A DNA stretch of 64,000 nucleotides from Eunapius fragilis (lineage: Eukaryota > Porifera > Demospongiae > Spongillida > Spongillidae), in contig OY811991.1 in assembly GCA_963681505.1 (NCBI GenBank), forward strand, positions 1,367,501-1,431,500, in the 5' to 3' direction. The notes under the pieces are model-generated. The model saw nothing but the letters and a program-made list of their open reading frames with translations, was not told the origin of the DNA and did not search any database. This document shows positions 1 through 64,000 of this stretch, one piece after another. Positions within the stretch are counted from its first letter, which is position 1. Every line of letters starts with the position of its first letter. A program made the position numbers and the translations under genes.

Positions 1-135
1 CTAAAGTATAGGACTGACTACTGATTGCATTTTCTGTTCTTATTTCCTTACTTTTTACATCCGTATTGCCCTTGACCACCGACTTGCTCATAGAGAATAT
101 TTTTATTACTGGTTTCATTGATTTTTTTTTTCAAC
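1..135. mobile_element. Relic arm of a long-TIR foldback element
   Basis: This stretch resembles the right arm of the complete foldback element at 12272-12534. It shares a 'tataggact' start, a run ending in 'ttactttttacat', and an end resembling 'gagaatgttttt'. No left arm is visible because the window starts here. It is a diverged partial copy and encodes nothing. Confidence 0.5.
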
Positions 136-856
136 CGATTAGGTGTGTGTCTCTGAACTGATGGTGATATAATCCATCCACAGCTGGATGGGCATTACAG
201 TGGCGGTGTGAAGGGGGAGCAATTGCCCTCCTAAAAACAGGGGCGCCAAAATGCAGTAAGGGCGCCAAAATAACGGCCGAAGTTAGCGATGCATTAGTCA
301 GTATTAATTAACTGAACCATTTATTTATTTACTTCAAAAAACGAGATGTTTGTTACTGATTAAAAAAAGAGATTTTATTGCTAAAAAAGAGGTGGTTATA
401 CTCCCCCCCCCCCCCCCCCCCTCCCCCCCCAACAAGAGCATGCTTGAAGTTTATTACAAAACACAGCAAATTTTTGGATGAACATGAATATTTCGCTGTC
501 AGGTCCGATTCCCCACGAGATTCAAAACCGCCATATTTTCAAGTTCGGTAGGATCTTTCAAATCGCTCCAAAATTGGCTTGTACGTAGATGCGTGAGTCC
601 TGTAGCTACTGATTTGTTCTATTTGATAATCCTTATTTGCATGTTATGGGGACCCGAATGATCATCAGTTGTACGGTATCGTGCCCAGGCCCAAAGCGTG
701 GTGGATTTCACACATCCGCACGCACGTGATCCCTCCATTTAACCCTCCACATTATTATGTATGCACCACGAAATATGACTATATAAATAAGACAGTATAC
801 ATAATATTGATAAGGTTTCATATATAAACATTTTGGTACACCAATGCCAGCAAGTT
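136..856. other. Intergenic region upstream of gene A
   Basis: No gene is supported here. It contains a long C homopolymer at about 401-430, and a short stretch at about 434-475 whose sequence recurs at about 5339-5375 inside gene A. The last part presumably holds the promoter of the first membrane-protein gene, but I see no certain core promoter element. Confidence 0.5.
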
Positions 857-1087
857 ATGGAAGGTAGGCTAGGCTCTCTGGTGTACCCTTTTACCACATT
901 CCGCGGAATGATTGTCATGCATATTTATACAGACCAGCCGCCACCACCGTCATACGATGAGGTCATGGGACTTCATAGCGCCCCGAGCGCGCCACCGCTG
1001 GGAGAGAGCGGGTGCGAGCAGCCGTGCATCGCAAATACTTCGTTCACCAATTACGGAGCAGTGACAGCAGTTGGTGCGCCCCCCCCC

Positions 1088-1118
<31 letters not shown>

Positions 1119-4100
1119 ACTAAGTTATAGCATCACCAATGTGTAGTTGGGCGTAGCCCGACCTTCGCGTTTTGGCGGAAGGTCGGGTATCAAGCCTATA
1201 ACAAGATTTGTACCCGTACGTGGGCTATATCATATATGTGATAATAGCCCACACTCGCTATCAGGTAAAAATCTTGTTAATATAGGCTTGATACCCGACC
1301 TTCCACCAAAACTCGAGGGTCGGGCTACGCCCAACTAACCAATGTGCACAACACACGCGTCATATCACACATCAATACCAGCTCTATACAGTAGTGGAGT
1401 TCGGGATATACATGTAACATAGATTAGAGTGTCTAACCGTTGATAAAAATATGGGAGGGGGAATTAGTGTGGAGAAGTAAGTAATATGATTGTTTTATGG
1501 GAAGAGGGGAAATTGGAAGTGAACAAGCAGAGAGATGGATTGGCAACGAGCCCAACTTAACGCTTGCTGTCATCCGTACAAATGAATTTTGTGTACAGCT
1601 GTTTCGTAAAGTCTTTAGCCCTTTCCAGGCAACCACTGAACCTTGTACTTTTCAATCCAGGCACTTGAGTAGCCACAAACAGCTAGTTGTAAGTCCAGTT
1701 TTGATTTATTTCTCACCCCAGCTAGGATTAGCATTGACCTCCTTAACTTTGGGTGCTACTTCTGTGATAAGCTTTCAATGTTAACCTCCAAGATCCCAAG
1801 ATCTTGGAGCCTCTAAGCCAAGAATATTCCCCCAAGATTCCAAGATTACAACACATGATCCTGGCCAAGATTTTTCCGCTGGGTTTACAGGCTTAATCCT
1901 CTTCTCTAACAGAAAAGCTGTAGTTACATCCTGGAGACTTCAAGACCAGCAATAGGTGTTGATTGATATCGAGTCATAATAACTTGTTTGCCCTGTGAAC
2001 CTTTTAACTGCTGCATTAATAATCTGTAATGGACCGTTCCAGTAAAGAAGTGCACAGTGTTTTGGGGTGTTGGGGTGTTGGGGGGGGGGGGGGGGTTTAC
2101 GGATGTTTGGGGGGGGGGGGGATTGTTGTTACATGGGGCGGGAGCTATGCAAGGTGTAATGAACGGATTGCCTCAGAGGGTTTGGCAGGAGCTGTGATGT
2201 AATGGAGTGGCCTGTCCAGGGGGTTCAGGAGCTGTTGTGATGTAATGGAGTGGCCTGTCTAGGGGGTTCAGGAGCTGTTGTGATGTAATGGAGTGGCCTG
2301 TCCAGGGGGTTCAGGAGCTGTTGTGATGTAATGGAGTGGCCTGTCTAGGGGGTTCAGGAGCTGTTGTGATGTAATGGAGTGGCCTGTCCAGGGGGTTCAG
2401 GAGCTGTTGTGATGTAATGGAGTGGCCTGTCTAGGGGGTTCAGGAGCTGTTGTGATGTAATGGAGTGGCCTGTCTAGGGGGTTCAGGAGCTGTTGTGATG
2501 TAATGGAGTGGCCTGTCCAGGGGGTTCAGGAGCTGTTGTGATGTAATGGAGTGGCCTGTCCAGGGGGTTCAGGAGCTGTTGTGATGTAATGGAGTGGCCT
2601 GTCCAGGGGGTTCAGGAGCTGTTGTGAGCTAGTGGATTGTAAAGGGTAAAGGGTGTTTGGAGTGAAAGTTGTATAGCACATAATCCAAAAGAGTAGTCCT
2701 GTGACTAGGGGGTCCCCCCATCCTCCCCCTTGTTTACTACAACTACCAAATTATCAGATGAATAGTAGAATTGTTTGAAACCACGTCCAAGAAGACTTGC
2801 AAACAGTGGCTGCATGGTTAAAACTTTTTATTTGATTAAGACATAAAACAAATGCAGTAATAAAAAACAGGGCAGGGCAGTCCCATGCTAGTGTGATGAA
2901 GAAGCAGAAATACTTTTATTCTCGCGAGCAGCAGACACGATCAGGCTCTGTGCTGTGGGCGCTTGCCGTCCATTCAATGTTGTGCGAATATAAATTTTCT
3001 GTTTTTCCATCCCCTTCTAAAAAATGCATGCTGTCGACTAGACTGTCGTGTGTATGTCATTGTACTTGGGCGCTAAAATGTAAGAAATTAGCTACAAGCC
3101 AGTGTAGGTTTTACGGTGGTACTAGCTCGCACAGCTATGGCTACACTGTCCCACAAGATTTGCATGCTGTATTGGGTGTGGTTCTGAGCGCGTTACATTG
3201 GCAAAACTAGAATCGCACGCAAAATATAACCATTAATTTTAAAGTTAGGGAAACAGTTTTCAGAAAGAAATACTTGTCAATTCACTACTAGCACACCCAA
3301 CATTGCACATTTTTCGCTTAACTTGGGCAGAATAAAAATCACATGGGGAACTCTCAACCCTGAAAGTCTTGTCTAAAACACAGATCTACAATAACCTGCT
3401 TTTGGTACCAAAACTGCCAGCGAGTTTTCATATCCCTTTCACACTTCGATGTATGTGTGATTCACAGAAGGTCAGATGGCACAGATAAAAATTGCCAAAT
3501 ATCTATGGCTCACTTGAAACATTGTATATATGGGGCAGTGCAAGAGAAAATTGGGCTTCTGCAATTTTTTTCAAGTTTTCAAATTTAACAGTTTTTGGAT
3601 ACAGAATAGCGCTCTCTACAAAACAGCTCTTAAGTACGCATCCAAAATTGGATAGTGTATCAGAGAGCTACAAAGCGCTGAATTTTTAATTAGCCATACA
3701 TATCAATGGCAAGCATTACTTTCTTTTAGTTGTCTTGGAATTTTCTCAAAATCCTACATAAGCCTGAATTTTTCTTGCACTGCCCCATATATATAATCTG
3801 TTTACGATTTCTGGAGTGTGATCAGCTTTGCTATACCTCCTCTCCATTATGGTACTTCCACCTGCTACAAAACTCTGCCACTCCCACCACCACTTCTCCC
3901 TTTCTCCACACTACTCCCACCATTCTTTCTCCACACTACTCCCATATCCCTTCCCCTTCACTTTCTCCACACTACTCCCACCATCTCTTCCCCTTTACAT
4001 TCACCACACTACTCCCACCATCCCTTCCCGTTCACTTTCACCACACATTCCCACCATCCCTTCCCCTTCACTTTCACCACACACTCCCACCATCCCTTCC

Positions 4101-5942
4101 CCTTCACTTTCTCCCACCATCTCTTCCCTTTTACATTCACCACACTACTCCCACCATCCCTTCCCCTTCACTTTCACCACACACTCCCACCATCCCTTCC
4201 CCTCCACTTTCATCACACTACTCCCACCATCCCTTCCCCTTTACTTTCACCACACTACTCCAACCATCCCTTCCCCTTCACTTTCGCCACAACTCCCACA
4301 ATACAGCACATTCAAATGGCCCCACCACACTCCCTGCTCCAGTGCCAAGGGACCAGAGAGATGTGATAGAACGTTACATTTCCTTCAGCATACCAGCAAA
4401 GCTCTACAGCCATACATGTGGACACAATAACAGTGATGAGCCTGGGAACCCGAGGACTGCAGTTGCGTGCTGCTTCAGTTCAGCCTTGTGTTGTAAGTCA
4501 TCAGTTAGATTCATGTCATGTGACCTTAGCTGGCATGGCCATATAAACTGAAGGAACACCATTACTCTAAACACGATAGTTTTAAAAGATCATATTACGC
4601 TTCAGCATATTTTCTAAGTGCCTTATATGGATGGCATGTATCCTCTCTGCTGTCTACTAACATCTTCCTCCCATCCTCTGTATTCTCTCACAACTCTCTC
4701 TCTCACTGTATGTCTCCTTTCTCTCCCCTCCCTCCCTCCCTCCCTCCCTTCTCCAATGTAGGCTTTTGGGTTGTACTAGTGATGGTGTTTCTCATTCTAC
4801 CGATTGCCATGATTACAACAGGTGAGAACTGTTTCATTGAGAAAACCTCAGGAAGGGTGGGAGCAAAAGTTCAGTTGAAACTTTTTAGAGGGGGCAATTA
4901 AATTTTTGAGAGGGGGGGGGGTCTTGATGTAACCTCATATAGAACAAGTTGACAAGTGCATCTGATACCCAGCCCACATATCCCATGGTGGACAGGGGGA
5001 CCAGTGTTGAAAATAATGATCTTGGAGCTGCGTTAGCAAGGTTATTGATTGAGGATTCATGAAATCGTTAAGAAAACATAACAGTTTGAGATGCTTTTCA
5101 TTATTTCCTGATCAATGCATGTGTTTTGGATTATGAATAGTTTTACCGTGTTTGTTGCCATTATTCAAGTGTCTGACACCGCTACAGTTTTTATTTCGTT
5201 GCTTTTGACCCCAGTGCTGTTGACTGATTGTTGCCATTGTCACCATTGATCATGGTAGAGAATAATTGTGAGGCAACGTTTATTAACACCAGTGGAGTAA
5301 ACAACATACAAGCACTGCATTATGAAAGTGAATCTATGAGCATGCTTGAAGTTTATAACAAGACACTATTGTGAAAAGCTTTGGCTAATTCAGAGCACGC
5401 AGACAGGGATATAATGTTGGTAAATTTATTGCAACCATAATTTTAAGACACAACCTCCCAGTTAGAAGAAGATTCATGCATTTCACTGACAGTTATCCAT
5501 TGGGTTGCAAGAGTAAATTTAATAAGATTATTCCCATTTTCTAATGCCTTAGTGGAGAGATGCTTTTAAGCGATGAATTGGAGAGCAAATCTTGATGTAC
5601 CGGTGGTTGTTATGCTTCAACCTTTTTTTTTTTAAAGGGGGGGGGTGAAATAGATGTTTCCACCAAAAATTGTTCTTTGCCAAGAAACCTAAATGCCCTG
5701 ATTTTCAGCCATGTGACCCACACAAAATATAATTCACCTACTAGAAGTATGGATGCTGAAATAATGTATTGCTATCCAAATTGTTCAATTGCTAGTCAAA
5801 CATATTTGCATATGAGCTCTGCTTAATGAGATAGCCCTTTTCATCATTCAGCATTGGTCATCCCCTTGTTTGTTCTTCCCACCACACTCCACCCTCTGCT
5901 CCCTACCCGCTTGGTATGATGGGTATGACTTACATCATCATG

Positions 5943-6010
<68 letters not shown>

Positions 6011-6444
6011 TCACGCAAACATGCATACATATTCTTGGCTACTACAACTGCGACAGTGCATTTACCAGGCTCCGTTCCATCCTTGTTGTCGTGGGCGGCA
6101 TCCTCCTGGCCCTCCTGGTGTGCCTCAGGACCTCCGCCTCCCTCCTCACGTGCTGCAGGAACAAGGGGCGTTGCCCAGCCACCCCGGGGTTCCATACCAG
6201 CAAGATGTGCGTATGCCTCTGCGAGATATTCGTGGTCATGTTGGTGTTGGCCAACCTGACCCTGCTGGGTGCAGTCTCCTACTACCTGCTCGAAGGCTTC
6301 CCTAGTGAGAGCAGCCACACCGTGGACTGCACGAAGCTGTATCGCTACTCTTACTACTTGTCTGGATCGTACTTGCTCCTGCAGTACCTCCTGTACCATC
6401 TCTTCTGCTGCCTCGCTTATTGCTGGGAGAGGTCCCTTAGATGA
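857..6444 (+). CDS. TMEM272-like four-pass membrane protein, paralogue A (possibly broken)
   Basis: First of three tandem paralogues. Exons inferred by comparison with B and C: 857-863 (ATGGAAG), 933-1073, 4307-4492, 4762-4821, then a last exon ending 6444. The N-terminus MEDQPPPPSYDEVMG carries a PPSY motif, followed by a PSAP motif (HSAPSAPPLGE). Next come a cysteine-bearing soluble region (DVIERYISFSIPAKLYSHTC) and a first membrane segment (VVLVMVFLILPIAMITT). The last exon encodes three more hydrophobic segments, with CLRTSASLLTCCRNKG between them. Introns 1-4 follow phase 1. The last exon lacks an in-phase acceptor: the visible AGs (before 6057 and 6069) enter one frame off. The position of the B and C acceptor (cag|gtatc) is replaced by CA-repeat DNA. 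The family name rests on the PPPSY start and the LILPIAM and LYLxVGG motifs; function is unknown. It may be a decaying copy or use an unrecognised splice. Confidence 0.6.
1144..1337. mobile_element. 194-bp foldback element with 9-bp target duplication
   Basis: Lies in intron 2 of gene A. The ends are perfect inverted repeats (TAGTTGGGCGTAGCCCG at the left, its complement at the right), and homology continues inward through AAGGTCGGGTATCAAGCCTATA. The element is flanked by the 9-bp direct repeat ACCAATGTG (1135-1143 and 1338-1346). A 9-bp duplication fits Mutator-like elements best; hAT (8 bp) is the alternative. It has no coding capacity. A possible diverged relative lies at 7850-7930. Confidence 0.8.
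2188..2630. repeat. 43-bp minisatellite, about 10 copies
   Basis: Ten near-identical head-to-tail copies of a 43-bp unit built around GGAGCTGTTGTGATGTAATG lie in intron 2 of gene A. The units differ mainly at one base (GTCCAG or GTCTAG), and the two states partly alternate. Confidence 0.95.
3525..3796. mobile_element. Foldback element, about 270 bp
   Basis: The ends are inverted copies of ATATATGGGGCAGTGCAAGA. Internally it holds a 'tttttcaagttttcaaa' stretch and a 'ctctacaaaac' stretch that also occur together near 12,970-13,030; related text lies inside the foldback element at 41143-41381. It has no coding capacity. It is a MITE-like insertion in intron 2 of gene A; the target duplication is unclear. 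Confidence 0.7.
3890..4296 (+). repeat. Pyrimidine-rich minisatellite before exon 3 of gene A
   Basis: About a dozen variable 25-36 bp units of the type CCATCCCTTCCCCTTCACTTTCACCACACTACT-like composition run up to the acceptor of exon 3 (4307). Paralogue B has only two or three such units at 8165-8255, so the array expanded in A after duplication. It acts as a greatly lengthened polypyrimidine tract. Confidence 0.9.
5945..6009 (+). repeat. (CA)n microsatellite
   Basis: A nearly uninterrupted CA run lies immediately upstream of the last exon of gene A, where paralogue B also has a CA run directly abutting its acceptor. Confidence 0.97.
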
Positions 6445-7473
6445 AACCAAAGATCATGTTAAAATGAACAAATATATTATCTTTTTGTGGTGCACATGCG
6501 TGTTTTTTACGCCCAACTTTGACGTGTCGTCGTTTATATGAACCCCACCCACCCTGATTTGTTGCCTGAGCTAGCTAGCTTGCTGCATGCGCAGAATAAT
6601 CCAGTGGTGTTGTTCATGGATGGGGGGGGGGGGCATATTCATAACCTCAGCTCAATCAGCAGTCTATATATGTATACAGGGTCTTTGCAAAAGAGTGCAG
6701 TGCTTTTAATTCCTTAATAGGATTGTCAATCTAAATGAATTTATGAACGTACAATAACCAGTTTAGTCAAATACAAACCCTTGCAATTCGTTTATTGTTC
6801 TAGCAGTTCAAAAGATAGCTTGAAATTAACTAAATTGACAAAACAATTTACGACATAATTGCGTGATTTACATAATATAACTTTGATGAGACTTTGAAAA
6901 AGTATGAAATTTGATTGGCGTTAACAACAAATCAAACTTGAAAAAGCTATATGACCACAACGTTTTTATTAACTTTGAGTCTTAATAACGCACCATCAAA
7001 TAACCATTACCAAATCAAATAGCGTTTTGTACTTCATTTTATACTGGAATAACTTATTTACCACACTCAACCTTAATAACTTTAAAGCAAATTATGGTCT
7101 TAAACACTATTGAACCTGAAATCAGTACTGTTCCACCCCATATATATCCAGATCTTGCATTACTGATTAGTGGTTAAATCAATTATCGTAAACTGCATAA
7201 CTTCGTTAATAGAGGGGGCTTGAATATACAGTTACTTAAACAATTGAAATCTAATTGGATTATTTGTATTTGCCTAAATAAGAAATCAAGAAGTTAATTA
7301 ATTTCAATCCTGAGTTAAGTTATAGGGATTTTAAAGCGTTCTTCCTGTATGAGCAAGCAGCTGCTAAGTTATCCATGCATCTCAGCTGGGGACGAGGCTA
7401 GTATGTAAGAAAAAAACTGCATCGCTTTTAATCCTTATATATTACACGCACCGGAAATAAACACTAGCAAGTT
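6445..7473. other. Intergenic region between genes A and B
   Basis: AT-rich DNA with a short G run near 6625 and no convincing gene, RNA or repeat. The upstream DNA of gene B shares with gene A the short block GTTATGGAAGGTAGGCT around the start codon and first donor. Confidence 0.5.
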
Positions 7474-9498
7474 ATGGAAGGTAGGCTCTCTGTGCAAAGG
7501 GACTCTCGGCGTTTAAAAGTCCCTTCCGCGTAATATTTATCACGATTTTTATCAACAGGCCTGCCGCCTCCCCCTTCATACGATGAAATCATGGGGCCTA
7601 GGCCTACCCCGAGCGCGCCACCGCTAGGGGAGAACAGGTACGAGCAGCAGTTCTTAAATCCTCAGCCAGGCTTGTACGCCGCGTACGGAGGAGTGACAGT
7701 CACAGCTGCTCAGACTGGTGAGCGCGCGCGAAAGCACTAGCAATTAGAATAGCCTTACTACGTATACTAAGTACAGCTCTACATGTATAGCTTTCCCTGT
7801 GTGGTTATGGGTGTGGGGGGTGGGGGCTGTAAGATGGTCTGGCAGCTCTCCAGAAGGTCGGGTTGCAAGCCTACATTTGTATCCATCTGATAGTGTGCGT
7901 GGGCTATTATTACCTAAATTAGTTTGACCGTTGATCGGGTTTAGACACATCAATAACGTCTCCTCTGGTTATGGCCGGCCCCCCTCCTTCCCCAAAACTA
8001 ATGCTAGAATGATGCAATAAAATTACTGCATATAGCTGTGTGTGTTCTACTGTTAAATAGCTTATCTGCATGTACAAATTAGCGAATAACAAAGGACTAA
8101 GGATTGCAAAATCAGAAATGTCCCTTCCTCTTTCGGCACCCTTCTCTCAGTAAGCGTCTATACTTCCCCACACTACTCCCACCATCCCTTCCCCTTCTCT
8201 TTCACCACACTACTCCAACCATCTCTTCCCCCTCACTTTCACCACAACTCCTACAATACAGCACATTCAGGTGGTCCTACCACACTCCCTGCTCCAGTGC
8301 CACGGGACCAGAGAGATGTGATAGAACGTTACGTTTCCTACAGCGTACCAGCAAAGCTCTACAGCCATACATGTGGACGCCATAAGGATGATGAGCCTGG
8401 GAACCCGAGGACTGCAGTGTCATGCTGTGCCAGCTCAGCCTTGTGTTGTAAGGGCACCAGTTTGATCCATGTCATGTGACCTTACTGCCCACAAATATGG
8501 GGGTAGCCTATTGCCCATTGTTAGCTGGCAAGTTTGGAGGGGTTACTGTACATGTATGATATAGTCATATATATATATATATACATACTGACTACTGAGT
8601 GACTATATGCCCTGCCTCCTTCCTCCCCCTACTCTCTCCCTCCCTCCCTCCCTCCCTCCCTCCCTCCCTCCCTCCCTCCCTTCCTCCCTCCCTCCTTCCC
8701 TCCCTCCCTCCTCTCTCTCACACTCTCTCTATCTCTATCTCTCTAGGCTGTGGGGCTGTACTAGTGATGGCCTTTCTCATTCTACCGATCGCCATGTTTG
8801 TTACAAGTGAGCACTATATAGAACAAGTTGTTGAGTGACCTAGTCTCATATCCAGTTCACCCAGGGTGTGGCGAGAGGTATTTTCTAGTGCAGGGGACGG
8901 GGGGGGGGGGGGGGGCGGTTGATGTGGACATGGCAGATATCAGTGGTAGATCCAGGCATATTTTAGGCTCATTAAATTTAATTGCCCTGTTCTAGTGAAC
9001 CTAAAATATGCCTGGATCCTCCACTGTAAATCAAGGTAGCGCTGTGTATTATGCATGCTGATAACATGATGCATTAGATCCACTTTTTTAAATAGTCCAA
9101 ATGAGGCTTTTAGGCTTTTAGGCTTTTATTGTATACAAGAATGAAGATTAATTTTTGCTGGTAAATTAGGGGTAGGGGTTAATATTTACCACCACTGCCA
9201 CCATGACGTCAGTGAATGTCAACAATATAAGACTATGGTAATGCAGGGGGTGACAGTTCAGTCCAATGATGGGAGGATAACCCCTGTCATCATGATGATC
9301 ATAAGCAGTACACATTGGCCATCCTCTTGCCTACCACACCCCACCCCATCCACTCCTAACTGCACAGAGAATTGTGCGGTAACGTGGGTGTGGCTTACAC
9401 GTCTCCTCTCCATCCCCCCCCCTCTTCTTCCATTTCTCTTTTCACCCTCACTAGAGTGCATTTGTAGGAGGGTATGTGCATAACTATGCGCTCACATA

Positions 9499-9564
<66 letters not shown>

Positions 9565-9987
9565 ATCCTGAGCTTCAATATATGCATTGGCACAGGCAAC
9601 CCCATATCCAAGCTCCTCCCACTCTATCTAGCCGTGGGCGGCATCCTCCTGGGCCTCCTGGTGTGCCTCAGGACCTCCGCCTCCCTCCTCACGTGCTGCA
9701 GGAACAAGGGGCGTCGCCCAGCCACCCCGGGGTCCCACGAGAGCAAGGTGTGCGTATGCCTCTGCGAGATATTCATGGCCATGTGGGCGTTGGCCAACCT
9801 GACCCTGCTGGGTGCGGTCTCCTACTACCTGCTCAAAGACTTCCCCAGTGGGAGCAGCTACTGCACGAGGCAGTATCGCTACTATTATTACTTGACTGTA
9901 TCGTACTTGTTCCTGCAGTACCTCCTTTACCCCCTCTCCTGTCTCTTCTGCTGCCTCGCTTACCTCTGTCAGAGGTCTTTTCGATGA
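7474..9987 (+). CDS. TMEM272-like four-pass membrane protein, paralogue B
   Basis: Exons 7474-7480, 7559-7717, 8262-8447, 8747-8806 and 9563-9987 sum to 837 nt (278 aa plus stop), all junctions GT-AG and phase 1. The start is the ATGGAAG micro-exon also seen in A and matched by ATGGCAA in C. The N-terminus MEGLPPPPSYDEIMG holds PPSY, with PSAP about 10 residues on (TPSAPPLGE). Known families use PPxY to bind Nedd4-type WW domains and PSAP to bind TSG101. A middle soluble part has Cys at KLYSHTCG and a CC pair before the first membrane segment (AVLVMAFLILPIAMFVT). The last exon encodes KLLPLYLAVGGILLGLLVC, a basic Cys-containing loop (TCCRNKGR), then two more hydrophobic segments ending CQRSFR. 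I infer a cytosolic N-terminus. The exact biochemical role is unknown. Confidence 0.82.
8636..8711 (+). repeat. (CCCT)n microsatellite
   Basis: A CCCT-type run lies just upstream of the acceptor of exon 4 of gene B. Gene A has a shorter CCCT run in the same position (about 4725-4750), and gene C has CT and CCCT runs there. Confidence 0.95.
8941..9028. mobile_element. Short foldback element, 88 bp
   Basis: CAGTGGTAGATCCAGGCATA at the left is repeated inverted at the right end, leaving a loop of roughly 30 bp. This is a MITE-like hairpin in intron 4 of gene B. The CAG...CTG termini suggest hAT ancestry, but no target duplication is clear. Confidence 0.7.
9500..9562 (+). repeat. (CA)n microsatellite forming the intron 4 acceptor
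   Basis: The CA run ends ...CACACAG, and that AG is the splice acceptor of the last exon of gene B, so the repeat itself supplies the splice site. Confidence 0.95.
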
Positions 9988-10112
9988 AAAAAAAAAAAAA
10001 CTGTGTTTGTGCTTGTGCGTGTTTTATATGTCAACAAAAATATAATTAATGTATTCATTAAAACGATGCGGCGTGATAACTCCACCCACCCCCAGTCTGC
10101 ATCCCGGCAATT

Positions 10113-10968
10113 ATGGCAAGTATAAGTGAGTATAGTTATGCCCCCCAAACAGCGTGGTTACGGACGTGTACATGTATCGCTAAATGGCTTTGAATTCACC
10201 CTTGTCCGTCCGAAACAGGGGTGCCTCCCCCATCGTACGATACTGTTGTCGGTCAGGGAGTTAGGCCCAGCGCTCCTCCACTGTCTGAAGCCCTACTTAG
10301 TCCTGGACCCAGCGCTTATCGACCGCCATCATTCAGTGAGCCTTCCCCACAACCTGGTGAGTGACCTGATGACTACAGTAGCTACTTACTAGGTGGGGGG
10401 TGGGGGGGGGGGGTCTAGATGCGTGCAAGTTGAAGAACCAAATCGTAAGCTTCTATTTGTTGTCCCAGGCCACACCTCTGACCACACCCCAGTACCTCAG
10501 GCTGGTGGCCACAGGACCATGCTCCTCAAGGCATCTACTGGTCACTTTATTGAGTACTATGTGTCCTGCAGCCTCTGTGGCTACATGCACACCAACGTGT
10601 TGATGCCTAGCCAGTTCCAGGTACCGGATCCGGAACTGGACGTGGAGGCCCATTTGGGTGGCCAGGGAAGGGCATCGGCAATGTCCAGGGTCTCACGTCA
10701 GAAGAGGCTCCAATGTGTCAGTGGAGTGTTGTGCTGTAAGTGGTGCCCAGGAGTGTGTGGGAGTGGTGCCCAGGGGTGTGTGTGGGAGTTGTGCCCAGGG
10801 GTGTGTGTGGGAGTGGTGCCCAGGGGTGTGTGTGGGAGTTGTGCCCAGGGGTGTGTGTGGGAGTGGTGCCCAGGAGTGTGTGTGCAGGGGTGCCCAGGGA
10901 TACACATTCTCTGTATGTAGTGCGTGAGTTTATATGTGGTATACCATCACTTCATCACAAGTACTTTG

Positions 10969-11047
<79 letters not shown>

Positions 11048-11846
11048 TTCTCTCCCTCCCTCCCTCTCTCTCTCGTGAACTCTCTGCCCACAGGTTGCTG
11101 GGTGATAATGGTAATTGTGTTCTTTGTGCTACCAGTGGTCATGGTAATAACAGGTGAGGGTGTATGTGATGTGCCACACCCACCACCTTCATATGTCAGA
11201 GGTCTGCTTAAATTAGAGTGCACGAGAACTCCAGAAGGCATGCAAGCCAATGACAAGTTTATAAGACCTGCTTTGTGCAGTAATACCTCAGACCACTTTC
11301 GTTTTCCATGAAGTGATATTCAGCATGCAATGATTGGGGTGAAGCCTTGGAAGTTAGTTACTGATGAAGTTTACATGAATGCAGTATGGCATGTTCCATG
11401 AAATGATATCGTGTTCCTCACCATTTCCCCCATAAACAGGTATCTCCGGTCGTAGCAGTTGCACGAGCCAGCTCATAGCGCTGTACCTGATTGGTGGAGG
11501 TATCTTGTACGCTCTGCTGGTCTTGTTCAGGACAATCAGCTCCTCCCTCACGTGTGGGCGGAACAGGGGGTGCCTCAAAATGCGCAGGGGCTCCTCCCAC
11601 AGCGCCGCTTTTATTTGCACCTTTGAGGTCCTCTTTCTGACTCTGTTGCTTAGCAACCTGATTGCCCTGGCACTGGGCACCTACCTGGTCATGAAGGACA
11701 TTAAAAATGGCGGCACAAGTGAGTGCAGTGGAGGCATCTACAGGTCAACCGTATTCTTTGTTCTGCTCCAGTATTTGATGTACCTACTGGCTGGCTTGTT
11801 TAGTTGCCTCACCTATGGGTGTCACAAATGTCTCACCTCCAATTAA
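10113..11846 (+). CDS. TMEM272-like four-pass membrane protein, paralogue C (diverged)
   Basis: Exons 10113-10119, 10219-10356, 10469-10735, 11094-11153 and 11440-11846 sum to 879 nt (292 aa plus stop), all GT-AG and phase 1. The N-terminus MARVPPPSYDTVVG keeps PPSY, and RPSAPPLSE keeps PSAP. The middle exon is longer than in A and B, with a CSLCG motif and a basic stretch (RVSRQKRLQ) before the conserved LCC pair. The first membrane segment is WVIMVIVFFVLPVVMVIT. The last exon gives LIALYLIGGGILYALLVLF, a TCGRNRG loop, and two further hydrophobic segments, ending KCLTSN. It is the most diverged of the three, so probably the oldest duplicate. It may differ from B in its extracellular or lumenal part. 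Confidence 0.82.
10741..10905 (+). repeat. 25-bp minisatellite in intron 3 of gene C
   Basis: About six copies of a 25-bp unit (TGGGAGTGGTGCCCAGGGGT plus TGTGT) start a few bases after the donor of exon 3. Units alternate between GAGTGG and GAGTTG. Confidence 0.9.
10973..11072 (+). repeat. (CT)n and CCCT tract before exon 4 of gene C
   Basis: A long CT dinucleotide run passes into a CCCT run and lies about 20 bp upstream of the acceptor at 11094. It occupies the same intron position as the pyrimidine tracts in A and B. Confidence 0.95.
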
Positions 11847-13342
11847 AGCCCAGCTATTATGCAGTACTTTTATCCCATCTATGTATGTGCATTATTGTGT
11901 GTATCTATTGGCCACTTTTTAAAAACATGATTGGTGCTCTTGATGTGTTGTAAGTCATTTCACATGTTACCTTTATATAATCCAGCACAAATTATATAAC
12001 TGGTGATATCATCAAATTAAGGGTAGGTGGGTGGGTACCTGTTAGACCATCTAGCAGCTAATGCATGCATATGAGTTGCCCTACCCCTAACCCTGGGTTA
12101 AAATATCCAGTCAGCCTTTTACTCTGCAACAGTGGGACGTACGACATTGCAATGTACCTTAACAGTGGCTTCACAAGAGTAGAAAAGTCATGTGAATCAG
12201 ATGACTTAGTTACTTGTATGCATTCAATATCTCATATACCTCCATGTTTTGACCTTCCAGCTCATTCTAGTACAAGTAACTAAAAACATTCTCTACGAGA
12301 AAGTTGCAGGTGTATAGGATTTGAAGGCAATTGGTGGTGTAAAAAGCAAGGAAACAAGGTCTAATCAGAAGTAATAGTCCTATATTTCTAGGGTATGTGT
12401 TGTTTTTGTGCTAAAATATAGGACTATTACATCCCTTCTGATAAGACCTTGTTTCCTTGCTTTTTACACCACCAATTGCCTTCAAATCCTATATACCACC
12501 AACTTTCTCGTAGAGAATGTTTTTAGTTACTTGTTTCCTTGATTTTTGTTCACACTCAAATCACTGTGAATATTATGTATCGCTGCCCCCCCCCCCCCCC
12601 CCCCCCCCCACCATCACGTAGCGAGTGATGTAATCCGTAGATCTAGATGTCCATGGATCTGGGTACCAAACTATCAGAGAGGGAAGTTAACTTTGACATC
12701 CCTACCGTATAGTCGATTGTTTACCAAAATATAACATCGACTATTTTATATGAAAGTGGCTCTTCCAGCCTATTCTGAAGCTATTAGTGAAATTTTCATT
12801 GTTTAAAAGTGTTCCTATCCCGAGTTATGCGTTGCCAAGAAGGAGACCATGTTCCGGGACTGGGTACGAGGACAGGCATTACCCTTTTGTTCTCTTACAA
12901 CCGCGTGGTTCTGTGACATAAAACAAAGAAAAAAACTGCTCATTTTTGGCAAAACTTTGGAACACATGTTTTTCAAGTTTAAAAAGAAAAAGATTTCTGA
13001 AGCTATAGCATTGTACTCTCTACAAAACCATTGTCACGCACCCTTCAATTTCTCATTCTGGCACAACAAAGCACTGAAATCATTATTAGCCAAACATTTT
13101 TACGGCAAGCAGCAACTTCTTTCTCTCGTCCAGATAGACAATCAGTTGACCCACGTAACATCCAGAACGAGAGTAGGAGTTGCCACTTGCAGTGCATAGT
13201 TGTGCTATATAACTAAAAGTGCAATTGTAACTTCGTAGAAAATTAAATGAATTAAAAAAATCAGAGAACTTGATGTTCCAAATTTTAGGGATTAGTAACC
13301 ATGGCAAAATAAACATTACTGCCATATTTTTTACATGATGGC
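11847..13342. other. Intergenic region between gene C and the GH43-like gene
   Basis: Contains one complete foldback element (12272-12534) and a 24-base C run (12586-12609). No gene is supported. A short text near 12,970-13,030 resembles part of the foldback element at 3525-3796. Confidence 0.6.
12272..12534. mobile_element. Complete foldback MITE with arms over 100 bp
   Basis: The ends are perfect inverted copies beginning ACAAGTAACTAAAAACATTC, and pairing continues with few mismatches for more than 100 bp on each side, leaving a small loop near 12,395-12,415. The whole element would fold as one hairpin. Related copies are at 28602-28855 and 51648-51893, with relic arms at 1-135, about 46085-46195 and about 61740-61840. 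It has no coding capacity; the superfamily is not assigned. Confidence 0.88.
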
Positions 13343-14800
13343 TCACAAATTTACAAATGGCCACGCATCAACTCCAAATTCAAGGTTGCTTACGAAGGCG
13401 TAGCGGTTGCAGTTCTCGCCCATGCTCGCGTGCCACACCGCGTACCACCTCTGAGTGGCAGCATTTTGAACAAAGGACGCGTGACCGGGTCCGATGAGCT
13501 TTGCGCCTTGCGCCGTTCCCACGAGTCCCGTGGACAGGAGGGGGACCCCCATCTTCTCGTACGGTCCCCAGACGCTGGTGCTACGAGCCACGCCCTCAGA
13601 GTAGCTATCCTGGCAGTACTGGCCCGCGGCAAAGAAGAGGTAATAATATCCGCCCATCTTGACTACCTCTGGTCCTTCGACGAGGGTCCCGCCTGGGACC
13701 CAGCTGGTTATCCACCAAAGACCTGTGGAGTCCATGATTTCTCGCGGAGGCCCGATTTGCGCAACGATTCCTTTCGCGATGTTTATCTCCTGCGCCCAGA
13801 GACGGGTAACCGAGTCACCCACGTTGTTGTCGTCCGTCTTCCACACGAGGTAGGTCCTGCCGTCAGTGTCGCGAAACACGTGGGGGTCTATATCCCCTCC
13901 GGGGGCACCTCCGAGGTCCATGTAGTTTGGAGAGTAAGCGTCCCACGCTCCGGGGCTGGGTCCCGTGCTAGACGTGACCCAGCCTATGCGATGTATTCCG
14001 TCGCTCTGCTGGTCCGCAAAAAATGTGACGCTCACGTTTCCGCCCTCTTCCGTGTTCTCGGGGGCCCATCTGTTGATGCTTGCAGCCCACGGAGGCGGAG
14101 TCCCGCCCAGGCAGTTCCCTTGGTACTCGAAAGAGACGTCCGTATCGACCGTGGCGTTGGCCAGAAGGTCCAGACCCCCTCCCGTGCACTGTAAAAGGTA
14201 CAGGCCTCTCTCGGAGGAACGCCAGGCGAAAGGGTCCGCGCAGGGCACCTGCGAGTTGACCTTGTGGGTGGAGGGGGAGACGCTGCGCACCGGGTGGAGG
14301 CGGAACCGCTGGTCCGGACCGGCCGCATCCCACAGGTCCAGCGTGTCTGGCTCGCTCGTGGTGCAAGGCACAGGGAAGCTTGCCCACTGGTACTGGCACG
14401 CCGCCCGCCCCACGGCTTGGATGTAATACTCGAACTGTGTGTTGTCTCCAAACACAAACTTAAAGATTTGGTTGACACCGGCCTCCGGCCAAGTGTCGAT
14501 TACGTGCGATGTGCAGTCGCTCGGGTAGCTTAGGTAGTGTCCACAGCTGGAAAGAAGGTAAAAGTTGCCTCCCCCTGCGTCCACGAGGGTCCATTCCTGG
14601 TCGATTCCCGTGACGTTCCACAAGTTCACCTTGTCGCACGTGCTCGGATAGCTCACGAAGCGGTACTGGCAGGATGGCCACGCCTCCTCCCGCACGGCTT
14701 CTACGTAGTAGGTCCACCCAGCAGTTGGTTGGTAGGGCGTGAAAGGAGAACCTGCTCGCAGCAACGTCAAAATTACAGAGGAAACCAACACGTACTCCAT
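13343..14800 (-). CDS. Secreted GH43-like glycoside hydrolase with N-terminal beta-trefoil
   Basis: Single uninterrupted frame of 485 aa. Residues 1-17 (MEYVLVSSVILTLLRAG) look like a signal peptide. Residues 27-172 hold three related repeats, each ending in a Q-x-W/F motif (DQEWTL near 67, NQIFKF near 110, DQRFRL near 163), as in ricin-type beta-trefoil carbohydrate-binding domains. Residues 185-485 carry the GH43 signature residues: Asp189 (CADPFAW, general base), Asp305 (DIDPHVF, pKa modulator), Glu376 (LVEGPEVV, general acid) and His440 (GPGHASF). Known GH43 enzymes act on arabinan or xylan-type side chains; the substrate here is not determinable. The frame is intronless and GC-rich beside multi-intron neighbours. 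That suggests horizontal acquisition or retroposition, but it has a signal peptide and sits deep in animal DNA. Confidence 0.82.
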   Translation of the reverse strand: MEYVLVSSVILTLLRAGSPFTPYQPTAGWTYYVEAVREEAWPSCQYRFVSYPSTCDKVNLWNVTGIDQEWTLVDAGGGNFYLLSSCGHYLSYPSDCTSHVIDTWPEAGVNQIFKFVFGDNTQFEYYIQAVGRAACQYQWASFPVPCTTSEPDTLDLWDAAGPDQRFRLHPVRSVSPSTHKVNSQVPCADPFAWRSSERGLYLLQCTGGGLDLLANATVDTDVSFEYQGNCLGGTPPPWAASINRWAPENTEEGGNVSVTFFADQQSDGIHRIGWVTSSTGPSPGAWDAYSPNYMDLGGAPGGDIDPHVFRDTDGRTYLVWKTDDNNVGDSVTRLWAQEINIAKGIVAQIGPPREIMDSTGLWWITSWVPGGTLVEGPEVVKMGGYYYLFFAAGQYCQDSYSEGVARSTSVWGPYEKMGVPLLSTGLVGTAQGAKLIGPGHASFVQNAATQRWYAVWHASMGENCNRYAFVSNLEFGVDAWPFVNL

Positions 14801-15239
14801 GCGTATGGCCCTTACGATGGATTACATCACCCTTATTGAGTAGTCTGGGGACCCGACTGATCAGATATTTTGAGCATGTATTGATTTTTGTAATAGTCAT
14901 ACTTAGTTATCTTCGCAGAAGTCATATTATCATGCAATCTGTGGGCGGATCGGGGGGGGGGGGGGGGGGGGGGGGGAGGCACTAGAGGCACGTGACCCCC
15001 TCATTTTAGCATGATCGCACAACATGACCATAGTTTCGAAAATGCTAAAACTTCACGGTCCCCCTATGGGACTGTGGAGGGTATAGCATACCCCTTGCTG
15101 GGGTGGGAGGCCCCCCCCCCCCCCCCATCCCCCAAGACCTGGATCTGCCCTGGTATAGATATTTCCCAGGTTACAAATGTAGTGCATGAACAGTACAACT
15201 GACATGAAAATTGGGCTTGGTTCGGAGACACCTTATAGC
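14801..15239. other. Intergenic region with homopolymers and a half-palindrome
   Basis: At 14840-14861 lies one arm of the palindromic element found complete at 58014-58070 (GTAGTCTGGGGACCCGACTG). Two long homopolymers follow (G at about 14951-14976, C at about 15110-15126). The block 14940-15154 has weak inverted ends (GGGCGGATC and GATCTGCCC) and may be a decayed MITE. No gene is seen. Confidence 0.5.
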
Positions 15240-17260
15240 CTATGAGTTCTCACCGAACACTGACTGTCTTTGCATAAAGAGCACCTGCCATTTCTGCCAC
15301 AAGACAGGACACCTTCAGTCAGTATGCCTAAAAGGAGGCAAGGAAGTCTGTCAAGGTTATCTCTATGCGTGCACTGAGAACACCACTCCATTCCACAGCT
15401 GCAGCCTGCAAGCCGGTCTAGATTATTTAATAATGGCCAGCAATAAACATTCCTAAGTAAGAGGACATGGGGGCTGGGGATAAATTCTGCTCGAGGGATC
15501 CTCGGAAGAAGCTTGGAGAACCTGCACTCTCCAGTCACCATCATGGCTAATGGACAACGTCTCCCAGTGCTTGGCACCTTACAAGATTCAACTTCACTTC
15601 TAAACAACCAGTATCCTTGTAACATTAGCTTCCACTACAGCAAGCTTGCTTGGTTGCTTGAACGATTTTCAATTAGAGATCACATTTAAAGCTCACCTTC
15701 TGTAAACCTTGTCCAGTACCTTTTGCTATGCAAGATGGCCTTGTGGACTGCAAGGGGCATCTGGAAGCCAAATCAATTCAATCCATATCACTGATAATAT
15801 GGAACTTCCCTAAAAAGCTCTACCGCATCAACCTAAGGGCAAGATAAGAGTTAATGATTCTACCAATGCTCAATTGGAAACTCACCGTTATCCAATTCCC
15901 TTGGCAACAGATATGATTTCTCTAAAATAGATCTGGCAGCAGATGACCAGGGAATACTTTATCCAGAAGCAAGAAGATGCTGTACTGCAAGAAGATGCTA
16001 GTACTGAGTACCCATTGATGATGGGGTGTTGCGCTAACTTTGACTTCCATTAGGCATTAGCTCTAATTTCCAAGAAATCACATATCAGCTGACGGAAGAC
16101 CTCAAAGGAGTAGCTACCTACTTTGATGACATCCTGGTTAGTGTTGGGAAGGCATCAGAACACTTGGAGAATCTCCTCGCTCTTATACAACAGCTAAGGC
16201 AAATTCCTTTCATGCTGCTTAGAAAAAACATTATGCAGAACCGTTCATTTTGTACTTGGACCATGCTCACTTTCAGCAGGGGATTGCAAAAAGGATTGAA
16301 GTTTGGCTCTCTGTCAAGACGGATGCCTCTCCTACAGACATCAGCAATCTTCATTCTTTTCTCGGTTCAGTACAGTTTTATACCCAATTTTAGCAGCTCA
16401 CATAGAATGGCACCAAATGGAAATGAGATTCCACCGAAGATGTAGGCTTTTACGGAACTAAAGAAGAGCACATGTGTGGACACAGTGCTGGCTCTTCCAT
16501 TTGTAATGCAATCAGGTTGATATTGGTACAGTCCTTTTTCAACCCAATCAGATATCAATGAACACCCAATTTGTCAATGCCGGTTTCTGAAACGTTTACA
16601 GAAATTCAACACAGATATAGCCAAATTCAGAAAACACTAGCCATTATATTTCATTTTAGTGACATAAGCCCCCCCCCCCCCCCCCCCCCCCCCCCTTTAT
16701 ACCAGAAAAGGAGTCCTACAACTACAAAAAAAGGAACAATTCTAATTGTATGGCTAACTTAAGAATGATTTCCATCTCACACTCTGTAGCTCATGGCAGT
16801 TATCTGACAGTGGCGTAGGAAAAGGGGGGGGCAGGGGGGGCAACTGCCCCCTCACTTTTAAAAGTGGGGGGGCCATGCCCCCCCACATTTACGTCAGCGA
16901 TACTACAGATAAATGCGTAATTTGTAATGAATTGCACTGATTCTAGTGTAGTTTTGTATGCAAATAGCGTTGGCTTCTGGGGCACAGCTCCAGACCCCAA
17001 TGCGGAAGCTTACAGCACTCCCCTAGCTGGCTGGGGGAGGGGCACCGCTCTCCCGCCATGATGACCATCGAACTTTGCCCCCCCACTTTTAAACTCCTTC
17101 CTACGCCGCTGAGATTCTAAATGGATCCAGGGTAGACATTCCTTCCAGCCTGCAGCCCCAAGTATTCCTGCACATCCAAAGAATGAAGCAGTTGGCCTGT
17201 ACTGCAGTGTACTGGCCAGGGGTCAATAGGGGACATCATGGATCAATGTCAGTGATGAAG
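15240..17260 (+). mobile_element. Decayed Ty3/Gypsy-type LTR retrotransposon fragment
   Basis: Scattered frames match gag-pol landmarks in the usual order. A CCHC zinc knuckle (CHFCHKTGHLQSVC) is at about 15286-15327. The reverse-transcriptase active-site text TYFDDILVS is at about 16115-16141, followed by SEHLENLLAL. An LHSFLGSVQFY-like connection segment is near 16350, and an integrase zinc-binding segment (HIQRMKQLACTAVYWPGV) is near 17174-17227. Frames are broken by many stops and shifts, no long terminal repeats are visible, and a hAT-like foldback (16808-17111) is inserted between the RNase H and integrase regions. It is an inactive relic. Confidence 0.8.
16808..17111. mobile_element. 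hAT-like foldback element, 304 bp
   Basis: Termini CAGTGGCGTAGGA and its near-complement TCCTACGCCGCTG. The interior begins and ends with G- or C-rich runs, giving inverted arms of about 60 bp. CAG...CTG ends with 'GGCGTAGG' are typical of non-autonomous hAT elements. It interrupts the Gypsy relic. Confidence 0.75.
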
Positions 17261-17390
17261 TACACGTGGGAAATGTTAGAAAAAACTAGCCATACTAGTG
17301 GGGAGCATGTTTTGGCATGTTATACACATGTGATGCACATACATGTGTGGAATATTCCATTGGCCATTTAAGTGCTAGGTGCCTAATGGG

Positions 17391-17393
<3 letters not shown>

Positions 17394-17487
<94 letters not shown>
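17394..17487 (+). repeat. (TG)n microsatellite
   Basis: A TG run of more than 40 units between the Gypsy relic and the Piwi upstream region. Confidence 0.97.
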
Positions 17488-17489
<2 letters not shown>

Positions 17490-18654
17490 AGTTCTGGTGT
17501 AACTCTGCTGGCATAGGGTGTATTGCCCTATTCTGTTTGTACATTGCTAGCTGTGTTTATTGTATTCTTTGGAAATCGCTGGCGAGAACACATCAAAGTG
17601 CATGCGTTCTATTTTAGATTCTGCCCAACAAAGGCAACAGAGATAATATTTTAATCCGATGTGTTATACGTTCTAACGCACCATGCGGAAGTGATTGGTA
17701 TAACCATAGATATTAAAGTCTACTTCCATATCTGTGGTACAGCTGCAATTCTTCATAACTGTTGTTAACGACCAGACGAAATGGGAGGAGTCGTCCAATT
17801 CACAGTCCCCCGCACCCCCCACGCATGCGCCCTTGTAATACACGTGGCAGTTGTTAGGCGAGCGGCAAGCTCGCGTAGTTAGCTAGGTAAGCAAAAAAGA
17901 AAAAAAATCGACGAAACAAACGGAGGGTAGGCGGAAAGACAAGTTAAGTACGCAGGTACAAGAAACGCAGAAATAGAAACACACGGTCAACGAAGTGAAG
18001 ACACGAAACTTCAAACAACTGATAGAAGGTACGTGAAGAAGCGCCCTCGTAATTGCCATGTTGCTATGCGAGTGGTGTATGAACCGTGATGTTGACTGAA
18101 AAAGGAAAGGGTGGTTACCAAAACGGTGTAATGCATTGGGTACAGAGCTTTATACGTTAGTCTGAATAGCATAAGTGAATGGACAATAAGTTGCCTGCGA
18201 TTTTAAACCAATTCTCTAAGTAAAAGTAGTTCTAAGGTGCACGATTTGCCTGCTCTTTTTAAATAGAAGGGCTCTTTAAATAGAATTTGGCGGTTTTGCA
18301 CAACGATAATCGATAACAGACGACACTGATACTGGTAGGTGACTGTAAAATACTGAGTGTAGAGTAAAAAAAAAAAAAGGATGCCATTTTGTAAAGGGTA
18401 GAGTGTGCATGTTGAAGCGGCACCCCTCAATCGAGGGCTGCAGATTGGAAAGATAATCTGTTTTTGAAATCTCTATTCCGTTCACATTCAGAGCTAAAGG
18501 CAGGTTAGGTGGGGCACATATTACAAACACAAGATTTAGTAGTGATCAGAGCATTTAATACACCAGTTCTCAACGTTAGTAGAAGTGTATTCATGCATTT
18601 GTGTTATGACCACCTGGTGTTCCATTTTCATTCTCTAGAGCTGCTAACTGACCA
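17488..18654 (+). promoter_or_regulatory. Upstream region and probable non-coding first exon of Piwi
   Basis: No protein-coding gene is seen. GC-rich text at about 17,780-17,886 ends in a good donor (GCTAG|GTAAGC at 17887). A good acceptor (TTCTCTAG) ends at 18638, 16 bp before the Piwi start codon. This suggests a non-coding exon 1 and an intron of about 750 bp. Without transcript data the transcription start is unknown. Confidence 0.4.
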
Positions 18655-21600
18655 ATGGCAGATAAAGCTCCTATAGCAAGAGGAAGGGCACGTGGCAGGT
18701 CTCGTGGAGCAGTACCTCCGGAACCACGGCGACCAGGAGAGGCTCCTCCCGCTGCTGAGGCTCCCCAGGAGGAACAGCGAGTTGGGCGGGGAAGGGGGAG
18801 GGCAGCCCCGCCCCCCTCAGAGCAAGCCACACTGGAGGCCTCTGCTCAGAAGCTGGCTGCTATGACCCTGTCGGCAACAGCCCCTCCCCCCCAAGCCAGG
18901 CCCACTGAAGCGCCTAAGCAACCTCAACCACCAGTAGCGGTACCAGCCCAGAAGAGCCAGGAGCCACCTAGGAGGGTGAGAGGCCCAGTCAGCGAGCCTC
19001 ACACACGACCTGAGCACATGAAGGACAAGACTGGAACGTCTGGCCAGGCCATAACTCTCTCCGCTAACTTCATCAACATGAAGAGTCGTCCCAACAGTGC
19101 CATGTACCAGTACAATGTAGGGTATGCCCCTCCAGTAGAGAGCAGGGGGCTCCGCTACCTGCTCCTGCGTCAACAGGAGGAGATTGTTGGGAAAGTTCGC
19201 ATCTTTGATGGCATGATCCTGTACCTGCCTAAGAGGCTGCCCCAGGATGTGACTGAACTATTGTCTGTTCACCCAAATGACCAGTCCAAGATCAAGCTTA
19301 CCGTTACTCTTACTAATGAACTTGGTCCAACTGATCCAGCCTTTCTTCAGTTGCTTAATATTCTGTTCAGGAACGTTCTTAGGAAGCTTAAGATGAAACA
19401 GATCAACAGAAACTACTTCAATCCGGCATTGGCCATCAAAGTACCACAGCACAGGTATGTGTTGTATGTGCATGCGTGTGTGCATGTGTGTGTGTGTGTG
19501 TGTGTGTGTGGCTTACATAACCATTTCAATGATCATGATGACAGTACTAAGAGTTGTGAGCCATTGTGCTGTGAACAACTCAAGTTTCAGCCTTGTCTGA
19601 CTCATTTAGTGGTGTATATGATTTCTGACCCATGGGAGAGAATGCATGTTGGGTTGAAGGTCACAGAGCCATTTGCTAACCATTTTCCAAACCTGTACTG
19701 CTGATACCTTCAGGCTTGAGCTGTGGCCAGGGTTTTTGACCTCCATCTTGCAGTACGAGAGGAGTGTGATGCTGGGGTTGGACATCTCTCACAAGATACT
19801 ACGCATGGACACAGTTTATGATTTCCTCAATGATCTCTACAATGAAGATCGCAGCCGCTTCAGGGAGACAGCCACCAAGAAGCTAGTGGGAGAAATTGTT
19901 CTTACCAGGTAGTTGATATACATGTGTGTAACATTGTGTAACCAATGCCCCAACCACCACTGTGACTGTTATGAATAGATTACTTATTCATTCATTATAG
20001 GGCCTATAAAAATGCACGTGGTTATTAGGTTTGGGAAGGAATGTTAGTGTGAGACTATTTTATAACCAAAGAAATGTATGTGCAAGCTATGGAGCAATAG
20101 AAAAAAGAAATTGCGTATGAGACTCTAAAGTTCATGCATTTTTGTTGTGCCTGTGTTGATCCTTGTATTTCTCTCCAGGTACAATAATAAAACGTACCGT
20201 GTGGATGATATAGACTGGTCCAAAACTCCACAAGACAAGTTTGATACAGCCACTGGGGAAAAAATATCCTTTGTCGAGTATTACAAGAAGGTTTGTTTGT
20301 TTTTGTTTCCTACATTCTCGGCTTTTGTATTGGGGTGTTGAATTAATTGATGAATGATTGGGTGCGCACACACATATAGGCCTATGATGTCACGATTCAA
20401 GATGTGGCACAACCCCTGCTAGTCTCACAGCCCAAGGCCCGGGACATACGGGCAAGGAAGGGAGACGCTTCTCCTATACTGCTGGTCCCTGAGCTGTGCA
20501 CACGTACTGGTAGGTTCTGTCCCCACTAATGTCATCTTAAAGGTTTTAAGTTGCTACCTTCTCCCTTCCCCTGCTCCACACATCAAATGTCTGACAGGTC
20601 TTTCTGAGGAAGCTAGATCAGACTTTAGGATCATGAAGGACCTTGCAAACTACACCAAGGTTGGCCCCAGCGAGAGAGTAGCTACCATCAAGAACTTCTT
20701 AGGACAGATCAAAACGTGAGCTTGGTGTTCAGACTTGTAGATGTGTTGTAAGCATGCATATGTCACCAGTGTACCAGAGGCCCAGGAGGTTCTTGCAAGC
20801 TGGAATGTTGAGGTGGGTAATTTTTGAAGGATGAGGAGGGGGGGGGGGGGGGGGGGGGGGGGGATATGCTGACAGAGGAAGTGATGATTTCCTGTTGTGG
20901 AATTACTTTTTTTTCCCCTTGCCTTCAGTTTGACAAGGATTTGATCAATTTCAATGGTCGTGTGCTACCACCTGAGAAGATCATCATGAAAAACACTTCT
21001 GTTAGTTGCCTCTCTCACCACCATGTTCCTGCATCATTTTGACCTTGGCCAATCCCCCCCTCTTCCCCATGTGTGCATAGTTTGCCTACCGTCCTGGAGA
21101 GCCTGACTGGTCACGTGAGATGAGAGGAGCTCAACTCATCTCCTCTGTGAACCACCAGAACTACCTGATGGTGTTCACCAGCAGAGATGCAGACAAGGCT
21201 CAGGACCTGTTCCAGACATTGCAGCGTGTGGGGCCTCCCATGGGAATACGCTTTGATGAGCCCATGTTGGCTGAGCTGCCCAATGACCGCACCCAGACCT
21301 TCCTGCAAGGAATAGAGGAGCACCTCACGAGGGAGACACAGATGGTAAGAGGCAGGTGTGAGGCAGGGATGGTGAACAATGGTTATTTGGGGGGGGGGGA
21401 TGGGGAATGGTGGTTTGGATAACAATAGTGTTCTATAGGCCAACATACATGGTGGACTTCCTGCTGATTTATCGCCTGCAACTCAAATGAATACAGGTGA
21501 AAATTCATTTGAGTTGCAGGCAATAAATCAGGCAGGAAGTAGACCCCTGTATTTGGCCTTAAAGCAGGAGTTGCCGTATAAAAGGAGCTTGGATCCAAAA

Positions 21601-24198
21601 ATTTCAACCGGCCGTGCGAATGTTTTTGATTAAAAATGGTGGCTTAGAGCTAGAGGCTTGGCAACAATAGTTACAGCGTACAAGTTCAAACACGCATGCA
21701 TGTTTTGAATGCCATTTCATGCAACAATACCATTTTTGAAGTTCATAACACTAAGTTAACAAACTGGATCACATGTTCGTATAATGGCGACCTCTTCACC
21801 AGAAGATACGTAATCTAGGTTTAGACTGCATCTGCAAGGGTCCTTTTCCTCTCAAGAGGAAAAGGAAACGTTTCTGAGTAGATTTGAGGAAGCGAAGCAA
21901 CTACTTGCACCTGGTTGCAAGCGGAACGCTACTATCAGCGTGTTGAATACTTTGCTGGACCTGTCTGTTTCGAGAACAAATAAACGCGCGCGATAGAGTA
22001 CTAAGAAGTACTTGATCTGCCCGTCTTAACAACGTAAAAACGATGTAGCCAGCAAGTCTGGGTGAGAATCCTAACAGCTTACAAAACTACGCCATTCTGA
22101 GGATGTTGAGCTCACGTGATTTCCGGTTGGATCCAAGCGCCTTTTATACGGGAGTTTGAGCACGGCCTGCGCAACTATTTACGTGGCGTCTCCTCCTTTA
22201 AGGTTTGTGTAGATGTGTAGATAACCGTGCTTCCACATGGTACTCATTGTGGGGGTAGTAACAGTGGTCAAGTTCAGCTGGTCATATAAGGTGTTGATTT
22301 GATAGGACAGCTGGTTTGATACATGTGACAAATAGTGCTGGTAGATGCTATGGATTGTTATGGCTAACTCTTGAATAGATAAGCTTCCATGATGGGTTGG
22401 GTTGGACATATAGAAAACTGCAATCACTGTTTTTCACTCTGCTTCCTCCAATCAGGTGATAGTTGTGCTGCCCACTGACAGAAAGGATCGCTATGATGCC
22501 ATTAAAAAATTCTGCTGTGTTGACCATCCTGGTACTGCAGTGGGGGGGAGGGGTGTACTGTGAATATAAAAACATTCAACTGCACAAGCCAACTGTTTTA
22601 ACCACACCTCCTTCCCACCCCCAGTTCCCTCACAGTGTGTTACTGGTCGTGTCCTCTCTAAGAAGCAAGGTCTGATGAGTGTGGCCACTAAAATTGCCCT
22701 TCAACTGAACTGTAAGCTGGGAGGAGAGCTCTGGGCACTGGAGATACCGGTAAGAGGAGAGCACCTGTTATTGTGCAATGGGTGTCATTTCTGATGTAGT
22801 GTGTGTCCAAAGTAAATAGCATAGTTTTTTAAAAATGGTGCACACCTTGAAGCAGGAAAATTAAAAACTGTTTAGTTATTGTGGTATTGGTAACTCACCT
22901 AGTGATGTATTGAGCTTAGCAACTGTAGAAGGAACAGCCACATCAAAGGGGTTCTGACAGCATATAAATACATCTTTAGTAGATTTTGGTTGTGTTTCAT
23001 AATAGCTTGTTAGTTTCCCCTAGCTGTACAGACTTAGGCAATCATGCTGCAGAACGCACCTCAGACATCATGCATTTCATCGTTGCTAGACAGATATTTT
23101 TGATATTGTCATGTGGTTATTTCCCCACCAGTGTTACTGTTTCTTATATTTTTTCAGATGAAGAACGTGATGGTCATAGGCATTGATGCCTATCATGACA
23201 CAATAACTAAGGGCAGGTCTGTGTGTGGGTTCATTGCATCAACTAATGGATCCTTCACCAGGTAAAATGCTTACATACCGAATGATGCATTTGTGCTATC
23301 TCTGTGATTGGTAGACGTGTTAACATAATTCAGTATCAAGCATGTCTAGGAATGTTGACCAGTGCCATTGAAATGTTTACCTCAGGTTGAAAATTCTCAG
23401 GCATTGAAATAATAGTAAGATTTTCCAGAGTACCTAAGTGTCTCTATTTCAGGCCCAATATATTAAGCACTTTTTGTGGGTCATGAATATATATGAGCAC
23501 CCTATCATGGTATGCTTTTTAGGTTTACCAAAACATCCTTTAATTTTGGTGGGAATGCAACCCACAGGTCAGCTAAGCCCTACCCTTAGATAAACATCAA
23601 AGGCCTAGCTAAGCATACAATCCCTCCCCAGCATACAGCCTTGAAACCACAACACTGAACAGGTTTAGGGTCTGGTTCCCAGGCATTATGCATATGAGGA
23701 GGAAGAATGGTGACTTAACTGCAGTTTGCAAGTCAGTGCTTATCGTTGGTCCCTGCTGGCTAGCAATGTGCCCCTTAGTGGTCTGTTCAAACGGTCTCAA
23801 GAGTATTATTAATGACCGCTTCTCTTTTTTGGTCAGAGTAAATTGTCCTTTTGGGCCTGAAATTTACAGGCTCTGTGTTAAATTACTGAATCATAAAATG
23901 TCTTAGCTCCTTATTGCCAACAAAAAAACCTGTGTATTGGTGGTACAGTAGTTCTAAGACGAACACCATGTCCAATAATCAAATTATGCCACAAAGGGGT
24001 CTACTGGAGGTCTTTTGACAAGTGGTCTGCTCTGCTTTTCATACAGGTACTACTCGCAGTGTTTCCTTCAACACACTGGTCAAGAGCTTGCTGACAACCT
24101 GAAAGTTGCTATGTCAAAGGCGCTCCAAAAGTATCACCAGGTCAACCAGTCGCTTCCTGACAGGATCATTGTATACAGAGATGGTGTTGGTGATGGAC

Positions 24199-24278
<80 letters not shown>

Positions 24279-24980
24279 CTGCATTCTGGAGTTATGCTCA
24301 CCATCATATGTAGCTGGCTATGGTGGTGGACTATGAAGTACATCAGATGATGGATTCCTTCAAGCAGTTTGCGTCTGGCAGCTATGTGTAAGTGGTGTGG
24401 CAATGGTTTGTAACCTATCTCACCTTTCATCTCACCCTTCTTTGTCACTTAGGCCCAAGTTTTCAGTGATTGTGGTGACAAAGCGCATCATTACCAGGAT
24501 ATTCCTCAACCAGAGGGGACAGATCAACAATCCTCCTCCAGGCACTGTGGTTGATACTGAGATCACTAAACCACAATGGTGAGCTGAGGGTTAAACTATT
24601 TGTTGTGAAGGAGGGTGTATTGATCAGTTTATTACAATTACTTCCATACTCCAGGTATGACTTCTTCATTGTGTCACAGTCAGTCCGTCAGGGATCAGTT
24701 GCCCCCACACACTTCAACATCATATACGATACATCGGGGCTCAAACCTGACCATATGCAGAGGCTAACATACAAGATGTGCCATCTTTACTACAACTGGC
24801 AGGTATGTTAGAGGGGGAAGGGTGAGGGCCTTGAGTGAGCTGTGCAAACTGTTCCATCTCCAGGGAACTGTGCGTGTACCTGCTCCCTGCCAATATGCCC
24901 ACAAGTTGGCTTACCTGGTTGGAGAATCTATCCACAGGGAGCCTGATGAAGACCTGGCAGACAGGCTGTACTTCCTGTAA
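18655..24980 (+). CDS. piwi: Piwi-family Argonaute, 885 aa
   Basis: Sixteen coding exons: 18655-19454, 19714-19908, 20179-20290, 20380-20509, 20598-20715, 20770-20812, 20929-21000, 21081-21344, 22456-22531, 22625-22749, 23158-23261, 24047-24200, 24314-24387, 24453-24578, 24655-24802, 24864-24980; total 2658 nt, all GT-AG, no internal stop. The N-terminus is RG-rich ([18 protein letters not shown]), the arginine context that is dimethylated and bound by Tudor proteins in Piwi proteins. A PAZ domain spans about 285-400 ([19 protein letters not shown]) and a PIWI domain about 570-870. The slicer tetrad is complete: Asp655 (GIDAYHD), Glu693 (GQELADNL), Asp725 (YRDGVGDGQ), His860 (YAHKLAYL). It ends in YFL, as Piwi proteins commonly do. 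It should bind piRNAs and cleave transposon transcripts in germline or stem cells. Introns carry foldback elements and a GT repeat. Confidence 0.95.
21438..21558 (+). other. Near-perfect 121-bp hairpin in Piwi intron 8
   Basis: GGCCAACATACATGGTGGAC at the left and its near-complement at the right enclose an almost fully paired stem of about 55 bp (containing GCAACTCAAATGAA) with a small loop. It would form a long hairpin in the Piwi pre-mRNA. It is most simply a short foldback MITE; a hairpin small-RNA source is possible. Confidence 0.8.
21567..22156. mobile_element. Foldback-ended element, about 590 bp, in Piwi intron 8
   Basis: The left end, around TATAAAAGGAGCTTGGATCC, is repeated inverted at the right end (GGATCCAAGCGCCTTTTATA). 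The interior is not symmetric and has no usable frame. It is a non-autonomous DNA transposon inserted next to the 121-bp hairpin; target duplication is not clear. Confidence 0.7.
24201..24277 (+). repeat. (GT)n at the start of Piwi intron 12
   Basis: The donor GT of exon 12 (exon ends 24200) is the first unit of the repeat, so the donor consensus is replaced by GTGTGTGT. A weak donor in an essential gene is possible but not proven. Confidence 0.95.
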
Positions 24981-25671
24981 CCTATTGACTAACCCTCACT
25001 GGATGAAGTATGATTGGTGAATATTATGGTGGACACTTATCATACTAGACAGGTTACCCTCACTGAAGCAGGCATCATTTAACCTCCATCACCAAGGCAC
25101 ATCATTTTAATCCCCGGCTGCACCCTCCTGGTGATGGCATCATTTAATCACTGCACACCCTTAGGCATCATTTATCTTCATCACCTCACTGGTATAGGCT
25201 TCATTTATCTAATGTGTTATGCATCCTTATTGCATTATTATGGATGTGTACAACTTGTGATTTACATGTGCAATGTTTGATATGCCGAATTAATGCCATA
25301 TGAATGGAGTGTTCAGGAGAATCTGCACATGCAGAATGGGCGTGACCATCGTATGAGGCTTCGGATCTTATGGTGACAGCAAGTTGGGGGTACTATTATG
25401 TAATGTCATTGATTATCTTACAAATGGCATTCACCCTACAAGCCAAACCATTGGACAGCTACGATGCTGCCTGTCCTTTTCTCTCCTCCGCTCATCCATC
25501 CAATGCATCCAAGGGGCATGTACCCTGCGGTGTAGACCTAGTGCACATTGGATCTATGTTCACTCTGGCCTTGAAGTTAATCAGAATTTGCTGATGATAA
25601 AAATCATTACTCATTGTATAAGCGGTGTATATTTACGTATATTATTATAAACCATTAATAATCGAAACAAC
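24981..25671 (+). other. Piwi 3' region and spacer before the Nudix gene
   Basis: After the stop codon a short motif of the type GGCATCATTTA occurs four or five times between 25,060 and 25,210, spaced 30-50 bp, probably in the 3' UTR. No clear AATAAA lies close to the stop. No other gene is seen. Confidence 0.5.
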
Positions 25672-26963
25672 ATGGATAACGTGACAGAAAGGGATGCCTT
25701 GTCGGAGCTTGATGGATACGGGGATAGGTGAGCCGCCCTTGGCATATACCTTGGATGCGTGTGGACATTGTATTCTCCAACCTTGTCCAGTTACGAAGGC
25801 GTCACCATCACACAGCGCAACTATGGCGACATCTCCCCCGAAGTCTTCCACAAGAGACTCGCACGTAAGTCGCCTCAGCTGCGAGTAGAGCTATTCATTC
25901 AACATCTCATGCAGTATCATTAGAAACGTGGACGAGGAGAGGGAAGAGAGGAATATGGCTGGAAATTCCTATAGCTCGCTCCAACCTTATCCCCATAGCA
26001 ACAGAGGTAAAATAAAATTCTTAAATACTTATAATGCACCTTATACTTTGTCAATCAAGTTGGGCTTTCGCTTTCACCATGCTCTTGAGAGGTACGTTAT
26101 GCTCACCAAGTGGCTGCCAACTGACCAGCCAAACCATCTTCCAACCTTTGCTACACACTGCACAGGTACAAGGGAACAACACCATGTATATCAATTTGAA
26201 TATTTAATCACAGGTGCTGTGGGGTTTGTGGTCAACGACAAACATGAGGTGTTGTTGGTGCAGAAGGGTGTTCACAGCAGTGGGCCACACCTCTGGAAGT
26301 ACCCAGAAGGCGTGGCTAATTTAGGTGAGGAAGCCATACCCTTCAATATCAGTGCCTTATCCATTCGTTGCCAGGGGAACACATAGGTCAAACTTGTACC
26401 AGGGTGACCTTTGAGGAGACGGGCATCAATACAGAGTTTGTTGCCCCCCTCACCATCAGGCACACACACAACTACCGCTTTGGGGCCGATGGGATATTCT
26501 TTACCTGCCTGCTGAGACCTCTGAACACTGGTGTCACCATGGATACCACTGAGATAGCTGCTACAAAATGGATTAATGTAAGGTCCCCAGGCCCATAGCT
26601 TGGCAGGTGTTATGTAGCATGGTGGGGCAGGGGCCCACATAAACATAAATGTCACCACCTCTTTGGTGAGGGTCACTAAGTAGCCAACACAAATGTTACC
26701 TCTTCATGCAAGCCTAGAAGTCACATCAAATGGTAATGTTTCTCATTTTCCTCATAACCCTCCACTCCCCCTCCCTCCCACCCCCCCAGGTAGATGAGTA
26801 TATAGCTGATCCCAGCACCACACCAGTGGATCGTATGGCGGCCGAGGCATACAGAGATGGGCTGAACCAAGGATGGTCCATCCACACCCGTTATTACCAT
26901 GGCAATAGCCATGCTGCCTACAGAGCCCAACGTATGGAGTCCAAAGTAAGCAGTGAACATTAG
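25672..26963 (+). CDS. NUDT6: NUDT6-like Nudix hydrolase, 268 aa
   Basis: Exons 25672-25727, 25791-25864, 25924-26006, 26060-26165, 26214-26324, 26375-26577 and 26790-26963 sum to 807 nt with consistent phases. The N-terminal part (YEGVTITQRNYGD, RGIWLEIPIARSNLIPIA, LGFRFHHA) is the helper domain typical of NUDT6-type proteins. The Nudix part begins GAVGFVVNDKHEVLLVQ and HLWKYPEGVANL. The Nudix box reads G-x5-E-x7-R-V-x2-E-E-T-G-I: the glutamate after Arg, which is the catalytic base in MutT, is Val here. Metal-binding EE is kept. Hydrolytic activity is therefore doubtful. The 48-nt intron between exons 4 and 5 is open and a multiple of three, so it may instead be retained as 16 residues. The duplicate at 47757-48836 is a pseudogene. 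Confidence 0.85.
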
Positions 26964-27632
26964 AATAATAAGTGTACTGTTGGATGACATCCCATCTGTG
27001 TATGTATGTGTAGAGACTGATTTTTAACTTTTTTTAAATAAGCAATGAGTTGTGTAATCTGAAACATAACACAAATGAAATCCATAATTAAACTGAAAGG
27101 AAGAAAATTACAAAGAGACAACAACAACACATAAATACATAAGCACTAGCACATACTGGAATGCACTTTCACTATAGTAAGATAAATTATAATAGCTCAC
27201 ACCCTCCATTTCAGACAAGAACTATGAGTGCAAGGGAGATGGGAGTGAGTAATATTAATGTGGGGAGGAGGTGGGTAACATTAGTCAGGGTTTAGTGTGC
27301 AGGCAGTGCTGGCAACACCTGACCAAAGCAACTAAAAACCCTTTTAGCGGAAATAGGTGAAAATGGATTGCAGATTCGAATTCGGGATAAAAAGTTGACA
27401 TCTCACGGAGGAGTACCTATCTCCACCACCCCCCCCTCCACACACCTACACACCAGGGACACACCTGCACACCAGGGACACACCTGAACAATGTTAGTGT
27501 TAACTGAACAGTGTTTGTGTGGTGGACTGCACAGTGTGCCTGTGTGGTGTGTGGTCTGAAATGTGTTTGTGTTGTGCATGTGTGTCTGAGTGTAAAAGTT
27601 GTGGTGCGTGTATGTGTGTGTTTGTGTGTTTG

Positions 27633-27664
<32 letters not shown>

Positions 27665-27784
27665 CGTGTATGTGTGTGTTTGTGTGTGTGTGTGTTTGTG
27701 TGTATGTGTGTGGAAAAAGCCAAGCACAGGTAGCAGTCTTAAGGAATCTTAGTAAGTACTAACCTTTGTTGTAGTACTACAGAA
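26964..27784 (+). other. Downstream of the Nudix gene; imperfect TG repeat
   Basis: Non-coding. Contains an imperfect (TG)n/TTTGTG tract at about 27,590-27,712. It is conserved in unit 2 at 48,837-49,621, including a possible splice donor-like GTAAGTACTAACC just after the repeat. Confidence 0.6.
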
Positions 27785-27892
27785 CTGAGGCGATTGAGAC
27801 ATCAAATGCCGCTGTTTTGCCCAAGAACCAGTTAGGTAGCAAGATGTCAGCTGGGCGGAGACTTGCTGTGGTCACAAGTAAGGTTGTTGCCC
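27785..27892 (-). mobile_element. Fragment of the endonuclease-like retroelement family
   Basis: On the minus strand it reads as RPADILLPNW then GKTAAFDVSIA, the hallmark of the family's C-terminal domain. In unit 2 the same copy is longer (50030-50384), so unit 1 lost roughly 640 bp here. Confidence 0.75.
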
Positions 27893-28503
27893 ACTTCTAC
27901 CTGTATTATTATTATTTAAAGAATACACTAATAGAATAACGTCATAGATCAGGAACTACGATAGTAGTTCTTGTATAGGAATTGACCCGGGTCGTGAAAT
28001 CATTAAAAAAAACGCGACCCGCGTATAACTCGCGTACCGAGAAACGGATAGTGTTGCTCTTTGTTGCTATCGAACCAGAAGGCAAAGACGGTCATTTATT
28101 CCAGTCTTCAAACTGTTTGCTTTAAGAGAACAAAAAAAGTTCGTGTTTACCTCGTCCCCAGGCCAAATCTTCTCCGTCGTCAACGTCGTCGTCGTCATCT
28201 CGGGTGAGTATAACTTCGGTTTTAAAGAGCGCCAATTATACCAATCGCTTTAGAATCTCCTGGAAGGACATCTGCAAGTATCAGATGTAATAAAAAATAC
28301 TATCTATGATAAAACTGACATACTTAATCATTACGTAATGCGTAGTGTTATTAGAAGCGTTCCCATGGCGACATTTACGTATATTTAGAATTGTGCAAAC
28401 AGAAGAGGAGAGCTAAACAAGAGACGACGAGTTAGAATTCCCCCGCGTTCCTTACAGTGATCCCAAACAAAAGCGGGCGTCTGCTCGTGACGGTAATTGA
28501 AGC

Positions 28504-28534
<31 letters not shown>

Positions 28535-28601
28535 TTGCCAGTATTAATAATCGATAAGAAATGATAATAAAAAATAGAGGAAACAAGTAACGAAAAGCAT
28601 T
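27893..28601 (+). other. Duplicated non-coding block with TCG repeat
   Basis: At 28,163-28,202 a stretch flanked by AG and a GTGAGT donor would read AKSSPSSTSSSSSR. It is kept in unit 2 (50,735-50,776), so it may be an exon or simply a TCG microsatellite. A G homopolymer of about 29 bases is at 28,503-28,531. The TTAA at 28,544-28,547 is the empty site for the piggyBac-type element of unit 2. Confidence 0.5.
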
Positions 28602-28855
28602 CTCTAACGAGAAAGTTGGTGGGATATAGGAATTGGAGGCAAAGGTGGTGTAAAAAGGAAGGGAACAAGGTTTTTGGAAAAGAAAAATGAGATATTTAGC
28701 ACATGTACATGTAACAACCAAAAGAAGTGCTAAATATAGGATTTTTGTCTCATTTTCCTTTTCCAAAAACCTTGTTCCCTTCCTTTTTATACCACCTTTG
28801 CCTCCAATTCCTATATCCCACCAACTTTCTCGTTAGAGAATGTTTTTCTTTACTT
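28602..28855. mobile_element. Foldback MITE, same family as 12272-12534
   Basis: Arms begin ACAAGTAA and continue CATTCTCTAACGAGAAAGTT, pairing for about 110 bp around a short loop. The duplicate in unit 2 (51648-51893) has lost part of its left arm. Confidence 0.85.
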
Positions 28856-28924
28856 GTACAATTAGAATACATACATACATCAAAACCTAAACACAGAGTT
28901 ATGGTGATGAATTGTCACCTTCTC

Positions 28925-29119
28925 GGAGTGAGTATCCACCCCATAAGAGGAGCCCAAGCATTGGCTCACACAAAGGTCATATTCAGGTGGCCATACAGGC
29001 AGGAGACCACCTTGGACTTGGGGGTGTTGGTCCTTGTGGCAAGGCGTGATGCAAGCCGTGAAAAAGCTTGAACAGCTCTGCCCCAAGACTCTGCCACAAG
29101 GGGAATGCACGTCCACCCC
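28925..29119 (-). mobile_element. Retroelement copy, C-terminal fragment
   Basis: The minus strand reads AVQAFSRLASRLATRTN and SLYGHLNMTLVRANARA-like text, the last part of the family's endonuclease-like domain. The unit 2 equivalent is 51950-52159. It is truncated at 29,120 by the tail of the next minus-strand copy. Confidence 0.75.
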
Positions 29120-29574
29120 AGTGTATTTATTTATTTATTTTATTTATTTATTTTAATCGAAATATTGGTTATAACAGGGAATACACAAAGTATACAAAAT
29201 GATAACTATATCTACATGACATCACAAGGGTATATTAATAATAATAGAGTACAGTATATACAAACAATGATACACAAAACTCTCAAGCAGGTCCATTGTT
29301 GTGGCCTCTGAGTTGTACCACGCAATGAAAGCATGAGCAATTGGTTCGAACTAAGAAGAGACTTAACCTGCAATAAATAGAATTCAGCATGGTAGCCTTA
29401 GTGGAATTGGCTTGTGCCCCTAGACGTACTGATAGTTGTGAAAAAAAAAAAAAAAAAAAACTGGCCTGCTGTTCTTCCCCATGCACCAAATGTCTCCACC
29501 ACCAGTGGAACGCACTTCCAATCCAGTTCAGAGCAGATGGGATCATTAAATGTGTGTTTTCTTTCCTCTGTCTT
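29120..29574 (-). mobile_element. Retroelement copy with ATTT tail and internal poly-A
   Basis: The minus strand reads CSELGWKCVPLVVETFGAWG, then an A/T homopolymer (29,442-29,460) and LVRTN. Its 3' end is the run of TATTT units at 29,123-29,153. The unit 2 equivalent is 52160-52612. It is an inactive fragment. Confidence 0.75.
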
Positions 29575-30832
29575 CGCACTTGTAGTGGCTTTTGCAAACT
29601 AGCTCATCTTGCTCGGGCTACTCCACCTCGCTGTCCGTCAAAGCTCTTGAGCTTTTTGACCTGGATGTTAGGGACTGTCTGTCTCAGAGTACATCGGTAG
29701 ACATGACTGATGTATCATGGAATCAGGCCCAGCTAAGTTTGAGTAGAGGTGGTTTGGGTCGGCGGTCTCTCATGTTTCATGCTCCAGCTGCCTTCATTGC
29801 CTCCGTTTGTTCATCTGGCTATGGCCACCTGTCGCTTACCCACCTCACCTATGCTGTGGAGATGTTCAACGAATGTGTAGCACCAGCCGATAAGATCTCT
29901 TTGGACTCAATCACATCCTCCAACGTAAAGCAAAAGATGCTGTCATCCAAATTGGATGATTTTCAATTTCAAGGCCTGTTTAACATGTCCTCAGTTGCTG
30001 ATGGGGCACGGCTATTACCAATCTCTGCCCCTCATTCCTCTTCATGGCTGTCGGTTGTCCCCTCAGAAGGTCTTAGTCTCCATTTCGAACCTAATCAGTA
30101 CAATGTTGCCCTCAAATGGTGGCTAGGGTTGGACACATCTTGTGGCTCTAGTTGCTCCCTCTGCCCCGACTCTATCCTGGATCCCCTAGGCCACCATGCT
30201 TCCACATGCAAACAAGGGGGAGATGCAGTACATCGCCATAATCTGCTGAGGGATGCCTCTGCCGATTCCTGTCGCTTGGCTCATCTAGGTGTCAAAGTTG
30301 AAGTAGGCAATAACTTAACCCAAGACCATGATCACACTAAACCCGCAGACGTTCTCGTCCACAACTGGTCTCTAGGCAATCCTGCAGCTTTTGACGTCTG
30401 TGTGACCTCTCCGCTTAATTCACTTATCCTTTCAGAAGCGGGAGTGTCTTCGGGAGCGGCTGCTCATGCATCTGAGATCAGAAAGCACAACAGCAATGAT
30501 GCCAAATGTGGGGAATTAGGATGGGTTTGCATCCCATTGGTTGTTGAGACATATGGTGCTGGGGTCAAGAGGCTGTCAAAAGTTTTGCTCAGTTGGCATC
30601 TACGCTGGCAATCGCCTGCTCCAAGCCAAAGTCAGTCGTTATAAATGATCTTTACGGCAGGCTGAACACTTGCCTCATAAGATCAATTTCTTCGGCCATC
30701 CTTAGTAGGATGGTGTCCACATGAATTTTGCGTTTGTGTGTTATTTATGTATCAGTGTATGGTATTTAAATTAATAACATGAATATTAAGACAAAAAAAA
30801 TAAAAAAATAAAAATAAAAATAAAAAAAATAA
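29575..30832 (+). mobile_element. 5'-truncated non-LTR retroelement copy
   Basis: Encodes the end of the reverse-transcriptase region (GGLGRRSLMFHAPAAFIASV), then the zinc-finger-like CSLCPDSILDPLGHHASTC and the endonuclease-like core (KPADVLVHNW, AFDVCVTSPL, LGWVCIPLVVETYG). A frameshift near 30,560 breaks the end. The copy ends in an A-rich AAAAAT-type tail (30,790-30,830). The unit 2 counterpart is 53280-54658, which is longer at its 5' end. Confidence 0.85.
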
Positions 30833-31352
30833 TCTCCAGAGTCTGCCATTGAGTCTCCTCCCTCGCAGAGATCTCTCTCCCATAAGCTGGATAGCTTGAC
30901 TTGCAGTAGTTTGTATGACTCAGCTTCTCCAGCAAACAAAGCTCGCCTCCTCTCTGCCTCTGCTCCCTTGGCCACTTCATGGGTTTCAGTCCTTCCTTTC
31001 GGTGAGCCTGGCCTGCATCTTGATCCTAGAGAATTCCGCACAGCTATTTCGTGGGGGCTGGGTTTAGAAACAACAACAGCCTCCTGCTGTCTGCTATGTC
31101 CTGAAATAGCTTTGGACCCCCTGGAGCATCATGCGTTGTCATGCAGACGTGGTGGTGATGTGGTTCTCCGACATAACCAGCTGTGAGATGTCTTTGTAGA
31201 TATTTGCCACAAGGCAACCCTTGGAGTGAGGATCGAGGCATGTAGTGCACTTACCCCTGACCTTTCTAGGTCTCGCCCTGCGGATGCCCTAGTGAACAAT
31301 TGGATAGGTGGAAGCTCTGCCGCTTTTGATGTAACTGTGACGTCTGGTCTTG
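30833..31352 (+). mobile_element. 5'-truncated retroelement copy
   Basis: Begins directly after the tail of the previous copy. It reads ASPANKARLLSASAPLATSW, CCLLCPEIALDPLEHHALSC, then RPADALVNNW and SSAAFDVTVTS, and is cut at 31,352. A stop lies after HNQL in this copy; unit 2 (54659-55611) is open there and runs to its own 3' end. Confidence 0.8.
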
Positions 31353-34300
31353 AATCACTCTCCCAATACACTCTGCTACCATCTATACGCAGTTCTGTTG
31401 CGCAGCCTGCAGGAGGGAGGAAACAGTGTTCTGTCTCTGGGTGTTTGGATTTAGTTGCATACCATGTGGCGCCACCATATGGATAGCCACTTGAAGGGAA
31501 TTCTTCCTGGTGCTGTTCCCGACACATGGCTTTTGGAACATGGTTTATCTGTGTGCCACTCCTGTATTAAGCTAGTTTCAACCTCACACCTTGTTTCTCA
31601 TCAACAAAAGTGTGTTCCAGCAATTTCCATCTCAGTTCCACCCCCATCTGATACCTCTGCTGATTTGCCCTCCTTAGAGGAGGTGTGCAGCCTTAGGTGC
31701 CCAACAATTCGATTTGTGCCCAACAAAGCAAAGCCTGCCTTTGCACGGGTATTCTCAGCTGCTCTCATGGCTGTCATCTTTGAAAATTCAGTTTCAGCTT
31801 GGTTAAGACTGTTCATGCTGCCTAAGTGTGTTCTCCCCAGTGCAAAACATGGTGGGCGTCACAACAAGCCTGTTCCAATTGAGTCGCTATGTGCAATGTG
31901 GGCAGATGGTAAAATAAGTGATCTGTGGCACAAGGTAGTTTCTCGCTCTTCATGTCCAAAACAGCCTTCAGTACCAAAAGGTGATACAGTTAAGAAGAGG
32001 GTGAGCTCAGCAATATCATTATTTCAGGATGGTCTCTTTGGTAAGGCTTGTCAAGTTCTTGTCTCACCTGGAGTAGCACCTAATAATGCTGAAACTTGGA
32101 GTCTTTTAGTTTCCAACATCCTGAGTGTGCCTGTCCTTCTGTTCCCACCTTGCCATCGGTGGGTACTGTATCCCGCCTGATTTTAATCTGATGGCGATCC
32201 TTATGTCTTTCCCAAAGCTGACAGCAGCAGGACCTTCTGGTTTACGCATCCAACATATAATAGATGCATCAGAGGTGCCTCAACAGACACACATCCTCCA
32301 GTCACTAAGGGGTGTCATCAACCTTCTTGCTGCTGGCAGAGCACCACCTGAGGTGTCCACTTTCCTTGCTGGGGGCAGTTTGACAGCTCTTAACAAGTCA
32401 AAATCTGGCAGCATCTTTGATATTCGTCCTATTGCTGTAGGAGAAAGCTTACGCCGTTTGGTGGGTAAATGTCTTTGTGCTGCAGTTAAGACAAAGGCAG
32501 CAGAGTTCTTCAAACCATTTCAGTTTGGTGTCGCTTGTTCTTTTGGAGCAGAAAAGATCGCATATGGTTTGAGAGCATGTATTGAGAACCACTGGCTTGA
32601 TGATGATTTTGTTGTTCTAAAGGTGGACATGAAGAACGCTTTCAACATGGTCTCACGTCAGGCTCTGCTCTCTGAATGTAGCACTCACTTCCCTGAGCTG
32701 CTTCCATGGGCCAGTTGGTGTTATAGCCAGCATCCCATCCTGTGGCACCCATTAGGTCGCCTGCGTTCGGAGCAAGGTGTTCAACAAGGTGACCCTCTAG
32801 GCCCTCTGTTTTTCTCCCTGGTTCTGAACATCCTGGTTTCAAAAATCACATCCAGTGGAGTTTGTGCAGACTTGTCCTACCATGCCTGGTATCTGGATGA
32901 TGGTGTGTTAGCAGGTCCCAGATCAGCGGTTCTCAGAGCCCTCACCATTATTCAGGATCAAGGTCCTTCTCTGGGTCTCATCATAAACATTCCTAAATAT
33001 GTGAGATCTTCAGCCGTAGTGACATCAGCTCATTTCCACCAGCTATGAAAGGATCCAACTGTCCCAATTTGGTTATTCTGGGCATTCCCATTGGTGACCA
33101 AGCATTCTGTTCTGCCTTTATTTCAGGGAAGCATGGGGAGGCTAAAGCTCTGTTGCTGCAACTTGAAGAAGTTGGATCAGTTGATCCACATGTGGCATTA
33201 TCACTCCTTCGGCAGTGTGCAGGTTTCTGCAAGATGGCTCACCTTGCCCGTGGTACTCCACCCTCCCAAGCTATGTCAGCCCTTAAGGCCTTTGATCTTG
33301 ACATACGCAGTTGCTTCTCACGTTGCACTGCTGTTGACACCTCTGATCAGGCCTGGCAGCAGGCAGAGCTCGGTTTGAGTAGGGGTGGCCTTGGTTTACG
33401 CTCTATTTCTCGTCACTCATCAGCAGCGTATATTGCATCCCTGAGCTCATCTGGTTTTAGTACGTCCTCTCAACAACACTTAAACATGCAGTAGAGGCAT
33501 TCAACTCCCTTGTTCCAACTTCTGATGCAGTCTGTGTAGAGGATGTATTGACATCACCCTTACACCAAAAGATGCTATCCACAAAAGTGGACAACCACCT
33601 TTTCAATCTGCTCCTTGGGAACTCCTCCCCCGCAGATAGAGCTCGCCTGCTTTCAGTCTCCTCCCCACATGCTGCCTCATGGATCTCAGTTATTCCTTCT
33701 GAGGCTGTGAAGAGGGGAATTGCCTACCGACTCAGGGGTAAGGGTATCCTGGGAGTCCACAAACCTGTTGTAAAGGTGGACTGAAGAGGACAGATACTTA
33801 CCAGACGAAGGGGAAAGGCCTGGAACAAATTGGCCCAATTGGCATCAATTCAATGGGACATATCGCACCAATTGGGCCCGTGGAACCAATTGGCCCAATT
33901 GGAGGGGCTTGGCCTCCATCTGGAGTCGTCTGAAATTCAGGTAGCCATCAAGTGGTGGCTGGGCCTTGACACCTCTAGTGGTGCTATGTGTGCTCTGTGT
34001 CCAGGGAGTGTGCTCGATCCCCTAGGCCATCACGCTCTCACCTGCAAGCGAGGTGGTGATGTTGTCTCTTGTCACAATAAACTCCGAGACACCCTAGTGG
34101 AGGCCTGTCGCAGGGCCCACTTGAGTGTTAAGGTGGAGGCAGGATGCAACCTCACTCTTGACCATAGCCACTCCCGCCCAGCTGACATCCTGGTACCCAA
34201 CTGGTCTGTGGGCAAGCCAGCGGCCTTTGACCTATCTGTGACCTCACCGCTCAATTTAAATGTTTTGTTGGAAGCGGGACTCACAGCTGGTGCAGCCGCC

Positions 34301-34688
34301 AGAGCTACAGAGCTGAGAAAGCATGAGGCAAATGATGGGAAGTGCAGGGAGCTTGGGTGGGTCTGTGTCCCCATGGTCGTTGAAGCTTATGGGGCTTGGG
34401 GTGCTGAAGCCATGGAGTCATTGTCGTGTCTGGCCTCTCGCCTAGCAACCAGTTTGAACAAGGCAAAGGCAGCTGTCCTCAATAGGTTGTATGGCAGGCT
34501 AAATCTTAACCTTGTTAAAGCAAATGCCACTGCAATGCTGTCTAGATGCTTTGCCTCGGACATGTACACTGTTTAGATTAGGTAGTTCTTTATTTTATTA
34601 TGATATGTCATGTTATAATTTTCACTGTCATATCTTTAATGATAAATTTACGTGAATGCAAAATAATAATAAATAATAATAATCAATC
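31353..34688 (+). mobile_element. Nearly complete non-LTR retroelement with endonuclease-like C-terminus
   Basis: The longest copy. It opens with a zinc-finger-like region (CHSCIKLVSTSHLVSH, about 31,545) in frame 31455-32180. A frame change near 32,150 leads into a reverse transcriptase (32125-33048) with RPIAVGESLRRLVGKCL, motif A KVDMKNAFN, motif B GVQQGDPLGP and motif C WYLDDG. Further frame changes follow (33045-33494, 33548 onward). The C-terminal domain (33900-34576) has CALCPGSVLDPLGHHALTC, RPADILVPNW, GKPAAFDLSVTSPL and LGWVCVPMVVEAYGAWG, resembling a zinc knuckle plus PD-(D/E)xK nuclease as in R2-type elements. It ends in an AATAATAAT tail. It is inactivated by shifts and a 200-bp insert (33705-33903). 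Confidence 0.85.
33705..33903. other. Insert with repeated CCAATTGG palindromes in the retroelement
   Basis: Relative to sister copies (for example 53890-53910), about 200 bp are inserted between 'ccttctgagg' and 'ggcttggcctcc'. The last 80 bp hold CCAATTGG or CAATTGGG-type motifs five or more times, some in back-to-back form. No coding capacity or known family. Confidence 0.7.
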
Positions 34689-35685
34689 ACAGCTGAGGCG
34701 GTTCTAGCCTGCCCCTCTCTGCAGAGAGCTCTGTCTAAGAAGCTGGATAATCATGCTTTCCAATCTCTGCTATCTTCCTCCTCCCAAGTAAATAAGGCTC
34801 GAATCCTTTCGGTTTCTGCCCCTCATGCAGGTTCTTGGATTTCAGCAATCCCTTCAACTGGTCTGGATTTGCATCTGGACTCTGCTGAATGCCAGGTAGC
34901 TCTTAGATGGTGGTTAGGTCTTGACACGTCAGGAGGCTCCCTGTGCCCTCTTTGTCCTGACATTGCCCTTGACCCTCTAGGTCCCCAAGCAGCCTCTTGC
35001 AGACATGGTGGTGATGTGGTTGCACAGCACAACCGCTTGCGAGATATCTTTGCCAACTTCTGTCGCCGGGCCCATCTTTCTGTGAGGGTCGAAGTGGGGT
35101 ATGGCTTAGCTAGGGACCATATCAACTCCCGTCCAGCAGATATCCTGGTTCAGGGATGGGACAGGGGAAAGCCAGCAGCCTTTGACATCACAGTCACTTC
35201 ACCCCTTACTCCCGTATCCCTAAACAATGCCAGTGCATCGGTGGGGGCAGCAGTGTATGCTGCTGAATGCAGAAAGCATGCAGCCAATGACACCAGGTGC
35301 CAGGAGTTAGGATGGTTGTGTATCCCCTTAGCTGTGGAAATGTATGGCAATTGGGGGAAGGAGGCTCAGAGTGTTTTTTCCCGGCTCGCTTCTCTGCTTT
35401 CCATCAGCCAGGCACCCCCAAACCTAAAATGTTGTCTGAAATCTATAGCCACCTCAACTTGTCCCTGGTGAGGTCTGTGGCAAGGGCCATCATGGGAAGG
35501 GAAGCTGTCCAAGGGTAGGTTAGTGGAACGGTAGGTTGATTAGTTGTGTTTGTAAGTAGTACTGTAGATTCATTAATTATAAAATAAATAGTATAGCAAT
35601 AATGTATCTGCATTGTACATGTATGTATGTATTTTAATTAAGAGATAAGGGGGTCGTCCAAATAATAATAATAACAATGACCACC
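34689..35685 (+). mobile_element. 5'-truncated retroelement copy with AAT tail
   Basis: Starts inside the element at QRALSKKLDN directly after the AAT tail of the preceding copy. It reads LCPLCPDIALDPLGPQAASC, RPADILVQGW, GKPAAFDITVTSPL and LGWLCIPLAVEMYGNWG to about 35,470 after a late frameshift, and ends in CAAATAATAATAATAAC. It is clearly diverged from its neighbours at sequence level. Confidence 0.85.
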
Positions 35686-36330
35686 AGCTGGATCCTCTGG
35701 GGCATCATACAATGACATGCAAACAGGATGGTGATGTTGCTGTGCGCCACAATGCCCTGAGGGATGTTTTTGCCCAATTTTGTCATAGGGCTCGGCTGGG
35801 TGGGCAACATCTTGGTGCCCAACTGGTTGAGTGGCAAGCCAGCTGCTTTTGATTTAACCGTAGTCTCTCCGCTTAACTCCAAGACATTGAATGAAGCGGG
35901 AGCTACAGGTGGGTCAGCAGCTGGTAATGTCGAAGCTCGCAAACTTACAGCCAATGATCAGAAGTGCAGAGAGCTAGGTTGGGTCTGTGTCCCCTTGGCA
36001 GTAGAGACCTATGGTTGTTGGGGTGAAGAAGCGCAGTGCTCAGTCTCTCACCTGGCAGCCCGCCTGGCCCTGCAGCTGCAGTGCAGCAAGTCAAAGGCCA
36101 TCACAAACATCCACCAGAGGCTTAACCTCACCTTAGTTCGGTGCAATGCTAGAGCCTTGCTCTCCCGGTCAAGGTTGCAGCATGCAGAGGACATCGGTTG
36201 AAGGTAGCCTTCACAGTGTGAATTGGTGTGTGGATAGGGTTTAGGGTGTTTATGGCATGTTTGTTGTCAGTGATTGTAAAGGTTCATTAGTAATATTATA
36301 TAATAGTGAAGTGGTTTGGGGCATGAAGGA
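35686..36330 (+). mobile_element. 5'-truncated retroelement copy
   Basis: Begins at LDPLGHHTMTCKQDGD, loses part of the region before NILVPNWLSGKPAAFDLTVV, then continues LGWVCVPLAVETYGCWG and stops at 36,201. Its 3' region is AT-rich (TAATATTATATAATAG). Confidence 0.8.
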
Positions 36331-36795
36331 CATAGAACACGGCCAGCAGACATCCTTATCCCTCATTGGGATTTGGGCAAACCAGCAGCTCTAGATCTGA
36401 CTGTCACATCTACGCTAAATTCAAGTACGTTAATGGAAGCGGGTGTGACAATTGGATCTGCAGTTCTGGCAGCACAATGCTAATGATGCCAAGTGCTCAG
36501 AGCTAGGCTGGACATGTATCCCCATAGCAGTGGAGACTTATGGGTGCTGGGGTGGAGAAGCCATGCAAACTTTATCACGCCTTGCCTCTCGCCTAGCCAC
36601 CAGGGGAAATTGCTCCAAGTCCCATGCAACCTGTCTATTGTATGGCAGGCTTAGCCTGACTTTGATGCGAGCCAACGCACGGGCACTCCTGTCTCGAGCA
36701 GGATCATCTGTGGAAGATCCATAGAACTTAGTGTAATATTGTAATGTATTTGTGTAATGTACTCTATAAAATAATAATAATCTGTAATTTTTTTA
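36331..36795 (+). mobile_element. Short 5'-truncated retroelement copy
   Basis: Starts at the RPADIL motif (ACGGCCAGCAGACATCCTTA), has one frame break near 36,450, and continues LGWTCIPIAVETYGCWGGEA to a stop at 36,724, followed by AATAATAATAATCTG. Confidence 0.8.
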
Positions 36796-37021
36796 TCCAT
36801 TAAACTACTATATATACTTATAGGAATACATGAATACATAATTCTGTACTTTTATATTGTACACAAATGTGAAAACTTATTCTAAAAAAATCATCGCCTG
36901 GACCATCCTTACAGCCTGCATACCTTGCTAACAGAGCTCTAGCATTTGCCCGTACCTGAGTTATGCTCAGATTTCCATACACTCAGGTGATAGCCTGGGA
37001 TTTGGATCAACGCAGCTGACA

Positions 37022-37420
37022 AAAATAATAATAATAATAATAATAATAATAATTCCCAATTTGTGCCATTCTGCTCACCTTTCTGTACGAGTTGAAGTTG
37101 GTCGAGGTCTCTTGGGTTCTCACAATTATTCATGGCCAGCTAATGTGCTTGTTGATGGATGGGATAGGGCTAAGCCAGCTGCTTGTGATGTCACCATAAC
37201 CTCTACTCTTACCCCAGCCACCCTGAATGAAGCCAGCATCCATGAAGGAGCAGCTGCTTTAGCACGCAGCCAATGACACTAGATGCAAGCACTTGGATGG
37301 ACTTGCATTTCTCTTGCAGTTGAAACATTTGGGAATTGGGGAAAAGAAGCACCAGTGTTTTTTCTCATGCTTGGCTACTCTGCTTGTGCCTAAAAAGCAG
37401 CAAAAGCCAATTCAAGGAGG
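37022..37420 (+). mobile_element. AAT repeat and broken retroelement copy
   Basis: An AAT run (about 37,022-37,052) leads into a copy beginning FCHSAHLSVRVEVGRG-like text, then NVLVDGW, AKPAACDVTITSTL and WTCISLAVETFGNWG, with two or more frame breaks. The upstream 36,796-37,021 is AT-rich with an inverted piece reading as the family's LVRANARAL end on the minus strand. Confidence 0.75.
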
Positions 37421-38914
37421 TGAAGAAAGCTAGGGTACAGTGAGTAGAACAGATGCACAGGACATGGAGAGTGTAGTCCCCATGCAGAGTGGGCTAACAA
37501 TGAACAACAATGACCACCAGACAGTGATGACTGTTATAGGGATGTGTGGTGGCGCAGAATTTTCAAAGTATAATCCAAAATGGAATTGAGAGTATGTACA
37601 TGGGATGTCAATGCTTAGCTTTAGATCACTTGTTAACTTATTCCTATCAGAGAGTCGGAGTTTAACTAATTATTGCAGCAGATGGGTGCCCTAAGTTGTG
37701 GCCATGAGCAATGTAGTGTATCGCTATGGAACCTGTGACAAAAACAAATAGAAGCCGTGCAGAAAAATTGGCATAATGTGTCAATAGTATGTGGTCACAG
37801 ACCAATAAATACCTTCGTAACTGTAAAGACCTATTTGAGTCTATCAAAATAAAAACGTTTATGTCGTTTGAATGTAGTAAATTAGACCAATACTATGCTC
37901 TCTCTGATTGCAATTAAGCACAAATGGTGTAAGTGTGAGACTGGTCACGTGGTGGAAGGTATAATAGCCTTAGGGGGCAGATAATTCCATACACGTGCCA
38001 AGAGAACTGTGCGATTTACAGCTGCTTTCATGCATGCAGTCTGTAAAATGTACGACATGTTTAGGCAGTTTAGCTACGAATGTCATAGTATTGCAAACCA
38101 GCTTTATATGTAGGTCTACAGATATAGATTTCAATGCTCATTGGCTAGCTTTTACCAATGACAGGCATGCAGTGATGATGATCCTGTTGTTTTGGTTTGC
38201 GCTTGTGCATATTGCAGAGTACCATTCCATCTTCATGCAGGCATAGCTGGCCTACCACACACCTGCCCTGCTCTGGCTCCAGACTTCCACATTCCAGTGC
38301 AAGGCTTCAGTTGTTGTGCACACTCCTCAGCAGCTTGGTGACTAGCAAGACTTCTAGCACCCTTCTCACTCAGCCCTTTGTTGTTTGAGCAACTCCTACT
38401 TCTCCACAACTTAAATTCAGTATGCAATTAAAACCATTGTATTGCTCCCTAATGCTGACTCCCACCTTCTTTGTGCAGAAGAGCAACTTTAACTGCCTCT
38501 TCTTCCTCATCTTCTTGGTCACTGGTCTCATCATCCTCACTATACCACCTGGACCATGCATCATTATCAACTGCAGATGGTTGGCTGCTACCAGCAACCT
38601 GTGTGCATGGGTCTAACAGTAAGCACGGCCATTGTACCAAAGAAATACGTCTCCATAATATTCATTCTCAGCCTGGCATCCTCAAGTGGAGTGAGAGGAG
38701 GCAGGTGATTATATCATGCCTGCATGCACTTGTCCATTTTAGAGTTGATGGTTTGATCAATGAAGTGCTTCATATGTTGCTGTCTTCCCAGTTGGCAACC
38801 AATTTGACCAGCCTGTGCCCTAACACCAGTATTTGGTTGAAACATTGCCATTGGGGTGGCATCTATTCCACGAAAGGGGCTTACTCCAGCAGCTGCAAAT
38901 GATGCGGTAATGTT
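37421..38914. other. Unassigned DNA specific to unit 1
   Basis: No recognised gene. On the minus strand at 38,450-38,640 an acidic stretch (SEDDETSDQEDEEEEAV) lies in a short open frame with no identifiable family; it could be an exon of an old transposon. No clear repeats or palindromes were seen. Confidence 0.4.
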
Positions 38915-40600
38915 AAAGACATAGACCTTTTCCCTCTATCTGCGCGGTCATGATCATCAAGGAACAGCCTGCTTCACATGTTGAAATTTCCAGGTATCAC
39001 GAGCACTATGACCTAGACTGAGCAATCTTCCCGCTACCAAAGCCCCATAGAGACTATGAATTCAGTTGAAGTGACCACTATTCATGCAGTATCGGCACAG
39101 TCCCACAAAGCTTTTAAAGCCGATAGCAGGGTAACACAAGTTTTTTTTAGTTACAAGGTTGAAAAACATTAGGCTCACGTAAGCTACATTTTTCACCAGT
39201 TAGGTAAGGGTCAAATTCTCATAAAGTGTGTACGCCCACGCCTCATCTGCAAAACACGGTGTTGCACATAAAAGTTCTATTCAACACGATGGGGATCACG
39301 CGAGATATTTCCCTATTTAAGCCAATCGTTCTAGCACTCATTTCATTTCTTACCGACTCGAGGATCGTGGAGAATGCTGAAGGAACTGGCTCTTCTTGTG
39401 ACCCTGCTGGTCTTGTTCGTTGATGCCCGTCCCCAGCTCTCCAAGGTTTGAAGCTAGCTATGTGGTGGCATCATATAACAGCACCCCTCACAGCTGGAGG
39501 ATACTGTTGCGATGAGCGATGAGGTCGAGGAAAACAGTGACTCATTGACTAACCGCGACGACATCCTTGAGGGTAAGGACTGGGCACCCTGTTGTGAGAT
39601 ATGCAATTTGGGACATTTCACGCGAAAATTTATAATGTATATAAAACTGTCTTACGCCTGAATCCCTACAACAAACTTCCGAACGATCCGATTTTCAACA
39701 CTTCATACTACACCATTTCTGTATATTAAAATACATTTTGGGGTCTTGCACTGACTTGCTAATTTTAGCGCTCGATTCGCGTCAATGATTTGGGCAAATC
39801 GCGTCCCGCTCAGGTAGGAGGAGGCGGTGATTATATCATTGGCGCGAATCAGGCAGGAAAACGTACACGTAGTTTGTTCAACTGCTTCTCTAACAGTACA
39901 CGGATGACATGAGAATTAACAATGGGACCTCTTTACCTAAAAACCGTATTTGAACTACTAAGTTATGGCGGGTTTGAACCCCGTGGAGAATCGGCATTGC
40001 AATACTGGAGTTAACGCAAAACCCCATAATGTATTTTACCATAGAGAAATGGGTGTAGTATGATGACGTTGATAGCTACAGCTCTTTGCTCTTTGCTCTA
40101 TTCTACAGAAATGATAACCACACTGTTAAAAAAAAGGTGTTACCGCAACACACTTCGGGGTGTTCGTATGGATATTTAAAAATGACACCCCCTGGGGTGT
40201 AGTGGTAACCGCTTAGGAGTGTTACAGCTAACACCCCTGAAGTGTAGCCAGTACACTCTATTGGGTGTTGACAGAGGTAACAATATCTCGTATATTTACC
40301 GTAAATTGATGATCCCAACATAAATTGATATTAATAAACTATACAACAGGTCCAATTGATTTTAATAAAATGATGATAAATAAATACAACATGAAGAACA
40401 CATATATATACGAAAGTTAGAAGCCTTTGCACGCCATGACGCTCGAGCAGGTTATTTCTCTGGTTCAGACACTAAACAAAATAAGAGAACACATAAAGGT
40501 CAGGTTACAGTACAAGACATGTCTGACCTTAAATCTTGGCCTTCGCGAAGGAGTATACTGTAACAACGCCGTCGACCGCACTGACAGCGAAATACATTGT

Positions 40601-40800
40601 TCTGGCTTACCTCGATAGCTTGGTAGGGCGTGTCCTTTTAGTCTTGCGAACTTTGTAAAATAAAATAGGGCGTATTTGAACGCGTGAAAGGGAACTGACG
40701 TGTATGGCTTACCCCGATAGCTTGGTAAGGCATGTCCTTTTAGTCTTGCGGACTTTGTAAAATAAAATAGGGCGTATTTGAACGCGTGAAAAGGAACTTA
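40601..40800 (+). repeat. Two-copy tandem repeat of about 104 bp inside the CACTG element
   Basis: The block beginning GGCTTACC, then CGATAGCTTGGTA and TCCTTTTAGTCTTGCG, and ending GAACGCGTGAAA, occurs twice head to tail (about 40,601-40,695 and 40,704-40,798) with few differences. Confidence 0.85.
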
Positions 40801-41142
40801 CATGTACCTCGATTCCTCACGCGTATAGTGAGGTAGCGTGCGCTGTAGTAGCTGGGTAGCACGGTAGTAGAATTTTCCTTAGCGTATATAGCCGAGAAGT
40901 GGATTTGTACAGGCATTCCGAACTGCTGTACTAGTATCCCTACCAAGAACAACTCGATGCACTCTCTTCAAGGCACCCAACTGTTGTTAATTGAACGACG
41001 CATCGCTAAATGTTTGAAGAAAACAACTGGGTTTAAACCAAGCAAAACATCACCATGCCTATTACCTTTCACGAACACTTTATATTAAAGGTCACGGAGA
41101 ACGTGCTATTAAGGGTCACGCATGCGCAATGAAAAATACCCT

Positions 41143-41381
41143 GGGGTCGAGGCAGCGAAAAGGGACCTAGCGCATATTTTTTCAAGTTTTCAAAATATTT
41201 CATATTCAGAGAGACACCCAAGCCCTCTACAACTTCTTTCATACACACTGGAAATTAGCCTGTCCATCATGGGGTTACAGGGTCCCGAATTTTTAATTAC
41301 GCGTACATTTTTATTACACATGTGGACTTTGATGCTCCTTCCTGGAATATGCGCTAGGTCCCTTTTTGCTGCCTCGACCCC
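41143..41381. mobile_element. Foldback element nested in the CACTG element
   Basis: Inverted ends GGGGTCGAGGCAGC with further paired text AGGGACCTAGCGCATATT; about 240 bp long. The interior shares 'ttttcaagttttcaaaat' text with 3525-3796. It has no coding capacity. Confidence 0.8.
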
Positions 41382-42212
41382 ATTTACTCACTAGAAGTTC
41401 AATGTTTTTATCAACATGAACACAAAACATGGATACATATTAATACTGATAAAAAGTTGATCCAATTATGACATCATGCTGGTGCCAAGCTTAAGCATGC
41501 ATGATATGCCAAATGTGGCACCATTTCAGATATTCATACAATATGGCACATGTGGAATCAAAATGCTACCCTGCTATTGACTGACCCATCACATGATCTT
41601 CATGGCAACCAGTCTGGTCCAAGTCACATGATCCCCTCTATGGCAACCTTTGGTAATGGTCCCCACAGCCATTTCCTCCTCACTCGCTAAAACCTTGTCT
41701 GCATCAGGAGTCTTCTCAGTTGTCTCTTCCTTTACAAACATGTCTTCCTTACCCTCAGTTCATCCTACATGTATACCTCAGACTACTTGCCTCTCACTAT
41801 AGTTACTTAATTGCCTCTCCCTACTTGTCAACACGCTATGTAGTGCTACACATCGATAATAATTATATTCTCATCCATAAAAATAAACAATAGATGGAGC
41901 AACAGAAAACTAAGGGCAACCCAGATGCGCTTTTATAAGAGTTACAAGGAAGAGCAGATAAAGAAGTGGCTAGCAACTACGCACTAACGACCAACATATG
42001 CAATCAATCTGTGTACATACTTTCACATTACCACGACTCAAAAAGCTTTTGGCAGTGTGGTATAACCTCAAAGTTTGATACACATGTATTTGTTCAGCAG
42101 TTACAATAGTAACATGAATCAAAATGACAAAAAGGAATAAGCACTTAGTCAGAGTACAGAAAAAAATGATTAGTTACTATAGTCAATCCAGGCATACAGC
42201 AAAAATGATCAG

Positions 42213-42724
42213 TTACAATAGTCGATCCAGTGTTGACTTGACACAAACAGCTAGGGTAGGTATTTTCTGACTATCCTGGATGTCTAGAATATAGAATTGT
42301 CCAAATGTAAGGAATGCTAGACTGGATTTTGGATACTCTATATTAAAGGCAAAGTATGCTCCATACAGAGACTTGATAGCCTCCCAGCAAGTTGGCTTCT
42401 CTACCAGGATCTCTTGTTCGGTAACAACAAAGATTTGTGGGGCAGTAGAGTCATGATTCACTATAAGTATGTAGGGCCAGTTTTGTCCCACAGTTTGTAC
42501 AGCCTGTTCCAGTTGGGTACAAATCTGTCAGGAAAATGTTTTTTAACACCTACAGATGTTTGCTCACTCCCCTCCTCCTCCACCTCTAAGCCCCTCAGTA
42601 TTTAGAAAACTCACAGACATTCAGAGCACAACGTTGATACTTTTGCTCGCATATTTCTTGGGCGTAAGTAAGGCATTGAGTAGCTCCAAAGAGTGCAGTT
42701 CGCTCAGTGTATTTGCTGTCCAAA

Positions 42725-42760
<36 letters not shown>

Positions 42761-43325
42761 TACACACACACATGCACACACACATGTGCGCACACACACA
42801 CAAATTTGAACATGTGTAAACAAACAGAAACAGTCACTACTTGTAAATCACAAGTGTTTATGTGCATGCATTGTTATTTATACTGAAAAGTTTAGCTGGC
42901 ATTTAGAAAAATTCTAAATCATTTTATCAAGACCCTATATAATTTTAAAGATGGTGTTTATTATATGCCAATATACCAGAGCTATCTAACTTTAATAAAA
43001 TGAAATGTGTCAAAGCCATAATATCTTTTCGTATCTGTACATAACTACAACTACCCCTTTTCACAGTCATTATTCACAGCAAAGATTATCTGTATAAACA
43101 TGTAAAAATAGCCTCTTTACAATTACCTTCCTCATTTGTGCAATTCTGTATCTCACCGAGCTGAGCTTTAAGTATAGCAGAAATATTCTCCCGACTTTCA
43201 GCTTCCTTCTTTGACAGTCTGTACACTTTAGGAATCATCATTTTCCATCTCTCACTAGCCACTTCCTCATTGTCAGTGCCAACTATAGCCACCAGTTCCC
43301 TCCAAAGCTGAAGGGTACAAAACAC
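42213..43325 (-). CDS. Exon-like segments of a transposon-borne gene
   Basis: The minus-strand terminal exon 42213-42524 (acceptor CCTGACAG) reads TQLEQAVQTVGQNWPYILIV, EKPTCWEAIKSLYGAYFAF, EYPKSSLAFLTFGQF and stops. A second exon-like block at about 43086-43310 (acceptor TTCAG, donor GAAG|GTAATT) reads LWRELVAIVGTDNEE, SERWKMMIPKVYRLSKKEAE. The middle is unclear because of a CA repeat (42,726-42,810). The C-terminal text resembles uncharacterised SAMD3-like proteins found widely in animal genomes, from memory only. It probably belongs to the CACTG element. Confidence 0.5.
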
Positions 43326-44014
43326 TAAATGAAGCTAAAGACTGTCCATCATTAATATTTAATGCATGTTCAGAACTCGTTTTGAATGACAAATACATGT
43401 ATGTGCATGAACATAAAATATTTGTAAATTCATTACTACTATCACCCGGTCCGCATCTTCCTAATCAGATTGTGAAGGGAGGATCCTCTCCCACCTTTGA
43501 TTACCATACCCCCCCCCCCTCCCCATTTTCTTACACCTCCCCAATCCAATTCTCCTACACTGTACCTCCCTAATCAAAACTATCATCCTCCTCACCCTCC
43601 TTCCCCCAGCCTCCTCCCCCTTACACTTCCTGTATCATCCTCACAAGCATCTCCATCATCCTTATAGTACACGCTCTCTTGTCCTCCCCCTGCTTACACA
43701 ACAAAACTAGGTAACCCCAATTGAGTTAATGAGACGTGTTTTTCATGAGTGAAAAAAAAAAAACGATGTCATCGTTATATAAACATATATTTTTAATTGC
43801 AGGGCTAAATGGGTCACCTTTGCTGGTCAGAAGTATCAAACTATGTGTATTGTTATTCTAGGAGTGGATGAAGACTACCCTATGTTTGGGCAAGTTAAGG
43901 AACTGTACATGATTGATACCACAAAACCTATGGCAATTGTGACTGTAATGTCAACGCTTGCATTCAACGAGCACTACCATGGCTATACATTGAGTTATTC
44001 AACCTCTACCAGGG

Positions 44015-44587
44015 CAGGGCCGTAGAGAGGGGGGGGTAAGCAGGGTATGTTACCCCGGGCCTCAGGGTGTAAAGGGGCCTCCGGGTCCAGAAAATATTAT
44101 TCCTACAATTGGGGGGTTGAAGGAATCATCATCAAATGTGATGCTTCAGCGGCGGATCCGGAGGGGGGGGGGGGGGGGGGGGGGTAACTCAGTGCACGTG
44201 TCTTCCCCCCCCCCCCCCCCTTCCAAATATAAATTCATAACTTTTTGGGCTGCATTTTATAATAATAGCCGCATGCTTGCGCCACCTATTGATACCCGTA
44301 CGCATTAACTCTACTAGTGTACTATATCCTGGGCCCCCTGATATGCGATCATACCCCCCTTCCCCCACTTTTTATATTGGGCTAGAAACCGACAGCACCC
44401 ACCACCCCCCCCCCCCCCCCCCCGCTTTTCGTATCGGGCCAGAAGCCAAAAGCACCCCCCTCCCCAGCCACACCCACCATCCGTGCCCCACCCCCCTATA
44501 ACCTGGATCCGCGGCTATGCTTGGCATGGGTGAGGGGCCTCATTAACTTAAATACCCCGGGCCTCCGTGCCGCTCTCAACGGGCCTC
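44015..44587. mobile_element. hAT-like non-autonomous element, 573 bp, 8-bp target duplication
   Basis: Flanked by the direct repeat TACCAGGG (44007-44014 and 44588-44595). Ends CAGGGCCGTAGAGAGG and, inverted, GAGGCCCGTTGAGAGCGG. An 8-bp duplication and CAG start fit the hAT superfamily. It interrupts a coding exon and itself contains another foldback (44149-44514). Confidence 0.82.
44149..44514. mobile_element. Second nested hAT-like foldback
   Basis: Inverted ends CAGCGGCGGATCCGG and GGATCCGCGGCT, flanked by ATGCTT on both sides. The interior has three long G or C homopolymers and no coding capacity. It is the innermost of at least three nesting levels. Confidence 0.7.
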
Positions 44588-45529
44588 TACCAGGGTAATA
44601 TCTCTCAAAACATTGTACAGTCCTTTTCCACTCCATGCTAGAAGATGTCCAAATGGCGACAGATTGGTGGTAATGAAGCACCATATATCTGGAACAGTTC
44701 AAAGTTAAAGCGTACATATACTATCCTGTATGAACTGTATTGACTGTAACAGGTGATAGACATGATTTTATTGTGTTGGTACCAGATGATTACTATGCTC
44801 CTCCTTGAGCTACATGTGATAACATATGAAAAACTTGTGTCCAACAATATATATATGTTCCCATGTAATTTTACTATTAGGGTGTGGTCTAACTAGAATC
44901 CAGATGGAGTTTTAACACTGTGACGTGGTGCGCATACATGAACCACTGCACGCAAGCCTTCTTAAACACAGCTTTGTTGTATACCGTTATTGCACGTTGT
45001 AAAAGCGACGCTAACGTGTACAAACGCACTACCCACACCGACGAACGCCCGCCAAGGCCAGCGTTTAGTACTGTAAGTCGTGTGCGTGCGTACATACCTT
45101 AAAGATAACGTTCGGCTTTAAAGTTCAATCCAACTACGAAGTCTGTCACAGCTGCCATAGCATCTTGCCAACCACGCCCTCAATCCGTCAAACAAACAAG
45201 GCTGGGAACGCGTTCACTGGGGTGTAATGCGGTAAATCAGTGCTATGACAACACACCTTTTAAATGTCTTAACACTCCATTATTGGTGGGATACGGTGCT
45301 AACACTCTCGCGTAGTCTGCCAACACCCATAGGTGTAAGCTGAACACCCTAGTGTGTTATCATAGCACCCCATGGGCTGTAACACCCCTCAGACCTAACA
45401 CCCCTCGGGCCTTTTTTTTTAACAGTGCAGTTATTTGAGGGCGAAGAGTGCTGGAAGTTTGAGTGCAATGGTTAGTGTTTTTCCAATCACATGACCATTC
45501 TAATTGCAATTGTCCCTTAACATGCCTAC

Positions 45530-45735
45530 ATATTCCTTGTCACCATGGATACTATTATGAACAATGCAGCGTGTAAGTATCAATGATGTTGCATTTCCCA
45601 TTGCACCTTAACATGCCTACTTATTCCATGTCACCATGGATACTATATGAACAATTCAGCAAGTATCAATGATGTTACATTTCTTAACGTGTTTATTTAT
45701 ATATTTTCACCATGAATACTAAAATAAATAATGCA
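45530..45735 (+). repeat. Short version of the intronic minisatellite (about 3 units)
   Basis: Units with TATGAACAATGCAG followed by GTAAGTATCA, as in the large array at 59070-61230 in unit 2. Only about three diverged units are present. Confidence 0.85.
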
Positions 45736-46084
45736 GAAATGAGGTAAGTATGTATGAATGACACTGTTATAATTAGGTTTGTATGATATAATAATGTCAT
45801 GCGTAGTGAATGCTTCTTTTGATGATGTCATCATGATTTCACCATGACAACCAAATTGATGCTAATATCTGTAGTGACATTTATTCCAAACAGGTACTGG
45901 ACTCACTGAAGGAACCTTTTGGACACAATGGCTTTCTGTTGCTGCTAGATATGTAGTGACCACATGTGTGTTGGTGAATAGATGCTGGTTAATGCATGTA
46001 TTTTGAATCATTATGAAATGAATCATATATAGCACACATGTTACCATAATTATCTCTTTAAACAAGCTAGTTCATGTTTTATAT

Positions 46085-46195
46085 ATAGGGACTACTGATT
46101 TCGCTTTTCCTTATCCTTCAGCCCTTGTTTCCCTACTTTTTCAGTACGCCACTATTGCCTTCAAATCCTATATACCTACCACCAGTAAGGTCATT
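46085..46195. mobile_element. Relic arm of the long-TIR foldback family
   Basis: Text 'tttccctactttttcagtac' and 'gccttcaaatcctatatacc' matches the right arm of 12272-12534. The duplicate is at about 61,740-61,840 in unit 2. Confidence 0.65.
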
Positions 46196-46937
46196 CGGAT
46201 ATTCGCAAAAACCTATCCTTTCGAATAGCAACTTATCATTACTCTGAAAGACTTTATGTTTCTCCATTCGTAGGTACTTGCCTTTTTAGACCGATATCTG
46301 GATACGATTTTCAATTGAGTACTTCATAATTATAGTTAAATACGTCACTGTTGTTTTTATACATGCATGCAATGTGGGAACGAGTCTGAAGCGATTAATC
46401 GGCTAAGGTCTAAAACGCGTACGCATACATGTATCAATGTAGGTACCGTGGGTTCGATTCCTACCTGTATGAATTTGTTTTTCTTTATCACACCGCCTAT
46501 CAGGTGATGTCACACTTTTAATGTGCGGGGATACCAAATATGCAGCGTGTATTAGCAGAGAGTTATGTATTATCTCTGGTAAAACGTCCCAACAATTGGT
46601 GCTTTTTCGACTAATTTTCCTAACGTTGCGTTCGACTTGGTATTCCATTTTCACGGATCCGGGTGTTAAAAAGCAGTGATGCCGCGGCCAACAATATACG
46701 ATACAGTCACGTTGACGGCTGGCCGGATTTTGTCACGACGGTCACGATCGCGGTCAAAGGCTGACCGCCACTTAGCAATACGGTCACGTACACGGCCTGG
46801 CCGGCAATGCGGTCACGGACGGTCACGGCTTTACAAGCTTTAGGCATTTGTAATACGTCATTGCGTAACAAAAAAGTATAAATGCACGTACAGGATAAAC
46901 AAGTATTTAACTAGTAAACTATGTAACTATGTATGAG
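46196..46937. other. End of unit 1 and GGTCACG-rich patch
   Basis: To about 46,671 it is shared with unit 2. The text GGTTCGATTCC at about 46,450 resembles a tRNA-type B box but no tRNA fold is evident. From 46,690 to 46,830 the hexamer GGTCAC occurs about seven times, with GGCCGG and CGGCTG blocks in GC-rich DNA absent from unit 2. No gene seen. Confidence 0.45.
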
Positions 46938-47622
46938 TCAACCAACTAAGTAGAGGTCTGAGACTTTAGCACGGGGACCTGCCCTTGCAAGAAATGCTCT
47001 GGCATTCGAGCGCACAAGGGAAAGGTTTAGTCTGGAATAAATGATGTCCAGAGTGGTGGAAGTGGAGGAGTTAACCTGGACTGAAAGGCGGGAAGCAAGT
47101 TTCTTGAATGTGTTAGAGGCTAGTTGGCCCCAGGCTCCGAATGATTCAACAACAAGGGGTATGCAACTCCAGCCTAGTTCTTCACAGATCCCTGAATTTG
47201 CTTGTATCTTTCGCTGTTCTGTGGCAAAAGCTGCAGAGCCTGCTGTGTGTCCCGCTTCGGAAACTATGTCAGGTTTTAGCGGAGACGACACAGATAAGTC
47301 GAACGCAGCAGGTTTGCCATTGATGCCCCAGTTGTTGACTAGTATGTCCGCAGGTCTAGATTGTTTCTGGTCATGGCCAAGACCACTGCCAGCTTCCAGC
47401 TTAGGGTTGTATAAGGCTCTCTTGAAGAGGTGATGCAAGGTGTCGCGAAGGTGGTTGTGACGCGCAATTACATCACTACCCCTCTTGCAGGTTAGGGCGT
47501 GGTGAGCCTCAAGGGCTTTGATTGGGCAAAGGGCACACACAGAGCCAGGCTCACATAGCCGAATACCAAGCCACCATTTGATGGCAAACTGACATTCGGA
47601 TGGTGTTAAATGCAATTGTCAC
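46938..47622 (-). mobile_element. Inverted C-terminal half of a retroelement copy
   Basis: The minus strand encodes LHLTPSECQFAIKWWLGIRL, VCALCPIKALEAHHALTC, RPADILVNNW, GKPAAFDLSVSSPL and LGWSCIPLVVESFGAWG to LYLVG. It is 225 aa open. Its start joins in protein sequence to the end of the adjacent plus-strand fragment (47625-47757), showing one element broken and inverted. Confidence 0.85.
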
Positions 47623-47624
47623 AG

Positions 47625-47757
47625 AATCTTGAAGACAAACAGTTTCAATCTCTCTTGCAATGCAGCACCCTGGCTGACCGAGCCCGACTTCTTTCCGTCT
47701 CATCCCCACATGCTAGCTCTTGGTTGCGTGTTACCCCATCACCAGCCTTAGGCTTGC
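47625..47757 (+). mobile_element. Plus-strand piece of the same retroelement copy, at the duplication junction
   Basis: Reads LLQCSTLADRARLLSVSSPH and ASSWLRVTPSPALGL, then abruptly continues into Nudix exon 2 sequence (CAAGAGACTCGCAC). The missing continuation (HLTPSE...) is the inverted piece at 46938-47622. Confidence 0.85.
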
Positions 47758-48836
47758 AAGAGACTCGCACGTAAGTCGCCTCAGCTGCGAGTAGAGCTAT
47801 TCATTCAACATCTCATGCAGTATCGTTAGAAACGTGGACGAGGAGAGGGAAGAGAGGAATATGGCTGGAAATTCCTATAGCTCGCTCCAACCTTATCCCC
47901 ATAGCAACAGAGGTAAAATAAAATTCTTAAATACTTATAATGCACCTTATACTTTGTCAATCAAGTTGGGCTTTCGCTTTCACCATGCTCTTGAGAGGTA
48001 CGTTATGCTCACCAAGTGGCTGCCAACTGACCAGCCAAACCATCTTCCAACCTTTGCTACACACTGCACAGGTACAAGGGAACACCATGTATATCAATTT
48101 GAATATTTAATCACAGGTGCTGTGGGGTTTGTGGTCAACGACAAACATGAGGTGTTGTTGGTGCAGAAGGGTGTTCACAGCAGTGGGCCACACCTCTGGA
48201 AGTACCCAGAAGGCGTGGCTAATTTAGGTGAGGAAGCCATACCCTTCAATATCAGTGCCTTATCCATTCGTTGCCAGGGGAACACATAGGTCAAACTTGT
48301 ACCAGGGTGACCTTTGAGGAGATGAGCATCAATACAGAGTTTGTTGCCCTCCTCACTATCAGGCACACACACAACTACCACTTTGGGGCTGATGGGATAT
48401 TCTTTACCTGCTCTGAACACTGGTGTCACCATGGATACCTGCTATTAATGTAAGGTCCCCAGGCCCATGGCTTGGCAGGTGTTATGTAGCATGGTGGGGC
48501 AGGGGCCCACATAAACATAAATGTCACCACCTGTTTGGTGAAGGTCACTAAGTAGCCAACACAAATGTTACCTCTTCATGCAAGCCTAGAAGTCACATCA
48601 AATGGTAATGTTTCTCATTTTCCTCATAACCCTCCCCTCCCCCCTCCCTCCCACCCCCCCAGGTAGATGAGTATATAGCTGATCCCAGCACCACACCAGT
48701 GGATCGTATGGCGGCCGAGGCATACAGAGATGGGCTGAACCAAGGATGGTCCATCCACACCCGTTATTACCATGGCAATAGCCATGCTGCCTACAGGGCC
48801 CAACGTATGGAGTCCAAAGTAAGCAGTGAACATTAG
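47757..48836 (+). pseudogene. NUDT6-like pseudogene (headless duplicate)
   Basis: Begins in the last 14 bases of exon 2, so the start codon, exon 1 and most of exon 2 are missing. Exons 3-5 are intact in frame. In the Nudix box exon, EETGI has become EEMSI (conserved Gly lost). An 11-bp deletion after FFTC shifts the frame, and about 20 bp are lost before the next donor. The last exon (48663-48836) remains nearly identical to the parent. It cannot make the parental protein. Confidence 0.9.
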
Positions 48837-49469
48837 AATAATAAGTGTACTGTTGGATGACATCCCATCTGTGTATGTATGTGTAGAGACTGATTTTTAA
48901 CTTTTTAAAAATAAGCAATGAGTTGTGTAATCTGAAACATAACACAAATGAAATCCATAATTAAACTGAAAGGAAGAAAATTACAAAGAGACAACAACAA
49001 CACATAAATACATAAGCACTAGCACATACTGGAATGCACTTTCACTATAGTAAGATAAATTATAATAGCTCACATGCTCCATTTCAGACAAGAACTATGA
49101 GTGCAAGGGAGATGGGAGTGAGTAATATTAATGTGGGGAGGAGGTGGGTAACATTAGTCAGGGTTTAGTGTGCAGGCAGTGCTGGCAACACCTGACCAAA
49201 GCAACTAAAAACCTTTTAGCGGAAATAGGTGAAAATGGATTGCAGATTCGAATTTGGGATAAAAAGTTGACATCTCACGGAGGAGTACCTATCTCCACCA
49301 CCCCCCCCCTCCACACACCTACACACCAGGGACACACCTGCACACCAGGGACACACCTGAACAATGTTAGTGTTAACTGACTGTACAGTGTGCCTGTGTG
49401 GTGTGTGGTCTGAAATGTGTTTGTGTTGTGCATGTGTGTCTGAGTGTAAAAGTTGTGGTGCGTGTATGT

Positions 49470-49503
<34 letters not shown>

Positions 49504-49505
49504 TT

Positions 49506-49553
<48 letters not shown>

Positions 49554-50029
49554 AAAAAGCCAAGCACAGGTAGCAGTCTTAAGGAATCTTAGTAAGTACT
49601 AACCTTTGTTGTAGTACTACAGAACTTTCGATGTGATCACTGAAAGCAGACATAGAACTGAATCTTTAAAATCTGCTTCCCTTTGTTGTGCTTGCGACAA
49701 ATACTCCTCGTGGAGCCATGGGATGGGACATCAACACTAAGGGTTACTGTACAATAAAATGTCATGTTCATATTATTTGCTTGTATTACAATATGGAATA
49801 TCGAAAAAGGTGTACAAGAAAGAGTAAATACAGAGAATAAATGAATGAATAAGTACGGAAGCAAGAATAAATACACAATATTAATAATCTACATTATTAT
49901 AATAAGACTTCTTAGCTATATACAACATCACATAAACACAAGTAAAAGTATGTTCTTCTCTATGGTGGTGATGCTACCCTTGATAGTATAGCAGTGGCAT
50001 TGCCACGAACCAGGTGAGCATTCAACCGA
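48837..50029. other. Unit 2 DNA downstream of the Nudix pseudogene
   Basis: Shared with unit 1 to about 49,627, including a TG repeat (49,460-49,552) that is more regular than in unit 1. The rest (49,628-50,029) is AT-rich and absent from unit 1 because of the deletion there. No gene seen. Confidence 0.55.
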
Positions 50030-50384
50030 TCATAAAAACCATTGAGCACCACCGACTTTGGCTTGCCCATGGAGGTGGTGAGTCTTGAGGTGATAGAAGA
50101 GATTATGCAGAGGGCTCTTCACCCCAGGCTCCATAGGATTCAGCCACCATGGGGGCACACACACACCCAAGTTCAGAACATTTGGGGTCGTTGACAGGTG
50201 TTTCCTTGCCTCTGTGACCTGAGTAGCCAACACACCCGCTTCCAAAAGGGTTAGAGGGCTAAGCAGTGAGGCGATTGAGACATCAAATGCCGCTATTTTG
50301 CCCAAGAACCGGTTAGGTAGCAAGATGTCAGCTGGGCGGAGACTTGCTGTGGTCACAAGTAAGGTTGTTGCCCACTAGGGATTC
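50030..50384 (-). mobile_element. Retroelement fragment, minus strand
   Basis: Reads RPADILLPNRFLGKIAAFDV, SPLTLLEAGV and EARKHLS with a broken end. It is the fuller counterpart of 27785-27892. The following bases contain an inverted repeat, GGGATTCCCCCTCCCTCACC and its complement, about 80 bp apart (50,380-50,475), a further small hairpin insertion. Confidence 0.75.
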
Positions 50385-51070
50385 CCCCTCCCTCACCCTC
50401 CCCACTTTCTTTTTACTAAGTAACCAACACTCCATGAAATGAAATAAAAAGGGGAGGGTGAGGGAGGGGGAACCTCCCTCTTTTAAAGAACACTGCAATG
50501 GGTTTTTCGGGAACAGATACTGCAGCCATCGTAGTAAAAAAAAGGCGGTAGCAATGACAGATAGATTTAAACATGATTTGAACATTTTAAAAAGGCGGTC
50601 GCAATGTCAGCTGGTTTTCACTTCACATTTAATATCTAAAATTTTGTTTCAATATTTCTTGAATTCAATTAATTAAAGTGGGGGGGGGGGGGGGGGGACA
50701 TAAGTGCCCAAAAAAGGTTTTACCTCGTCCTCAGGCCAAATCTTCTCCGTCGTCAACGTCGTCGTCGTCTTCTCGCGTGAGTACGGATAGGAATGGTTTT
50801 AAAGAGCGTCGATTATACCAGTCGCTTTAGAATCTCCTGGAAGGACATCTTCAAGTATCAGATGTATGAATAAAGCATAAAACTGACAACGTAATCATTA
50901 CGCGTAGTGAAGCGTTCCCATGGCGACATTTACGTATATTTAGAATTGTGCAAACAGAAGAGGAGAGCTAAACAACGAGACGACGAGTTAGAATTCTCCC
51001 GCGTTCCTTACCAAACAAAAGTGGGCGTCTGCTCGTGACGGTAATTGAAGCGGGGGGGCACTTGCCAGTA
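50385..51070. other. Duplicated non-coding block of unit 2
   Basis: Contains the hairpin noted at 50,380-50,475, a G homopolymer (about 50,679-50,697) and the TCG-repeat block at 50,735-50,776 shared with unit 1. No gene is supported. Confidence 0.5.
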
Positions 51071-51074
51071 TTAA

Positions 51075-51621
51075 CTCTTTGAACGCCAAGTGCATATATG
51101 CATACATGCTCACTAAATGACAATAATCTGCCTCACCATTCATGCATGTGGTGTGGATCAAAATCACCTTGATTACCATTGTAGATGATACAAGTGCAAT
51201 ACTGACCATTGTAAGTAACCTTATAGTCATACAAATATTTGAACATATTCGGGCCAAGTGTAAAAACATTTTGTGTGTTCAAATTGTAACTTGCTGCATG
51301 GTACCTTTTGTTGCTACAACCCATTAACAAAAGATGGAGGAGTGATATACTACACTGATCTGAGATACACATTCTTGTTCTTGGAGTACATAAAGTGGTG
51401 CATTAGTGAAGTGAAGTGAGGTCATCCGAATAATGGGGTTCTTTAGGCAGTGCGAGAAGACGTCATACATGTACTTATATGGTTACAAGTGCAGCAAGCA
51501 TACGCATGCATCATCAGTTGTGACTGATCAACACATTCCTGCAAGCAAGATCTAAATCATGCATGAATGGTGTAACGTTTGTGTGTGCATGCATACATAA
51601 AAGAACTTGGCGTTCAAAGAG
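51075..51621. mobile_element. piggyBac-type foldback, 547 bp, with empty site in unit 1
   Basis: Inverted ends CTCTTTGAACGCCAAG, flanked by TTAA (51071-51074) and TTGA (51622-51625, one substitution). The unit 1 sequence GTATTAATAATCG at 28,541 shows the unoccupied TTAA. The TTAA target is diagnostic of the piggyBac superfamily. No transposase frame; non-autonomous. Confidence 0.88.
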
Positions 51622-51647
51622 TTGATAATCGATAAGAAATGATAATA

Positions 51648-51893
51648 AAAAATAGAGGAAACAAGGAATTGGAAGCAAAGGTGGTGTAAAAAGGAAGGGA
51701 ACAAGGTTTTTGGAAAGGGAAAATGAGACAAAAATCCTATATTTAGCACATGTACATGTACCAACCAAAAGAAGTGCTAAATATAGGATTTTCCTTTTCC
51801 AAAAACCTTGTTCCCTTCCTTTTTACACCACCTTTGCCTCCAATTCCTATATCCCATCAACATTCTCGTTAGAGAATGTTTTTCTTTACTTGT
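51648..51893. mobile_element. Foldback MITE, duplicate of 28602-28855
   Basis: Same arms as the unit 1 copy, but the outer part of the left arm (the segment ending CGAGAAAGTT) has been deleted. Confidence 0.82.
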
Positions 51894-51949
51894 ACAATTA
51901 GAATACATACATACATCAAAACCTAAACACAGAGTTATGGTGATGAATT

Positions 51950-52159
51950 GTCACCTTCTAGGAGTGAGTATCCACCCCGTAAGAGGAGCCCGAGCATTGG
52001 CTCGCACAAGGGTCATATTCAGGTGGCCATACAGGCAGGAGACCACCTTGGACTTGGGGGTGTTGGTCCTTGTGGCAAGGCGTGATGCAAGCCGTGAAAA
52101 AGCTTGAACAGCTTTGCCCCAAGCTCCATAAGACTCTGCCACAAGGGGAATGCACGTCC
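51950..52159 (-). mobile_element. Retroelement C-terminal fragment (duplicate of 28925-29119)
   Basis: The minus strand reads ESYGAWGKAVQAFSRLASRL and VSCLYGHLNMTLVRANARA. It is open here over the AYGAWG motif, where unit 1 has lost a few bases. Confidence 0.78.
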
Positions 52160-52612
52160 ACCCCAGTGTATTTATTTATTTATTTTCTTAATCGAAATAT
52201 TGGTTATAACAGAGAATACACAAAGTATACAAAATGATAACTATATCTACATGACATCACAAGGGTATATTAATAATAATAGAGTACAGTATATACAAAC
52301 AATGATACACAAAACTCTCAAGCAGGTCCATTGTTGTGACCTCTGAGTTGTACCACGCAATGAAAGCATGAGCATTGGTTCGAACTAAGGAGATACTTAA
52401 CCTGCAATAAATGGAATTCAGCATGGTAGCCTTAGTGAATTGTCTTGTGACGTACTGATAGTTGTGAAAAAAAAAAAAAAAAAACTGGCCTGCTGTTCTT
52501 CCCCATGCACCAAATGTCTCCACCACCAGTGGAACACACTTCCAACCCAGTTCAGAGCAGGTGGGATCATTTTCTTTCTTCTGTCTGCCTAACTGCAGCA
52601 CCTGCAACCACA
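52160..52612 (-). mobile_element. Retroelement fragment (duplicate of 29120-29574)
   Basis: Reads CSELGWKCVPLVVETFGAWG, a poly-F/poly-A interruption, and SIYCRLSISLVRTNAHA. The tail end is TATTTATTTATTT at about 52,168-52,182. Confidence 0.78.
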
Positions 52613-53279
52613 CCCGCTTTGGACAAAACGCTTGATTTAAGCAGAGAAGTGATCAATGGCTGCAGGCTTATCACCAGGACCAGCTTGGAATTAGAATATC
52701 TTCAGGACTTATAAGCCTCCTTTCATGGCCCAAACCAGCACCAGGCCTTGTAAGCCTCCTTTCATGACCCAAACCAGCACCAGCTTCCAATTTTGGGTTC
52801 AACATAGCTCTTTTGCAGAGCATCACAGAGGGCAAGCCACTACATTTCCCCCAAATTTACAGGTAACTGCATGGTGTGCGTCCAGTGCTTTAATTAATCA
52901 GGACAATAAGCACATACCCTTCCTTCTGGTTTTAGAGGCAGACCAAGCCATCATTGGGAGCCATGTCAACCTGGGGAAGGAGTTCGTGAGGCATGCACAG
53001 AAGAAATGGAGAGCATACAAGCCTGATCTGCAAGGCTGCCAGAGGTATCATGTGAACTTGCCCGTGTATGGGCATAGCATGGTTTAGCCCTAAACCATAT
53101 TATAGTTTAGTTTAGTACCTAAACCTAAACCTGTTGTTTAGGACCTAAACACTCGTCATACTACTAAAATTTGTACTCATTTACTTCATAAGTTCATATA
53201 TCCTTGTGATGTAATGTAGGTATAGTTATCATTTTGTATACTTTGTGTATTCTCTGTAACGTTATAATAATAGGGATCC
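52613..53279. other. Unit 2 segment deleted from unit 1
   Basis: Contains a broken retroelement stretch and short direct repeats ('cctcctttcatggcccaaac' and a sister about 45 bp later near 52,715-52,780), plus a small TTTAGG/CCTAAA-rich patch at 53,080-53,150. No gene seen. Confidence 0.45.
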
Positions 53280-54658
53280 CCATTGGTGACCTAGACTTCT
53301 GTACCACCTTTATTTCTCATAAGCATTGCTTGGCTAAACAACTCATGCGACAGATAGAGGAAGTAGGCGCACTAGACCCTCAAGTAGCTTTATTGCTTCT
53401 TCGCACTTGTAGTGGCTTTTGCAAACTAGCTCATCTTGCTCGGGCTACTCCACCCTCGCTGTCCGTCAAAGCTCTTGAGCTTTTTGACCTGGATGTTAGG
53501 GACTGTCTGTCTCAGAGTACATCGGTAGACATGACTGATGTATCGTGGAATCAGGCCCAGATAAGTTTGAGTAGAGGTGGTTTGGGTCTGCGGTCTCTCA
53601 TGTTTCATGCTCCAGCTGCCTTCATTGCCTCCGTTTGTTCATCTGGCTATGGCCACCTGTCGCTTACCCACCTCACCTATGCTGTGGAGATGTTCAACGA
53701 ATGTGTAGCACCAGCCGATAAGATCTCTTTGGACTCAATCACATCCTCCAACGTAAAGCAAAAGATGCTGTCATCCAAATTGGATGATTTTCAATTTCAA
53801 GGCCTGTTTAACATGTCCTCAGTTGCTGATAGGGCACGACTATTATCAATCTCTGCCCCTAACTCCTCTTCATGGCTGTCGGTTGTCCCCTCAGAAGGTC
53901 TTGGTCTCCATTTCGAATCTAATCAGTACAATGTTGCCCTCAAATGGTGGCTAGGGTTGGACACATCTTGTGGCTCTAGTTGCTCCCTCTGCCCTGACTC
54001 TATCCTGGATCCCCTAGGCCACCATGCTTCCACATGCAAACAAGGGGGAGATGCAGTACATCGCCATAATCTGCTGAGGGATGTCTTTGCCGATTCCTGT
54101 CGCTTGGCTCATCTAGGTGTCAAAGTCGAAGTAGGCAATAACTGAACCCAAGACCATGATCACACTAGACCCGCAGACGTTCTCGTCCACAACTGGTCTC
54201 TAGGCAAGCCTGCAGCTTTTGACTTCTGCGTGACCTCTCCGCTTAATTCACTTATCCTTTCAGAAGCGGGAGTGTCTTCGGGAGCGGCTGCTCATGCATC
54301 TGAGATCAGAAAGCACAACAGCAATGATGCCAAATGTGGGGAATTAGGATGGGTTTGCATCCCATTGGTTGTTGAGACATATGGTGCATGGGGTCAAGAG
54401 ACTGTCAAAAGTTTTGCTCAGTTGGCATCTAGGCTGGCAATCGCCTGCTCCAAACCAAAGTCAGTCGTTATAAATGATCTTTATGGCAGGCTGAACACTT
54501 GCCTCATAAGATCAATTTCTTCGGCCATCCTTAGTAGGATGGTGTCCACATGAATTTTGCGTTTGTGTGTTATTTATGTATCAGTGTACTGTATTTAAAT
54601 TAATAACATGAATATTAAGAGAAAAATGATAATAATAAAATTAAAAAAATAAAAATAA
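53280..54658 (+). mobile_element. Retroelement copy (duplicate of 29575-30832)
   Basis: Starts IIGIPIGDLDFCTTFISHKH and is open to VGNN (54145), where a stop (TGA) breaks it, then resumes SPLNSLILSEAGVSS and LGWVCIPLVVETYGAWGQE to the natural end at 54,553. It ends in an A-rich AAAAAT tail. Confidence 0.87.
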
Positions 54659-55611
54659 AAATAATCTCCAGAGTCTGCCATTGAGTCTCCTCCCTCGCAG
54701 AGATCTCTCTCCCATAAGCTGGATAGCTTGACTTGCAGTAGTTTGTATGACTCAGCTTCTCCAGCAAACAAAGCTCGCCTCCTCTCTGCCTTTGCTCCCT
54801 TGGCCACTTCATGGGTTTCAGTCCTTCCTTTCGGTGAGCCTAGCCTGCATTTTGATCCTAGAGAATTCCGCACAGCTATTTCATGGTGGCTGGGTTTAGA
54901 AACAATAACAGCCTCCTGCTGTCTGCTATGTCCTGAAATAGCTTTGGACCCCCTGGGGCATCATGCGTTGTCATGCAGACGAGGTGGTGATGTGGTTCTC
55001 CGACATAACCAGCTGCGAGATGTCTTTGTCGATATTTGCCACAAGGCAACCCTTGGAGCGAGGATCGAGGCAGGTAGTGCACTTACCCCTGACCTTTCTA
55101 GGTCTCGCCCTGCAGATGCCCTAGTGAACAATTGGATAGGTGGAAGCTCTGCCGCTTTTGATGTAACAGTGACGTCTCCTCTTACACCTGTGTCACTTCA
55201 TGAATCAACCATTACTGCACGAACAGCTGCACTACTGGCAGAGCAGAGGAAGCACCAGGCAAATGACCCCAAGTGTGATACCCTTGGATGGAAATGCATC
55301 CCTCTTGCTGTGGAGAGCTATGGGAGCTGGGGTCTTGAAGCCAGGCAGGCTTTTTCCCATTTGGCCTCGCGCCTGTTCTTTGGCATAGGACACCAGAAGT
55401 CGAAGCTCTTGGTAGAGATCTATATGGGAGGCTAAACGTAACCCTGGTGAGGTGCAATTCCAGAGCTCTCCTAAGCAGAGCATGCAATTTGTTTTAGTTA
55501 CTCTATATATGTATATAGTGTATTAGTCATAAGAATAACGATGCCGCCTGATATAAATTGTTTACTCCTGGATATGTATTATGTATTATATTATTATAAA
55601 AATAATACTTA
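54659..55611 (+). mobile_element. Retroelement copy (duplicate of 30833-31352, more complete)
   Basis: Open for 235 codons: CCLLCPEIALDPLGHHALSC, RPADALVNNW, SSAAFDVTVTSPL and LGWKCIPLAVESYGSWG. A late frameshift near 55,420 precedes LVRCNSRALLSRACN. The tail is TATTATATTATTATAAAAAT. Confidence 0.85.
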
Positions 55612-56816
55612 AGCAGAGGTGGCCTGGGGCTTCGTTCACTAGCTCATCACTCTAATGCAGCCTTTATCGCCTCCATCAGTACTGCAGGCCTTGCCTCACC
55701 ATCAGATAATTTCCTGGCTGATACGGTCAATTCCTACAATAGGTGTGTTCCCCCTGAGAGTGCAATTAATATTAACAGTCTTGCATCTTCTCCTTGCCGA
55801 CAACACACTCTATCAGCTGCATTAGAAAACATTCAATTTAACTCTCTTCTATCCCAGAGCTCTGTGGCTGACAAGGCTCGTCTCCTGTCTATCTCCTCTC
55901 CCCATGCCTCTGCTTGGCTCTCTGTAGTACCATCTCCAGGCCTGGGTCTAAGCTTAGACCCCAACGAGCACCAAATGGCCATCAAGTGGTGGCTGGGGCT
56001 AAACACCTCACCTGGCTCACCTCCCTGTGCATTGTGTCCAGAACATCCCTTGGATCCCCTAGGTCACCATGCAATAACATGTAAGAGAGGTGGTGATGCT
56101 GTATCCAGGCACAACAAGCTCAGGGATGTAGTGCTTCAAACCTGCCATCATGCCTGCATCAGCGCCAAGGCAGAGGCCGGTAGTGGACTAGGACATGAGC
56201 TTTGGAACACACGCCCTGCTGACATCCTAGCTTCCAATTGGCTCTGTGGCAAGCCTGCTGCCTTTGACCTTACTGTGGTGTCTCCGCTTAACCCTACTCT
56301 TATCTCTGAAGCGGGTCGCACAGCAGGGTCAGCAGCGGTTGCTGCTGAGCTAAGGAAGCACTCTGCCAATGATGCCAAGTGTTCCGAGCTAGGGTGGACA
56401 TGTATTCCCCTTGTGGCCGAGTCATATGGAGCCTGGGGCAATGAAGCGATGCAAGCTTTTTCACGGCTTGCATCATACCTTGCCACAAGGACCAACTCCC
56501 CCAAGTCCAAGGTTGTCTGCAGCTTGTATGGCCGCCTTAATTTGACTCTTGTGCGAGCCAATGCCCGAGCCCTCCTCTTACGATGTGGCTGTTCCCTTCA
56601 GGAGGGGGATAGTTCCTCTTTGTCACTTTCATAGCCAGTGTGTCTCAGTGTGTCTGGACATGTATGTATGTATTTTGAATATTATTTTAATATATGTCTA
56701 AATGTATTATGTATTCTGTATATTATTATTTGTATATGACCTTGTACCATCATATATGATGACAATATATTATACTCCTGTATGTAATCATGTTTTCAAT
56801 AATAATTCAAATAATA
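55612..56816 (+). mobile_element. Retroelement copy specific to unit 2
   Basis: Begins in the reverse-transcriptase thumb region (RGGLGLRSLAHHSNAAFIAS). The 256-codon frame then reads CALCPEHPLDPLGHHAITC, RPADILASNW, GKPAAFDLTVVSPL and LGWTCIPLVAESYGAWGNEA. It ends in CAAATAATAATAATAA, which meets the inverted tail of the next copy. Confidence 0.85.
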
Positions 56817-57562
56817 ATAATAATTATTATTATTGAATAGTACACCACTCAAAAGAACAAAGAACTAACTACACTACACTACACTACACACAAATGTCCT
56901 AAAGAACTACTACCCTGCCCATGATGGCCCTGGATATTGATCTAACTAGAACCATGTTCATTCTGCTGTAGATATCAAACAGGGCAACAGATTTGGAGCG
57001 ACCTTGGTGGATGGACAGTAAAGATGCCAGGCGTGAGAACACGTTTTGGGCCTCCTTCCCCCAATGCTCAAAGGTCTCTACGGCCAGTGGGATGCACACC
57101 CACCCCAGCTCCTGACACCTGGCATCATTGGTGGAATGTTTTCTACATTCTGCAGCATGGGCTGCTGCCCCTGAGGAAGTACTGGCATCTCTTAAGGTGG
57201 CAGGAGTGAGGGGTGAAGTGACCGTTATATCAAAGGCAGCAGGCTTGCCTCTATCCCAACCCTGAACCAACACATCAGCTGGACGTGTGTTGATATGATC
57301 TCCAGATAGGCCATATCCCACTTCAACCCTTACAGGCAGGTGAGCTTGGTGGCAGAGTTCGGCAAAGGTGTCCCTAAGGTGGTTGTGACGGGTGACCACA
57401 TCTCCACCATGCCGGCATGAGGTTGCATGGTGGCCAAGAGGGTCAAGTATAAGTACGGCCCCAGGGCAGAAGGGGCAAGAAGAAGCAGTTGATGTGTCGA
57501 GGCCTAGCCATCATCTGATAGCCACTTGGCACTCTTCTGAATCTAGGTGCGTGTTCAAGCCT
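56817..57562 (-). mobile_element. Retroelement copy, opposite orientation, tail to tail
   Basis: The minus strand reads CPFCPGAVLILDPLGHHATS-like text, RPADVLVQGW, GKPAAFDITVTSPL and LGWVCIPLAVETFEHWGKEA to IMGRVVVL. Its TTATTATTATT tail (56,823-56,834) abuts the AAT tail of the plus copy. Confidence 0.85.
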
Positions 57563-58013
57563 AAAGACATAGACCTTTCCCCTCTTATATCTATGCTTAA
57601 ATATACGTAAGGAAGGAACCCTTATATGATACCCAGTAGACAATTGCAGTTACGATAATCCAAGCACGTTATACATCGTACATTTCAGAGGGGCAATATC
57701 TGTGCCATCATGAGCAGCCTGCTTCCAATATGACAAAGCATTTCAAAATACACACATGTTGAAATTTCCAGGTATCACGAGCACTATGACCTTGACTGAG
57801 CAATCTTCCCGCTCCCAAAGCCCCATAGAGACTATGAATTCAGTTGAAGTGACCACTATTTAGTATCGGCACAGTCCCATAAAGCTTTTAAAGCCGATAG
57901 CAGGGTAACACAAGTTTTTTTTTTTAAAGTTACGTATACAAGGTTGAAAAACATTAGGCTCTCTGTAAGCTGCATTTTTCACCAGTCAGGTAAGGGTCAA
58001 ATTCTCATAAAGT

Positions 58014-58070
58014 GTAGTCTGGGGACCCGACTGATGGCTGTACTAGCCATCAGTCGGGTCCCCAGACTAC
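58014..58070. mobile_element. 57-bp perfect palindromic insertion
   Basis: GTAGTCTGGGGACCCGACTG and its exact complement face each other around a few bases. It is flanked by the 7-bp direct repeat ATAAAGT (58007-58013 and 58071-58077). Unit 1 (about 39,221) has the single uninterrupted ATAAAGTGTGTACGCC. A half copy lies at 14840-14861. Confidence 0.88.
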
Positions 58071-58213
58071 ATAAAGTGTGTACGCCCACGCCTCATCTGC
58101 AAAACACGTAAAAGTTCAATTCAACATGATGGGGATCACGCGAGATATTTCCCTATTTAAGCCAATCGTTCTAGCACTCATCTCATTTCTTACCGACTCG
58201 AGGATCGTGGAGA

Positions 58214-61200
58214 ATGCTGAAGGAACTGGCTCTTCTTGTGACCCTGCTGGTCTTGTTCGCTGATGCCCGTCTCCAGCTCATCAAGGTTTAGGAGCTAGCT
58301 ATGTGGTGGCATCATATAACAGCACCCCTCACAGCTGAAGGATACTGTTGAGATGAGCGATGAGGTCGAGGAAAACAGCGACTCATTGACTAACCGCGAC
58401 GACATTCTTGAGGGTAAGGACTGGGCACCCTGTTGGGAGATATGCTATTTGGACATTTCACGCAAAAATTTTATAATGTATATAAAAATGTCTTACGCCT
58501 GAATCCCTACAACAAATTTCCGAACGATTATAGCTATCACGTCCGATTTTCAACACTTCATACTACACCATTTATCTATGGAAAAATACATTTTGGGGTC
58601 TTGCGCTGACGTGCTCATTTTCGCGCTCGATTCGCGCCAATGATTTGGGCAAATCGTGTCCCGCTCAGGTAGGAGGAGGCGGTGATTATATCCTTGGCGC
58701 GAATCAGGCGGGAAAACGTACACGTTCAACTATTTCTCCTAACAGTACATGCACGGATGACATGAGAATTAACGAAATGAGCAATGGGACCTCTTTACCT
58801 AAAAACCGTATTTGAAGTGATTTGATACTTTTGCCGAAAGTTATGGCGGGTTTGAAACCCGTGCAATACTGGAGTTAACGCAAAACCCCATAATGTATTT
58901 TACCATAGAGAAATGGTGTAGTATGATGAGGTTGATAGCTACAGCTCTTTGCTCTTTGCTCTATTCTACAGAAATGATAACCAGTTATTTGAGGGCGAAG
59001 AGTGCTGGAAGTTTGAGTGCAATGGTTAGTGTTATTCCAATCACGTGACCATTCTAATTGCAATTGTGCCTACATATTCCTTGTCACCATGGATACTATT
59101 ATGAACAATGCAGCTAGTAAGTATCAATTATGTTGCATACCTTAACATGCCTACTTATTCCTTGTCATCATGGATGCTATTATGAACAATGCAGCGTGTA
59201 AGTATCAATGATGTTGCATTTCCCATTGCACCTTGACATCCTTGTCACCATGGATACTATTATGAACAATGCAGCGTGTAAGTATCAATGATGTTGCATT
59301 TCCCATTGCACCTTAACATGCCTACTTATTCCTTGTCACCATGGATACTATTATGAACAATGCAGCGTGTAAGTATCAATGATGTTGCATTTCCCATTGC
59401 ACCTTAACATGCCTACTTATTCTTTGTCACCATGGATATTATTATGAACAATGCAGCCTGTAAGTATCAATGATGTTGCATTTCCCATTGCACCTTGACA
59501 TCCTTGTCACCATGGATACTATTATGAACAATGCAGCGTGTAAGTATCAATGATGTTGCATTTCCCATTGCACCTTAACATGCCTACTTATTCTTTGTCA
59601 CCATGGATATTATTATGAACAATGCAGCCTGTAAGTATCAATGATGTTGCATTTCCCATTGCACCTTGACATCCTTGTCACCATGGATACTATTATGAAC
59701 AATGCAGCGTGTAAGTATCAATGATGTTGCATTTCCCATTGCACCTTGACATGCCTACTTATTCCTTGTCATCATGGATGCTATTATGAACAATGCAGCC
59801 TGTAAGTATCAATGATGTTGCATTTCCCATTGCACCTTGACATCCTTGTCACCATGGATACTATTATGAACAATGCAGGATGTAAGTATCAATGATGTTG
59901 CATTTCCCATTGCACCTTAACATGTCTACTTATTCCTTGTCACTATGGATTAAATTATGAACAATGCAGCCTGTAAGTATCAATGATGTTGCATTTCCCA
60001 TTGCACCTTGACATGTCTACTGATTTTCCTTGTCACCATGGATACTATTATGAACAATGCAGCTTGTAAGTATCAATTATGTTGCATACCTTAACATGCC
60101 TACTTATTCCTTGTCATCATGGATGCTATTATGAACAATACAGCGTGTAAGTATCAATGATGTTGCATTTCCCATTGCACCTTAACATGCCTACTTATTC
60201 CTTGTCACCATGGATATTATTATGAACAATGCAGCGTGTAGGTATCAATGATGTTGCATTTCCCATTGCACCTTAACATGCCTATATATTCCTTGTCACC
60301 ATGGATACTATTATGAACAATGCAGCTTGTAAGTATCAATTATGTTGCATACCTTAACATGCCTACATATTCCTTGTCACCATGGATATTATTACGAACA
60401 ATGCAGCTTGTAAGTATCAATTATGTTGCATACCTTAACATGCCTACTTATTCCTTGTCACCATGGATACTATTATGAACAATGCAGCCTGTAAGTATCA
60501 ATGATGTTGCATTTCCCATTGCACCTTAACATGCCTACTTATTCCTTTTCATCATGGATGCTATTATGAACAATGCAGCCTGTAAGTATCAATGATGTTG
60601 CATTTCCCATTGCACCTTAACATGCCTACTTATTCCTTGTCACCATGGATATTATTATGAACAATGCAGCTTGTAAGTATCAATTATGTTGCATACCTTA
60701 ACATGCCTACTTATTCCTTGTCACCATGGATACTATTATGAACAATGCAGCTTGTAAGTATCAATTATGTTGCATACCTTAACATGCCTACTTATTCCTT
60801 GTCACCATGGATATTATTATGAACAATGCAGCCTGTAAGTATCAATGATGTTGCATTTCCCATTGCACCTTAACATGTCTACTTATTCCTTGTCACCATG
60901 GATACTATTATGAACAATGCAGCCTGTAAGTATCAATGATGTTGCATTTCCCATTGCACCTTGACATGCCTACTTATTCCTTGTCACCATGGATACTATT
61001 ATGAACAATGCAGATTGTAAGTATCAATGATGTTGCATTTCCCATTGCACCTTGACATGTCTACTTATTTTCCTTGGCTCCGTGGATACTATTATTTACA
61101 ATGCAGCGTGTAAGTATCAATGATGTTGCATTTCCCATTGCACCTTAACATGCCTACTTATTCCTTGTCACCATGGATGCTATTATGAACAATGCAGGGA

Positions 61201-61519
61201 GTAAGTATCAATGATGCTGCATTTCTTAATGTTTTTATTTATATATTGTCACCTTGGATACTAAAATGAATAATGCAGAAATGAGGTAAGTATGTATGAA
61301 TGACACTATGTTATAATTAGGTTTGTATGATGTAATTTGGCAATAATCTCATGCGTACTGAATGCTTCTTTTGATGATGTCATCATGATTTCACCATGAC
61401 AACCAAATTGATGCTAAAGTATACATTATATCTGGAGTGACATTTATTCCAAACAGGTACTGGACACACTGAAGGAACCTTTTGGACACAATGGCTTTCT
61501 GCTGCTGCTAGATGTGTAG
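58214..61519 (+). CDS. Putative small secreted peptide precursor, 88 aa
   Basis: Exons 58214-58285, 58335-58413, 58972-59024 and 61457-61519 sum to 267 nt and are phase-compatible. The protein has a signal-peptide-like start (MLKELALLVTLLVLFADARL), an acidic middle (MSDEVEENSDSLTNRDD), a short exon 3 and a C-terminal exon KEPFGHNGFLLLLDV. An alternative frame of exon 3 reads EGEECWKFECN but is not phase-compatible with exon 2. Exons 1-2 are conserved with unit 1 (few changes, mostly first or second codon positions), so selection is not obvious. The third intron holds the large minisatellite. No family is recognised and function is unknown. Confidence 0.45.
58414..58971 (+). other. Intron 2 of the peptide gene
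   Basis: Non-coding and colinear with 39,573-40,108 of unit 1. It contains two GGCGCGAATC/GATTCGCGCC-type inverted motifs around 58,625 and 58,695. Nothing else is recognised. Confidence 0.5.
59070..61230 (+). repeat. Minisatellite of about 25 units, each with intron-like ends
   Basis: Units of roughly 80-98 bp, each containing ATGGATACTATTATGAACAA, then TGCAG, a 3-base variable spacer (CGT, CCT, CTT, GGA, ATT) and GTAAGTATCA. Each unit thus looks like a short intron from GTAAGT to TGCAG separated by 3-nt micro-exon-like spacers. Unit 1 has only about three units (45530-45735), so the array expanded after the duplication. Confidence 0.93.
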
Positions 61520-61870
61520 TGACCACATATGTGTAGCTGAATAGATGCTGGTTAATACATGTATTCTGAATCATTATGAAAACACACCTGTTACCATAAT
61601 TATTTCTTTAATCATATGTGTAGGTGAATAGATGCTGGTTAATACATGTACTTTGAATCATTATGAAATGAATCATATATATATCAGTAGCACACATGTT
61701 ACCATAATTATCTCTTTAAACAAGCTAGTTTATGTTTTAAATATAGGACTATACTGATTTCGTCTTTCCTTATCCTTCAATCCTTCTTTTTACGCCACTA
61801 TTGCCTTCAAATCCTATATACCTACCACCAGTAAGGTCATTCGGGCTATTCCGATATTCGCTAAAACCTA

Positions 61871-62738
61871 TAGAGGTGTTGCACGGCTGACGTCACGACA
61901 ACTGTCATGTGACAATTTTCCCTAGGCTATTGGGGGCAAGTGTGTATTGCGCGTCAATCGTCACGACAACTGTCATGTGACAATTTTCCCTAGGCTATTG
62001 GGGGCAAGTGTGTATTGCGCGTCAATGGATGGAGCGTGTTTCCAATTATATTCAAAGCCTGTCTGCGGATTCCCGATCCAGATATGAATCGAAGGTGATG
62101 CTAGCGGGTCTAAAAATCGACCCTTACTCGATCGATGCATCAGACTGGTCCGAGAGCCCAGATACTGCACCGAATGTTCGCTGAATGCATGTGTACTACT
62201 ATGTACTCATGAATACTGCTGACCTTTACTCTCCCTCTTTGCTGCTACCGTATGAAGCGACTATGGCAGCTTGCAATTTGTGCTGTAGACGTACTATTAT
62301 AGCCCATGTTTAATGACGGTACCCAATCCGGGTTACATCGGTCATTAAGCTCAGAAGACTTTCCTGGCGAAGTCAAATTAAAACAGCATGCGTACACGGA
62401 CCTCCTTGATTATTATAAAGTTTGTATACCTCGTACGAAATGAAGTGAACACACGCGAGCGTGTTTAGAAGGTACCCAATCCTTCCGATTGATTTTCGCG
62501 AGCCATGCTGTTCTTCCGACTTCGAGAAGTTGAAAGCTCTTGATTTGCTTTGTCGTGGCAAACATTAACGGTTGGTATGGAGAAGAAGGCTATTTGTTTG
62601 TCACTCCCGGAACGCTTCCTGCAGCCTACAACGCAGCAGGTTTACCCATTTCTACATAGAACCGCCATAAAAGTTGCCCCCAGCGTGGGCGTAGCACATG
62701 ACTTTACGTGAGGTCACGAGATCCGTGCAACACCTCTA
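61871..62738. mobile_element. TA-flanked foldback element, about 866 bp, empty in unit 1
   Basis: Ends TAGAGGTGTTGCACGG and CGTGCAACACCTCTA. Unit 1 (about 46,220) reads AAACCTATCCTTTCGAAT with no insert. TA flanks suggest the Tc1/mariner group or a related superfamily. Near the left end a block of about 70 bp (CGTCACGACAACTGTCATGT onward) is tandemly duplicated. No transposase frame. Confidence 0.8.
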
Positions 62739-64000
62739 TCCGTTCGAATAACAACTTATCATGCATTATACTCTGAAAGCTTTTATCTATTCGAAATAAC
62801 CAGTTTTATGTTTCTCCATTCGTAGGTACTTCTTTTCAGACCTTTATCTATTCGAAATAACCGGTTTATGTTTCTCCATTCGTAGGAACTTACGTTTTTA
62901 GACCGATATCTGGATATGATTTTCTACTTCATAATTCACTGTTGTTTTTATACATGCATGCAATGTGGGAACGAGTCTGAAGCGATTAAAAAAATGCTCA
63001 CGGCTAAGTCGCGTACCTAATCAGAATGTCTCGATCAACTCTTGCAGTACAGTGGTGAGGTCACCATTCTCTGTAACCCTAAGGTCTAAAACGCGTACGC
63101 ATACATGTATCAATGTAGGTATCGATTCCTACCTGTATGAATTTGTTTTTCTTTACCACACCGCGTATCAGGTGATGTCACTCACAATGTGCATCAATTG
63201 GGGATACTAAATATGTAGCGTGTATTAGCAGATATCAGTAAAACGTCCCAACAATTGGTGCTCTTTTCCTAACGACAGTTTTCACGGATCCGGGTGTTAA
63301 AATTAAGATGGAGGCTCTGGCGGTCTAATAGTAAGTAACAATAATTTCGTGGGGACGAGGAGTTGCGTGCAGCCTTCATGGCATCATCGAGGTGATACCA
63401 GGGGGACACCAGAAAGGTAGTCTGCGCGTTGAAGGAACACGCACACACTAACATAACCCCGCCATGCAAGTTCCCTAAAGCATTTGTATGGGATGTGATT
63501 AGTGCCAAAAGTCGGTCACGCGCAGCGCAACGACAGATGACGCAGCGCAGCAATTGACATGCAGCGCAACGACCGATGACGCAGCGCAGCGATCTCGCGC
63601 CCAGAAATCATATGTGTATCGAATATGTAATATCGATATTCTGAGAAAAACATTATTAGATGGTGGTCGGGCTGGCTGACACGGCAGTATACAGCTAGGT
63701 GCAGAAAAAAAAATAGGCGTAAAAGAATATATAAAAGAATATATGGAGCCTTACAGCATTATATGAACACTACCAGTAACGGCATGGGAGGCTTTTACTG
63801 GCCACTCCCGCTACAGGTCATAACAAAGAGATACTAATAATAATGGTACGTCTGTGTATTGTTCTATTTGATGAACATCCATGTATTTGTAGTTCTTTTC
63901 GAGAGGCAACCCCATGGTGATGTTGAATTTGAGGTGATCGATGTTGTGGTTTGTTATAGCTTAATAACCTACGCATGGCGCATGCGTAAGGAACGTGATT
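62739..64000. other. End of unit 2 and following non-coding DNA
   Basis: Homology to unit 1 ends near 63,302. From 63,515 to 63,600 the motif CGCAGCGCA with GATGACG occurs four times in about 80 bp. The rest is AT-rich with no supported gene. Confidence 0.5.

Follow-up and report, generated by a model that had tools for sequence, protein, structure and literature searches.

Probable insertion of an R2-like retrotransposon family into AAT repeats, its own tails included, in the sponge Eunapius fragilis

In Eunapius fragilis, a family of R2-like non-LTR retrotransposons most likely inserts into AAT repeats, its own AAT tails become landing sites in turn, and the copies pile up head to tail; we give this reading a probability of about 0.85. 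It was developed from a stretch of 64,000 nucleotides (assembly GCA_963681505.1, contig OY811991.1, positions 1,367,501 to 1,431,500, forward strand), called the window here, which contains a nest of element pieces with the following features:

27,786–27,895, minus strand: fragment, duplicate of 50,267–50,376, which forms the 5′ portion of the 49,978–50,375 copy (98.2% identity); 81% identity to the reverse of 34,147–34,230
28,933–29,121, minus strand: fragment, C-terminal end
29,467–29,622, minus strand: fragment
29,571–30,832, plus strand: 5′-cut copy with A-rich tail (tblastn, protein positions 833–1223), duplicating part of 53,273–54,664
30,833–31,347, plus strand: copy starting directly at the preceding copy's tail, cut at 31,347
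31,347–34,684, plus strand: longest copy of the window, with finger region, reverse transcriptase (RT), endonuclease and 3′ UTR; frame broken (tblastn, protein positions 223–1223)
34,660–34,683, plus strand: AAT array at the long copy's tail, serving as landing site for its follower
34,688–35,659, plus strand: truncated copy of the L013-type subfamily (tblastn, protein positions 953–1229)
35,660–35,672, plus strand: AAT tail array that served the following copy as landing site
35,675–36,305, plus strand: truncated copy
36,306–36,781, plus strand: truncated copy with AAT tail at 36,766–36,781; 5′ junction merely AT-rich or degenerate AAT
36,782–37,020, minus strand: short piece between two AAT arrays; its reverse reads as element C-terminus and 3′ UTR
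37,021–37,053, plus strand: AAT array of ten units, unbroken in the window
37,054–37,400, plus strand: truncated, decayed copy starting at the array (tblastn, protein positions 1077–1188)
46,971–47,618, minus strand: truncated copy
47,616–47,759, plus strand: short fragment, head to head with 46,971–47,618
49,978–50,375, minus strand: truncated copy
51,969–52,172, minus strand: fragment
52,338–52,945, minus strand: decayed copy
53,273–54,664, plus strand: truncated copy ending in an A-rich AAT tail; AAT at the 5′ junction weak or degenerate
54,665–55,605, plus strand: truncated copy starting at the preceding tail; duplicate of the junction at 30,833
55,606–56,824, plus strand: truncated copy with an open C-terminal frame of 342 aa and AAT tail at 56,809–56,824
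56,896–57,567, minus strand: truncated copy, nearest to the L013 type

The nest of truncated copies described in a sequence-only reading is real: the pieces belong to one superfamily, are cut at differing 5′ points and carry AAT or A(n)T tails at which next copies start. Some 5′ ends, however, are not AAT junctions (29,571; 31,347; 36,306; 53,273). Compared with its duplicate, the first probably marks the breakpoint of a deletion, and 31,347 is the point where duplication similarity ends. Of the six tail-to-copy junctions originally proposed, five are distinct, as those at 30,832 and 54,658 (refined to 30,833 and 54,665) represent a single one, copied by segmental duplication. The position 34,688 was kept, and three others were refined from 35,685 to 35,675, from 37,052 to 37,054 and from 55,611 to 55,606; the last has only weak AAAAATAATA. 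The supposed predominance of the plus strand is weak, with about 11 plus-strand against 9 minus-strand fragments. The C-terminal reading of the short piece at 36,782–37,020 was made by eye, and the piece is possibly a LINE-derived short element.

The fragments belong to a superfamily of single-ORF non-LTR retrotransposons with an RVT_1 RT and a C-terminal zinc-finger/endonuclease domain; the 219 Mb genome holds 1,693 occurrences of the superfamily's C-terminal motif. The genome's 3 Wnt loci and 18 homeodomain matches, of which five share one stretch of C16, are suggestive of a sponge. RVT_1 was found in all five ORFs scanned, and in the longest window copy it was matched with an E-value of 5.8e-13, next to a match to the R2 protein 9nl3 (E 2e-4). 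In RT profile searches, chains of R2 were the best hits and scored higher than LINE-1 ORF2, which came next. An alignment of 22 sequences revealed a conserved Cys/His cluster and an RPAD..AAFD motif in the C-terminal domain, and the core model built from it (pLDDT 86.9) had the R2 C-terminal region as its top structural match (Foldseek and VIA-align). Alignment and model predict a zinc finger and a PD-(D/E)XK-like endonuclease of R2 fold. By sequence, the C-terminal profile had no match among PDB chains up to E 5, and an 8-sequence model of a longer C-terminal piece was of low quality (pLDDT 51) and was set aside. As expected of RLE-type elements, copies are truncated at the 5′ end and share a constant 3′ end. 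Zepp-like elements possess an L1-type RT with an APE endonuclease; in the sponge family, by contrast, the endonuclease is predicted to be C-terminal and of R2 fold. Instead of 28S rDNA, the hallmark target of R2, the young copies occupy AAT arrays spread over many contigs, which agrees with the (TAA)n microsatellite target of the R4/Dong clade.

Evidence for the AAT target comes from the 5′ junctions of one young subfamily. The copy at 34,688–35,659 served as query for the genome survey and had at least 48 matches. Of 22 distinct junctions, 19 place the 5′ end at most 5 nt away from where an AAT array ends; the remaining three comprise one at 37 nt from an AAT array, one in an ATT array and one in neither (L017 has an ATT array on both sides, L026 is without AAT). 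The enrichment of AAT predicted for such a survey was therefore obtained, at 20 of the 22. The 3′ end of another copy is located just upstream in 15 of these junctions, which agrees with the earlier proposal that insertions target the tails of older copies. Since another five lie in AAT with no clear other copy upstream, the target appears to be the AAT repeat in general, and the family's own tails seem to be the main supply of it.

A broader sample comprised copy starts from the window and 58 genome loci; of 158 copies, 20 were excluded for lying at a locus edge and 22 for being near-duplicates. Counting three or more units at the start as an array, AAT was present at 53 of the 116 kept starts and ATT only at seven. 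Positions shifted by 200–600 nt gave AAT in 0–5 of 103–114 cases (ATT only, 0–1), and random positions in the same sequences gave 1.7% and 1.5%, respectively. Chain splits, old copies or rearranged ends seem to account for many of the starts without AAT. Behind most copies an AAT array is found as well, AAT junctions recur across many contigs, and most young copies begin at AAT arrays oriented as the insertion model predicts.

A filled and an empty version of one site were detected at the array of 37,021–37,053. Here, a duplicate of part of the nest with 96% identity (L002 and L059) carries one extra truncated copy exactly within the array. Alternatively, the pair could reflect excision from the window by recombination between two AAT arrays. 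No third version of the site was present among the 41 matches listed, and the fetched loci contained no second clean filled/empty pair; an empty site for a free microsatellite was not found. L005, set against the window, may represent a deletion or a different cut point.

Insertion may proceed as follows. Within an AAT array, the R2-like endonuclease would nick the strand that reads ATT, the end so released would serve as primer at the AAU tail of the element's RNA, and synthesis would mostly stop early, after which the truncated 5′ end would be joined to the AAT remaining upstream. Such an insertion would leave an AAT array before and after the new copy, and because of this each copy can supply new targets. 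Copies of different subfamilies would stack head to tail over time; one nest in the window was additionally copied once by segmental duplication.

Head-to-tail pairs might also arise by end-to-end template jumping, in which the RT continues onto the tail of a second RNA within one TPRT event, and the AAT between two copies is the tail of the second RNA. Low-level template jumping in vitro is described for R2 (PMC10499050). We compared decay in 24 chosen neighbour pairs, scored as stops plus frame changes without scaling by length. Eleven pairs are equally broken, several of them wholly unbroken (the first and second copy of L013, pairs of L016, L052 and L056), which fits a jump. However, decay is unequal in the other 13: L020 has three frame changes upstream and none downstream, and L009 and L025 have three upstream and one downstream, whereas in L055 and L003 the downstream copy is the more broken one. 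Template jumping also does not account for the five young junctions in AAT without a clear upstream element, nor for the extra copy in the L002/L059 duplicate, which was gained or lost singly. Altogether, we regard template jumping as unlikely.

The same scores bear on stepwise insertion into AAT. If downstream copies were always later, upstream copies would be expected to be more decayed; the upstream copy was more broken in seven pairs and the downstream copy in six, so that no age gradient along the nests was seen in the 24 pairs. Such a lack of direction would be compatible with later insertions between older neighbours, but the data do not show these.

Growth of the nest by tandem or segmental duplication, that is, by DNA copying instead of repeated insertion, is very improbable as a full account, although the window does hold a segmental duplication. 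The regions 27,000–31,351 and 48,873–55,183 are colinear duplicates with pieces of 94, 98, 84, 92 and 97% identity and one inverted piece at 88%; the copy at 29,571 together with its follower is 97.0% identical to 53,398–55,183. Further duplicate blocks pair 38,975–40,120 with 57,753–58,983 and 45,428–46,607 with 58,982–63,266, and an inverted stretch of the nest flank is present in L002. Duplication explains one of the six junctions and is refuted for the nest as a whole: plus-strand copies of the same nest are only about 64–71% identical where alignable and have different 5′ cuts, neighbours often belong to different subfamilies, and AAT junctions occur on many contigs. The claim that the copies differ clearly and are no tandem duplicates is hence upheld. 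Repeated insertion over time is likewise favoured by the wider sample, where adjacent copies are often of different subfamily and unequal decay; part of the window's repetition is due to the segmental duplication. Recombination between AAT arrays that gathered randomly inserted, scattered copies is hardly credible: such arrays are common to many copies and could pair, and the filled/empty pair is readable as an excision of this kind, but recombination does not place AAT directly before a truncated 5′ end, and AAT lies within a few nt of 19 of the 22 young starts and must therefore have been encountered by the element itself on insertion.

Both components of insertion into AAT tails have precedents, as RLE elements with a (TAA)n target (Dong) and LINEs that nest in their own copies (Zepp) are already published. 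Judged by titles and the beginnings of abstracts, none of the papers listed deals with sponge RLE elements or with self-nesting at microsatellite tails. The Dong/R4 elements (Bombyx Dong) share with the sponge family the RT, the C-terminal restriction-like endonuclease and the (TAA)n target, which is reported for an ostracod and, according to the authors, for most insects, molluscs and cnidarians (PMC7998251); the (TAA)n of the rDNA spacer is described as well (PMC2887409). A ribozyme that cleaves itself is described for the 5′ end of Dong (PMC3774820). As to an HDV-like 5′ ribozyme, Rfam, of unproven sensitivity to Dong-like ribozymes, gave no match at gathering score in ten sources of the sponge family and, at E up to 10, only weak unrelated hits in the 5′ regions of L052 and L013. 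Dong-like N-termini are reported to hold a diverged Myb domain without zinc fingers (PMC7998251). In contrast, the sponge N-terminus is Cys-rich with finger-like Cys/His motifs, as read from alignment A2, and Pfam gave no Myb family up to E 1 in five ORFs, but the published Dong-like Myb was identified by profile-profile comparison with HHpred. R2 elements (R2Bm, R2Tg) differ in their target, 28S rDNA instead of AAT repeats. Nested insertion into existing copies, giving arrays of mostly 3′ ends, is described for Zepp and Zepp-like LINEs of green algae, with Zepp, an L1-type LINE, forming one cluster per chromosome in Coccomyxa (PMC8226300); in the sponge, self-targeting is similar, but the nests lie dispersed, and a microsatellite tail serves as landing sequence. 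The HeT-A, TART and TAHRE elements form same-direction head-to-tail arrays at Drosophila telomeres, and sense promoters in both UTRs are reported for HeT-A and TAHRE (PMC5537684). In these arrays, too, the 3′ end of one element precedes the next; they arise by addition to chromosome ends, whereas the sponge copies are internal insertions.

Unusually, in two young subfamilies the element starts 16–21 nt before the putative ATG of a conserved Met-Pro-Cys-Cys, at or near an AAT-rich stretch, which leaves almost no leader for a promoter or ribozyme. By analogy with HeT-A, nests might be working units in which transcription of a new copy starts in the 3′ UTR or the tail of the copy upstream, a HeT-A-like life cycle inside chromosomes; we consider this doubtful. 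If true, self-seeding would supply both landing site and promoter to an R2-like element. Under the main reading, this transposon preserves its target when it inserts and can add to it, so that copy number and target number could rise together, away from genes. Self-seeding would also explain why the long AAT arrays examined mostly adjoin an element and lie on its strand. With its many subfamilies and a filled and an empty duplicate, the family offers a naturally replicated system for studying the choice of microsatellites by RLE elements, and may equally serve to study the transcription of an element that has hardly any 5′ leader.

The sequence-only reading had proposed that new copies of this single-ORF non-LTR superfamily land in the AAT tails of older ones, and had expected enrichment of AAT at 5′ junctions across the genome. 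A survey beyond the window, with the 998-nt fragment at 34,688 as query (48 genome matches listed), bore this out: at 19 of 22 young junctions an AAT array of at least two units, in the element's own strand sense, lies within -5 to +1 nt of the copy start. Twenty regions were fetched around the best of the ~84%-identity matches, at least six weaker matches in this group falling outside the set, and junctions were read against one full-length relative, L013. The 22 junctions are distinct and their copies 94.7-100% alike; L012 (whose locus is a duplicate), position 1 of L016 (an edge case) and position 4,588 of L024 (an older, short match) were left out. The other three junctions are L028, 37 nt from an AAT array; L017, both ends of which lie in an ATT array; and L026, with neither array. 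In a broader and noisier set (every copy from the window and from 58 loci, with 42 of 158 rows removed as edge or duplicate), AAT arrays of at least three units were found at 53 of 116 starts and ATT alone at 7, compared with 0-5 and 0-1, respectively, of 103-114 shifted control positions. The exact L013-type 5′ end occurs at four places, all with AATAAT within 12 nt upstream.

Another copy's 3′ end was detected upstream of 15 of the 22 young junctions and was absent at 7. It was counted where a same-strand copy was annotated within 450 nt or where at least 55 nt matched another locus's 3′ UTR, a limit chosen after the rows were seen; for two of the 15 (L015, L027) the evidence is an AT-rich match, 98 and 60 nt long respectively, and three of the 7 (L014, L018, L023) have shorter AT-rich matches. 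After removal of 25 near-duplicates, 68 distinct copies have enough downstream sequence to be scored. A same-strand copy comes next within 450 nt in 37 of them, 28 times across a gap that contains an AAT array; 8 have a tail-to-tail copy downstream and 23 neither neighbour type. Since these loci were selected as relatives, the genome list of arrays and of the superfamily's C-terminal motif is a less biased test. On contig C1 up to 13.4 Mb, a same-strand motif lies within 4 kb of 13 of 18 (AAT)8+ arrays (2.4% expected) and an opposite-strand motif near one, and motifs form 20 adjacent pairs closer than 5 kb (3.6 expected), 13 of them same-strand. On C1 and a portion of C2 (first 100 of 834 positions), each of the 13 pairs of neighbouring AAT arrays lies on one strand. 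Array strand and motif proximity therefore place the long AAT arrays, among those listed, mostly at this superfamily; 5 of the 18 are without a nearby motif.

A filled and an empty version of one site can be compared. Loci L002 and L059 (C21:1,474,118-1,479,700) together duplicate window 34,795-37,880 at 96% identity. The array at 37,021-37,053, intact in the window, is interrupted in the duplicate by one extra copy of ~980 nt. This copy is cut near protein position 944; five AAT units come behind it, and then the sequence continues with the window's next copy. One array in the window thus stands against two in the duplicate. Either the duplicate acquired the extra copy, or the window lost it through recombination between arrays, and no third version separating the two was present among 41 matches listed. 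Under either reading it has AAT on both sides. L002 also carries, at 1-1,502, an inverted copy of window 37,279-38,637 adjoining the direct copy of 34,795-37,050, an arrangement which, judged by sequence, is an inverted duplication at the nest.

An AAT array follows the ORF within 350 nt in 70 of 96 copies, near-duplicates included (random windows, 6.9%); ATT alone follows in 5 and neither in 21. Truncation at the 5′ end is frequent. The endonuclease, whose modelled fold is R2-like, would nick the ATT strand of an array, priming would take place on the AAU tail of the element RNA, and the truncated 5′ end would be joined to the remaining AAT. Such a scheme would produce head-to-tail order and cross-seeding between subfamilies, and both were observed. 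Of 24 chosen neighbour pairs, 13 show unequal decay, with the upstream copy more broken in 7 and the downstream one in 6; because the inequality runs in both directions, neighbours differ in age without a gradient along the nest. Insertion between existing neighbours would give this undirected pattern, and template jumping may be the source of some of the young pairs of equal decay. Head-to-head pairs were also seen at L010, L018, L023 and L037, their 5′ ends meeting at a shared AAT/ATT repeat or at a palindrome of the form (ATT)n(AAT)m, and at L017, with an ATT array.

Consecutive plus-strand copies in the window, by start position
53,273, 54,665, 55,606 (+): copy run 1
31,347, 34,688, 35,675, 36,306, 37,054 (+): copy run 2

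About nine minus-strand fragments accompany these copies. The junctions first listed from sequence held in part: AAT is clean at 34,688, 35,675 and 37,054 and A-rich at 30,833/54,665, which count as one junction since their blocks (27,000-31,351 and 48,873-55,183) are segmental duplicates, and it is weak at 55,606, as at 36,306 and 53,273. Together with this pair, the colinear blocks 38,975-40,120/57,753-58,983 and 45,428-46,607/58,982-63,266 suggest that 27,000-46,607 and 48,873-63,266 are the two halves of a single large segmental duplication; the element content of the halves differs. A 240-nt minus-strand piece at 36,782-37,021 resembles, by eye on its reverse strand, the element C-terminus and 3′ UTR, and 10 of 41 matches listed share its end point; it is possibly a short LINE-derived, SINE-like element with a fixed 5′ end. 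A satellite-like array of ~91-nt units (59,067-61,225; ~23 copies, TRF) is related to 45,509-45,740. An ORF at 47,795-48,289 matches Nudix_hydro (E 2.4e-6) and, weakly, NUDIX, and is perhaps a host gene exon.

Two 5′ ends recur just upstream of the ATG of Met-Pro-Cys-Cys: one, ~16-18 nt from it, in L013, L014 and L016, and the other, 21 nt from it, in L052, L053, L056 and L058. The sequence upstream of these ends varies from copy to copy; exact genome-wide matches number 4 and 5 for the L013 and L052 types. These two subfamilies therefore have almost no 5′ leader, and Rfam searches of element sources and 5′ regions recognised no 5′ ribozyme in them. A 3′ end of the L052 type precedes both L052 and L056, the two tails being different; the flanks of L053 and L058 are AT-rich without clean AAT. 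The L044 and L050 subfamilies have longer N-termini, their 5′ ends lying beyond the fetched DNA. By eye, another copy precedes 5 of 9 near-full-length copies with common 5′ ends (6 counting L058), a share no greater than the 15 of 22 at young junctions. The upstream copy's 3′ end might conceivably act as a promoter for such near-leaderless copies.

Published accounts describe (TAA)n targeting for Dong, nested arrays for Zepp and arrays for HeT-A; RLE elements are reported to target rRNA genes as well as microsatellites, (TG)n being the site of Togen (PMC4640811). The E. fragilis superfamily agrees with R4/Dong in target but is not filed there; Rfam recognised no 5′ ribozyme, and Pfam no Myb family up to E 1 in five ORFs, a domain that in published Dong-like elements came from profile-profile search. 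In the titles and passages of this literature we found no account of an abundant, multi-subfamily RLE superfamily mainly targeting its own tails.
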